Shown here: positions 1 through 45,342 of the stretch, piece by piece
Numbering within the stretch: position 1 is the stretch's first letter
Layout of the letters: each line of letters opens with the position of its first letter
Source: Burkholderiales bacterium
GTDB taxonomy: Bacteria; Pseudomonadota; Gammaproteobacteria; Burkholderiales; Casimicrobiaceae
DNA: 45,342 nt
Direction: 5' to 3'
NCBI GenBank assembly: GCA_025352105.1
Contig: JANXUB010000031.1
Location: 1-45,342 of the forward strand
Made by a program: the position numbers and the translations under genes
The notes under the pieces: generated by a model
Seen by the model: only the letters and a program-made list of their open reading frames with translations
The model's database searches: none
Told to the model about the DNA's origin: nothing

Positions 1-107
1 TTGCAGGTTCCGCAAAGCCTGGTCCAACTGCCGGCCACCGAGCGCTTGCGCGGGGTCGCCGTTTGTTGACGAAATTTGGCGATCTGGTTTGGATCGAGCA
101 TAGACAT
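1..107 (-). CDS. possible 5' end of an unknown gene, cut by the window edge
   Basis: A reverse-strand frame opens at an ATG (105-107), with a second in-frame ATG at 99-101, and stays open to the window edge. It encodes about 35 residues beginning MSMLDPNQIAKFRQQ. A weak AGGG lies about six bases upstream, and third codon positions are GC-rich like those of the sure genes. No family is recognised. A competing plus-strand frame is open from 3 to about 170, so this call is tentative; the preceding sequence is needed to decide. Confidence 0.25.
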   Translation of the reverse strand, partial: MSMLDPNQIAKFRQQTATPRKRSVAGSWTRLCGTC

Positions 108-237
108 CAACACCCTGAGTTACGCGCCCCGCACCTCAATCTCCTGCCCCAACTTCAAGTCGTGTAAAACTACTTAAAGTTGCTGCAAAGGACGCTTTAG
201 AGTTGCAGAAAGCGTTGCATTTTCAACGGCCTACATT

Positions 238-660
238 ATGTCTCAAAAGCGAATTCTTTTCCAGTCATCCGTCATGAAAAAAGCAAAAAAAGGCAGCAGA
301 GGCTTCATATTGCCCCTGCTTTTCGTCCTCATCGCGATAGGCGTTTTGGGCGGCGTGTATGGCCTCGTCGTCTGGAAGTGGAGCTATTCGGACGGCGAGC
401 GCGCGGGCGTAGTGCAGAAATTCTCGCGCAAGGGTTGGGTCTGCAAAACGTGGGAGGGTGAGCTCAACATGGTTGTTTTGCCCGGTGCGATCCCCGAGAA
501 ATTCTTTTTCACGGTGTGGGACGAGAGCGTCGCTGCCAGCATCAACCGAAACGTTGGTAAACGCGTCGCGCTTCACTACACCGAGAAAGTCGGGCTGCCG
601 ACCTCCTGCTTCGGCGAAACGCGCTACTACATCAACAAAGTCGCGGCGCTTCCCGATTAA
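238..660 (+). CDS. small single-pass membrane protein of unknown function
   Basis: The protein is 140 residues if the ATG at 238 is used. The ATG at 274 gives a more natural N-terminus: a basic MKKAKKGSRG stretch followed directly by one hydrophobic helix (about residues 24-46 of the long form). No clear ribosome site separates the two starts. The rest is a soluble domain, probably periplasmic, with the sequence YSDGERAGVVQKFSRKGWVC and a later Cys. I recall similar conserved hypothetical proteins in Burkholderiales, sometimes misnamed 6-phosphogluconate dehydrogenase; nothing here supports that enzyme. Its 3' end overlaps the 3' end of the convergent kdsB by 29 bases. Confidence 0.8.
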   Translation: MSQKRILFQSSVMKKAKKGSRGFILPLLFVLIAIGVLGGVYGLVVWKWSYSDGERAGVVQKFSRKGWVCKTWEGELNMVVLPGAIPEKFFFTVWDESVAASINRNVGKRVALHYTEKVGLPTSCFGETRYYINKVAALPD

Positions 661-1417
661 TCGAGGAATACGTTGCCTTGAGTCGCTCGTAGTCATCTGG
701 CGTGTCGATGCCGGGCGGTAACGCATCGTGCACCACGGCCACCGCGATACGAAAACCATGCGCCAGCGCCCGCAACTGCTCCAGCGCCTCATGTTGCTCT
801 ATCGCAGGTATCGGAAGCTGCGGGAAACGCCTTAAAAACCCGGCGCGATAGGCATACAGCCCAATATGTCGGTACATCGGCAGTCCCTGCGGAATCGAAT
901 CAACACCTTCCCGCCAGGCATCGCGCGCAAACGGAATCGGTGCACGACTGAAGTACATGGCCTCACCGATTTCGCTGATGACGCATTTCACGACATTCGT
1001 GTTCGTCACATCGGCTACGTCGTGAATCGAATGACACAACGTAGCAATCGAGGCATTCGGGTTGGCCTCAAGCATGGCGGCGACCTGATCAATCACATTC
1101 GCTGGAATCAAGGGCTCATCGCCCTGAACGTTCACCACCACCGCGTCATCAGGCAAATTCAGCAGTGCTGAGACTTCGGACAGTCGATCCGTGCCTGTGG
1201 GATGATCGTTCCGCGTCATGACGTGAGCGACGCCATGCTCTCCACACGCTGCGGCGATTCGTGCGTCGTCCGTCGCAACCAACACCTGCGTCGCGCTTGA
1301 CAGCGATGCGCGCTCGGCCACTCGCACCACCATTGGCTTGCCGTTCAGATCAATGAGCGGCTTGCCCGGAAAGCGAGTGGACGCGTAGCGCGCCGGAATG
1401 ACGACGATAAAGCTCAC
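632..1417 (-). CDS. kdsB: 3-deoxy-manno-octulosonate cytidylyltransferase
   Basis: KdsB activates Kdo with CTP to give CMP-Kdo for the inner core of lipopolysaccharide. The N-terminus VVIPARYASTRFPGKPL is the classic nucleotide-binding signature, and VATDD, the TGTDR region and VVNVQGDEPLI follow in the expected order. At 261 residues it has normal family length. The start is a GTG at 1415-1417, 12 bases after the stop of the Trm112-like gene and with no strong ribosome site, so translation is probably coupled to upstream genes. It is the last gene of the exbB-exbD-lpxK-Trm112-kdsB run, in which two genes act in lipid A/Kdo synthesis. The 3' end overlaps a convergent gene. Confidence 0.97.
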   Translation of the reverse strand: MSFIVVIPARYASTRFPGKPLIDLNGKPMVVRVAERASLSSATQVLVATDDARIAAACGEHGVAHVMTRNDHPTGTDRLSEVSALLNLPDDAVVVNVQGDEPLIPANVIDQVAAMLEANPNASIATLCHSIHDVADVTNTNVVKCVISEIGEAMYFSRAPIPFARDAWREGVDSIPQGLPMYRHIGLYAYRAGFLRRFPQLPIPAIEQHEALEQLRALAHGFRIAVAVVHDALPPGIDTPDDYERLKATYSSINREAPRLC

Positions 1418-1429
1418 GGCATCAACCGA

Positions 1430-1618
1430 TCACGCCAGCGCTTCCGCCTCTTCCGGCGTCAACCTGCGTGCGTCTTCCTCCAACATCACGGGAATGTCAT
1501 CCCGGATGGAATACGCCAGACGCGCTGATTTTGAGATCAGCTCCTTGCGTTCTCTGTCGAAAATCAGCGGCCCTTTGGTGACGGGGCAGACGAGTATTTC
1601 AAGTAATTTGAGGTCCAT
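1430..1618 (-). CDS. Trm112-like (YcaR/UPF0434-type) small protein
   Basis: This is a 62-residue protein starting [18 protein letters not shown]. In the family that N-terminal pattern introduces a small zinc-ribbon-like fold, but here only one Cys of the metal site is visible, so metal binding is doubtful. The open frame extends further upstream, but the ATG at 1616-1618 matches the family start. It lies between lpxK and kdsB, as ycaR does in Escherichia coli, and its start overlaps the lpxK end by 20 bases, which suggests translational coupling. Eukaryotic Trm112 activates methyltransferases; the role of the bacterial form in this operon is not known to me. Confidence 0.9.
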
Positions 1619-2678
1619 CTTCTGATTTTGGCGTATCGGCCGGAGCGGCAATGACGGGGGGTGCATAAATCGCCGCAGCGTTGCGCACCAGCAGCAGCAG
1701 TTTACGTTTGGTTTCAGGCGCAAAATGAACAGACAGCGGCACGACCCACATGCGCCGATCCGCAAAGCTCGCGCACTTGGCGGCGTCTTTCTCGGTCATC
1801 AAAATCGAGCGCTCACCGATTGCATCGAAATCCGACACGCGAAAGTTGTAGTGATCTGAGAAAGCGAAGAGCTGCCCTTGCACACCCGCGCGCAGCAGCG
1901 CGTCGTAAAACTGCCGCGGATTGGCGATGCCCGCCACGATGGCCGGACGTGATTGGGCAAACGTAGCGAGCGGCGTTTTGCGCCCCGGCTCAATCAGCGC
2001 ATAAGCATCGCCGAGCTTCCGGCGCACCACGTGGTGATTGCCTTCCTTGTGCCCGCCCGACGGCGTCACCCAAGAGGGCATCAGCCGCAGCTCGCAGGTG
2101 CTGGCCCGTGCACGAGGTTCGCGCAGCGGCCCGGCCGGCAACAATTTGCCGTTGCCGTATCGACGCTCCGCACTGATCACCTCAACTTCAATATCGCGCA
2201 TCAAGGCGTAATGCTGCAGCGCGTCGTCGGCCACCAGAATATTGACGTCCGGGTGTTGTTCGAGGAGTGCTGTCGCCGCAGCCATCCTGTCGGCACACAC
2301 GACCACGGGAACGCCCATCGCAAAGTGCAATAACGGCTCGTCGCCTACATCTGTAGCAATGGAGCGCGAGGTCACTGAACGCGGCGCTTTTGGGCTAACG
2401 GGGTAGCCTCGGCTGATGATGCCAGGTCGATATCCCGCTTGTTGTAGGCAGCGCACAATGGCCTGCACGACTGGCGTTTTGCCAGCACCGCCCACCACGA
2501 CATTGCCCACCACCAACACCGGCACACCGGGATGCGAACGCGTCAGAAGCCCACGACTGTAGAGCGCCCGACGTAGCGCAATCACTGCACCGTATACCGT
2601 CGCCAGCGGCGTGAGAAGTGATGAAAGCGGTGTCGCTTTCTTTGCCCACCATGATTTTTCGAGTAGCGCGGAAAACAT
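1599..2678 (-). CDS. lpxK: tetraacyldisaccharide 4'-kinase
   Basis: LpxK phosphorylates the 4' position of the lipid A disaccharide at the inner face of the inner membrane. The protein has 359 residues. A hydrophobic N-terminal segment near residues 20-35 fits its membrane attachment. The Walker A-like loop [14 protein letters not shown] is followed by IISRGYP, the DDALQH segment and MTEKDAAKC, all in the family order. It is preceded by exbD (52-base gap) and overlaps the Trm112-like gene by 20 bases, so the five-gene set exbB to kdsB is probably one transcript. The C-terminal part has no recognisable additional domain. Confidence 0.97.
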
Positions 2679-2730
2679 GGCGTTCAGACGTGGCGGTTGA
2701 TTTGGAGAGCAGCGCGACGGCCTCGCGCGG

Positions 2731-3159
2731 CTATTTCCCCGGCGCGGTCGGAGTCTGCGTCGCGAAAGTGATGTTCGGATACTGCGCCAACCGCGCTGCC
2801 TCCATCACGTGCACGACATCCTGATGCTTGGCCGCTGCATCGGCGTTGATGATGATCACTGGATCGGCCACACCCGCCGCGCCGTCCTTGAGCGCCTGCG
2901 CAAGTGCGGCCACCGTTGTAAACGTGAACACCTGTTTGTTAATCGCGTACTTGCCGGCCGCGTCAACGCCAACATTGACCTCCTTTGGCCGGGTCGTCTG
3001 CTTCTCGGCATCCGCCTCCGGAAGCGAAATTTTCAGCTCGGTGAACTTGCTGTAAGTCGTCGACGCCATCAAGAAAATGAGCACCACGAGCAGCACATCG
3101 ATCAACGGAATAAAGTTGATCTCCGGTTCCTCGCGGAATCTGCCTCGACGGAAGTTCAC
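2731..3159 (-). CDS. exbD: ExbD/TolR-family biopolymer transport protein
   Basis: This is a 142-residue inner-membrane protein with one N-terminal helix containing the conserved membrane Asp (INFIPLIDVLLVVLIFLM) and a periplasmic C-terminal domain. With the ExbB-type partner it would use the proton gradient to energise outer-membrane transport or envelope processes. The start is a GTG at 3157-3159 that shares four bases with the exbB stop (GTGA), and a GGAG sits about ten bases upstream inside exbB. Placement before lpxK is common in betaproteobacteria. TolR is the alternative name, but no other tol genes are present. Confidence 0.93.
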   Translation of the reverse strand: MNFRRGRFREEPEINFIPLIDVLLVVLIFLMASTTYSKFTELKISLPEADAEKQTTRPKEVNVGVDAAGKYAINKQVFTFTTVAALAQALKDGAAGVADPVIIINADAAAKHQDVVHVMEAARLAQYPNITFATQTPTAPGK

Positions 3160-3764
3160 TTGGCGCGATCTCCGTGCAGGATATCAACGAGCCGCGTGGC
3201 CTGCTGCTCCATTTCGATCAGCAGATCGTCGACCTTGCCTCGAAAATAGCGGTAGAACATCAGCGCAGGCACGGCCACGATAATGCCCATCGCCGTGTTG
3301 TAAAGTGCGACCGAAATACCGTTGGCCAGCCGCGTCGGATCCACGCCCGCCGAGCCCGTGCTGCCGAAAATCTCAATCATGCCGATGATGGTGCCCAAAA
3401 GGCCCATCAGCGGCGCGGCAGCCGCGATGGTGCCGATGGCGTTCAAATATTTTTCCAGCCCGTGCCCGACCACGCTGCCAGTCTCTTCAATCGCCTCTTT
3501 CACCACCGGACGCGGCGCTTTGATGTTGGCGAGGCCCGCCGCCAAAATCTGCCCCATCGGGCCCTGCCCGGCAGTCAGATCAACCAGCTCCTGCGTGAGC
3601 CCTTTTTTGCGGTACTCGGCAATTACTTTATCAACCAGCCCCGGCGGAATGATCTGCGTGCGCCGCAGCGTCCACAGCCGCTCAATGATGAGCGCCAGCG
3701 CAACGATTGATACGAAGATGAGCGGCACGATGGGCCAGCCCGCCGCCTTGATGATGTCCCACAT
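3156..3764 (-). CDS. exbB: MotA/TolQ/ExbB-family proton channel protein
   Basis: The protein has 202 residues and three predicted membrane segments: one near the N-terminus (AGWPIVPLIFVSIVALALII) and two in the second half (AAAAPLMGLLGTIIGMIEIF and a segment ending ALMFYRYFRG). The stretch around GLLGTIIGMI is the family signature. It forms the proton-conducting stator together with ExbD, encoded next with a four-base overlap. The start ATG at 3762-3764 is preceded by GGAG. glnS ends 46 bases upstream on the same strand; whether it is co-transcribed cannot be told. Confidence 0.95.
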   Translation of the reverse strand: MWDIIKAAGWPIVPLIFVSIVALALIIERLWTLRRTQIIPPGLVDKVIAEYRKKGLTQELVDLTAGQGPMGQILAAGLANIKAPRPVVKEAIEETGSVVGHGLEKYLNAIGTIAAAAPLMGLLGTIIGMIEIFGSTGSAGVDPTRLANGISVALYNTAMGIIVAVPALMFYRYFRGKVDDLLIEMEQQATRLVDILHGDRAK

Positions 3765-3810
3765 GCCGCAGCGTCTCCGAGTTATCTGTTACTTCGCAGT
3801 GTAACTGTGC

Positions 3811-5553
3811 TCAAGATGGCTTCCAACCATCCTTGAGCGTCACCGCTCGATTGAACACCAGCGCGCCGGGTTTTGAGTCGACGCGATCAGGCGTGAAGTA
3901 GCCGTTGCGTTCGAACTGGTAGCTTTCGTCCGCCTTCGCACTGGCGAGCGAGGGTTCAAGCCAGGCGGTGACTGATTTCAACGAATGCGGATTGAGGTAG
4001 GTTCGGTAATCGCCTTCGCCCGAATCCGGATTTTCGACGTTGAACAGGCGGTCATACAAACGCACTTCCGCCTGAATCCCGTCTAGCTTGCTGACCCAGT
4101 GAATCGCGCCTTTGACATTACGACCGCCGGTGCCGCTTTTGGTGGCGGGATCGTAGGTGGCGTAGATCGTGGCCACGTTGCCTGCATCGTCCTTTTCAAT
4201 GCGCTCGCATTTGATGATGAAGCCGTGGCGCAAGCGCACTTCAGTCCCAGGCGCTAAACGAAAGAATCCCTTGACCGGCGTCTCCATGAAGTCTTCACGC
4301 TCGATAAACACTTCGCGCGCGAATTTAAAGCTGCGACGACCACCGTTTTCGTCATGAGGATTGACCGGGGCGGAGCACGGCTCAAACTGACCTTCGGGAT
4401 AGTTTTCGATGACCACGCGAACCGGATCAAGCACGGCCATTGCGCGCAGCGCTGTGGCGTCGAGATCATCACGCAACGCGCGCTCAAGATCAGCCATGTC
4501 GATCCACTGATGCGCCTTCGACACGCCCGCGCGCTCGGCAAAGAGCCGAATCGATCCAGCCGTAAAGCCGCGTCGACGCAAGCCCGCGAGCGTCATCATG
4601 CGAGGATCGTCCCATCCGTTCACCAGTCCGGTTTCAACCAGCTCCAGGAGCTTCCGTTTGCTCATGACGGTGTAGCTCAAATTGAGTCGCGAAAATTCGA
4701 TCTGTTGCGGGCTCGGCGCAGGCAGCTTGCCGGTCTCGACCAAGCGCTCGAGCACCCAGTCGTAGAGCGGCCGATGCGCCTCGAATTCGAGCGTGCAGAG
4801 CGAGTGCGTGATGCGCTCGATGGCGTCGCTGATGCAATGGGTGTAGTCGTACATCGGGTAGACGCACCACGCGCTGCCAGTGCGATGATGTTCGGTGTGC
4901 CGAATGCGGTAAATCGCCGGGTCGCGCAGATTAATGTTGGGCGACGCCATGTCGATTTTGAGGCGCAGGATGTGCGCGCCATCGGCATGAAGGCCGCGCT
5001 TCATCTCGTCGAATAGGCGCAGATTTTCTTCAGCAGCGCGATCACGGAATGGGGAGTTCGTGCCGGGCTCAATCAGCGTGCCGCGATTGGCGCGGATTTC
5101 GTCTGCCGACTGACTGTCAACGTAGGCCAGCCCGCGCTCGATAAAGTGCTGAGCGAATTCGTAGAGCTTGCCGAAATAGTCGCTTGCGTAATAGAGATTT
5201 TTCTCAAACGAAAAGCCGAGCCACTCGACCATTTCCTTGATCGACTCTTCGTACTCCACGTCCTCTTTGACCGGATTGGTGTCGTCGAAGCGCAGGTGAC
5301 ACACACCCACGTAGTCCTTCGCTAGACCGAAATTCAGGCAAATGGATTTGGCGTGGCCAATATGCAGATAGCCGTTCGGCTCCGGGGGAAAGCGGGTGAT
5401 GACTTTACCGTCATGTTTGCCGCTCAACTGGTCGGCATCGACAATCTGTCGAATGAAATTCGAAGGTGATTTGTGTTCACCTTTGCCCTCAACTGCCGTG
5501 CGCTTTGCGTCGGTTTTAATCTCGGTGGCTGCGCCCTTGGTCACGGAACTCAT
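3811..5553 (-). CDS. glnS: glutaminyl-tRNA synthetase
   Basis: GlnRS charges tRNA-Gln with glutamine. The class I signature appears as PEPNGYLHIGHAKS near residues 55-70, and the KMSKS equivalent is VMSKRKLLELVE. The C-terminal half has the two beta-barrels typical of GlnRS (SFKFAREVFIEREDFME and the GNVATIYATYDP region). I chose the ATG at 5551-5553, giving 580 residues beginning MSSVTKGAATEI. The open frame continues 24 codons upstream, but that stretch does not resemble the family. No strong ribosome site is visible at either start. GlnS presence implies direct glutaminylation of tRNA-Gln. Confidence 0.96.
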   Translation of the reverse strand: MSSVTKGAATEIKTDAKRTAVEGKGEHKSPSNFIRQIVDADQLSGKHDGKVITRFPPEPNGYLHIGHAKSICLNFGLAKDYVGVCHLRFDDTNPVKEDVEYEESIKEMVEWLGFSFEKNLYYASDYFGKLYEFAQHFIERGLAYVDSQSADEIRANRGTLIEPGTNSPFRDRAAEENLRLFDEMKRGLHADGAHILRLKIDMASPNINLRDPAIYRIRHTEHHRTGSAWCVYPMYDYTHCISDAIERITHSLCTLEFEAHRPLYDWVLERLVETGKLPAPSPQQIEFSRLNLSYTVMSKRKLLELVETGLVNGWDDPRMMTLAGLRRRGFTAGSIRLFAERAGVSKAHQWIDMADLERALRDDLDATALRAMAVLDPVRVVIENYPEGQFEPCSAPVNPHDENGGRRSFKFAREVFIEREDFMETPVKGFFRLAPGTEVRLRHGFIIKCERIEKDDAGNVATIYATYDPATKSGTGGRNVKGAIHWVSKLDGIQAEVRLYDRLFNVENPDSGEGDYRTYLNPHSLKSVTAWLEPSLASAKADESYQFERNGYFTPDRVDSKPGALVFNRAVTLKDGWKPS

Positions 5554-5907
5554 TCGGGGTTGGACAATGTATGTTTGTGCGGTCGCATATTGTAACGATG
5601 CGCATTTGCGTGCTCCGATACCCATGCAGCAACGCTTTGGAAATCATGACGCGTCGCAACGTCATGTGTGGTGTGCGTTCCCGAATTGAAGAAGTTGCCC
5701 ACATCGATTGTGGATAAGTCACCTGATAACTTTCCCGATAGCGCTCAAACCCGCATGTAGTCGTGATCGGCTCGTTTGCTCGCTCACTGGACTACAAAAA
5801 AGTACACTCGATCAAGCACTTGCACCACGTTTCATGCGTTTGCTGCCCATGACAAGGTTCTTTCGCCAAGACAATTCTTAACAATATTTTTAGTCCTGAA
5901 AAAAATT
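5554..5907. other. divergent intergenic region between glnS and xseA
   Basis: This 354-base stretch must hold both divergent promoters, but no convincing -35/-10 pair was found. It contains one exact DnaA-box 9-mer (TGTGGATAA, 5709-5717) and an AT-rich run just before xseA. No gene or RNA was recognised. Confidence 0.5.
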
Positions 5908-7272
5908 ATGTCTTGGACAGACAACATCGAAAACCAAAGTATTCCGGGTAGTGATCCGATATCGGTAACGGCCCTACTGCAACGCGCAAAATCGGCGTTG
6001 GAGCGGGCATTGCCGCTGTGTTGGGTGACCGGTGAAATTTCCGGTTTCAAGCGCGCCGCTTCGGGTCATTGCTATTTCGATTTGAAGGATGACGCGGCGC
6101 AGATTGCCTGCGTGCTGTATCGCAATCGGGCGGCGCTGGTCGGGTTCGAATTGAAGGACGGCGCGCAGGTCGAGCTACGAGTGCGCCCTGCCATTTATGA
6201 GCCGCGAGGTAGCTTGCAATTCGCGGTGGAGCAGGCACGGCTCGCGGGTGTCGGCCAGTTGTACGAAGCGTTTCTGCGACTAAAAGCGAAACTGTTTGCC
6301 GAGGGCTTGTTTGATGACGACAGGAAGCGCGCGCTGCCCGCTTTCCCACAACGCATCGGACTCATCACCTCAACCAAAGCTGCGGCGCTCGCCGATATGT
6401 TGCGCATCCTGCGTGATCGCTGGCCGCGCGCTGGCGTGATCGTGTACGCAGCAAGCGTTCAAGGCGTCAACGCGCCTCGCGAGCTGTTGGCTGCGCTGAC
6501 AGCGGCCAACCGGCGCAAGGAATGCGATGTCCTCGTCATCGGTCGCGGTGGCGGCAGCATTGAGGATTTGTGGGCCTTCAACGATGAAGCGCTGACGCGC
6601 GCCGTGGCTGCATCCACCATTCCCATCGTGAGCGCTGTCGGCCATGAAACCGATTTCTCATTGTGCGATTTTGCGGCCGATGCCCGTGCGCCAACGCCAA
6701 CGGCTGCGGCAGCACTGGTGACGCCTGAGCGCGAGGCGATCAGCGGGCTGGTGCATGATTTGGCTGAACGTGCAGCTGACGCCCTTCGCAGTCGGCTTGA
6801 TCGCCTTGGCGAGCGTCTGGATCGCGCGAGCGAGCGCCTGCGCAGCAGCAGTTCGGTGATTGCGCCATGGCGTGAGGCGCTATTGCGTCTGCAAGCCCGA
6901 CTACACCGAGCGGTCACGCTCTCCGCGCCAGCCCGCCGTGCGCGGCTGACACGGGCGCATCAGCGGCTGGCGCTCCAGATACAAAGGCCACCCGTAGCTT
7001 CAGTTCGCGTAGAAAGGGTCGCCACGCGCATGAACGCACTGGTGTCAAACGTGCTCACCGTCCAGTTGAGCCGGTTGGCTCAGGCCGCGCAGGCGCTTGA
7101 TTTGCTCAACCCGCAACGAGTGCTGGATCGCGGTTATGCCGTGGTGTTCGCGCCGGATGGAAGCACGGCGTCGGATGCAGCGAAACTGCCGATTAACTCG
7201 GCGATCAGGGTGAAGCTTCGGCGCGGCAAATTCGCGGCGCAAGTGACTGATATTTACGATGAACCGGCTTAA
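5908..7272 (+). CDS. xseA: exodeoxyribonuclease VII large subunit
   Basis: XseA is the catalytic large subunit of the single-strand exonuclease VII, acting with the small XseB (not in the window). With the ATG at 5908 the protein has 454 residues, the normal length. An N-terminal OB fold (VTGEISGFKRAASGHCYFDLKD) is followed by the catalytic core with RIGLITSTKAAALADML, RGGGSIEDLWAFNDE and IVSAVGHETDFSLCDF, then a long Arg/Leu-rich coiled coil and a short C-terminal barrel (DRGYAVVF). The open frame runs 44 codons further upstream but that part is unlike the family. The TAA stop merges with the first base of a dispersed palindromic element. Confidence 0.96.
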   Translation: MSWTDNIENQSIPGSDPISVTALLQRAKSALERALPLCWVTGEISGFKRAASGHCYFDLKDDAAQIACVLYRNRAALVGFELKDGAQVELRVRPAIYEPRGSLQFAVEQARLAGVGQLYEAFLRLKAKLFAEGLFDDDRKRALPAFPQRIGLITSTKAAALADMLRILRDRWPRAGVIVYAASVQGVNAPRELLAALTAANRRKECDVLVIGRGGGSIEDLWAFNDEALTRAVAASTIPIVSAVGHETDFSLCDFAADARAPTPTAAAALVTPEREAISGLVHDLAERAADALRSRLDRLGERLDRASERLRSSSSVIAPWREALLRLQARLHRAVTLSAPARRARLTRAHQRLALQIQRPPVASVRVERVATRMNALVSNVLTVQLSRLAQAAQALDLLNPQRVLDRGYAVVFAPDGSTASDAAKLPINSAIRVKLRRGKFAAQVTDIYDEPA

Positions 7273-7390
7273 CAGCTTTTTCTTGAAACTCCTTATTTTA
7301 AAGGGGCTAGTTGTACTTTTTCGCCATAATCGATAGATAGCGTTTATTGATTGAAGCCCCTTTTAAATAAGCCTTTCAGCAAAAAGCTGT
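7272..7390. repeat. dispersed palindromic element, copy A (119 bp)
   Basis: The ends are an exact 10-bp inverted repeat, ACAGCTTTTT (7272-7281) and AAAAAGCTGT (7381-7390). Inner arms TTATTTTAAAGGGGCT and AGCCCCTTTTAAATAA pair almost perfectly, so each arm is about 36-37 bp around a 46-base centre containing ATCGAT. Related copies lie at 16031, 28121 and 34609, with a single arm at 30715. The first base is the last base of the xseA stop. The right flank CTGATCCG recurs beside copy C. It may also fold as a terminator for xseA. Confidence 0.85.
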
Positions 7391-7469
7391 AAGCTGATCC
7401 GGTCGCCAGTCGTGCGTTTCCTGACGATGCGGAAACATCCGGCGAGTCTCGAAACGTTGGCTTATGCTA

Positions 7470-7498
7470 TTGGCAAAATAATGACAATGCCATAGACT
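7470..7498 (+). promoter_or_regulatory. candidate sigma-70 promoter for the DUF1800 gene
   Basis: TTGGCA (7470-7475) and TAGACT (7493-7498) are spaced 17 bases, five and four matches to the consensus hexamers. The -35 TTGGCA and the TGCCA before the -10 form a small dyad. The coding start is about 40 bases downstream. Confidence 0.35.
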
Positions 7499-7536
7499 AC
7501 GAACTAAGTTTTTATTAGAAACAACGGGATATGCCA

Positions 7537-9903
7537 ATGAAGTTTTTGCCACTGTTTTCTGCGGCATGCGCCCTCCTGACACTGACTTCTGCGCACGCCG
7601 CATGCCCCTTCAACGTTGCGGGAAATGCAACGGCAGACTCTTTGCGCGATGGCGTGCTGCTGGTGCGCTACGCCAAAGGCATTCGCGGTGCGGCGCTGGT
7701 GGCTGGTACGACGGCCAACTCAACCACCGTCGAGACCAACATCAGCAGCAACATCGACAAGCTCGATATCAACGGCAACGGCGTATTTGACGCTGACGAT
7801 GCGGCAATCATTGCGCGGAGCGTGTTTGGCTTTACCAGCGCCAACTGGTTGCCCGATGGCAAGGCGGGTGCTTACGGCACGAGAAACACGCTGCCCTTGC
7901 TCAAATCATTTGTTGACGCCGGTTGCACGCCATTGGTTGTGAGCCCGCCGACTGCGGCCCAGTTCGAAGCTTCGCGCTTTCTCATTCAATCGACCTTTGG
8001 CCCAAGTCGTGCCGACGTAGCAGCGTTTCTGGCGCTGCCGGGAGCGGATCAAGCCGCGCGCGCCGGGCAGTGGTTTAGCGCGCAGGCAGCGTTGGCGCGG
8101 CCACAAACTCACACCCAGTATGTCACCGCGCGGAAGACTGAATATGATGCCGTAGGCACTTCATTTTACGACGAAATGAGCCGTGAATCGTTCTGGGCAC
8201 AGGCCATCGCGGGTCCGGATCAACTGCGTCAGCGCATGGCGTTTGCGCTGTCGGAATTGCTGGTGGTTTCATCAAATGGCGACTCTGATAATCCGTTCGA
8301 ACTGGCCGGATATCTTGACTTGCTCGCAGACAATGGTTTCGGCAACTATCGCGATATTCTCTACAAAGTGGCGTTGTCTCCCGCCATGGGACGCTACCTG
8401 AGTCACCTGAGAAATGACGGCGGAAATTCCAACCCGAACGAAAACTTCGCTCGCGAGGTGCTGCAACTATTCGGCGTCGGCCTCTTTATGCTGGGGCCGG
8501 ATGGCGAAAAACTGCTTGTCAGCGGGCAGCCCGTTCCGACGTACGATGAAAACACGGTGAAGGGTTTCGCGAAAGTGTTTACCGGCTTCTCCTATGACGA
8601 TCCGTATTGCAAAACGGGCGATCCGGGCTATGGCATCAGCCGAGTGAACTGCGCCGACGGATACGGTGCCACCCACCCGGACTGGAATTGGTCGCCAGAT
8701 CGTTCCGACCTTCCTGCGAATGCTCAGGGAGAGCTTTTTCCGCCAGTGATCGCGGGATGGAAGCGACCGATGATTCCGTATCCCGGTCGCCACAGCGCAT
8801 TGTCCAAACAGTTGTTGATCTACTCCGATGCCAGCCCGCTTAGCGCCTGTACGAGCGCCGCTGCGCTGGCCTCGCCAGCAAGCGCAACACCAGGGTTGCT
8901 GCCAGCGATCAACACGGTTGGCTCCGGCGTGACGACCCGCACCAAAGTGAATGCGACGCAAGCCAACGACGTCATCAACAAGGCGATTGACAATATTTTT
9001 TGTCACCCTAGCGTCGGCCCGTTCATCAGCAAGCGGCTCATTCGTTCATTCGTGACCTCCACACCGAGCCCTGCCTACGTAGGCCGCGTTGCTGCCGTGT
9101 TCAACAACAATGGCTCGGGCGTTCGCGGCGACATGCAGGCGGTGTTGCGGGCCATTTTGCTTGACAGCGAGGCGACGCAAGCGAGCGCTACTGCGCCCAT
9201 GAATTTTGGCAAACTCAAGGAACCGATTCTGCGCCTGTCTGCCATCTTCCGGGCGTTCGGCGCAAAATCGGCGTCCGGGCGCTATCAGTTGCAATATGGT
9301 CTGGACGACGTCGACTCCGGTATCAGCCAGGGTCCGCTGCAATCGCCAACGGTGTTCAATTATTTTCATCCGGACTTTGCACCGCCCGGACCGGTCTCTG
9401 CTGGCGGCGCTGTCGGCCCGGAGTTTGAAATCACCACCACCACAGCAATTGCGTCGACGCAAAATTATCTCGGCAACATCGTCGCGTTCAGTGACAGCAG
9501 CAACAGCAACGCGTTCAACACCAATCTCATCGGTCGCTACGGCTGCAACACGAGCGTCGTCAGCAGCACCAATCCGACGACCGCGTCGCGCGAACACTGT
9601 TTGTTCGGAGACCTCTCCGAGCTCTACAGTCTCTCGGCTGACGGCAATGCAATCTTCGATTACCTCAATCTGTTGTTGTTCGGCGGCTCCCTGAATGCCG
9701 CGAACAAGGCCACGCTGGTTGTTGCGCTAAACACCGCGTTTCCTGTTACCGCCGCTCCCGTGCTGCTCGGCAGCCCGCCGTCTGCCGCCCAAATCAGCAC
9801 TTACAACAGCGCCGTTACGACATGGCAAGGTGTGAAGCGCGACCGCATCAAAGGTGCGCTCTGGCTCGCCGTCCACACCCCTGAATTTCAGATTCAACGA
9901 TAA
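7537..9903 (+). CDS. secreted DUF1800 protein with N-terminal dockerin-like module
   Basis: The protein is 788 residues from the ATG at 7537, which has GGGA at a suitable distance; an ATG two codons upstream is possible. A Sec signal peptide (MKFLPLFSAACALLTLTSAHA) precedes a module of about 85 residues with LRDGVLLVRYAKGIRGAAL and the calcium-loop-like LDINGNGVFDADDA. The rest is a DUF1800 domain (FLIQSTFGPSRADVAAFL, ENFAREVLQLFGVGL, SKRLIRSFVTS, QSPTVFNYFHPDF). DUF1800 genes are usually paired with DUF1501 genes, as here, 11 bases apart; the biochemical role is unknown. The N-terminal module matches the C-terminus of the sugar dehydrogenase at 13403-15961. Confidence 0.92.
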   Translation: MKFLPLFSAACALLTLTSAHAACPFNVAGNATADSLRDGVLLVRYAKGIRGAALVAGTTANSTTVETNISSNIDKLDINGNGVFDADDAAIIARSVFGFTSANWLPDGKAGAYGTRNTLPLLKSFVDAGCTPLVVSPPTAAQFEASRFLIQSTFGPSRADVAAFLALPGADQAARAGQWFSAQAALARPQTHTQYVTARKTEYDAVGTSFYDEMSRESFWAQAIAGPDQLRQRMAFALSELLVVSSNGDSDNPFELAGYLDLLADNGFGNYRDILYKVALSPAMGRYLSHLRNDGGNSNPNENFAREVLQLFGVGLFMLGPDGEKLLVSGQPVPTYDENTVKGFAKVFTGFSYDDPYCKTGDPGYGISRVNCADGYGATHPDWNWSPDRSDLPANAQGELFPPVIAGWKRPMIPYPGRHSALSKQLLIYSDASPLSACTSAAALASPASATPGLLPAINTVGSGVTTRTKVNATQANDVINKAIDNIFCHPSVGPFISKRLIRSFVTSTPSPAYVGRVAAVFNNNGSGVRGDMQAVLRAILLDSEATQASATAPMNFGKLKEPILRLSAIFRAFGAKSASGRYQLQYGLDDVDSGISQGPLQSPTVFNYFHPDFAPPGPVSAGGAVGPEFEITTTTAIASTQNYLGNIVAFSDSSNSNAFNTNLIGRYGCNTSVVSSTNPTTASREHCLFGDLSELYSLSADGNAIFDYLNLLLFGGSLNAANKATLVVALNTAFPVTAAPVLLGSPPSAAQISTYNSAVTTWQGVKRDRIKGALWLAVHTPEFQIQR

Positions 9904-9914
9904 GCGGCACGACC

Positions 9915-11795
9915 ATGAATTTCAAATCATTCAAACAACGCCGCGACTTTCTTAAAACCGTTGGCAGCGCCGCTGTTGCGGGCGGTTTGCCGACGCTGGA
10001 CGCGCTGAGCAATGTGGCGCTCGCTGCGGGTAGCACTGGCACGACGCAAGTCGGCAGCGACTACAAGGCCATCGTGTGCGTGTTTTTCTACGGCGGGCAA
10101 GACAACGCCAATGTGCTGATCCCGTATCAGGATGGTGACGCGACGGGCACAGCCACGGCGGCGACCACGACTGAATTTGATCGTTATGCCCATGACCGCT
10201 CAAACTTCAGCACCACTAATCCGGGCGGCGATCCATCGACGCAGGCCGCGGGTTCGGGCAATCTGGCGTTCACGCGCGCTCAACTCGCTGCAACGGCCTT
10301 GCCGGGAACGACGGTCAACAGCATTACCGGTGCCGCAAACGCGGCACCCGGCGGCTGGACAACCAACACCTATGGCCGTCAGTTTGCGTTGCATCCGAAC
10401 TACGCCGAGTTGAAATCGATCTACGACAGCGGCAAGCTGGCGGTAATCGCTAACGTCGGGCCGCTGATCGCCCCGATGACCCGTGCGCAATGGTATGGCC
10501 CGGCAGCTTCACGACCGGCGACGCCGCGGAATCTGTATTCGCACGATGACCAGCAAAAAAGCTGGATGAGCGGCACCGCGAACATCACTAACCCATCCTC
10601 GGGTAGTGGCGGCCGTATCGCAAATAATCCAGCCATCACCGCGCTCAACAGCGGCGCACAGGTCGCAACGCAGATATCGGTGGACGGCAGCAATACCTTC
10701 ATGTTGACGCCACTCAATCCGGATCCGACGGCGATTGCCTACCAAATCGGGACGGGCAGTATTGGCCGCTTGCAGACGGCAACAACCACGCCGATTTGGT
10801 CACCGGTTGGCACTGTTACGTGCAATACCGGCAGCAGCTTCATTACCGCCAATCCATCATCCCCGTACTGCGTCTCGGGTGGCCCCATCGCCGTAAACAA
10901 CGGCTACAGCTACAACGCGACGCTGAAGAACGCCTTCCTGTCGCGCGTGAACACGACCAGCGAAGCCAGTTCTGTGTACAGCGATCAGTGGCGTCAAACC
11001 ATGCGCCAGTCGATTGACACCCAGGCAGTGATTGCGCAGGCATTTCTGAACAGCCCGCCGACAGAGGAAATCGTTGCGCCATTTGCGCCCGTCATCGCTT
11101 CAAACTATCTCGCATCAGAACTGCGAATGGTGGCTGCGATGATTCGCGCCAGCAGCCAGCTCGGTGCCGGTGGCTCAGCGCTGAAGCGGCAGATTTTCTT
11201 TGTCAGCATCGGTGGTTTTGACACGCACGGCACAGAATTCTGGGTCAACAATCCGAGGAATAACGGGCAAATTAGCAAAGCGATCAACGCCTTCTGGACG
11301 GCGATGGGCAACGTCGCAGTCGTTGGCGGTGCAGCTGGCGAAACCGCGCGCGACCACGTCACGTTATTCACCATGTCCGAATTTGGTCGCACGCTGGACT
11401 CGAACGGCGCGGGTTGCGATCACGGGTGGGGCGCGCATCACTTCGTGGTGGGCGGCGCGGTCAAAGGCGGCAAGATTTACGGTCAGGACCACAACGTAGC
11501 CTCGGTTCCCGCAGGCACGCCAACCTACATGAGCCTGGACAGCACCGCTGGAGCGGTTCCGCGCATTGGCCTGCCCCCCTCGCCGTATTCCGGGACAGAT
11601 CGAATTGGGCCGAGCAAGCTCAACCATGCGTTGTCGCGCGGCGAATTGTTGCCGACAACATCGAGCGATGCAGTGGTCGCAACCGTTGCCAAATGGTTCG
11701 GTGTACCGGTGGCGGATCTGACGGGCCTGACAGGCGTATTCCCCACGCTTGCCACCGCGCATCCGGCTGGGTTTGATATAGGATTCATGAGTTAG
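9915..11795 (+). CDS. Tat-exported DUF1501 protein
   Basis: A 626-residue protein with a twin-arginine signal (QRRDFLKTVGSAAVAGG), indicating export in folded form, followed by a DUF1501 domain. Family landmarks are VCVFFYGGQDNANVLIPY, FALHPNYAELKSIYDSGKLA, FVSIGGFDTHGTE, FTMSEFGRTLDSNG, DHGWGAHHFVVGGAVKGG and the late KWFGV. The fold is thought to be related to the alkaline phosphatase/sulfatase superfamily, and the conserved Asp/His residues in FDTHG and DHGWG would be metal ligands; this is family knowledge, not seen directly. It forms a two-gene unit with the DUF1800 gene just upstream. Confidence 0.93.
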   Translation: MNFKSFKQRRDFLKTVGSAAVAGGLPTLDALSNVALAAGSTGTTQVGSDYKAIVCVFFYGGQDNANVLIPYQDGDATGTATAATTTEFDRYAHDRSNFSTTNPGGDPSTQAAGSGNLAFTRAQLAATALPGTTVNSITGAANAAPGGWTTNTYGRQFALHPNYAELKSIYDSGKLAVIANVGPLIAPMTRAQWYGPAASRPATPRNLYSHDDQQKSWMSGTANITNPSSGSGGRIANNPAITALNSGAQVATQISVDGSNTFMLTPLNPDPTAIAYQIGTGSIGRLQTATTTPIWSPVGTVTCNTGSSFITANPSSPYCVSGGPIAVNNGYSYNATLKNAFLSRVNTTSEASSVYSDQWRQTMRQSIDTQAVIAQAFLNSPPTEEIVAPFAPVIASNYLASELRMVAAMIRASSQLGAGGSALKRQIFFVSIGGFDTHGTEFWVNNPRNNGQISKAINAFWTAMGNVAVVGGAAGETARDHVTLFTMSEFGRTLDSNGAGCDHGWGAHHFVVGGAVKGGKIYGQDHNVASVPAGTPTYMSLDSTAGAVPRIGLPPSPYSGTDRIGPSKLNHALSRGELLPTTSSDAVVATVAKWFGVPVADLTGLTGVFPTLATAHPAGFDIGFMS

Positions 11796-11899
11796 GGAAA
11801 CGCGGCAAACTGGCCGCCAGTCGGTTGAACTAAATGCAAACCATGGCGTTCACCCCACACTACCGTAAGCAATGAGATTTTTGAATAACGCGAGCGCCT

Positions 11900-13390
11900 T
11901 TGTACTTACGTAGCGTCACCGCTCTCGCGGTAGTTCTGTGCGCGAGCTTCAACCCCGCCAGGGTCACCGCACAAGACGCCGTCGCTGGCAAGATTGTTTA
12001 CACAACACCCGCCGTCGTCGGACAGAAGAGTTGCAGTGATGCCTCCTGCCACACGGTCAATCCTCTTAACAATCAGAACCGGATACTCAGAGGAGCCGAT
12101 GATCCCGGCGCGATTGGTTTTGCCATCAGCAGCGTCGCACAAATGGCCTTTTTGCGTAACCCGCTCAAGTTGACTTCAACACAAATTCAAAATCTCGCCG
12201 CGTACATTGGCAATCCGGCAGCGGCGACAGGCGCACCGGTTGCACAAGTCTCCCCGGCGTCGCTTACCTTCGCACCAACCGTCGTCGGCAACACCGCAGC
12301 GTCGCAATCATTCGCCATCAGCAACACCGGCACCGCCAATCTCGTTGTCGGCTCGGTCACTACGAGTAACTCTGAGTTCTCACTGGTAAGCAGTTGCGGC
12401 ACGATATCGGCAGGCGCAAGTTGCAACGTGTCGACAGGCTTCTCGCCCGCATCGACGGGCGCACGCAGCGGAACCATCACCGTGACGCACAACGCAGCCG
12501 GTACGACCAGCACCGTGGCGCTATCCGGCACCGGCGCGGCGGCAGCGGTGCCGGGGATTCAGGTGACGCCACTATCGCTTGACTTCGGCACCGTGGCCGC
12601 CGGTTCGTTTTCGGGCGGTTTGCCCGTCGCCGTCAGCAGCGTGGGTGGTGCGCCGCTCGTGATCACTGGGCTATCGGACACGGGCGCGGTGTTCCCCGTG
12701 ATTGGCGGCAGCTGCGTGGTGGGCACGCCCGTGGCTGCGGGCGGTAGCTGCACGATTCTTTTGCGATTCGCGCCCGCCGTCGCAGGCCCTCAAAGCAAGA
12801 TGCTCACGATCAGCCATAACGCGGGCACGGCTCCTCTGTCCATCAGCCTTACTGGCATCGGCTTAGCCAGCACTGGCACCATCAAAACGATGGTGGAGTA
12901 CCTCTACGCGCCGCTCAACTACTTTTTCATCACTTCCCGTGATGACGATAAAGTGGCGCTCGACAAGATCGCGGACTTTCGGCGCACTGGCCTGAGCTTT
13001 CCGGTGTACGCGACTCAGGTCGCAAACAGCAAGGCCATCTCGCGTTTTTACTTCGATCAGATCGCCGTTCACGCCTCGCGCGGCAGCCATTTCTACACGC
13101 TGCTAGACAACGACAAAAGCGCGCTCATTGCGCTCAACCCCAGCAACGTTGCCGCGCCGCGCTTGCCGGTCAACGAGGGCATCGATTCCTGGGCCTTTTT
13201 GCCGGTTGTGTCTGGGCCGGGCGGATCGTGCGCCAGCGGTCAAACGCCGGTGTACCGGCTGTTCCGTGGCGCCGCAAAGTTTCCTGACGATCCGAACCAT
13301 CGCTTCACGACGAGCTTGAGCGTTTACGACGCGTTTGTCGCGCTGGGCTGGGACGGCGAAGGCGTTAATTTTTGCGTGCCGCAACCTTAA
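11900..13390 (+). CDS. secreted cytochrome c-like / SPD-2-like repeat protein
   Basis: The protein has 496 residues if started at the TTG at 11900, the only usable start after an in-frame stop at 11882. That start gives a signal peptide (MYLRSVTALAVVLCASF...). Residues 26-105 resemble a small cytochrome c, but the heme site reads CSDASCH (C45-x4-C50-H51), longer than the usual CxxCH. Two SPD-2/Hydin-like beta domains follow (about 115-215 and 222-325). The C-terminal 165 residues look like DUF5648 (EYLYAPLNYFFITS, PVYRLF, RFTTSLSVYDAFVALGW). An ATG at 11872 opens a 13-codon peptide in another frame, so a frameshift at the true start is possible. It may be functionally linked to the DUF1800/DUF1501 pair upstream. 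Confidence 0.85.
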   Translation: MYLRSVTALAVVLCASFNPARVTAQDAVAGKIVYTTPAVVGQKSCSDASCHTVNPLNNQNRILRGADDPGAIGFAISSVAQMAFLRNPLKLTSTQIQNLAAYIGNPAAATGAPVAQVSPASLTFAPTVVGNTAASQSFAISNTGTANLVVGSVTTSNSEFSLVSSCGTISAGASCNVSTGFSPASTGARSGTITVTHNAAGTTSTVALSGTGAAAAVPGIQVTPLSLDFGTVAAGSFSGGLPVAVSSVGGAPLVITGLSDTGAVFPVIGGSCVVGTPVAAGGSCTILLRFAPAVAGPQSKMLTISHNAGTAPLSISLTGIGLASTGTIKTMVEYLYAPLNYFFITSRDDDKVALDKIADFRRTGLSFPVYATQVANSKAISRFYFDQIAVHASRGSHFYTLLDNDKSALIALNPSNVAAPRLPVNEGIDSWAFLPVVSGPGGSCASGQTPVYRLFRGAAKFPDDPNHRFTTSLSVYDAFVALGWDGEGVNFCVPQP

Positions 13391-13402
13391 GCGCCCTTCG
13401 CT

Positions 13403-15961
13403 TCAGGGCAGCAGCGTAGACAAGTAATTTTCAATCGTTGTTGCATTTGCATTCGTTGCTTTCACGCCGCTGATGAGCGCGGCGCCGCGCAGGCCAAGCA
13501 AATATCGCAATACCAGCAGCCCGTCGGTGGTCGGTTTGACAGCGGCGTCGCCATCAATATCGAGGGCATTTCCGAGGGCCGCCACGTAGCTTGCAATCGT
13601 CGTCGCAGTTCGCTCTGCGTTGGCACCGATCGCCATGTTCGTCAGCGCCGTGTCGCGCATTCCGAACAGATAACGCAGCAGCAAAACGCCATCTGTTGAC
13701 GCGTCGATATTTCCATCGTTATCGATGTCGAGACTTGGCACGAAACCACCTGCCGTGAAGGTGGCCGTTAGCGTCGCATTTACGTTCGGAACCACGTAGT
13801 TATGCGATCGAGCGCCAGCATCCGACCAGCCGGAAAAGCGCAATCCACCCGCGCCGCGATTCTGATCGCTCACCGCCACTGGCAACGGCCACCCCGCCCA
13901 TGCCGTCACTGTTGAGCCCGCACCGAGCGGCGTGCCGCCATTAACGCGAATTCGCGCTCCGCTGGCGGCGGGCTGCGGCAGCGCTGAAAAGGTAAGCGCG
14001 ACTTTACGCGGCATCACGCTCTGCGAAATCACGGTGCTGGCTCCGCCGCTATCGGTCACAGTCAGGATGATCTCCAGATAGCTCGCGATCGCTGCGGCCA
14101 GATCTTCCGGGGCGGGCGCGGTGAATGTGACGTTGTTGCCGGTGGTCGCGGCCAACAGCGGATGCGTATGTGCGTCGTGATGCAGCAGCACGCGCCATGA
14201 CAAAGCGCTGGCTGGCAACGCGCCATCCTCCGTATCGCTGGCAGTTGCCGTGAGCGTGACGACGTCACCCACGTTGAACAAATAGCTCGTAGCGGGTGAG
14301 GTGATGGTGGCTGTCGGTGGCGCGTTGCCGGAACGCACGACGGTGGTGGTTGCTGCGGAGAAAGCAAAATTGCTGTCGCGCGCGCGAACTGAGGCCGTGA
14401 ATACACCCGCCGTCGTATAAATCTTGTTCGTCGCGGCCGAAGGGGTCGTCGCGCTGGTGCCGTCGCCAAAGTCCCAGAAATAGGTCAAGGCGTCGCCGTT
14501 GGCATCGCTGGCGACTACGGTGAACCCCACATTCAGCGGCAGCACGCCAGCCGCCGGATTGGCCGTTAACGACGCGATGGTCGGCGACGAATTTCCGGTC
14601 GCCGCATAGCTGATTTTGCGGATCTGGCCGCCCGCAGCGTAGGTCGTGTAATAGAGCGCTTGACCCGTGCCGTCCGGCCCGAACTTCAGTGATGTGGCGC
14701 TGCTCGCGCCCAAACCGGTGACAAACGCAAACGCATCGGGTAGCGGCGCCGTCGGGGTGCCTGTCGTTGGTATTCGCAGAATCGCGCCACAGACATAGTC
14801 GGCCAAAAGATAGGTGCCGTCGTAGGGTGCCGGCCAAATGCCGTTGGGCACGAACGCACCGCCCGTGATGGAGGCGCAGCCGCTCACCGTTGTCCCCGGA
14901 ATGGTGCCGCGTGGATATTCGTACACCGGGTCAATCAGGCCCAATGAGCCCGGAGACGTGCACGGGCCGGAGCTACTGTTGGCGTGCCGTCCCTCGCGAC
15001 AGTTCCATCCGAAATCGGCTCCGGCCTCACCTTCGTCAACCTCTTCGTACAAGCCTTGGCCGACGTCGTTGATGTAGAGGCGTGTGCCGGCTGCGTTCGG
15101 ATCCATCGCGAAGCGAAACGGGTTGCGCAAGCCCCATGAAAAAGTCTCTTCGCAGTGATTGCCAACGGTTGTCGCACCCGCTACGTTGCAGCGATGCGTG
15201 CCACCAGCGACGAAAGGATTGGACGGCGGAATTGCGCCATCGCGGGTGACGCGCAAAATCTTTCCGGTCAGCACATGTCTGTCGCGCGAAGCGTCGTTGC
15301 CTCCTCCTGAGCCCGGGGTCGTTCCGTTGTAATCGGTGCCGCCATCGCCGATGCTGATGTAGAGGTAGCCATCCTTGCCAAAGTGCACGTCGCCCGCGTT
15401 GTGGTTGCTGCCGCGCGCGGGCATGCGATCAATCAGCACGACCTCGGTCGAAGGATCGATACTGTCAGCGCTGGCGCCCGTGCCGAGCACAAATCGCGAC
15501 ACCCGGTTGGCCCGGCGGTTGAACGCAGAATAGGTGCCATCCGGCGTACCGTCGCCAGCGTTTGCAGCGGTGTAGTTCGGTGCGCCGCAGTCCGAGCCGT
15601 TGCGCGCTGTGTAGTAAAGGTAGACGTACTTGTTGGTGGCAAATTGGGGATCGACCGCGACGCCGAGCAGGCCCATCTCGCCACCGGTACAAATCTTCGG
15701 ATCAGCCCCCGTTGCAGCGGTATTGAAACCGAGCGCAGCCGTCGCCAACAGTGCGCCCCCCTTGAACACGCGCACCGCGCCGTTTTGGCTGGTAATCAGC
15801 AGCCGACCATCGGGCGCAAACGCGGTCGCCGTCGGCGCGCTCACAGCGGTCACCAGTACATCGGAAAAACCGGCGGGCAGCGATTGCGCGTGCACACCAG
15901 GAACGACGAGTGTCAACGCGCTGAGCGACGCTGTGATGAAAGCGGTGAAGATTTGATTCAT
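13403..15961 (-). CDS. secreted PQQ-type glucose/sorbosone dehydrogenase with PKD and dockerin-like domains
   Basis: An 852-residue exported protein with a Sec signal at residues 1-25. Residues 30-455 form a soluble quinoprotein glucose dehydrogenase-like beta-propeller (EMGLLGVAVDPQF, SNHNAGDVHFGKDGYLYIS, GDGG, DVGQGLYEEVDEGEAGADFGW). A PKD domain follows (DALTYFWDFGDGTSA, about 460-545), then further beta domains, one resembling an InlB-type repeat. The last 105 residues carry two copies of a dockerin-like unit (LDIDNDGNIDASTDGVLLLR and LDIDGDAAVKPTTDGLLVLR). PQQ binding is inferred from the fold; the substrate is unknown. It is convergent with the SPD-2-like gene, 12 bases apart. Confidence 0.92.
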   Translation of the reverse strand: MNQIFTAFITASLSALTLVVPGVHAQSLPAGFSDVLVTAVSAPTATAFAPDGRLLITSQNGAVRVFKGGALLATAALGFNTAATGADPKICTGGEMGLLGVAVDPQFATNKYVYLYYTARNGSDCGAPNYTAANAGDGTPDGTYSAFNRRANRVSRFVLGTGASADSIDPSTEVVLIDRMPARGSNHNAGDVHFGKDGYLYISIGDGGTDYNGTTPGSGGGNDASRDRHVLTGKILRVTRDGAIPPSNPFVAGGTHRCNVAGATTVGNHCEETFSWGLRNPFRFAMDPNAAGTRLYINDVGQGLYEEVDEGEAGADFGWNCREGRHANSSSGPCTSPGSLGLIDPVYEYPRGTIPGTTVSGCASITGGAFVPNGIWPAPYDGTYLLADYVCGAILRIPTTGTPTAPLPDAFAFVTGLGASSATSLKFGPDGTGQALYYTTYAAGGQIRKISYAATGNSSPTIASLTANPAAGVLPLNVGFTVVASDANGDALTYFWDFGDGTSATTPSAATNKIYTTAGVFTASVRARDSNFAFSAATTTVVRSGNAPPTATITSPATSYLFNVGDVVTLTATASDTEDGALPASALSWRVLLHHDAHTHPLLAATTGNNVTFTAPAPEDLAAAIASYLEIILTVTDSGGASTVISQSVMPRKVALTFSALPQPAASGARIRVNGGTPLGAGSTVTAWAGWPLPVAVSDQNRGAGGLRFSGWSDAGARSHNYVVPNVNATLTATFTAGGFVPSLDIDNDGNIDASTDGVLLLRYLFGMRDTALTNMAIGANAERTATTIASYVAALGNALDIDGDAAVKPTTDGLLVLRYLLGLRGAALISGVKATNANATTIENYLSTLLP

Positions 15962-16030
15962 GGCATGACTTTATGCTGCTGGCATTAAAAGCGCAAGCAA
16001 AACTCATTTGAGTGAACCGATGAAAATCTA

Positions 16031-16158
16031 ACAGCTTTTCATACAAACGGCCTGCTATCCCAACGTTACAGGGGCATATTCACAAAAAAACGGCAAGTCG
16101 ATATTCACAAAAAATCCGCTTCACCCCCTATTCAATGGTCTTTTCAGCGAAAAGCTGC
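16031..16158. repeat. dispersed palindromic element, copy B (128 bp)
   Basis: The left end is ACAGCTTTTC (16031-16040) and the right end AGCGAAAAGCTGC (to 16158). Inner arms read ACAGGGG and CCCCTATT, and the centre has two A-runs around AAGTCGATATT. It lies between two divergent genes, so it is not simply a transcription terminator. Divergence from copies A and C is greatest in the left arm, which is several bases longer. Confidence 0.75.
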
Positions 16159-16208
16159 TGCTGCGCCTGTCGCGAAAACCCAACGAATTCTGGCGTCGGC
16201 ATCGCACT

Positions 16209-16229
16209 GTGACAAACCCGCGTTGTCAC
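16209..16229. promoter_or_regulatory. dyad-symmetric possible operator
   Basis: GTGACAA, seven bases (ACCCGCG), then TTGTCAC form an exact inverted repeat of 21 bases total, about 200 bases upstream of the PhoH-like start. The shape is that of a binding site for a dimeric regulator, but no regulator is suggested. Confidence 0.35.
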
Positions 16230-16430
16230 GCGATGCACTTTCGCTACATTAGCGGTCAGGCACTCGCCGAATGCAATTGGTAATTTCTCTTCAACGCGGC
16301 CATCTCACCCATCGGCTGCCCCCGCCCCCAGCGCTCCCAAGCTTCGGAGCGCCTTCGTGACCGTGCTTTCTCTCCGTTTGCCGGTGCCAACGCTTCCCTC
16401 GTCCGCTCCTCCTCGTTCATAAGGAAATTC

Positions 16431-17873
16431 ATGACGCAATCCAAGTCGCGTGTCGTGTCCATTAACTCGCGTTCGACCAAAACCAAGTCAGCGCCCACCA
16501 AACTGTTCGTGCTCGATACCAATGTGATGATGCACGATCCGACATCGCTCTACCGATTTGAAGAACACGACATCTTTCTGCCGATCTGCACGCTGGAAGA
16601 ACTCGACAACAACAAAAAAGGCACGCTTGAGGTCAATCGCAATGCGCGTCAGGCATCGCGATTTCTCGACGAGCTGGTCAAGGGTTTTGATAACGGCATC
16701 GACGAAGGCATCCCGCTGACCAAGGCCTCCGGCGGCGCCGCAAATGGGCGGCTCTTCTTGCAAACCGAACCGTTGTCGGTGCAATTGCCGGCCTCGTTCG
16801 CTGCCGGAAAAGCCGATAACGAGATCATCGCCGTCTGCCTGCACCTGCGCAAGAAAGAGCCCAAACGCCACATCACGCTGGTGTCGAAAGACATCAACAT
16901 GCGCATCAAAGCGCGCGCCTTAAACGTTGACGCCGAGGATTACTTCAACGACAAGGTGCTGGAGGATTCGGACCTCCTCTACACCGGAATGACCGAGCTC
17001 CCCGCTGACTTCTGGGAGAAACACAGCAAGGGCATCGAGAGCTGGCAGCAGGGCGGCGCGATGTTCTACAAAATCATCGGCCCGATTGTCTCGAAGCTGC
17101 TCGTCAACGAATTCGTTTACACCGAGGTCGACACGCCGTTTTACGCGCGCGTGATTGCCGTTGAGGGCAAGGTCGCCACCCTGCAAACACTGCGTGATTT
17201 CGGCCATCACAAAAACGCCATCTGGGGCATCACCGCCCGAAATCGCGAGCAAAATTTCGCGCTCAATCTGTTGATGAATCCCGACGTCGATTTTGTCACG
17301 CTGCTCGGTCAAGCCGGTACCGGCAAGACATTGCTCACGCTTGCGGCGGGCCTGCAACTGACGCTCGACCAAAAGATTTACAACGAAATCATCATGACCC
17401 GCGTTACAGTGCCGGTCGGTGAAGACATCGGCTTTCTACCTGGCACAGAAGAAGAAAAAATGACGCCGTGGATGGGCGCGCTGGAGGACAACCTCGACGT
17501 TCTCATGGGTGCCGACAATGACGCTGGCGAATGGGGCCGCGCTGCGAGCAACGAACTCATCCGGTCACGGGTGAAGGTGAAAAGTCTCAACTTTATGCGG
17601 GGACGCACGTTCCTGAACAAACTCCTGATCATCGACGAGGCGCAAAACCTGACGCCAAAGCAGATGAAGACGCTGATCACCCGCGCGGGCCCCGGCACCA
17701 AGGTCGTCTGCCTCGGCAACATCGCGCAAATCGACACACCCTACCTGTCCGAGGGCTCATCCGGCCTGACCTACGTGGTAGACCGATTCAAAGGCTGGGC
17801 GCACGGTGGCCACGTCACGCTGCAACGCGGCGAACGATCACGATTAGCGGATTACGCGGCGGAGATTTTGTAG
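16431..17873 (+). CDS. PIN-domain PhoH family ATPase (YlaK-like)
   Basis: The protein has 480 residues. The N-terminal PIN domain (about 24-160) begins KLFVLDTNVMMHD, with acidic residues typical of a metal-dependent RNase. The C-terminal PhoH ATPase has the P-loop GQAGTGKT (residues 293-300), the Walker B LLIIDEAQNLTP and the GPGTKVVCLGNIAQID segment. PIN-PhoH proteins have been reported as RNA helicase/RNase enzymes; the in vivo role in Proteobacteria is unclear. A good ribosome site AAGGAAATTC precedes the ATG. The leader contains a hairpin and a dyad. Confidence 0.95.
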   Translation: MTQSKSRVVSINSRSTKTKSAPTKLFVLDTNVMMHDPTSLYRFEEHDIFLPICTLEELDNNKKGTLEVNRNARQASRFLDELVKGFDNGIDEGIPLTKASGGAANGRLFLQTEPLSVQLPASFAAGKADNEIIAVCLHLRKKEPKRHITLVSKDINMRIKARALNVDAEDYFNDKVLEDSDLLYTGMTELPADFWEKHSKGIESWQQGGAMFYKIIGPIVSKLLVNEFVYTEVDTPFYARVIAVEGKVATLQTLRDFGHHKNAIWGITARNREQNFALNLLMNPDVDFVTLLGQAGTGKTLLTLAAGLQLTLDQKIYNEIIMTRVTVPVGEDIGFLPGTEEEKMTPWMGALEDNLDVLMGADNDAGEWGRAASNELIRSRVKVKSLNFMRGRTFLNKLLIIDEAQNLTPKQMKTLITRAGPGTKVVCLGNIAQIDTPYLSEGSSGLTYVVDRFKGWAHGGHVTLQRGERSRLADYAAEIL

Positions 17874-17913
17874 AGCGGCACATACACTCACTGCGCAACA
17901 AGGAGGATTTGTT

Positions 17914-18852
17914 ATGCACAAAGTCATCGTCACGACACTCGCGAGCCTCGTCGCCAGCGCCAGTTTCGCGCAATACCCCGAGCGCGCCGTCAACTACGTC
18001 ATCCCGTTCGTACCGGGCGGTGAGAGCGACATCACGGCGCGCCTGCAGGGCAAAGTTTCATCGAAACTGACCGGCAAGGAGTTCATCGTCCAGAACAAAG
18101 CCGGAGCCGGTGGCGCGCTGGCCTGGGGTCAGTTGAACAGCATGCCAAACGATGGCTACACCGTCGTTGGCAGCAATCTGCCGCATCTGATTTTGCAGCC
18201 TCTTGAAGGTCAGGTGCCGTACAAAACCGACGACATCGTCAACGTGTTTTTCTTTCAGTACACGGCGGATGCATTGGTGGTTTCGGCCGACTCGCCGTAT
18301 AAAACTTTTGCCGAGCTGATGACGGCGGCGAAAGCCAATCCCGACAAAATCACGGTGGCCGGCAGTGGCACGAACTCAGCCAATCACATGGCGTATCAGC
18401 GGCTGGGCTTGCAGGGCAAAGTCAAGATGACCTACATCCCGTTCAAGGGCACGGGCGACTTGACCACTGCCCTGCTCGGCAAACACGTTGATGCTGCGAT
18501 GAGTTACCCGACCTTCGCTGTTGCCAATCGGGAAAAAATTCGCATGCTGGCTGTGGCCACGCAAAACCGCCTGCCGCAATTTCCAAACGTTCCCACGTTC
18601 AAGGAATTGGGATTTGACTGGGTGGACGGTGCCTATCGTGGCATTGCGGTGCCGAAGTCCACACCCGAAGCAACGCGCAAGCAGATTTCCGACTTGTTCC
18701 TGAAGATCAACAATGATCCCGATTTTCGCAAGCAAATGCTCGACGGCGGCTTTGAACCCATCGACATTACCTACGAAAAAATGCCGGAATTCATGAAGCA
18801 GCGTACCGCCGAGACGATGCCGTTGGCAAAGCAAATGGGATTGGTAAAGTAG
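17914..18852 (+). CDS. Bug/TctC-type tripartite tricarboxylate transporter binding protein
   Basis: A 312-residue periplasmic solute-binding protein with a signal peptide (MHKVIVTTLASLVASASFA). Family landmarks: YPERAVNYVIPFVPGGESDI, VQNKAGAGGALAW, the ADSPYKTFAELMTAAKANP region, and AAMSYPTFAVANREKIRMLA. It would capture a carboxylate or similar ligand for a TctAB permease, but no permease genes are nearby. Orphan Bug proteins of this sort are very numerous in betaproteobacteria. The ribosome site AAGGAGG before the ATG is close to consensus. It is convergent with the large regulator, 16 bases apart. Confidence 0.95.
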   Translation: MHKVIVTTLASLVASASFAQYPERAVNYVIPFVPGGESDITARLQGKVSSKLTGKEFIVQNKAGAGGALAWGQLNSMPNDGYTVVGSNLPHLILQPLEGQVPYKTDDIVNVFFFQYTADALVVSADSPYKTFAELMTAAKANPDKITVAGSGTNSANHMAYQRLGLQGKVKMTYIPFKGTGDLTTALLGKHVDAAMSYPTFAVANREKIRMLAVATQNRLPQFPNVPTFKELGFDWVDGAYRGIAVPKSTPEATRKQISDLFLKINNDPDFRKQMLDGGFEPIDITYEKMPEFMKQRTAETMPLAKQMGLVK

Positions 18853-18868
18853 CTCAACGAAAGTGGAA

Positions 18869-21499
18869 TTATTGCGTGGAGTTTGCCGAAACAGCCAGCT
18901 GCATGGCCTGTTCAAGCGTCAATGCGCGCCCCTGCTGCCACGCGTCGTCAAACGCAACGTCATCGTTAATCGCTACGCGGGCCGCCGCGACACTGCGCGC
19001 GCAGTGAAGCCGCCACGCGGGCCGCAGCGGAGATCCGATGTCCTCACGCAGCCGCTCCATTGAGCCCCAGATGCGCGCGGCGCAAAGCACATCGCCAAGC
19101 GCCGCGATTGCCTCAGCCAAACCCTCCAGCGACACCGCAATGACAGATCGGTCGCTCAGCGTGCGCTGAATATGGAGGCTCTCGCGATACAGCGCCATCG
19201 AGTCTGTGAAGTTGCCCTGATCGTACGCCACCATGCCGAGGCCGCTCAGCGCGCGCGCGGCCCCCGCTCTGTCGCTGAATTCGCGCCTGATCGTCAGACT
19301 TTCCTCCAATAGCGTCTGCGCAGTCGGACAGTCGCCACTGAAGCAGGCGACCAGCCCCAGACGGTAAAGAATGAGCGCAGCATTCCAGCGGTCGCCCATT
19401 TCCCGCGCGTAGGCCAAGCTCCTGTCGAGCAGCGCCTTTGCGGTGGGATAGTCCCCCTGAGACAGCGCAACAGCGCCCAAATTGCCGAGGGCGGTGGCCA
19501 CACCGCGTCGCTCTCCAATCTGCTGCGCAATGGCAAGCGACGCCTCATTTCGAGTCTGGGCGGACGAGAAGTCCCCCAACGACAGCGCAAGCAGCCCCAT
19601 TCCGCTCAGCGCCGCCGTGATGCCCTGTTGATCCGCCAACTGCTGCGCAATGCTCAAAGCCGACTCATGCAAATCTCGGGCAGCCGCAAAATCGCCTTGA
19701 TACAGGGCGAGCGCTCCGGCGGCATTGAGCGCCTTGGCCCGCTCAGGCGTCGGCTCGTGAGCTGCTGTTTTGAGAAACACCCGTTCACACCACTCGCGCC
19801 CCTCCGAGAGCCGACCCTGCATCATCCAGAAGTCGCCCAGCGAGCCGCACAATCGCAGCACGTCACGCCCCTCTTCCGCAGCCAGACTCCAGTCGAGGCT
19901 GGCGAGCAGGTTTTCGTGCTCTGACTCCAGCCGCTGCAAACTAACCCGCTGTTCAGCGGCGTTCAGTTTCGATTCAGCCTCTTCGGCCAGCGCCAAAAAG
20001 TACCGGCTATGTCGGGTTCGAATACCTGCGTCATCCGCATTCTGCTCGCGCTTTTCGCGAGCATACTGGCGCACGGTTTCGAGCAGCCGGAAACGTGAAT
20101 ATTGTTCTATCTGCTCCACAACGATCAGGCTCTTGTCGCAGAGTTGCGTCATCAGATCCAGAACCTCCCACTCGGCGACATCCGCTCCGGCGCAAACCGC
20201 TTCCGCAGCCTCCAGCGTCCAACCGCCTGAAAATACAGACAATCGTTGCAGCAAGCGCTTTTCTGGATCGTTGAGCAGGTTGTAGCTCCAGTCGATGAGC
20301 GCGAGCAGCGTTTGATGACGCGGCAACGCCAAGCGTGAGCCACCCGTTAACAGGCGAAAGCGATGATCGAGCTTGCGGTCAATTTCGGCGACCGACAGCA
20401 GGCCAAGCCGCGCCGCCGCCAATTCGATAGCGAGCGGAATGCCGTCAAGTTGCCAACAGAGTGAATTCACGGCAGCGACATTGTCGTGCGTCAACTGGAA
20501 GTCAGCACGCACCAAGAGCGCTCGATCAACGAAAAGCTGTACCGCCTCGTATTGCAAAAGGCTGTGCGGCGTGTGTGCGACGTTGAGCTCTGGCAGCGAC
20601 AGCGAGGGCACACGGTAGGTCTGCTCGCCATCGGTACCGAGCGCCTGACGGCTGCTGGCCAAAATCTTCAGACCGGGACAGTGACGCAAGAGCAGGTCGA
20701 CGACTTTGGCGCAAGCATCAAGCAGGTGCTCGCAGTTATCCACCAGCAGCAGCAACCGCTTGTTGCGCAAATGCTCGGTCAGGGTGCGCTCAAGCGGCTT
20801 GCCCGGCTCTTCTTTCACAGCAAAGGCGCTGGCCACCGCTTGCAACATGAGGCCCGGCTCCGTCAGTGGCGCAAGTTCCAGAAACCATGCGCCATCAGGG
20901 AATTGCTCGAACGCGTTGGCAGCTACCTGAAGGCTCAGCCGTGTTTTTCCACAGCCGCCGGAACCGATCAGCGAGAGAAGGCGCGTGCGCATCAGCAAGG
21001 CCTCGACGGCCGCGATTTCGTTCTCGCGACCTATGAAGCTGGTCAATTGCCGTGGCAAATTGTTCGGGTAGATCTGTGACGAGGTCAAGCTCGGCTGGGC
21101 GACGGCTCTGCGCCGCTCTACCTGCGGTCGTCGATCCACGGGCTGCGGCAATTCGTCGGCCAGCAGAGTGAACTGGTAACCGCGCCCTGGAATCGTGGCG
21201 ATTGCCCGCGAGCCCAAGAGTTTCCGCAACGCCGAAATGTGCACTTGAAGATTGTTCTCCTCAACGATCAATCCTGGCCAGATGAGTTCGAGCAATTCGT
21301 CCTTGCTCGTCACCCGATCGCGTCGTTCAACGAGCACGACCAACAGATCAAAGGCGCGCGCCCCCAGCTTCGCGGGCTCGCCACTGATCAATACATCGCG
21401 CTGCGCGGGCCGGATAACGCAGGGCCCGAAACTGATTTCGGCAACCAGCGCACGCGGGTCGAGCGGGGTTGATGCGTTGGCGGAGGCGGAGGTGGACAT
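18869..21499 (-). CDS. winged-helix regulator with ATPase and TPR domains
   Basis: An 876-residue cytoplasmic protein. Residues 20-112 form an OmpR-type winged helix (LGARAFDLLVVLVERRDRVT, VQVHIS-like recognition helix, GRGYQF), as in CadC-like one-component regulators. An NB-ARC/STAND-type ATPase follows, opening LPRQLTSFIGRENEI, with Walker A GSGGCGKT (179-186) and a later LLLLVDNCEHLLD. The last 300 residues are TPR repeats (LSQGDYPTAKALLDRSLAYA). Such proteins act as ligand- or partner-sensing activators. It is divergent from the DUF2917-lodA-lodB genes, so it is the obvious candidate to control them. Two tandem 10-bp repeats lie in the shared promoter region. Confidence 0.93.
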   Translation of the reverse strand: MSTSASANASTPLDPRALVAEISFGPCVIRPAQRDVLISGEPAKLGARAFDLLVVLVERRDRVTSKDELLELIWPGLIVEENNLQVHISALRKLLGSRAIATIPGRGYQFTLLADELPQPVDRRPQVERRRAVAQPSLTSSQIYPNNLPRQLTSFIGRENEIAAVEALLMRTRLLSLIGSGGCGKTRLSLQVAANAFEQFPDGAWFLELAPLTEPGLMLQAVASAFAVKEEPGKPLERTLTEHLRNKRLLLLVDNCEHLLDACAKVVDLLLRHCPGLKILASSRQALGTDGEQTYRVPSLSLPELNVAHTPHSLLQYEAVQLFVDRALLVRADFQLTHDNVAAVNSLCWQLDGIPLAIELAAARLGLLSVAEIDRKLDHRFRLLTGGSRLALPRHQTLLALIDWSYNLLNDPEKRLLQRLSVFSGGWTLEAAEAVCAGADVAEWEVLDLMTQLCDKSLIVVEQIEQYSRFRLLETVRQYAREKREQNADDAGIRTRHSRYFLALAEEAESKLNAAEQRVSLQRLESEHENLLASLDWSLAAEEGRDVLRLCGSLGDFWMMQGRLSEGREWCERVFLKTAAHEPTPERAKALNAAGALALYQGDFAAARDLHESALSIAQQLADQQGITAALSGMGLLALSLGDFSSAQTRNEASLAIAQQIGERRGVATALGNLGAVALSQGDYPTAKALLDRSLAYAREMGDRWNAALILYRLGLVACFSGDCPTAQTLLEESLTIRREFSDRAGAARALSGLGMVAYDQGNFTDSMALYRESLHIQRTLSDRSVIAVSLEGLAEAIAALGDVLCAARIWGSMERLREDIGSPLRPAWRLHCARSVAAARVAINDDVAFDDAWQQGRALTLEQAMQLAVSANSTQ

Positions 21500-21554
21500 A
21501 AGAGAAGTCTATCGGCATCCAGCCCAGTTTCGCCGAGCTTCGTGCGTACTCTGG

Positions 21555-21574
21555 TTCAGAACGATTCAGAATGA
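21555..21574. promoter_or_regulatory. tandem 10-bp direct repeats, candidate regulator site
   Basis: TTCAGAACGA and TTCAGAATGA follow each other directly (one mismatch), in the 152-base gap between the winged-helix regulator and the DUF2917 gene. OmpR-type winged helices typically bind such head-to-tail repeats one helical turn apart. Binding is an inference. Confidence 0.45.
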
Positions 21575-21651
21575 TTAAGGCGTTGCCAAAGACATAAGCG
21601 GCCGTTCGGAAGATAGTTAATCCATCCAATCCGCATCACACGGCGCCCAAA

Positions 21652-21969
21652 ATGAATACAACGACATCAACCAACGCGTTCTCACTCGCCAAGGCCGCTA
21701 CCAAGCGCATTCCCGATCCGGCGGGACTGGAAATTACCTGCACAAGCGGCACGATCTGGATCACGCTCGAGAGCATCTTGCACGACGTGATCCTGACCGC
21801 GGGCACGGGCGAGGACACATTTGTCACTCGAAGCCATCGCAGCGCGCTGATTTACGCGCTGAGCGACGCGCAGTTTTTGATTGCAACGCCCGCAGAAACC
21901 ACGAGCTACGTGCAACACGCACCAGCGCAGTGGCAGGGCGATCAACCGATGCGGCTACTCGGTGCATGA
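21652..21969 (+). CDS. DUF2917 family protein
   Basis: A 105-residue protein without signal peptide or membrane segment. The central part (GLEITCTSGTIWITLESILH, DVILTAGTGEDTFVTR, SALIYALSDAQF) matches the DUF2917 pattern, a small beta-sandwich family. It is known to me only as a conserved domain in proteobacteria, with no assigned function. It is the first gene divergent from the large regulator and lies 139 bases upstream of the LodA-like gene. A short hairpin with a T-run lies just after its stop, so it may be transcribed partly apart from lodA. Confidence 0.8.
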   Translation: MNTTTSTNAFSLAKAATKRIPDPAGLEITCTSGTIWITLESILHDVILTAGTGEDTFVTRSHRSALIYALSDAQFLIATPAETTSYVQHAPAQWQGDQPMRLLGA

Positions 21970-21976
21970 GTCGGTC

Positions 21977-21995
21977 GCGAGCGGCTCGCATTTTT
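21977..21995 (+). terminator. short hairpin plus T-run after the DUF2917 gene
   Basis: GCGAG, CGG, CTCGC (21977-21989) followed by A and five T form a small intrinsic-terminator-like structure eight bases after the DUF2917 stop. The five-pair stem is weak, so it may be a partial terminator. Confidence 0.4.
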
Positions 21996-22108
21996 AGCTG
22001 GGCGTGGCTTGCCGACTAAAGAATAGCGCGCGCTGGACAACGGAACCCATTTCTCGGATAGTCCCTATCGCGCCACCGACACCCGATTACTGAACCAAGG
22101 ATTCGTTC

Positions 22109-23998
22109 ATGCCCGCCACAGCTCCCAAGCCTATCCCCGACACCGCTATTGTCAAAGCCGCCATCTACCCGCCTATCGGCATCGCACGGGTGGGCAACAG
22201 CGCAACCGAGTTCTACATTGGGCCGGAAGTGCCCGATCCGCTGCCAGCCGCGCCGGGGTTTTACCGCGACGCAAAGGGCGCTATCAAGCGCGAAGCGGCC
22301 CGTTTTCGTGTCTATGGGCTCAACGCTGCGGGTCAGGCGGTTGCTGAGCTGACGGCGGACAATGCCGACATCGAATGGGCGGTGACGCTCGCCAACACCA
22401 AGGCTGCGTGGTATCAGTTTCAGATGGCGCTTGATGTGCCGGAGGCGGTTTCTGCTCCGCCGTCTTTCTTGCGCAACATGGCGGTGGCGGATCGTGCGTC
22501 GCTATCCATCACACCCGGTGAGCGGCGGATTAAGGGCAAAGAACAGCACGGCGCAGGTTTCGCATTTGATACCGGCAAATTCGTCGGTAAATCGGTGTAT
22601 CTCGGCGAGCTGCGCACAGATCAGGCAGGGCGTCTTTGCGTGCTTGGTGGCTTCGGCCATGCCGCCTCGGTAACGGGAGCTCAGGCCATCACGTTCGCCA
22701 ACAACGAGGGTTGGCACGACGACGTGTCGGATGGCCCGGTAACTGCCGTGGTGCGCTTTCAGGGGCAGACGCTTGCGGTTGATCCGGCTTGGGTAGTGGT
22801 CGCGCCGCCCAACTATGCGCCGCGACAGAAGTCTGTCCGCACGATGTGGGATTTGATGCGTGACCTGTTTGTCACCCAAGGCACGATCACCGCACCCGCC
22901 AAACCGTCTTTCCAAAACGATATTCGACCAATTTTTGAGCGACTGTCGCGCTTGCAGTGGGTCAATGCGGGTTATGCAGCGGCCTTCGGATGGGGCGGCA
23001 GCACGCCGTTCAGCCAACCGCAATGGATGGAGAAGCTCTCGAACCCGTCAGTCAACAGCAAGGAGTGGCGACAGACGCTCTACAACCAGTTCCGCCAGTT
23101 TGCCCGCGACGGTTGGGCGCAGTCGCCGTGGCCGTGGTTGTATGGCGATGCGATGTCGATTCCGGCGCTTGATATTGCTGAACAGAATGTAGCGCTGAGC
23201 AATCTTCAACTGCGATATCTACAACAGTGGGCGCACGGCGATTTTGTTGCCGACTATGACCCAAAAGCGCGTCCGCCGCAGCGGATCGAAGACGTGCCGT
23301 TGGCGGATCAACCAGACCTATTGACCAAGGCCGCGATGGAGTTTTGCCTAGCCGACGCGTTCCATCCAGGCTGTGAAATGACCTGGCCGATGCGGCAGAC
23401 CAGTCTGTACATGGCACCGTTTCGCCTCAGCCATCAGGCAAAAGGCTGGATCGAGCCGGACTACGGCGGGGTGCTGACGGCGGACAACTTCAGCGACCCG
23501 TGCAGCGAGCAGGGGGCCGGTGGCGTGTCGCGCTGGATGGCGGTGCCTTGGGCGGCTGACACGGCGAGCTGTCGTTCGGGCTATGACAAAACCTACGACC
23601 CGTACGTGCCGACGTTCTGGCCAGCCCATGTGCCCAATCAGGTGCTAAGCCAGCGTGCGTATGAGACAGTGATGAACGAGGCGCTGCCGATGGATGTGCG
23701 GCTGAGTGCGTTTGCCAAACGTGCAGCCTGGATACGTCCGCTAGGCGGCGTGAGCCAAGAGGCGCAGATCAACAGCATGATTGGCAACATCGCTCAGGTG
23801 GGCATCGTTGAAGTGCGGCCAGGCCCGGTCGGTAGCACTGACTTCCCGGCAACGATGGAAGTGGAGCAGCTTCCGCCCAAGCCCGTCACGGCGGCGTTGT
23901 TGGCGGCCCATGTTGAGCTGTCGGATGAGTTCGTCGATGTCGACCTGAGCAACACCGACAAAGCGCGGCATTTAAGCGGACTCCGACGCAAGCGCTGA
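22109..23998 (+). CDS. LodA-like CTQ quinoprotein oxidase
   Basis: A 629-residue protein of the family of Marinomonas L-lysine 6-oxidase (LodA) and glycine oxidase GoxA, which deaminate amino acids oxidatively and release hydrogen peroxide. The start motif IYPPIGIARVGNS is diagnostic. The pair that forms cysteine tryptophylquinone is present: Cys422 in GCEMTWPMR and Trp481 in AVPWAADTASC, 59 residues apart (65 in LodA, C516/W581). No Sec signal is seen, as in LodA. A ribosome site AAGGA precedes the ATG. The LodB-like maturase begins three bases after its stop. The substrate cannot be predicted. Confidence 0.93.
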   Translation: MPATAPKPIPDTAIVKAAIYPPIGIARVGNSATEFYIGPEVPDPLPAAPGFYRDAKGAIKREAARFRVYGLNAAGQAVAELTADNADIEWAVTLANTKAAWYQFQMALDVPEAVSAPPSFLRNMAVADRASLSITPGERRIKGKEQHGAGFAFDTGKFVGKSVYLGELRTDQAGRLCVLGGFGHAASVTGAQAITFANNEGWHDDVSDGPVTAVVRFQGQTLAVDPAWVVVAPPNYAPRQKSVRTMWDLMRDLFVTQGTITAPAKPSFQNDIRPIFERLSRLQWVNAGYAAAFGWGGSTPFSQPQWMEKLSNPSVNSKEWRQTLYNQFRQFARDGWAQSPWPWLYGDAMSIPALDIAEQNVALSNLQLRYLQQWAHGDFVADYDPKARPPQRIEDVPLADQPDLLTKAAMEFCLADAFHPGCEMTWPMRQTSLYMAPFRLSHQAKGWIEPDYGGVLTADNFSDPCSEQGAGGVSRWMAVPWAADTASCRSGYDKTYDPYVPTFWPAHVPNQVLSQRAYETVMNEALPMDVRLSAFAKRAAWIRPLGGVSQEAQINSMIGNIAQVGIVEVRPGPVGSTDFPATMEVEQLPPKPVTAALLAAHVELSDEFVDVDLSNTDKARHLSGLRRKR

Positions 23999-24001
23999 GC
24001 G

Positions 24002-25123
24002 GTGATCCGCTGCGACGTACTGATCGTCGGCGCAGGACCTGCGGGGGCGATTGCCGCCCTTAACCTCGCCAGTTCGCGTCAGGTGCTGCTCGTGGATAAA
24101 CGCATCGCACCGGTAGCTCGCATCGGCGAATCGCTGCCGCCTGCCGCGCGTCGACTGCTGACCGATATGGGGCTTTGGGACGACTTCCTGCGTCAGGGTC
24201 ACGCCGCTTGTTACGGCAATCGTTCGCTGTGGAACGGCGTAGCCGCAGAGCATGATTTCATCCGCGATCCAGACGGTCAAGGCTGGCATCTTGATCGGGC
24301 GCAATTTGAATCGTGGCTGCAGGCGCACGCCGTTAATCGTGGCGCGTCGCTGCTCACTTCAACCACGCTTGATTCGGTGACCGCGATCAAAGACGGCTGG
24401 CAGGTGATGCTTGACACATCGACCGATTGCCTTGAGGTGCAGGCCAAGTTGCTGATTGATGCCGGTGGGCGGGCGGCGAGCTTAGGCAAACAGCTCGGTG
24501 CCGGTCGTCAACATCACGACTCGCTCGTTTGCCTGTGGCTGTATGGGCACGATCAACATATTGCGGTTGATTCGCGCTCGCAGATTGAGGCGGTCGAGCA
24601 GGGTTGGTGGTACACCGCCTCTCTACCGGGACAGCGGCGGGTACTGGCGTTTCACACCGATTCCGATTTGCAAAATCCAGCAAATGCCCGCGAGCTACGA
24701 AGCCCCGCTGCGTTGTTGCAAGCCGCAATGGCGACCACGGAAATATCCGCACAGCTCGATGCCGCTGGCTTTGTTGCCGATGCGGAAGTCGCGACAACGG
24801 CAGCCCATTCGGCTACGCTGCAACCGGTCGCAGGAGATCGCTGGTGCGCGGCGGGCGACGCGGCCATGAGCTTTGATCCGCTGTCGTCACAAGGGCTATT
24901 CAACGCGATGTACACGGGGCTCGCTGCAGCGCTTGCCTGTGACCGCACGTTAAGCGGCGAAGTCGGTGCTTTCGATGACTACGGCAACGAGTTGCGCCGC
25001 ATCGAAACCGCGTATCTGCGCCATCTTGATTTTTGGTACGGGCAAGAAAAGCGCTGGCCCGACTCCGCGTTTTGGCAACGGCGGCACCGGCGATACGTCA
25101 AAGCAACCGGGCAAATTAGCTGA
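24002..25123 (+). CDS. LodB-like FAD-dependent oxidoreductase (CTQ maturation)
   Basis: A 373-residue flavoprotein starting with GTG, three bases after the LodA-like stop. The N-terminal FAD site reads DVLIVGAGPAGAIAALNLA and the second FAD motif is GDAAMSFDPLSSQGLFNA, as in tryptophan-halogenase/geranylgeranyl-reductase-like proteins. In characterised systems LodB is needed to make the CTQ cofactor of LodA and does not take part in catalysis; by its position this protein should do the same here. The tight spacing indicates translational coupling. Its end lies three bases from the end of the convergent deiminase gene. Confidence 0.92.
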   Translation: MIRCDVLIVGAGPAGAIAALNLASSRQVLLVDKRIAPVARIGESLPPAARRLLTDMGLWDDFLRQGHAACYGNRSLWNGVAAEHDFIRDPDGQGWHLDRAQFESWLQAHAVNRGASLLTSTTLDSVTAIKDGWQVMLDTSTDCLEVQAKLLIDAGGRAASLGKQLGAGRQHHDSLVCLWLYGHDQHIAVDSRSQIEAVEQGWWYTASLPGQRRVLAFHTDSDLQNPANARELRSPAALLQAAMATTEISAQLDAAGFVADAEVATTAAHSATLQPVAGDRWCAAGDAAMSFDPLSSQGLFNAMYTGLAAALACDRTLSGEVGAFDDYGNELRRIETAYLRHLDFWYGQEKRWPDSAFWQRRHRRYVKATGQIS

Positions 25124-25126
25124 CCG

Positions 25127-26515
25127 TCAGTCGGTCGCCAGCAGCTGGCTCTTCAGCCAGTTGTTCACGACGGCTCTCGGCACACCTCGCGTACGGCAAT
25201 GCAAAGCGTCGGTGCCGTACCAAGGGTGGTCTGGCTTTCCGATGATGCCGACGATGGTGTAGCCGGGCATGGCATCGCGATACACAGCGAGGGCTCTTTC
25301 GTCGTAGTCGGCAAATTTTCCGCCCACGATAGGCACGTAAACACGGTCGTTAAGAATGAGGCTGTTGGTGTACGCCGACGTGGTCGCGGGCGACGCGGGA
25401 GCGAGCGCATTCGGAACAAAAATGTCCTGGCACAGCACGCGGTAAACCTCAAAGCCTTCTTTTTTGAAGCTCTCTGCAACGTGGTCGTAGGCGGCGTTTA
25501 CTTTCGCGTCCTCGGACTCTGCAATCAGAATTTTGCGCGGTGCGAGAAACTTTCCCCAGCAGTCGATATGACCGATGTACGTGCCGGATGGATCGGTCAG
25601 CACGTGATAGGTGTGGATGCCCATGAAGCGATTGAACTGCTCAAGAATGTATTTCATGCGCGCGTCGATGATCGCTGCACAGGGATTGGGCGACTGATCC
25701 GGCGTCACGGTCGGCAGTTCGTTCTGCGTGGCGACCAGATATGACGAGGCAACAATGCCATCGCCCGTGGTCATGTAATTGCCGCCGACATCGAGCAGGC
25801 CGGTGAAGTACCAGTTGTGCGCGTCGATGGGCGGCAGCTTCTTTTTTTCGTTCCAGACGGCGCTATTCCACACGAGGATGGGCGCGTTCAGGTAATCCGA
25901 AAAACGGTCGGCACCGTAGTCATCGTTGGGTCGAAAAATCCCTGCGCCTTCGTCGGTGTTCAAGCCCACAGGTTCTTCCACGAGGCCCACCAAACCGCCG
26001 CCGAGCGTGGTGTACAGATGCTTGGCGATACCGAAATTACCGGTGTGCTGGTTCTGCACCCACCACGGGCCGTAGTCACGCGTCCAGTAGGTGTCGGTAT
26101 CCCACGGCACGAAGTGAACGAGGTTGGGATCGAAGGCAAGCGCCTCCGATTGCGCGGTGGCGGTCAGGCTTTCGATCACCGCGCTGAGTTGATCGAGATC
26201 GGCACACATCACAAAGATATGCACCGGCTGCGCGGAATCCGCCTGCTGCATGTGCACGATCAGCTCGTTCGGAATGCCGAATGCACGCGGCCCGCCCTTG
26301 GGCCGCTGAATATGCTCAGCGGGTGGTGCGACGGTGCCGGGGTAAGCGATCAACACGCCACCCATCGGCGCAAACTCCGCAACCGCCATCACCGGAGACG
26401 GCGTGTCGTTGCGATAAATCTTGCTGCTACGCGGCGCGGCACATCCGGTGCGCTTGGCAAATTCAAGCGCCAGTCGACGAGAGGACGGGCGGCGGAGAAG
26501 CGGTTTTTCGGTCAT
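25127..26515 (-). CDS. peptidyl-arginine/agmatine deiminase-family enzyme
   Basis: A 462-residue guanidino-group modifying enzyme of the GME superfamily. The catalytic set is complete: Asp147 in YWTRDYGPW, His316 and Asp318 in IGHIDCWGKF, and the nucleophile Cys440 in DALHCRTRGVP. There is no signal peptide, so it is probably cytoplasmic, acting on agmatine, free arginine or a related compound rather than exported protein. It is longer than classical agmatine deiminase (about 365). It is the third gene after two ParA-like genes (51-base gap) and is convergent with lodB. An operon with the ParA genes is possible. Confidence 0.9.
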   Translation of the reverse strand: MTEKPLLRRPSSRRLALEFAKRTGCAAPRSSKIYRNDTPSPVMAVAEFAPMGGVLIAYPGTVAPPAEHIQRPKGGPRAFGIPNELIVHMQQADSAQPVHIFVMCADLDQLSAVIESLTATAQSEALAFDPNLVHFVPWDTDTYWTRDYGPWWVQNQHTGNFGIAKHLYTTLGGGLVGLVEEPVGLNTDEGAGIFRPNDDYGADRFSDYLNAPILVWNSAVWNEKKKLPPIDAHNWYFTGLLDVGGNYMTTGDGIVASSYLVATQNELPTVTPDQSPNPCAAIIDARMKYILEQFNRFMGIHTYHVLTDPSGTYIGHIDCWGKFLAPRKILIAESEDAKVNAAYDHVAESFKKEGFEVYRVLCQDIFVPNALAPASPATTSAYTNSLILNDRVYVPIVGGKFADYDERALAVYRDAMPGYTIVGIIGKPDHPWYGTDALHCRTRGVPRAVVNNWLKSQLLATD

Positions 26516-26566
26516 GTTTCAGTTTCAGCTCAAGGCTGTTGATGAGTAAGTCAGAACCTAAGCCGC

Positions 26567-27271
26567 TTAGGCAATCTGCACGACCCCAGGCTGCACGGCG
26601 ACCTCCACCGGCGTTTCAGGAACCCCCAACTCACGCACACGGTTGAGCTGCCCCTTGATCCAGTCGACGAGCGGCACCCACGCTTCGATCTGCTGCTCGG
26701 TGCGCGATGCTGGCAGGTCATAGATCGACACGCCGTCTCGCGCGCATTGCGGGTACACCACGCTGTCAGGCACGAACATCACAACCGGCAAGCCGCTGCG
26801 CTTGAAAAAACTGTTCAATTCCTGTGCCATGCGAGTGCGGCTATCGGTGCGGCTGCCGACCAGGCCAATGGCTACTTTGCCGGACTGCAGGTTTGGATCA
26901 GCATGCAACTTGATCAAAAATTTGGCGGTCGCCTCGATATCAAACACTGACGGATTAACCGGCACCAGCACGCAATTTGCGCGCGATAACAGATAAGTCC
27001 GATCCGCGCGACGCAAGCGGGCGTGCGTGTCAATCACCATCCACTGCGGCGCAAAAGCACGCAGCTCCTCCATATCGGTTTCTTCGTTCCACGCCATGAT
27101 TTTTGGCAGCATCGTGGGACGCCGAGCGAGCCAGTTGGTAGAGGATTGCTGCTTGTCAAGATCCATGATCACGACACGCTGCTTGGTCGACGCGAGCATG
27201 CCAGCGATGTTGGTGCTCAGAGTGGATTTACCGGCTCCACCTTTAGGATTTGCAATGAGTATCGTGAACAT
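26567..27271 (-). CDS. ParA/MinD-like ATPase, second of a tandem pair
   Basis: A 234-residue deviant-Walker ATPase with KGGAGKST at residues 10-17, DLDKQQSS for the ADP-sensing loop and WMVIDTHA as Walker B. The overall shape is that of a ParA-type positioning or partitioning protein. No parB or centromere-like repeats are visible nearby. It is clearly a paralog of the gene just upstream: WLARRP, APQW.VID, the VLVPV segment and CARDGVSIYDLP recur. The ATG at 27271 follows the paralog's stop by 17 bases. The cargo is unknown. Confidence 0.9.
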   Translation of the reverse strand: MFTILIANPKGGAGKSTLSTNIAGMLASTKQRVVIMDLDKQQSSTNWLARRPTMLPKIMAWNEETDMEELRAFAPQWMVIDTHARLRRADRTYLLSRANCVLVPVNPSVFDIEATAKFLIKLHADPNLQSGKVAIGLVGSRTDSRTRMAQELNSFFKRSGLPVVMFVPDSVVYPQCARDGVSIYDLPASRTEQQIEAWVPLVDWIKGQLNRVRELGVPETPVEVAVQPGVVQIA

Positions 27272-27288
27272 GCGGGGAGTGTATCGTC

Positions 27289-27945
27289 CTAGTGGTGACC
27301 GTGGGCCGCTTTGGCAGCAACGCGCTGCTGCAGCCAGTGAAAAATTGGCGGCCAGTCAGACCACGCCTCTTCTGCTCGCGACCGAGGTAAATCAAAAATG
27401 GAGAGTCCATCGCGCGCCGCGTGCACATACAGCTGCGAGTCGCGTACGTGCGAGATGACATCAAGCGACAAGGGCGATAAAAATTCATCGAGATCGGAAG
27501 CGGCCACGGTGCGACCGTCCACCTTGGAGCCGACGATGGCAACGGCGCGTTTGCCATCTTTCACCGGTTTCAACGTCGCCAATTCCGAAAGAAAATCTGC
27601 CGTCGCTTCAAAGTCAAACGTCGAGGTTGATACCGGCACCAGCACAGCGTCTGCGGCCTTGACCAACTCGGCGAGCTCGGCTCCGTGAATCCCGGCGGGC
27701 GCGTCAATCACCAACCATTGCGGGGCATAGTCGCGAATGATTTTGGCGTCGGTATCGGGCAGCGCGCCGCGAACCTCAGGAAAGCCACGCGGTCGTCGCG
27801 CCAACCAGCGCGCCGCAGAGCGCTGCCGATCTCGATCAAGAATGACGACGCGTTGACGCTTGCCAGCCAGATAGGCCGCCAGACTCGTGGCGATGGTCGT
27901 CTTGCCCGCACCGCCTTTTGGGTTAGCCACAAGAACCGTAAACAT
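27289..27945 (-). CDS. ParA/MinD-like ATPase, first of a tandem pair
   Basis: A 218-residue protein from the ATG at 27943-27945, chosen because MFTVLVANPKGGAGKTT then matches the start of its paralog; three further upstream codons are open. Deviant Walker A is KGGAGKTT, the switch region is DRDRQRSAARW, and Walker B is PQWLVIDAPAG. The C-terminus ends AKAAHGHH. The duplicated genes probably arose by local tandem duplication followed by divergence. Because a ParB-like partner is absent, a role in placing a protein complex is more likely than plasmid segregation. Confidence 0.9.
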   Translation of the reverse strand: MFTVLVANPKGGAGKTTIATSLAAYLAGKRQRVVILDRDRQRSAARWLARRPRGFPEVRGALPDTDAKIIRDYAPQWLVIDAPAGIHGAELAELVKAADAVLVPVSTSTFDFEATADFLSELATLKPVKDGKRAVAIVGSKVDGRTVAASDLDEFLSPLSLDVISHVRDSQLYVHAARDGLSIFDLPRSRAEEAWSDWPPIFHWLQQRVAAKAAHGHH

Positions 27946-28339
27946 GACGCCCAAGCCCCCACTGCCTCAACATGATGAGCGCAGTATAGGGCAGGAATCG
28001 GGCCCTATTCCGCGTCTCGGCGTTGCGATTGGGCTCGATGAAGCGACGGCAAATATTTCTCCCGCATCGCACCCAGACCGGAGTACCGATTTTTCGGCGA
28101 GCAAAACCGACGATAATCAAACAGCTTTTCCACCGAATCCCTATTTTATTGGGGCTACAACTTAAAAAAGTCTATAGTCGACTTTAGATAAAAACCTCGT
28201 TTACCCCCTACGAACAGGGGATTTCACGAAAAAGCTGTCAGTCTGATCCGTTCAACGTCTGCTGCCGCATCACGTTGGCCACATGGCATCACCTGCAAGA
28301 ATACGGCCAAAATCTCAGGCAATACGCTGGACAAAAAAC
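27946..28339. other. divergent intergenic region with element copy C
   Basis: The 394-base region contains dispersed element copy C (28121-28238). On each side there are about 100-175 bases without a recognisable gene. No convincing promoter was picked out. Confidence 0.5.
28121..28238. repeat. dispersed palindromic element, copy C (118 bp)
   Basis: Left end ACAGCTTTTCC, right end AAAAAGCTGT. The left arm continues ...CCCTATTTTATTGGGGCT and the right arm begins ACCCCCTACGAACAGGGG. The centre includes the palindromic stretch AGTCTATAGTCGACTTTAG. Together with copy A this is the best-preserved example. The right flank CAGTCTGATCCG matches AAGCTGATCCG next to copy A. Confidence 0.85.
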
Positions 28340-29404
28340 ATGACGCCTTTGCAAAGGATCCTCGGCATCGATTTGCCTGTCATTCAGGCCCCAATGGCAG
28401 GCATTCAAGCCTCCGCGATGGCGGTCGCCGTTTCCAATGCGGGTGGCCTCGGCTCGCTGCCGGGCGCGATGCTGACGCTTGACGCGCTGAAACGCGAGCT
28501 CGCCGCGATTCGGGCGCAAACCGACCAGCCGTACAACGTGAATTTTTTTTGTCACGTTCCGCCGACACCGAGCGAGGAACGTGAGGCGCGCTGGCGTGAT
28601 GCGTTGGCACCGTACTTTGCAGAATTCGGCATCGATCCCGCAACGATTCCGGCTGGTGCCGGACGCATGCCATTCACGGCTGAAGTCGCTGATGTCATCG
28701 CCGAATTCAAGCCGCCGATTGTCAGTTTTCATTTCGGATTACCCACGCCCGAATTGATGAGCCGCGTGCGCTCGTGGGGCGCAAAAATCCTGTCGTCCGC
28801 CACGACCGTCGACGAAGCGCGCTGGCTTGCAGCGCACGGTGTCGACGCCATCATCGCCCAGGGGCTTGAGGCCGGGGGCCATCGCGGCATCTTCCTGTCG
28901 AGCGACCTCACCACGCAGGTCGGCACGTTCGCCCTGTTGGCGCAGATTGTGCGCGCGGTGAACGTGCCGGTGATCGCAGCGGGCGGCATCGCGGATGCTG
29001 CGGGCATCAAAGCGGCGCTGTCACTCGGCGCAATCGCCGCACAAGTGGGCACGGTGTACATGTTGTGTCCCGAAGCATCGACCAGCGCGCCACATCGTGC
29101 AGCGCTCCAGAGCGAAGCAGCACGGCATACGGCGCTGACCAATCTTTTCACCGGACGTCCAGCGCGCGGCATCGTCAACCGCCTCATGCGCGAGTTGGGT
29201 TCGATCAGCGCAGCAGCGCCCGAATTTCCGCTCGCGACCGCAGCCATCGCGCCGCTACGTGCTGCCGCAGAAAAACTCGGAAGCGGTGATTTTTCACCGC
29301 TGTGGTCCGGTCAAAATGCGAGCGGATGCAAAGAGATTGGAGCCGCTGAGCTCACGCGGGAACTGGCCGACGACGCGGCGCAACAGATTCGCGAGTACAA
29401 ATAA
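28340..29404 (+). CDS. nitronate monooxygenase family protein
   Basis: A 354-residue FMN-dependent TIM-barrel enzyme of the 2-nitropropane dioxygenase family that oxidises alkyl nitronates. Landmarks: VIQAPMAGIQASAMAVAVSN, GGLGSLPG, FHFGLP, QGLEAGGHRG (with the catalytic His), PVIAAGGIAD, and AAQVGTVYMLCPEAS. I chose the ATG at 28340 (MTPLQRILGI). An ATG 19 codons upstream is in frame but its product is not family-like and lies nearer to element C. The true substrate is unknown; some relatives are enoyl reductases. The next gene, an HD protein, starts 18 bases after its stop. Confidence 0.93.
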   Translation: MTPLQRILGIDLPVIQAPMAGIQASAMAVAVSNAGGLGSLPGAMLTLDALKRELAAIRAQTDQPYNVNFFCHVPPTPSEEREARWRDALAPYFAEFGIDPATIPAGAGRMPFTAEVADVIAEFKPPIVSFHFGLPTPELMSRVRSWGAKILSSATTVDEARWLAAHGVDAIIAQGLEAGGHRGIFLSSDLTTQVGTFALLAQIVRAVNVPVIAAGGIADAAGIKAALSLGAIAAQVGTVYMLCPEASTSAPHRAALQSEAARHTALTNLFTGRPARGIVNRLMRELGSISAAAPEFPLATAAIAPLRAAAEKLGSGDFSPLWSGQNASGCKEIGAAELTRELADDAAQQIREYK

Positions 29405-29422
29405 TCAGTTGCGCTCGCCATC

Positions 29423-30055
29423 ATGACAAATCCGACAAGTCACCTTACTCGTTGGCAACTGATGTGGCAGCAACTGGGCGTACTCAGCCCCGGCGCAGAG
29501 CTTTTAGCTGACGTAATTCATCGCTACGCAGAGCCGCATCGCCACTATCACACGATGCAGCACCTCAACGAGTGTTTCGTCAATTTCGATCAGGTTCGCG
29601 TTGAAGCGACGCACCCCGCCGAGATCGAACTCGCGCTTTGGTTTCATGATGTGATTTACGACGTAACCAGTCACACCAATGAGCAACACAGCGCAGATTG
29701 GGCTCATTCAGTCGTGTTGAACGCTGGCGGTTCAGCAACGGTGGCCGACCGGGTGCACAAACTGGTGATGGTCACCGCTCACAACGCGCTGCCACGCTCG
29801 CTGGACGAACACATTTTGGTCGATGTAGACCTGTCCATTCTGGGCGCTGAATCCGCGCGCTTTGCCGAATACGAAACACAAGTTCGCGCTGAATATTCGT
29901 GGGTTCCCGAAGCAACGTATCGCAGCAAACGCGCAGAGATTCTGCAAACGTTTCTGGATCGAAAAACCATCTACAACACGGCGCATTTCAAGGCGAGCAA
30001 TGAAGCCAAAGCGCGCCGCAATTTGGCCGCCTCGATTGCAAATCTGATCGGCTAG
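29423..30055 (+). CDS. HD-domain metal-dependent phosphohydrolase-like protein
   Basis: A 210-residue cytoplasmic protein. The metal-binding residues are in YAEPHRHYHTMQHL (with several His) and the HD pair in LWFHDVIYD, with a later VDVDLSILG. This conserved proteobacterial family (often annotated as predicted HD-superfamily hydrolase) has no known substrate. It follows the nitronate monooxygenase gene by 18 bases on the same strand, probably in one transcript. A REP-like inverted pair begins four bases after its stop. Confidence 0.9.
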   Translation: MTNPTSHLTRWQLMWQQLGVLSPGAELLADVIHRYAEPHRHYHTMQHLNECFVNFDQVRVEATHPAEIELALWFHDVIYDVTSHTNEQHSADWAHSVVLNAGGSATVADRVHKLVMVTAHNALPRSLDEHILVDVDLSILGAESARFAEYETQVRAEYSWVPEATYRSKRAEILQTFLDRKTIYNTAHFKASNEAKARRNLAASIANLIG

Positions 30056-30059
30056 CCCG

Positions 30060-30144
30060 CGTAGCCTCGATGCAGCTACAGCGGAATCGAGGATCGTCGC
30101 TCGGGGATGTACCTCGATTCCGCTGTAGCTGCATCGAGGCTACG
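30060..30144. repeat. REP-like perfect inverted pair (33-bp arms)
   Basis: Two exact 33-bp arms, CGTAGCCTCGATGCAGC... (30060-30092) and its complement (30112-30144), are separated by 19 bases. Each arm also has internal symmetry, CCTCGAT...ATCGAGG, and so resembles a single REP unit. The sequence is reminiscent of the GTAGCCCGGATG...AATCCGGG REP class mobilised by RAYT transposases in proteobacteria. That is a comparison from memory. It sits between the HD gene and the glcG-like gene and would form a very stable hairpin, acting as a bidirectional terminator or mRNA stabiliser. Confidence 0.88.
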
Positions 30145-30167
30145 AAACACTCAGTCGATATGCAACG

Positions 30168-30671
30168 CTAAAACTCAATCGCATCGGCAATCGCCTTGAT
30201 GCCCGCTTTCGCGCACACATCATCCGCTTCGCCGCCCGGTGCGCCCGAGACGCCAATGCCGCCTAGCGTGCTGCCGCCCGCTTCGATGACTTGCCCACCG
30301 CCCGCCGCGAATACCTTTGGGTGCGAACGAATCGCGCTCATGGGTTTACCTGCCTGCGTTTCGACGCCGAGCGCAGCGGTGGAAATGCGAAAGCTCACGG
30401 CCGTCCACGCCTTGTTCGGCGCGATATCGACCGTGTGTGCACCGGCGAAGCGATCACGCAAAAGCACCTGCACGAGACCCGCGCGATCAACCACGGCGAC
30501 GGTCACCTGATAGCCATCTTTGCGGCATTGTTCGAGCGCAGCTTTGGCGGCGGTCAATGCGGTTTCAGGCGTCAGGGATTTAGTTGAGAACGTGGCGTCC
30601 TGAGCGCTGACGGTCACGACCGCCGACGCGATCAACGCAGCCGCTGTCCGTAAAACAGTGCGAAAACTCAT
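30168..30671 (-). CDS. GlcG/HbpS-like heme-degrading-type exported protein
   Basis: The protein has 167 residues from the ATG at 30669-30671, preceded by GGAGGG five bases upstream; an ATG six codons earlier lacks such a site. A Sec signal (MSFRTVLRTAAALIASAVVTVSA) is followed by a GlcG domain (DUF336): LTPETALTAAKAALEQC, VTVAVVDRAG, RDRFAGAHTVDIAPNKAWTA, GGGQVIEAG, and GGIGVSGAPGGEADDVCAKA. Family members include GlcG and the heme-binding HbpS; function here is unassigned. The C-terminus is complete. Confidence 0.9.
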   Translation of the reverse strand: MSFRTVLRTAAALIASAVVTVSAQDATFSTKSLTPETALTAAKAALEQCRKDGYQVTVAVVDRAGLVQVLLRDRFAGAHTVDIAPNKAWTAVSFRISTAALGVETQAGKPMSAIRSHPKVFAAGGGQVIEAGGSTLGGIGVSGAPGGEADDVCAKAGIKAIADAIEF

Positions 30672-30714
30672 AAAAGCCCTCCAAATCAACCGACTTGCGC
30701 CATTATCAACCGTC

Positions 30715-30750
30715 AGCCCACGAGTAATAAGGCTTTAAGCCGAAAGCTGT
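30715..30750. repeat. dispersed palindromic element, single right arm (copy D)
   Basis: This 36-base sequence, starting AGCCC and ending CGAAAGCTGT, has the same length and spacing as the right arm of copy A; 26 of 36 bases match. The partner arm is not recognisable. The end falls on the first base of the sequence complementary to the Nudix gene stop, so that stop reads TAA-CAGCTTT on the minus strand. Confidence 0.6.
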
Positions 30751-31280
30751 TAGTCAATCTTTGCGTCTAAGAGCGTGAACTCGCCTTTGCGCCGACATTC
30801 GAAGTAGTGCTCAAGCGCTGTCTTCACAGTGCGAAACGCGAGTTCTTTCCACGGAATCTCGTCCTCGCGAAACAGGCGAATTTCAGTGCTCTCCGGGGTA
30901 GTCGCGTATTTCGCCTCGCTCATCGTGCCGAGATACATCATGTGAACCTGCGAGATGTAGGGCACCGAGAGCACGGTGAGCAGCGGCCCGAGCGTGACGG
31001 TGGCAACGGCCTCTTCAAACAGCTCGCGCTGCGCGCCCTCTTCGACGGTTTCGTTGTTCTCCATGAACCCAGCGGGAAGCGTCCATTTGCCGAGTCGTGG
31101 TTCGATGCCGCGAAGGCAGAGCATCACTTTGTCCTCAAACACCGGGACGACGCCGCAGACGATTTTCGGATTTGAATAGTGAACCGTGCCGCAAGCGGGG
31201 CAAACGTAGCGCGCGCGTTGATCGCCTTCCGGAATCGTCAGCGCAATGTCCGCGCTACCGCAGGTCGAGCAAAACTTCAA
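30750..31280 (-). CDS. Nudix hydrolase with zinc ribbon
   Basis: A 176-residue protein. An N-terminal CxxC...CPAC zinc ribbon ([26 protein letters not shown]) is followed by a Nudix domain with box [21 protein letters not shown], whose last Gly is Ala here. The arrangement resembles NudC-type NADH/mRNA-cap pyrophosphatases, although the protein is shorter than E. coli NudC. It shares four bases (ATGA) with the end of orn, so the two are coupled. The stop codon lies on the edge of a single-arm repeat. Substrate unknown. Confidence 0.92.
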
Positions 31281-31855
31281 GCCTTGGCCTCCACACGCTC
31301 CGCAACCGCAGGAAGTTTGATGAAGTGGTCGCGGTAATGCTTAAGCTCATCAATGCTTTCGTACACGTCGGCGAGCGCGGTGTGACGCGTCTTTTTCTGA
31401 AAGCTTTTTTTCACGTCGGGAGCCCAGCGCGACGCCAGCTCTTTGAGCGTGCTGACGTCCACGTTTCGGTAGTGAAAATAGGCTTCAAACGTTGGCATGT
31501 AGCGCACCATAAACCGTCGATCCTGATGCACGCTGTTACCACAGAGCGGGCTCACGCCTTTCGGCACGTAATTCGCGAGAAAGTCGATCATCTGCGTCGA
31601 TGCTTCGGCTTCAGTCATCGTCGAGGCTTTCACTTTTTCGATCAATCCGGATCGACCATGCGTGTTTTTGTTCCATTCGTCCATCGCATCGAGCACGCTG
31701 TCGGCCTGATGGATGACAAGCACCGGCCCTTCGGCGATGGTGTTTAGATCTTTGTCGGTGATCACAACCGCCACCTCCAGCACTCGGCAAACTTCCGGGT
31801 CGAGGCCGGACATTTCCATATCGAGCCAGACGAGATGATTTTGGTTTTGTGCCAT
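31277..31855 (-). CDS. orn: oligoribonuclease
   Basis: Orn degrades short RNA oligomers, the last step of RNA turnover, and cleaves pGpG. It has 192 residues from the ATG at 31853-31855, with the DEDDh exonuclease motifs [23 protein letters not shown] and a final [21 protein letters not shown]. The open frame extends 111 codons upstream but opposite the M48 peptidase gene and without homology. The start lies just 118 bases from that divergent gene. orn divergent from M48-phhB-rsgA is a familiar betaproteobacterial layout. Confidence 0.95.
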
Positions 31856-31972
31856 AGGATGCCGGTAACGATGAGACAAGAAAGCGGAAAAGCGCGAAAA
31901 AAGGGCCGTTGCGGCCCAGCGTCGCGACCCAATATAGTCAACAATCAGGTCAATACAATTTTCCCACAGCGC

Positions 31973-33301
31973 ATGCCGTCCGACACCCTCACCGCCGTTT
32001 CTGCCGTTTCTGCCGTTTCTGCCCTCCCCGCTGTTTCCGCCACGTCGTTTGCTTCGGTGATGATGGTGGCGCTGCTCGCGAACTATTTCATCGAGCGATG
32101 GTTGCTCAATCGCCAGTTGCGACATGTCGCGTCTTGGCGCGATGAAGTACCGGAGCCGTTCGCCGAACGCATCACGCTCACCGAGCATCAGCGCGCCGCT
32201 GACTACACGCTCGCCAAAGGCACGTTCACCAAGGTCGAGTCAGCCATTGGGCTGACTGTTTCTGCGCTCATTCTGTTTGGCGGATTGAGTCGGTTATGGG
32301 GGTTCACGTTGCCACTCGCGGACACGCCGATCCTGCGTGAGGTTGCGCTGGTGGCGCTTTTGTCGCTGGTGACGGGCGTTGTCTCGGTACCGCTGTCGTA
32401 CTACAGCACGTTCAATATCGAAGAAAAATTTGGCTTCAACAAGACGACGAAGACGACGTTTTGGGTGGATCTGGTGAAGGGCAGCCTTTTATCTGCTGCG
32501 CTGGTGTTGCCGCTGGCGGCACTGGTGTTCTGGTTGATGCGCTCGGCGGGGCCGCTGTGGTGGCTTTATGCGTGGTTGGTGTTTATTGGCTTTCAGTTGC
32601 TGATGCTGGCGCTTTATCCAACTTTTATCGCGCCGCTGTTCAACAAATTTTCTGCGCTCGATTCCGGCGAAACAAAAACTGCGATTGAGGGCCTCCTAAA
32701 ACGCACGGAGTTCGAAAGTAAGGGCCTCTTCGTGATGGACGGCTCAAAGCGTTCGGCGCATGGCAACGCGTATTTCACAGGCTTCGGCAAGGGCAAGCGC
32801 ATTGTGTTTTTTGACACGCTGCTTGAGCGCCTGAGCAACAACGAAATCGTTGCCGTGCTCGCTCATGAGCTCGGCCATTTCAAGCGCAAACACATCGTGA
32901 AACGCATCGTGTTCATGGCGCTGGCGAGCCTTGCTTTTTTGGCCGCCGTCGCATGGGTGTTGCCGCAGCCGTGGCTCTACACCGCATTCGGTTTCGCCAC
33001 GGACACGGGCACGACGTCACCGGGCGTGGCGCTCATTTTGTTTTCGCTGGTGTTACCGCCGCTGTTGTTTTGGATGGCACCCATCGCGTCGGCGTATTCG
33101 CGAAAACATGAGTTCGAAGCGGATGCCTATGCGGCCCAAGTGTCGAGCAGCGATGATCTGATTGCCGCGCTAACGAAGCTCTACAAAGACAATGCGAACA
33201 CATTAACGCCCGATCCGATTTATTCCGCGTATCACCACTCGCATCCGCCGGCAATGATTCGCATCGCGCACTTGCGGGCGCAACCGGGGGTTTCGGCATG
33301 A
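31973..33301 (+). CDS. M48 family membrane metallopeptidase (Ste24-like)
   Basis: An integral-membrane zinc protease of 442 residues from the ATG at 31973; 46 upstream codons are open but not family-like and would overlap the orn promoter. Zinc ligands are in AHELGHF (His298, Glu299, His302), with the third in [10 protein letters not shown]. Several membrane segments surround them. Ste24/CAAX-type proteases cleave membrane proteins; the bacterial substrate is unknown. The N-terminus contains [10 protein letters not shown] from a 9-bp tandem repeat. Its stop overlaps the phhB start by four bases. Confidence 0.93.
31992..32027 (+). repeat. 9-bp tandem repeat inside the M48 peptidase gene
   Basis: GCCGTTTCT repeats at least three times exactly, then in degenerate form, giving [15 protein letters not shown] at residues 8-22. 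Since the period is 9, length change by slippage keeps the frame and alters only a low-complexity N-terminal tail. Confidence 0.75.
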
Positions 33302-33669
33302 GCAGTCCCGCTGCGATCGCGGTCGCGCTGGCCGATCTAGCGGCGCTCAACGCAGCGCCGCAACATGACCAGCCTGCGTTCAGCGCGGCACACATTGAAG
33401 CGCAATTGAGCGTGCTCCCCGACTGGGCTTTTCAGGGCGGAAAGATCGTCAAATCGTTTCGTTTTGCCAACTATTACGAAACGATGGTCTTCGTCAACGT
33501 CGTCGCCGCTATCGCACACAAAACCGACCACCACCCTGATCTTTCCGTGCATTACAACCGCTGCGAAGTCGCGTTTAATACGCATGACGTCGATCACGGC
33601 AAAGGCGGAATTTCCGTGAACGACTTTATCTGTGCTGCGCGGATCGAAACCGCTCGCCAACTTACCTAA
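33298..33669 (+). CDS. phhB: pterin-4a-carbinolamine dehydratase
   Basis: A 123-residue protein whose core (LPDWAFQGGKIVKSFRFANYYETM, AHKTDHHPDLSVHYNRCEVAFNTHD) is the DCoH/PhhB signature, including the three active-site His. PhhB regenerates tetrahydrobiopterin after aromatic-amino-acid hydroxylation and can have other roles when no hydroxylase is present. An N-terminal Ala-rich extension of about 30 residues is unusual. It shares ATGA with the M48 gene end and precedes rsgA by 17 bases, so the three genes form one likely operon. Confidence 0.93.
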   Translation: MSSPAAIAVALADLAALNAAPQHDQPAFSAAHIEAQLSVLPDWAFQGGKIVKSFRFANYYETMVFVNVVAAIAHKTDHHPDLSVHYNRCEVAFNTHDVDHGKGGISVNDFICAARIETARQLT

Positions 33670-33686
33670 AAACACAAAGAAATCGA

Positions 33687-34574
33687 ATGCTGCAAGGTCT
33701 GGTCATCGAGACACAACGCCGACATAACGTCGTGCAAATGCCGGACGGCACGCGCATCAAGTGCATCAGCAAGGGGCGGCTGTTGCAGATGGCGTGCGGC
33801 GATCTTGTCAATATCACGATGACTAACGAGCGCGAAGGTGTCGTCGAGTCCGTGCTGGAGCGGCGGTCGCTGTTCTACCGCGCCGATGCGTACAAAGAGA
33901 AACTGGTGGCCGCCAACGTGACGCAGGTCGCCTGCATCATCGCGCCGCTGCCCGCGTATTCCGACGAGCTTTTGAACCGCTGGCTGGTGTGCGCTGAGGC
34001 GAGCAACGTGAAGGCCGTGATTGGGCTCAACAAGATCGATCTGGTTGAGGCGGCCGCGGCGGCGAATGCGTTGGCGCGCTATCGTGATCTGGGGTACGAC
34101 GTGGTTCTCTTCTCGGCGAAATTCAACGATGCGCCGATGCGTGAAAAACTCATGGGCGAGCGCTCGGTGTTGATCGGTCAGTCCGGAATGGGCAAGAGCA
34201 AATTGCTCAATGCGCTGGTCGGTGAGGAGGCGCAAAAGACCCGTGAAATTTCAGTCGCGCTCGACTCTGGCAAACACACAACCACGTTCACTCGGCTCTT
34301 CACGCTCGGTCGTGACGACACCTGGGTGATCGACTCGCCGGGCATGCAGGTGTTCGGACTCAATCATTTTTCGCGGCTCGAAATCGAGCGCGCATTTCCT
34401 GAATTTCGAGCGTCCCTGGGGCAATGTCGTTTTCGTGACTGCAAACATTCGCACGAGCCGGATTGCGCGCTGCGTAAGCTGGTTGCCGATGGCAAAGCTT
34501 CGCAAGAGCGCCTGTCGATCTTGCGAAAATTTTGCTCCGAAGGGGAAGCGGTGCCGCATTACGAGCGGCACTAG
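33687..34574 (+). CDS. rsgA: ribosome biogenesis GTPase RsgA
   Basis: RsgA (YjeQ) is a circularly permuted GTPase that helps mature the 30S subunit. The G4 motif NKID (115-118) precedes G1 GQSGMGKS (164-171) and G3 DSPG (216), the permuted order that defines the family. A N-terminal OB fold binds rRNA, and a C-terminal zinc site reads CRFRDCKHSHEPDC. The length (295) is normal. A palindromic element of the dispersed family starts 34 bases after the stop and includes a hairpin AGCCCT/AGGGCT (34625-34644). Confidence 0.96.
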   Translation: MLQGLVIETQRRHNVVQMPDGTRIKCISKGRLLQMACGDLVNITMTNEREGVVESVLERRSLFYRADAYKEKLVAANVTQVACIIAPLPAYSDELLNRWLVCAEASNVKAVIGLNKIDLVEAAAAANALARYRDLGYDVVLFSAKFNDAPMREKLMGERSVLIGQSGMGKSKLLNALVGEEAQKTREISVALDSGKHTTTFTRLFTLGRDDTWVIDSPGMQVFGLNHFSRLEIERAFPEFRASLGQCRFRDCKHSHEPDCALRKLVADGKASQERLSILRKFCSEGEAVPHYERH

Positions 34575-34608
34575 TCTGCACCTAGCTGCACCTGTCCGAA
34601 AAAACAAT

Positions 34609-34727
34609 ACAGCTTTATTCTGAAAGCCCTATTTAAAAAGGGCTGAAGCCAGCTTTTTGATAAAGTTGACTTTTGCCAAAAGTAGGCTCCAGCCCCTGTG
34701 TAGCGGTCTTTCTATGAATAAATCTGC
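34609..34727. repeat. dispersed palindromic element, copy E (119 bp)
   Basis: Left end ACAGCTTTATTC (34609-34620) and right end GAATAAATCTGC (34716-34727) pair imperfectly. Inner sequences AAGGGCT and AGCCCC are at the same spacing as in the other copies, and the centre includes AAAGTTGACTTTT. It is between convergent genes (rsgA and the FabH-like gene). The left arm alone forms a small hairpin AGCCCT/AGGGCT. Confidence 0.72.
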
Positions 34728-34759
34728 TGCGCCCATGATTCCCAACGGACCGCACACTT

Positions 34760-35896
34760 CTACTGTGTGCCGTAAGGCTTCTGGTCCACGCAATACGCTC
34801 CGGCGAGCCCGGCCGCACTTCGACCGCGAATGTCCTTGGTGACGCGCATTTCATTGACCATTTGCAGTGCCGTTTTTTCACACGGCGCGAGCTCAACATC
34901 GCTCACATCTTTTGGTGTCACGCGATCACCCCATTCGGCGTAGTGCGAGCACACGGTGAGGCCTGCCCCGAACGCAGGCATCAGGAGTTTGGCGCGAGGC
35001 TGAAGGCGCCCTTCATCAAGCGCTTCAACGAGCGCGACGGGTACCGTGGCGGCGCTCATATTGCCGTACTTTTCCACGGTGACCTGCACTTTGCTCATTG
35101 GAATACCGGCATATTTGGCAACCGCTTCGATGATGCGCGAATTGGCTTGATGCGGAACGACCAGGTCAACCTCTTCCGCCGTGACGCCCGCTTTTGCGAG
35201 CGCTTTGGCGCTGGCTTCAGTCATGCCATTGACTGCCTTCTTAAAAATCTGCGGACCGTCAAATATCCACGACATGTCGCCGAAAGCGACATTCGCATTA
35301 GCGTAGGTCGCGCCGTATCCACCAATGCGCAAAATGCCGCGCGCATCGGCGATGCAACCGAGCGATTCGGCGAGCAATCCCGTTTTTTCTTCGGTCGCTT
35401 CAATCACAATGGCCGCACAGCCATCGCCAAACAACACCGCAACACCGCGATTTTCCCAATCCATGTAGCGCGAAATGATCTCGACCCCAACCACAAGCGC
35501 CCGCTTGACCACTCCGGTGCGAACCATCGCGTTTGCTGTCGTCCACGCATAGAGAAAACTGGTGCAAGCGGTGTTGACGTCCATCGACGCCGCGTTGCTC
35601 GCGCCGAGCTTGTATTGCAGACCCGACGCAGAATTCGGCACCATCTCGTCGAAGCTGCATGAACCGTAAACAATCAGATCAATGTCGCTCGCTTTGAGCC
35701 CCGCGCAGGCGAGCGCGCGCATCGAGGCAACGTAGGCGAGCTCCACCGCGTGCACGTGCGAGATGCGGCGTTCTTTCATGCCGGTACGGGAAACGATCCA
35801 CTCGTTATCGGTCTCCAGAAACGTCGCCAAATCGGCGTTTGTCAGCACAGCCGGGGGCATGCATTTGCCCCATCCGGTGATTGCGGCGTAGGTCAT
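34760..35896 (-). CDS. FabH-like beta-ketoacyl-ACP synthase III, extended C-terminus
   Basis: A 378-residue thiolase-fold condensing enzyme with the complete FabH triad: Cys111 in NTACTSFLYA, His249 in VVPHQAN and Asn279 in EKYGNMSAA. The N-terminal DNEWIVSRTGMKERR is typical. The protein exceeds ordinary FabH (about 317) by some 55 residues after the usual end; I recall a group of similar longer enzymes in Pseudomonas and Burkholderia. A strong ribosome site (GGAG) precedes the ATG. The start carries a candidate promoter, TTGTGG and TAAAAA spaced 17 bases (35918-35946). Substrate and pathway are unknown. Confidence 0.92.
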   Translation of the reverse strand: MTYAAITGWGKCMPPAVLTNADLATFLETDNEWIVSRTGMKERRISHVHAVELAYVASMRALACAGLKASDIDLIVYGSCSFDEMVPNSASGLQYKLGASNAASMDVNTACTSFLYAWTTANAMVRTGVVKRALVVGVEIISRYMDWENRGVAVLFGDGCAAIVIEATEEKTGLLAESLGCIADARGILRIGGYGATYANANVAFGDMSWIFDGPQIFKKAVNGMTEASAKALAKAGVTAEEVDLVVPHQANSRIIEAVAKYAGIPMSKVQVTVEKYGNMSAATVPVALVEALDEGRLQPRAKLLMPAFGAGLTVCSHYAEWGDRVTPKDVSDVELAPCEKTALQMVNEMRVTKDIRGRSAAGLAGAYCVDQKPYGTQ

Positions 35897-35917
35897 CGGG
35901 TTCTCCTTCGCGAATTA

Positions 35918-35946
35918 TTTTTATCGTTATAAATTTTGTGCCACAA
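35918..35946 (-). promoter_or_regulatory. candidate promoter for the FabH-like gene
   Basis: On the minus strand TTGTGG (35941-35946) and TAAAAA (35918-35923) are spaced 17 bases within an AT-rich tract, about 20 bases before the ATG. The hexamers are only moderately like the consensus. Confidence 0.3.
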
Positions 35947-35986
35947 CCGCACCGGCACGACCCATCGGACATCAAGCAACCAGAAA

Positions 35987-36685
35987 TCAGGCAGTCATCT
36001 TTGCCAAAAAAGCTAGCGTTCGCCCTCGCGCCAACGCTGCGGCTTTCTGGTTGTACATCGCCCGGCCCCAGCAATTAAAGCCGTGGTCCACACCGGGATA
36101 AACATCAATGCGAACTTCGTCCCGGCCTTTGAACGCCGCCTGCACCGACTCAACTGCGCTCATCGGAATATGGCCGTCTTTTTCGGCGAAGTGCAGCAGC
36201 ATCGGCACCTTGATCTCGGCCACCCGATCAAGCATCGTGTGGATGCCACCACCGTAGTAACACACCGAAGCGTCAACAATTCCGCTTGCCGCGCAGACAA
36301 ACGACAGCGCGCCGCCCATGCAATAACCGACGCTCGCGATTTTGCCCTTCACCGCGACGTGCGCACGCAGCGCCGCTGCCGTGCCCGCGAGATCAAGCGC
36401 TGTGTTTGGGCGATCCAGCGCACCCATAAACGCAAACGCCTTCGGGTTATCAACCTCGTTGTAGCCCAGATCGACGCGCGGCTGCTGCCGCCAGAAAATA
36501 TCGGGCGCGAACACCGTGAAGCCGTCCATCGCATACGAATCAGCGACATCGCGAATGTGTTGATTCACTCCCCAGATTTCCTGAATGAGAACGATGCCCG
36601 GCCCCGAACCCGTAGGCGGAGTGGAGACGTAGGCGCCGAAGCTGCCGCCGTCATGCGCTTTGATGTCAACCCAATGTCCGTTCAT
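35987..36685 (-). CDS. dienelactone hydrolase family protein
   Basis: A 232-residue alpha/beta hydrolase with the DLH triad Cys122 (GYCMGGAL), Asp170 (EKDGHIP) and His201 (VDHGFNC). The N-terminal GIVLIQEIWGVNQHIRDVADSYA is characteristic. Carboxymethylenebutenolidase activity in chlorocatechol breakdown is the founding reaction, but no neighbouring aromatic-degradation genes are present, so general ester or lactone hydrolysis is more likely. It lies 90 bases upstream of the FabH-like gene on the same strand. It is divergent from the trhO-like gene. Confidence 0.93.
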   Translation of the reverse strand: MNGHWVDIKAHDGGSFGAYVSTPPTGSGPGIVLIQEIWGVNQHIRDVADSYAMDGFTVFAPDIFWRQQPRVDLGYNEVDNPKAFAFMGALDRPNTALDLAGTAAALRAHVAVKGKIASVGYCMGGALSFVCAASGIVDASVCYYGGGIHTMLDRVAEIKVPMLLHFAEKDGHIPMSAVESVQAAFKGRDEVRIDVYPGVDHGFNCWGRAMYNQKAAALARGRTLAFLAKMTA

Positions 36686-36826
36686 GGCTCGTCTCCAATT
36701 TCAATAATGCAGGTTTACGCGTCGCTGGCCGCGCTCGACACACGACCGTTTGAATAAATCGCGAGCGCGAATTATCGCCGACTGATCGCCCAGCGGCATC
36801 GTTTGCGACCCGCTTAAAATGCTTTT

Positions 36827-37546
36827 ATGTCCCGAATCCTGAATATTGCGACGTATCGATTCGTCGCCATTGCTGATCCTGCGGCGCTCAAAGCCGAATG
36901 GCTGCCCAAAGCCGAGGCCATCGGGCTCAAAGGCACTATTCTGATCGCGCCGGAAGGCATCAACATGTTCTTGGCCAGCGCTGAAACAACCGTGCGCAGC
37001 TTTCTGGCGATGGTGAACGATGACGCGCGCTTCGCCGGGCTCGACATCAAGGAGAGCTGGAGCGATGAGGTGCCGTTCAAGCGCATCAAAATTAAATTGA
37101 AGCGTGAAATCGTGACGTTCAGACAAGCTGGCGTTGACCCGGTAAATTCGCCCTCGCCGTTCATGGACGCCGCTGAATTGAAGCGCCGTCTGGACGCGGG
37201 TGAAGACATCGTATTGCTTGACACCCGGAACGACGTCGAAGTCGAAAAAGGCACCTTCAACAACGCGCTGTTCTGGGGCAATCGCAACTTCACCGAGTTC
37301 GCAGATGCGGCGCGTCAGCACATCGGTGAACTTGAAAATAAAACGGTAGTCAGCTTTTGTACGGGCGGCATTCGCTGCGAAAAAGCCGCACCATTTCTAC
37401 AGTCAATCGGCGCAAAAAATGTGTTCCAGCTGCAAGGCGGAATCTTGCGCTACTTTGAAGACGTTGGACGCGAACACTACACCGGTGATTGCTTCGTTTT
37501 TGACGAGCGGCGCGCGGTGGATTCGAGCCTGGAGCGAAGCTCGTAG
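36827..37546 (+). CDS. trhO: rhodanese-domain tRNA uridine hydroxylase-like protein (TrhO/UPF0176)
   Basis: A 239-residue protein. The N-terminal half (RILNIATYRFVAIAD, LKGTILIAPEGINMFLA, FKRIKIKLKREIVTF) and the rhodanese-like half (VLLDTRNDVEVEKGTF) end in the catalytic loop FCTGGIRCEKA (Cys178, Cys184). Escherichia coli TrhO (350 residues) hydroxylates U34 of tRNA to ho5U; this protein lacks the additional C-terminal segment and belongs to the shorter group. It may therefore act on tRNA or be a related sulfurtransferase. A dispersed inverted repeat starts five bases after its stop. Confidence 0.9.
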   Translation: MSRILNIATYRFVAIADPAALKAEWLPKAEAIGLKGTILIAPEGINMFLASAETTVRSFLAMVNDDARFAGLDIKESWSDEVPFKRIKIKLKREIVTFRQAGVDPVNSPSPFMDAAELKRRLDAGEDIVLLDTRNDVEVEKGTFNNALFWGNRNFTEFADAARQHIGELENKTVVSFCTGGIRCEKAAPFLQSIGAKNVFQLQGGILRYFEDVGREHYTGDCFVFDERRAVDSSLERSS

Positions 37547-37550
37547 ACCC

Positions 37551-37638
37551 GTTCGCGCTGAGCCCGTCGAAGCGCATCGTTGGGCCGATTAATGACATCA
37601 AGCGCCTTCACTTAGCCTTCGACGGGCTCAGGCCGAAC
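37551..37638. repeat. inverted repeat, GCCCGTCGAAG type
   Basis: GTTCGCGCTGAGCCCGTCGA (continuing to 37575) and its near-complement CCTTCGACGGGCTCAGGCCG (37616-37635, arm to 37638) lie 39 bases apart. This type, often near GTTCGGGCTGAGCCTGTCGAA, is abundant between genes of many proteobacteria; that abundance is from memory. It lies between convergent genes and may end transcription of both. Confidence 0.75.
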
Positions 37639-37659
37639 GATGAATTGAACGGCATTTCG

Positions 37660-39753
37660 CTAGTATTTCCATTTGACGACTGACCAAAGGTTGTTGAAAT
37701 CATCGGTCCACAGCGGCGCACCAGCAGTTCGCTCCAAAGCGAGGCCTGTCTCACCGATGCCTTTCAGCGCTTCGGCATTGCGCGCCAACAACACCCACGT
37801 ACTCGACGAATGCAGCGCGTTGTCCTTCTGCGCCGGGTCTTCCACCACCACGCCTGAGAGCTTCTCCTTTGCGGCAATTTCTGCCAGGACGGGCGCTAAA
37901 TTCAGGAACCGGTTGGAGACGTGATAGGCCAGGATTCCATTGCTTGAAACCTGCGCCATAAACGCGCGCACCGCCTCTTGTGTAATGAGATGCATGGGGA
38001 TGGAGTCGCCCGAAAATGCATCGACCGCCAGCACGTTGAACTGGTTGCTCGCCTCGCGTTCCAGCGACAAACGGGCATCACCCAAAATCACACTCACCTT
38101 GCCTTTACTGTCCGCAAGATAGGTGAAGTGCTTCCGCGCCAGCCGTTCAACTTCAGCGTTGATTTCGTAGATGCGGCACCTGTCGCCCTCACGGCAATAG
38201 GCCGCAACCGTACCTACGCCCAAGCCGATCATCCCGATCCGTTGCGCGTTGTTTGTAATCGGTGACTTCTCGCGTTGTAAATTCACGGCACGCCCAAAGC
38301 CGGACGTCGGCGTGTAATACGTCGTCGGCAATAGACGCCATTTCTCACTCGGATACTGCTCGCCGTGCAGAATGGCACCGTGCACCAGCCGCACAAGATA
38401 GTCCTCGTTCTTCGGCTCGTCGTAGGACTTCACCTTGAGCACACCATAAAAATTACGTGTCACTTCGACCGCGTTGTTGTGCTCCTGTTTGACAAACCAT
38501 GCGCCGGTTCCCACCACGCCGATAGCCAGCGCTACCGCGACCCATTGCAAAAAAGGATGCGTCGCCTGCGCAACCGGAATAAACAAGATTGCCGCCACCA
38601 GTAAGGCCAGCGGCGTTTCTACGTAGGTCGAAAAAAGCAGGGGGGCCGCCACGCTCACCACCAGAGCCCCCAGAGCACCGCCAATTGAGACCAACAAATA
38701 AAAGCGCGTGAGATTTTGTGCGTCCGGTTTGGACAGCACCAACTCGCCATGACACACCATGCACACCACGAACAGCCCGACGCAAAACACACTGGTCTGA
38801 ATCACGAGATCAAACTGAAAATCTTTCTCGACCAGCAGGAAACACATGCCGATCACCATCACAAAAAATGGCCCCGCAAAAACATGACGCTTGTACCAGC
38901 CAGTGCCGTCGAACGTCAGGATGAAAGTCAGCAGATAAAGCGTCAGCGGAAGTATCCAGAGCAAAGGCACGCTCGCGACGTTTTGCGTGATGTGATTGGA
39001 AACGGCGAGCAGCAACATGGAGCCGGCGGCTGATAGCGCGATCCAGCGCAGTTGAGCGACGGCATCGAGTTTTGTAGCAACAGCTACATCCCCCGGCTCT
39101 TGTCCCCTCTCCCCTTGCGGGAGAGGGCTAGGGTGAGGGGTACTCGTAGCAGCATCAACCAACGTCGACTGAACTTCAGTCCGAAAAACCCGCCACGCCA
39201 AACTAACCAGCAACACCACAAACACCGCAAACAAACCCGACCACCCAATGGCCTGCATCCGTGTGCCGACGAACGGCTCAATCGCCAATGGATACGCCAC
39301 CAGCGCAATCAGCGACGCCGCGTTTGACAGCGCGAACAAACGATAGGGATCACTGCCCGGATGCAGTCGCGCGAAGTAGCTCTGAATCAACGGACTCGTC
39401 GTTGACAACAGCACATACGGCAGGCCAATCGTCACCGCCAACAGCATCAGAATTCGCGATATGGGCTCCTCGCCACCCACCGGTTTCCAGCTCTCAGGCG
39501 CGAGAATCGGCAGCACCAGCAGCGCTAAAAGCGCGACCACAATGTGCAACATCGGCTGCCGCTTCGTGCCGAACGCACGCGGCGTCACGTCCGAATACGC
39601 GTAACCCAGCAACAGCGCGCCCTGAAAAAAAAGCATGCACGTCGTCCAGACCGCCGAACTGCCGCCAAACCACGGCAGGATTTGCTTTGCGATGAGCGGT
39701 TGTACGAGAAAAAGGAGAAAAGCCGAGAGCGCAACAACCGCGTAGAAATGCAT
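37660..39753 (-). CDS. membrane-fused spermidine synthase-like protein
   Basis: A 697-residue protein. About 12 membrane helices fill residues 1-430, beginning MHFYAVVALSAFLLFLVQPL and the conserved PWFGGSSAVWTTCMLFFQ. The C-terminal domain (from about 480) is a methyltransferase-fold spermidine synthase-like domain with GMIGLGVGTVAAY, IYEINAEV, ILGDARLSLE and AVDAFSGDSIP. Such fusions are common hypothetical proteins; whether they make polyamines is unknown. At residues 205-218 an in-frame TPHPSPLPQGERG comes from a dispersed nucleotide repeat inserted in the gene between two membrane segments. The 3' end faces trhO. Confidence 0.9.
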   Translation of the reverse strand: MHFYAVVALSAFLLFLVQPLIAKQILPWFGGSSAVWTTCMLFFQGALLLGYAYSDVTPRAFGTKRQPMLHIVVALLALLVLPILAPESWKPVGGEEPISRILMLLAVTIGLPYVLLSTTSPLIQSYFARLHPGSDPYRLFALSNAASLIALVAYPLAIEPFVGTRMQAIGWSGLFAVFVVLLVSLAWRVFRTEVQSTLVDAATSTPHPSPLPQGERGQEPGDVAVATKLDAVAQLRWIALSAAGSMLLLAVSNHITQNVASVPLLWILPLTLYLLTFILTFDGTGWYKRHVFAGPFFVMVIGMCFLLVEKDFQFDLVIQTSVFCVGLFVVCMVCHGELVLSKPDAQNLTRFYLLVSIGGALGALVVSVAAPLLFSTYVETPLALLVAAILFIPVAQATHPFLQWVAVALAIGVVGTGAWFVKQEHNNAVEVTRNFYGVLKVKSYDEPKNEDYLVRLVHGAILHGEQYPSEKWRLLPTTYYTPTSGFGRAVNLQREKSPITNNAQRIGMIGLGVGTVAAYCREGDRCRIYEINAEVERLARKHFTYLADSKGKVSVILGDARLSLEREASNQFNVLAVDAFSGDSIPMHLITQEAVRAFMAQVSSNGILAYHVSNRFLNLAPVLAEIAAKEKLSGVVVEDPAQKDNALHSSSTWVLLARNAEALKGIGETGLALERTAGAPLWTDDFNNLWSVVKWKY
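39102..39141 (-). repeat. in-frame PLPQGERG-type repeat inside a coding gene
   Basis: The strand encoding the protein reads ACCCCTCACCCTAGCCC then CTCTCCCGCAAGGGGAGAGG, a palindromic repeat (CTCTCCC/GGGGAGAG) well known in proteobacterial genomes. It is translated as TPHPSPLPQGERG within the loop between membrane segments of the spermidine synthase-like protein. The insertion retains the reading frame. Confidence 0.8.
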
Positions 39754-39827
39754 GAGTATCTGAGTAGAAATCGTTACAGGAATTATCCCATTGGGCCTGC
39801 GTCACTAAATTTGGGCGCACTAGAAAC

Positions 39828-39853
39828 GACAAAGCCCCTCGCGGGGCCTTGTC
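39828..39853 (-). terminator. terminator after htpX
   Basis: GACAAAGCCCC (39828-39838) and GGGGCCTTGTC (39843-39853) form an 11-pair stem with one mismatch and a TCGC loop, 21 bases after the htpX stop. The T-run is short, so it may rely on stem strength. Confidence 0.7.
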
Positions 39854-39873
39854 AAACATGCAAAACAAACGCT

Positions 39874-40740
39874 TTAGCGACGCTCTTGCAGTGCCTTGAT
39901 GCGATCTTCCATCGGCGGGTGGGTGGAGAACAACGAGCCCATCACGCCACCAATGCCCATCGCCTTCATGTTGGCGGGCAATTCGCCTGGCGTGAGGCCA
40001 CCCAAACGGGCCAGCGCGTTGATCATCGGACGACCGTTGCCCATGAGCTCTGCGGAGCCCGCGTCGGCGCGGTATTCGCGATGCCGTGAGAACCAGGCGA
40101 CAATCATGTGTGCCGCAACGCCGAGCACCATGTCGAGCACAAACACAGTCACCATGTAGCCGATCCCCGTGCCGCTGCGCTCGTTTTTGAGCACCACTTT
40201 GTCGATGAAATAACCGATCACGCGCGACAGGAAAATTACGAACGTGTTCATCACGCCCTGAATCAGCGCCATGGTGACCATGTCGCCGTTGGCCACATGG
40301 GCGACCTCGTGGCCAATCACGGCCTCGACTTCTTCGCGATTCATGCTTTGCAGCAAGCCAGTCGACACCGCGACCAGTGCAGAATTTTTGAACGCACCGG
40401 TGGCAAACGCATTCGCATCGCCCTCGTAAATTGCAACGTCGGGCATGCCGATTTTTGCCTTGTCGGCAAATTTGCGCACAGCTCCGACGATCCACTGATG
40501 CGTGGGATCAGGCGAATCGTTGATCATGGTGAGGCCCATGGTCCATTTCGCCATCGGTTTGCTGATCAGGAGCGAAAAGATCGCGCCGGTAAAGCCAATG
40601 ACCAGCGCAAAACCGAGCAGCGCGCCCAGATTGAGTCCGCTGGCACCGATGTAGCGGTTAAGCCCGAAAATGCTCGATACCAGCCCCAAAATGGCCACCA
40701 CGGCCACATTGGTCAGGACGAACAGAAAGATTCGTTTCAT
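39874..40740 (-). CDS. htpX: membrane heat-shock protease HtpX
   Basis: HtpX is a zinc M48B protease of the inner membrane that degrades misfolded membrane proteins. It has 288 residues: two N-terminal membrane helices, the zinc motif HEVAH (144-148) in [13 protein letters not shown], two further helices, and the third zinc ligand in [10 protein letters not shown]. Upstream on the minus strand lies CTTGAAG (a match to the sigma-32 -35), but the -10 is weak, so heat-shock control is only possible. It is divergent from rpmE2 across 490 bases. Confidence 0.96.
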
Positions 40741-41068
40741 TGCGAGTTTTTCCTTTGAGAAAACACGTTGTGCGAGCGGTGCGATCCGTCAAATACGGTC
40801 GACGTGACAGTGAATGTGTGAACGATACAACGAACTTCAAGTGCATCGGACTGGTGTAAACCTGCATCGAGAGCAACCATTTATCAGCATTTGATTGAAA
40901 GCGCCGCTGCATTGGGGCTTAGCGCGATAAAGTGACAAAGTCGATAACAGTTGATTTTTATGGGCGGGCAGCCGCTAGCCCACGCGTACAAAGGCCTCCG
41001 CACAATTGACCTGCCAAGTTGCCCATCAAGCAAGTCAGCACCAATTGGGAAGTATTTTGCCCTTGGGA

Positions 41069-41097
41069 TTGCCCATTGGCGCGGGTTTTGGCATAAT
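41069..41097 (+). promoter_or_regulatory. candidate sigma-70 promoter for rpmE2
   Basis: TTGCCC (41069-41074) and CATAAT (41092-41097) are exactly 17 bases apart, four and five matches to the consensus hexamers. It would leave a leader of about 128 bases before the rpmE2 ATG. Confidence 0.45.
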
Positions 41098-41098
41098 C

Positions 41099-41138
41099 GT
41101 GGGCTTCGCTGGATTCACCAGCTTGATCGCTAGCCCAC
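41099..41138 (+). promoter_or_regulatory. nested hairpin in the rpmE2 leader region
   Basis: An outer stem GTGGGCT/AGCCCAC (41099-41105, 41132-41138) encloses GCTGG/CCAGC (41108-41112, 41118-41122). It may be an operator at the DNA level or part of a leader. Its start overlaps the predicted transcription start, so an RNA role is uncertain. Confidence 0.35.
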
Positions 41139-41231
41139 CCCGATGGTTGAGCGCGCGGAAACAACCCTTCACGTATCCCGGCCACATCATTGTCACTGGG
41201 GCGCCGTGAAAATAACAGGATCGCAAGAACC

Positions 41232-41489
41232 ATGAAAACAGGAATTCACCCCGAATATCGCGACGTCGTTTTTCACGACACCGCCGCCAACGAGAAGTGG
41301 ATCACCCGCTCCACGTTGCACACCCCACGCAAAATCACCATGGATGACGGCAAGGAATATCCGTTGGTTATTCTTGAGATTTCCAGCATGTCGCACCCGT
41401 TCTACACGGGCAAGCAACAACGCATTCTGGACACCGCTGGCCGCGTTGAGCGCTTCAACAAGAAGTACGCCAAAAAAGAAGCCGCATAA
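41232..41489 (+). CDS. rpmE2: 50S ribosomal protein bL31, type B
   Basis: An 85-residue ribosomal protein beginning [20 protein letters not shown]. There is no Cys, unlike the zinc-binding type A; it is therefore the zinc-independent B form. In several bacteria the B form is under Zur control; no Zur box was recognised here. The ATG at 41232 was chosen because the fourteen residues before it are not family-like. A strong intrinsic terminator follows, suggesting a single-gene transcript. Confidence 0.96.
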
Positions 41490-41515
41490 GCCACCGCTGA
41501 TCGGCCAACAAATGA

Positions 41516-41538
41516 GGCAGCCGCGTGCTGCCTTTTTT
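41516..41538 (+). terminator. intrinsic terminator after rpmE2
   Basis: GGCAGC (41516-41521), loop CGCGT, GCTGCC (41527-41532), followed by six T. It is a well-formed rho-independent terminator 26 bases after the rpmE2 stop. Confidence 0.9.
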
Positions 41539-41639
41539 GTTTTTCAGCTTCCTCGATGCAAACCATTCGACGAACGCCCGATCACTGCCATTGTCAAAAC
41601 CGACAGCTACCCGCTATCCGTTGAGGAGAAACTGAATTA

Positions 41640-41766
41640 ATCGCCACCCCGGCGAAGGCCGAAGGCCGAGGCCTGCCCCGACGTAGGTCGGGGGCCGGGG
41701 CCCACGCCCCTCGCAAGTCTTTGATTTTTCTGCGGGCGTTGATACCGGCCTCCGCCGGTATGGCAA
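41640..41766. repeat. CCGGCGAAGGCC-type dispersed repeat
   Basis: The left end GCCACCCCGGCGAAGGCC and the right end GGCCTCCGCCGGTATGGC are inverted, with a GC-rich centre that holds its own palindrome CCCCGAC/GTCGGGG (41677-41694). The pattern (translated PAKAGI/FAGVA-like) is a widespread type of intergenic repeat in proteobacteria, identified by resemblance. Confidence 0.65.
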
Positions 41767-41822
41767 AAATTAGTATTAATCCACGTTTCACCAACCACTC
41801 ACTGCTCACCCGTCACTAAACC

Positions 41823-45342
<3,520 letters not shown>

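Follow-up and report, generated by a model that had tools for sequence, protein, structure and literature searches.

The window, that is, the whole stretch of 45,342 nucleotides that was analysed, contained four full copies of a dispersed, twofold-symmetric intergenic element, one half site and a sixth, degraded site, all called by both model R1 and nhmmer (Table 1). The four full sites had been listed in a preliminary description of this DNA, and all were recovered with E values of 1.1e-12 or better on the best strand (R1, nhmmer). The single arm reported there at 30715-30750 was found again as half a site with one recognisable half and an unrecognisable partner half. Site 1 overlapped the final base of the xseA stop codon. 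The left arm of site 2 had about 10 bp of extra length, and its right limit was placed at 16157 by model R1. Site 3 was near consensus. Site 4, located where an rsgA-like gene and a fabH-like gene converge, was diverged at its right end, where the R1 match stopped at 34717/34718. One half of the sixth site was good, and the other was decayed and stretched.

Table 1. Coordinates of the sites in the window, with the central four base pairs and the match E values.
Site	Positions	Strand	Length (bp)	Dyad (positions)	R1 E value	nhmmer E value
Site 1	7272-7390	.	119	TCGA (7330-7333)	4.5e-17	
Site 2	16031-16158	.	128	TCGA (16098-16101)	4.2e-13	
Site 3	28121-28238	.	118	TCGA (28178-28181)	3.8e-20	
Half site	30687-30750	.			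3.3e-5	
Site 4	34609-34726	.		TTGA (34666-34669)	1.1e-12	
Sixth site, degraded	40884-41012	.			1.1e-7	3.3e-9

Copy number and distribution

Searches of the genome and of relatives yielded hundreds of copies. With a profile (E ≤ 1e-3), 39 site matches were found in 417 kb of the source genome, and 123 sites were found by profile in the 1.6 Mb searched of G004, a relative with a complete genome. Extrapolated from these two stretches, a genome holds approximately 340–420 sites at a mean distance of approximately 10–13 kb. Chance could be excluded because the controls were empty: the end pattern occurred at 19 places in the source genome and at none for the reversed control, and a shuffled copy of the source genome, redrawn with the same dinucleotide chain, gave no profile matches at E ≤ 1.

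Sites were present in 16 of the 17 genomes of the genus, and a sample of the order covering 146 other genera yielded none; within this sample, the family is confined to one uncultured betaproteobacterial genus. Genome G016 of the same genus had no sites, G009 had only 9 site rows, and G008 had 13 site places, three of which matched across part of the site only. The sites are thus dispensable, or unrecognised, in G016 and G009. When the xseA surroundings of 80 named loci were searched, R1 matched the window alone, so even the nearest named relative showed no match to site 1.

Site placement was intergenic, and the flanking gaps included every gene orientation. The tandem, divergent and convergent contexts had been noted correctly before, as had the insufficiency of termination alone to explain them. 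The preliminary description had not recognised the family, and this also held: there was no Rfam match and no named element, and the parts of the literature available to us contained no described element matching these sites. The sites are a real, unrecognised dispersed intergenic family, larger than first described. This part of the original interpretation stood, whereas selection for structure, a MITE and a REP-like unit did not, as detailed below.

Symmetry, box layout and arm pairing

The sites were 118–120 bp long, with twofold-symmetric positions at fixed distances. Around the dyad AAAGTCGACTTT (AAAG, TCGA, CTTT) lay inner boxes with GCCC at ±26–29 (GCCC...GG spanning ±26–41) and outer boxes AAAAGCTG at ±52–59, with A/T-only positions between the boxes. 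The common ends, the inner GGGCT/AGCCC and the TCGA-like centre had been described accurately. Counted from the dyad outwards, columns 1, 2, 27, 28 and 54 carried 1.49–1.87 bits. Columns ±13–14 were A/T in 97–99%, with either base, as in indirect readout. In G006, the layout was identical despite other base preferences. GC was phased at approximately 9.5 bp (profile peak at 9.4–9.5 bp in the source genome and G004), and a fraction of 0.004 of 1000 column permutations gave an equally strong peak. A second peak near 7.5–8 bp reached about 60–70% of the strength of the main peak, with a weaker signal at 10–11 bp, so the phasing was not purely helical.

Pairing inside each copy had been thought to be kept, suggesting selection for a base-paired structure. 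Neither claim was borne out. The within-copy arm match in the source genome was 371, compared with 370.6 ± 9.8 for re-dealt halves (12 copies of exactly 118 bp among the 15 then at hand). Arm pairing relative to re-dealt arms gave a z of 1.16 in G004 (123 copies) and 1.21 in the source genome (37 of the 39 copies). Mirror column pairs had a mean z of 0.17 over 56 pairs, and no covariation between arms was detected in the source genome, G004 or G006. The apparent pairing arises because both halves carry one common motif. In an all-column scan of G004, 16 of 5939 column pairs exceeded a z of 4, and 23 pairs lay beyond +3.5 and 23 beyond −3.5. The ten best pairs and the six best stems were all within one half, and the top covarying pairs probably reflect 1-bp register shifts and not pairing.

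Single copies nevertheless folded convincingly, which favours a structured RNA, a bidirectional terminator or a cruciform maintained by base pairing. Site 1 folded well alone (z −6.45 and −7.19), sites 3 and 4 did so too (z −3.9 to −5.6), and a small palindrome inside each half gave a weak positive signal (z 2.73 in the source genome, 2.83 in G006). However, the within-half signal was just 1.48 in G004, the largest set, and the folding of site 2 was ordinary (18 and 19 of 200 shuffles folded at least as well). The whole window had no Rfam matches at gathering score, and site 1 searched by itself at a lax threshold had one match (E 3.3), far below the gathering score. Since covariation failed and the sites occur in all gene orientations, the structured RNA was rejected, and we regard maintenance by base pairing as highly improbable. 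The sites are a clean case of a well-folding 'palindrome' that is not maintained as a hairpin, as revealed by re-dealing the arms.

Spacing, retention and mobile elements

In two of three species, sites excluded one another within approximately 3–6 kb. The mean spacing in G004 was 12.3 kb with a CV of 0.52 (the lowest CV in 2000 random intergenic placements was 0.73), and 4 of 121 spacings were <4 kb, versus 30 expected. One pair in the source genome was <3 kb apart versus 9.0 expected, and 0 of 3000 draws were as low. For G006, analysed with a profile trained on G006 itself, five spacings were <3 kb versus 10.2 under uniform placement, with a CV of about 1; here, exclusion was weak and not visible at 6 kb. 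Beyond approximately 6 kb the spacing was unordered, that is, exclusion and not a true period.

Some sites stay at orthologous places even as their free positions have become saturated. Where a gene end in the source genome had a site, the G004 orthologue also had one in 9 of 22 cases; where it had none, the orthologue had one in 4 of 172. Seven aligned orthologous site pairs shared 60–72 matches, versus 65.3 ± 5.2 for random pairs. Individual sites are gained and lost between species: a site followed rsgA in 4 of the 14 genomes whose flank could be read; as in the window, G015, G010 and G006 had one there. A 105-kb stretch of G004 was devoid of sites and contained conjugation and other mobile-element genes, with a Tn3 transposase, TraC, TraG/D and HerA among their products.

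The hundreds of copies with common ends, the local mutual exclusion, as in transposition immunity, and the turnover between species would fit an old, diverged miniature mobile element of MITE, REPIN or TIME-like type that possesses target immunity. The lone half in the window and the part-site matches in G008 also point in this direction, as does the presence of Y1 transposase genes in 15 of the 17 genomes, G008 and G016 being those without; reduced genomes may lose transposases anyway. Against a mobile element, target duplication counts (k 2–9) equalled those of shuffled partners, and near-identical copies were absent (the best of all 7503 G004 pairs had 87 matches of approximately 120, with a mean of 68.7); the MITE proposed in the preliminary description was rejected on these two grounds. 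Orthologous sites kept the motif columns and were saturated elsewhere, and transposition does not require a fixed dyad spacing. Lone halves were rare: a half profile gave 188 matches at E<1e-3 for the 246 halves of G004, and no half sites lay outside called sites in its 1.6 Mb. Y1 genes were also present in G009, though this genome had few sites.

The absence of Y1 genes from G008 and G016 looked like a lead towards a REPIN, but the five Y1 genes that were read (G000, G004 and G006; of 44 matches listed) were bordered by their own GTAG-tagged palindromes, in one case on one side only, and by no site (best site match in their surroundings, E 0.74). The end consensus of the sites has no GTAG. 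The genus has RAYT-like genes, and the GTAG-tagged REP/RAYT repeats at the five that were read differ from the sites, so the earlier proposal of a REP-like unit was also dropped. Overall, we consider a mobile element unlikely. ERIC, NEMIS/Correia and other MITE-like repeats are also palindromic (approximately 120 bp), intergenic and of high copy number. The copies of such repeats are alike along their full length, whereas only spaced boxes are kept here and no target duplication was seen. BIME-2, REP and REPIN likewise comprise hundreds of intergenic inverted-repeat units, and BIME-2 bind gyrase, according to the accessible parts of the reports (PMC2817692, PMC3116915, PMC6379681), but the sites lack a GTAG tag at their ends and kept arm pairing.

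Candidate readers of the sites

The site-free 105-kb stretch with mobile-element genes would also suit a Chi- or DUS-like self mark that is read on host DNA, is missing from foreign DNA and serves uptake, repair or defence. In line with this, 67 viral contig stretches that matched the core pattern were free of recognisable sites (best nhmmer E 1.9), and viral carriers were discarded as candidates. However, known self marks are 8–12 bp long and far denser, a self mark has no need of 118 bp of symmetric information, and a young age of the 105-kb island would explain the missing sites equally well. We consider a self mark improbable. The matS, parS and Noc sites, likewise conserved, dispersed dsDNA chromosomal sites, are 13–16 bp long, whereas the sites described here are a 118-bp composite.

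The main specific rival is DNA gyrase as the reader. In this view, the sites would be strong gyrase sites: cleavage would leave the TCGA dyad as the 4-bp overhang, the GyrA C-terminal domains would wrap the arms, and gyrase would be loaded or held about every 10 kb. As far as covered by the available parts of the reports, the preferences of gyrase extend over approximately 120 nt, with palindromic symmetry around the cut and a GC period of 10–11 bp, and known gyrase sites such as Mu SGS have approximately 120–130 bp, a 4-bp centre, GC-periodic arms and a proposed topological-domain role (PMC12324340, PMC6379681). The length, dyad symmetry and phasing of our sites resemble these preferences, including a palindrome of approximately 120 bp about a 4-bp centre with putative cleavage at the dyad, and the -2A/+6T preference was seen in the source genome and G004. 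Gyrase was seemingly the sole type II topoisomerase: all 8 genomes tested from the family had one GyrA frame and one GyrB frame, and none had ParC or ParE. The GyrA of G016 and G008, with no or few sites, was somewhat more diverged (82–88% identity to the source genome, G004 and G006; 82–85% for G016); that of sister genera was 68–73% identical to the same three. In contrast, the source genome, G004 and G006 differ in motif form, yet their GyrA proteins are 90–92% identical, and no insertion or loss set the GyrA of G016 apart. The -4G/+8C and +1G/+4C preferences were not seen in the sites, nor was +6T in G006. The main GC period was 9.5 bp and not 10–11 bp, the weak arm biases reported for gyrase are far less sharp than the columns here, which reach 1.87 bits, and the sharp inner and outer boxes and the restriction to one genus also differ from gyrase sites. 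We consider gyrase a doubtful reader, though a more credible candidate than a self mark.

From the observed number, symmetry, box spacing, intergenic placement and lack of covariation, together with the mutual exclusion seen in two species, the confinement to one genus among those sampled and partial orthologous retention, we infer protein reading, DNA wrapping and an architectural role. The sites are best explained as dsDNA recognition sites for a putative twofold-symmetric (dimeric) bending or wrapping complex, to which we assign a probability slightly above one half (about 0.53). Judged from sequence, they appear to behave as conserved landing places for such a complex and not as a jumping element or an RNA. 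The complex would contact the dyad, the two inner and the two outer boxes, and would bend or wrap the DNA between the boxes at the A/T-only positions. Selection would keep the sites as intergenic stations, on average 10–13 kb apart, which most likely would anchor or bound chromosomal (topological) domains.

More tentatively, the sites might be genus-specific 'nucleosome-like' stations, with a putative complex wrapping approximately 118 bp at about 400 intergenic sites that exclude one another over approximately 5 kb, so that sequence would set the supercoil domains. The barriers between E. coli domains are generally regarded as mobile for the most part rather than fixed by sequence. The number of sites per genome is similar to the number of supercoiled domains in E. 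coli, given as 400–500 in the accessible part of the report (PMC3820752), and the sites appear to be selected, with a minimum spacing in two species. If a protein reads the sites, domain boundaries in this genus would be readable from sequence and directly testable.

Copies, motif and arms of the element

All four full copies in the preliminary description, as well as its single arm, were confirmed in place, and a sixth, degraded site was found. The family had not been recognised, and no Rfam match was found in the whole window (a lax threshold was applied to site 1 only). A ParA-family partition ATPase gene lies approximately 850 bp from site 3.

Features of the window, with positions on the whole stretch
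Feature	Position	Strand	Remark
Site 1	7272–7390		Full copy
Site 2	16031–16158		Full copy
ParA-family gene	26567–27271	minus	NCBIfam E 1.2e-35 (below cut-off)
Site 3	28121–28238		Full copy
Lone half	30687–30750		Single arm
Site 4	34609–34726		Full copy
Sixth site	40884–41012		Degraded

The window is contig 121 of a genome of 4.50 Mb (231 contigs, 92.6% complete). The end pattern ACAGCTTTT N85-112 AAAAGCTGT occurred at 19 places in this genome, and at none in the reversed control. Model R1, built on both strands from a gap-free alignment of 14 copies of exactly 118 bp, matched at least approximately 75 places among the matches listed (E 1.8e-19 to 1.3e-12). A profile scan of seven contigs (417 kb) identified 39 places (E ≤ 1e-3); sequence redrawn with the same dinucleotide chain yielded none. 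In G004, a complete relative in the same genus, 123 places reached E ≤ 0.01 with an iterated profile that had been refined on the very 1.6 Mb it was used to count, and 121 of these reached E ≤ 1e-8; the control redrawn likewise gave none at E ≤ 1. The search of the genome and its relatives proposed earlier returned many copies, extrapolating to approximately 420 in the window's genome and 340 in G004.

Counted outward from the dyad (the TCGA-like centre), the 246 halves of the 123 G004 copies had G1 (0.97), A2 (0.98) and C3 (0.80), A/T positions at 4–5 and 12–15 (97–99% A/T at 13–14, either base), and an inner box G26 C27 C28 C29 (0.80–0.98) followed by A/T at 30–32. Further out were A36 A37, G39, G41 and T44 T45, then an outer box (A51–A55, G56 C57 T58 G59), with background from approximately position 62. 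The outer-box offset was 50 or 51 in 216 of the 218 halves with a clear outer box. Copies in the window's genome had the same boxes; their outer ends were set by the search pattern, and profile hits chosen without exact ends largely retain them. In a further genome, G006, the 25 strongest of 40 sites, examined with a profile trained on hits from that genome, had the boxes at identical positions, with the pattern GCCC-AATT-AAT-GG(G/C) at ±26–42 and other base preferences near the dyad. The main GC period in the window's genome and G004 was 9.4–9.5 bp, with a second peak near 7.5–8 bp; the strength of the main peak was equalled by a fraction of 0.004 of 1000 column permutations (coarser period grid).

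The preliminary description held that pairing is kept inside each copy. If arms were kept for pairing, a left arm should best match its own right arm, and the two were therefore compared against right arms from other copies. The match in the window's genome was 371 versus 370.6 ± 9.8 when re-dealt (12 of 15 copies), and in G006 638 versus 629 ± 15. The z values were 1.21 in the window's genome (37 copies, after dyad score or edge had excluded two of the 39) and 1.16 in G004 (123 copies), falling to 0.51 and 0.87 with G–U allowed. Small palindromes inside each half gave a weak signal (best z 1.48 in G004, 2.73 in the window's genome, 2.83 in G006). Since arms match their own partner no better than those of other copies, the claim did not hold, and a hairpin kept by selection was rejected. 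Individual copies fold, site 2 excepted, because one motif is common to both halves.

Comparison with mobile elements

A transposon was likewise rejected, including the MITE suggested earlier: flanks of 2–9 bp showed no excess of target duplications over shuffled partners, and near-identical copies were absent among the pairs compared. Pairs from the window's genome shared 65.8 ± 4.9 of approximately 118 positions (400 random pairs). Across all 7503 G004 pairs in best orientation the mean was 68.7 and the maximum 87, with no pair at 90 or more; likeness between copies is no greater than the motif requires. Over 1.6 Mb of G004, a half-site profile found no lone halves beyond the called sites, for whose 246 halves it yields 188 hits at E < 1e-3; partial sites do exist, as the lone half in the window and part-sites in G008, a genome of the same clade as G016.

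Of the 17 genomes of the genus, 15 carry Y1 transposase genes; the search detected none in G008 or G016. Five of the 44 matches listed were followed into their surroundings; all are RAYT-like in our reading and bordered by GTAG-starting hairpins (on both sides in four, on one side in the fifth, near a contig end). These GTAG-tagged palindromes were of four kinds, and no 118-bp site was near the five genes (best E 0.74). A REPIN was rejected on these grounds; REP systems seem to be present in the genus and distinct from the 118-bp sites.

Distribution and retention

R1 matched 16 of the 17 genomes of the genus (the window's own counted) and none of 43 outside it at E ≤ 1e-3. Rows per genome numbered 9 in G009, 16 in G008, and at least 61 or nearly so in most others. 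Model R2, from the window's genome and G004, matched at 1e-4 in six of 349 genomes of the order, all in this one of 147 genera; the genomes are a sample of the order, and the filters of this search lose weak matches. The nearest named genome, Betaproteobacteria bacterium labscale reactor_MAG30, had sites at places identical to those of G011, and none beside xseA.

No site was found in G016, of the same genus (150 of 167 candidates scored in the final search), and 13 places in G008, of which two were weak and three matched just part of the site. Both are reduced genomes (approximately 2.5 Mb each), and they group in a single clade in a GyrA tree with an unresolved base. Eight of the 13 G008 sites were judgeable, because the examined parts of G004 or the window's genome contain a counterpart of a flanking gene at 45% identity or more. 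For seven, the ortholog lay 3–273 bp from a site there (one adjoining a site in the window's genome and not in G004); for the eighth it was not near a site. This suggests that the sites are older than the split of the G008/G016 clade and were mostly lost within it.

Across 98 reciprocal best hits, the G004 counterpart carried a site at 9 of 22 gene ends bearing one in the window's genome, versus 4 of 172 ends without. The nine shared ends represent seven sites, one weak and partial in the window's genome (C156 114072). Aligned, the seven orthologous pairs had 60–72 matches, versus 65.3 ± 5.2 in random pairs. Co-occurrence at orthologous ends with likeness as in random pairs indicates a motif retained over long time, the remaining positions being saturated; turnover of individual sites is common. 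A site lay 3' of rsgA in four of 14 genomes with a readable flank (the window's, G015, G010 and G006, whose site belonged to its profile's training set); the G007 flank ended with its contig, and two genomes had no rsgA match. In G001 part of the same flank is AT-rich and includes GCCC and GGC boxes, and the profiles score no site there; by eye it may be a strongly diverged site, and G001 may have a motif form of its own.

Spacing of the sites, with proposed recognition and chromosomal role

Sharp boxes both at the dyad and to either side of it, A/T-only positions between them and the GC period led us to propose that the DNA of the site would bend around, or wrap on, a complex with twofold symmetry. 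The main specific rival reader is DNA gyrase, whose preferences, in the passages of PMC12324340, PMC6379681 and PMC12393610 that describe them, span approximately 120 nt, are palindromic about the cut and have a GC period of 10–11 bp, agreeing with the sites in size and symmetry. Gyrase also appears to be the sole type II topoisomerase in all eight genomes tested from this betaproteobacterial family (the window's, G004, G006, G008, G016, G017, G019 and G021): each had one GyrA and one GyrB frame, and ParC/ParE were not found, with a weak further ParE match in G004 (20.6 bits). However, GyrA is 90–92% identical (625 columns) among the window's genome, G004 and G006, yet the G006 motif form differs; the boxes are sharper than the weak arm biases of the gyrase motif in those passages, and cleavage-core preferences are satisfied in part only. 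For these reasons, a dedicated reader other than gyrase is favoured. GyrA of the site-free G016 is 82–85% identical to these three, with no distinguishing insertion or loss seen.

Of the 123 G004 sites, 35 lay between convergent, 60 between tandem and 28 between divergent genes, all three contexts reported earlier; the corresponding numbers among the 439 background gaps of 120 bp or more were 88, 231 and 120 (site-bearing gaps included; crude gene calling). Overlap with a called ORF by >20 bp (30 of 123 sites in G004, 7 of 39 in the window's genome) may be an artefact of that calling. Site density per 200 kb of G004 was 10, 16, 14, 16, 20, 12, 19 and 16, and gyrB at 2.9 kb would place the origin near the record start. 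Mostly inside the low first bin, 105 kb (G004:C1 110–215 kb) lacked any site. Its 97 called genes include a Tn3 transposase, TraC, TraG/D, HerA, a topoisomerase, a methylase and an SNF2 helicase, and Pfam matches were obtained for seven of the eight large proteins examined; from these matches the stretch was taken for an integrated element.

With that stretch omitted, the 121 G004 spacings had a mean of 12.3 kb and a CV of 0.52, versus 0.92 for random intergenic gaps with the longest spacing dropped (lowest of 2000, 0.73). Spacings <4 kb numbered 4 versus 30 expected on average (lowest random 17), and pairs 2 versus 23.4 at 0–3 kb and 14 versus 29.6 at 3–6 kb, with scatter about 1:1 beyond. 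The window's genome (37 sites; two partial ones dropped) had 1 pair <3 kb versus 9.0 expected (none of 3000 draws as low) and 6 versus 17.4 <6 kb (0.03% of 3000 draws as low). Mutual exclusion was weak in G006 (5 spacings <3 kb versus 10.2 under uniform placement, 2.2% of draws), and at 6 kb it was not seen (CV approximately 1).

We infer a chromosome-architectural role of the sites, which would suit their number (approximately 340–420 stations), the minimum spacing of some 3–6 kb seen in two of the species, their position between genes and their lack of preference for gene direction; for E. coli, PMC3820752 gives 400–500 supercoiled domains.
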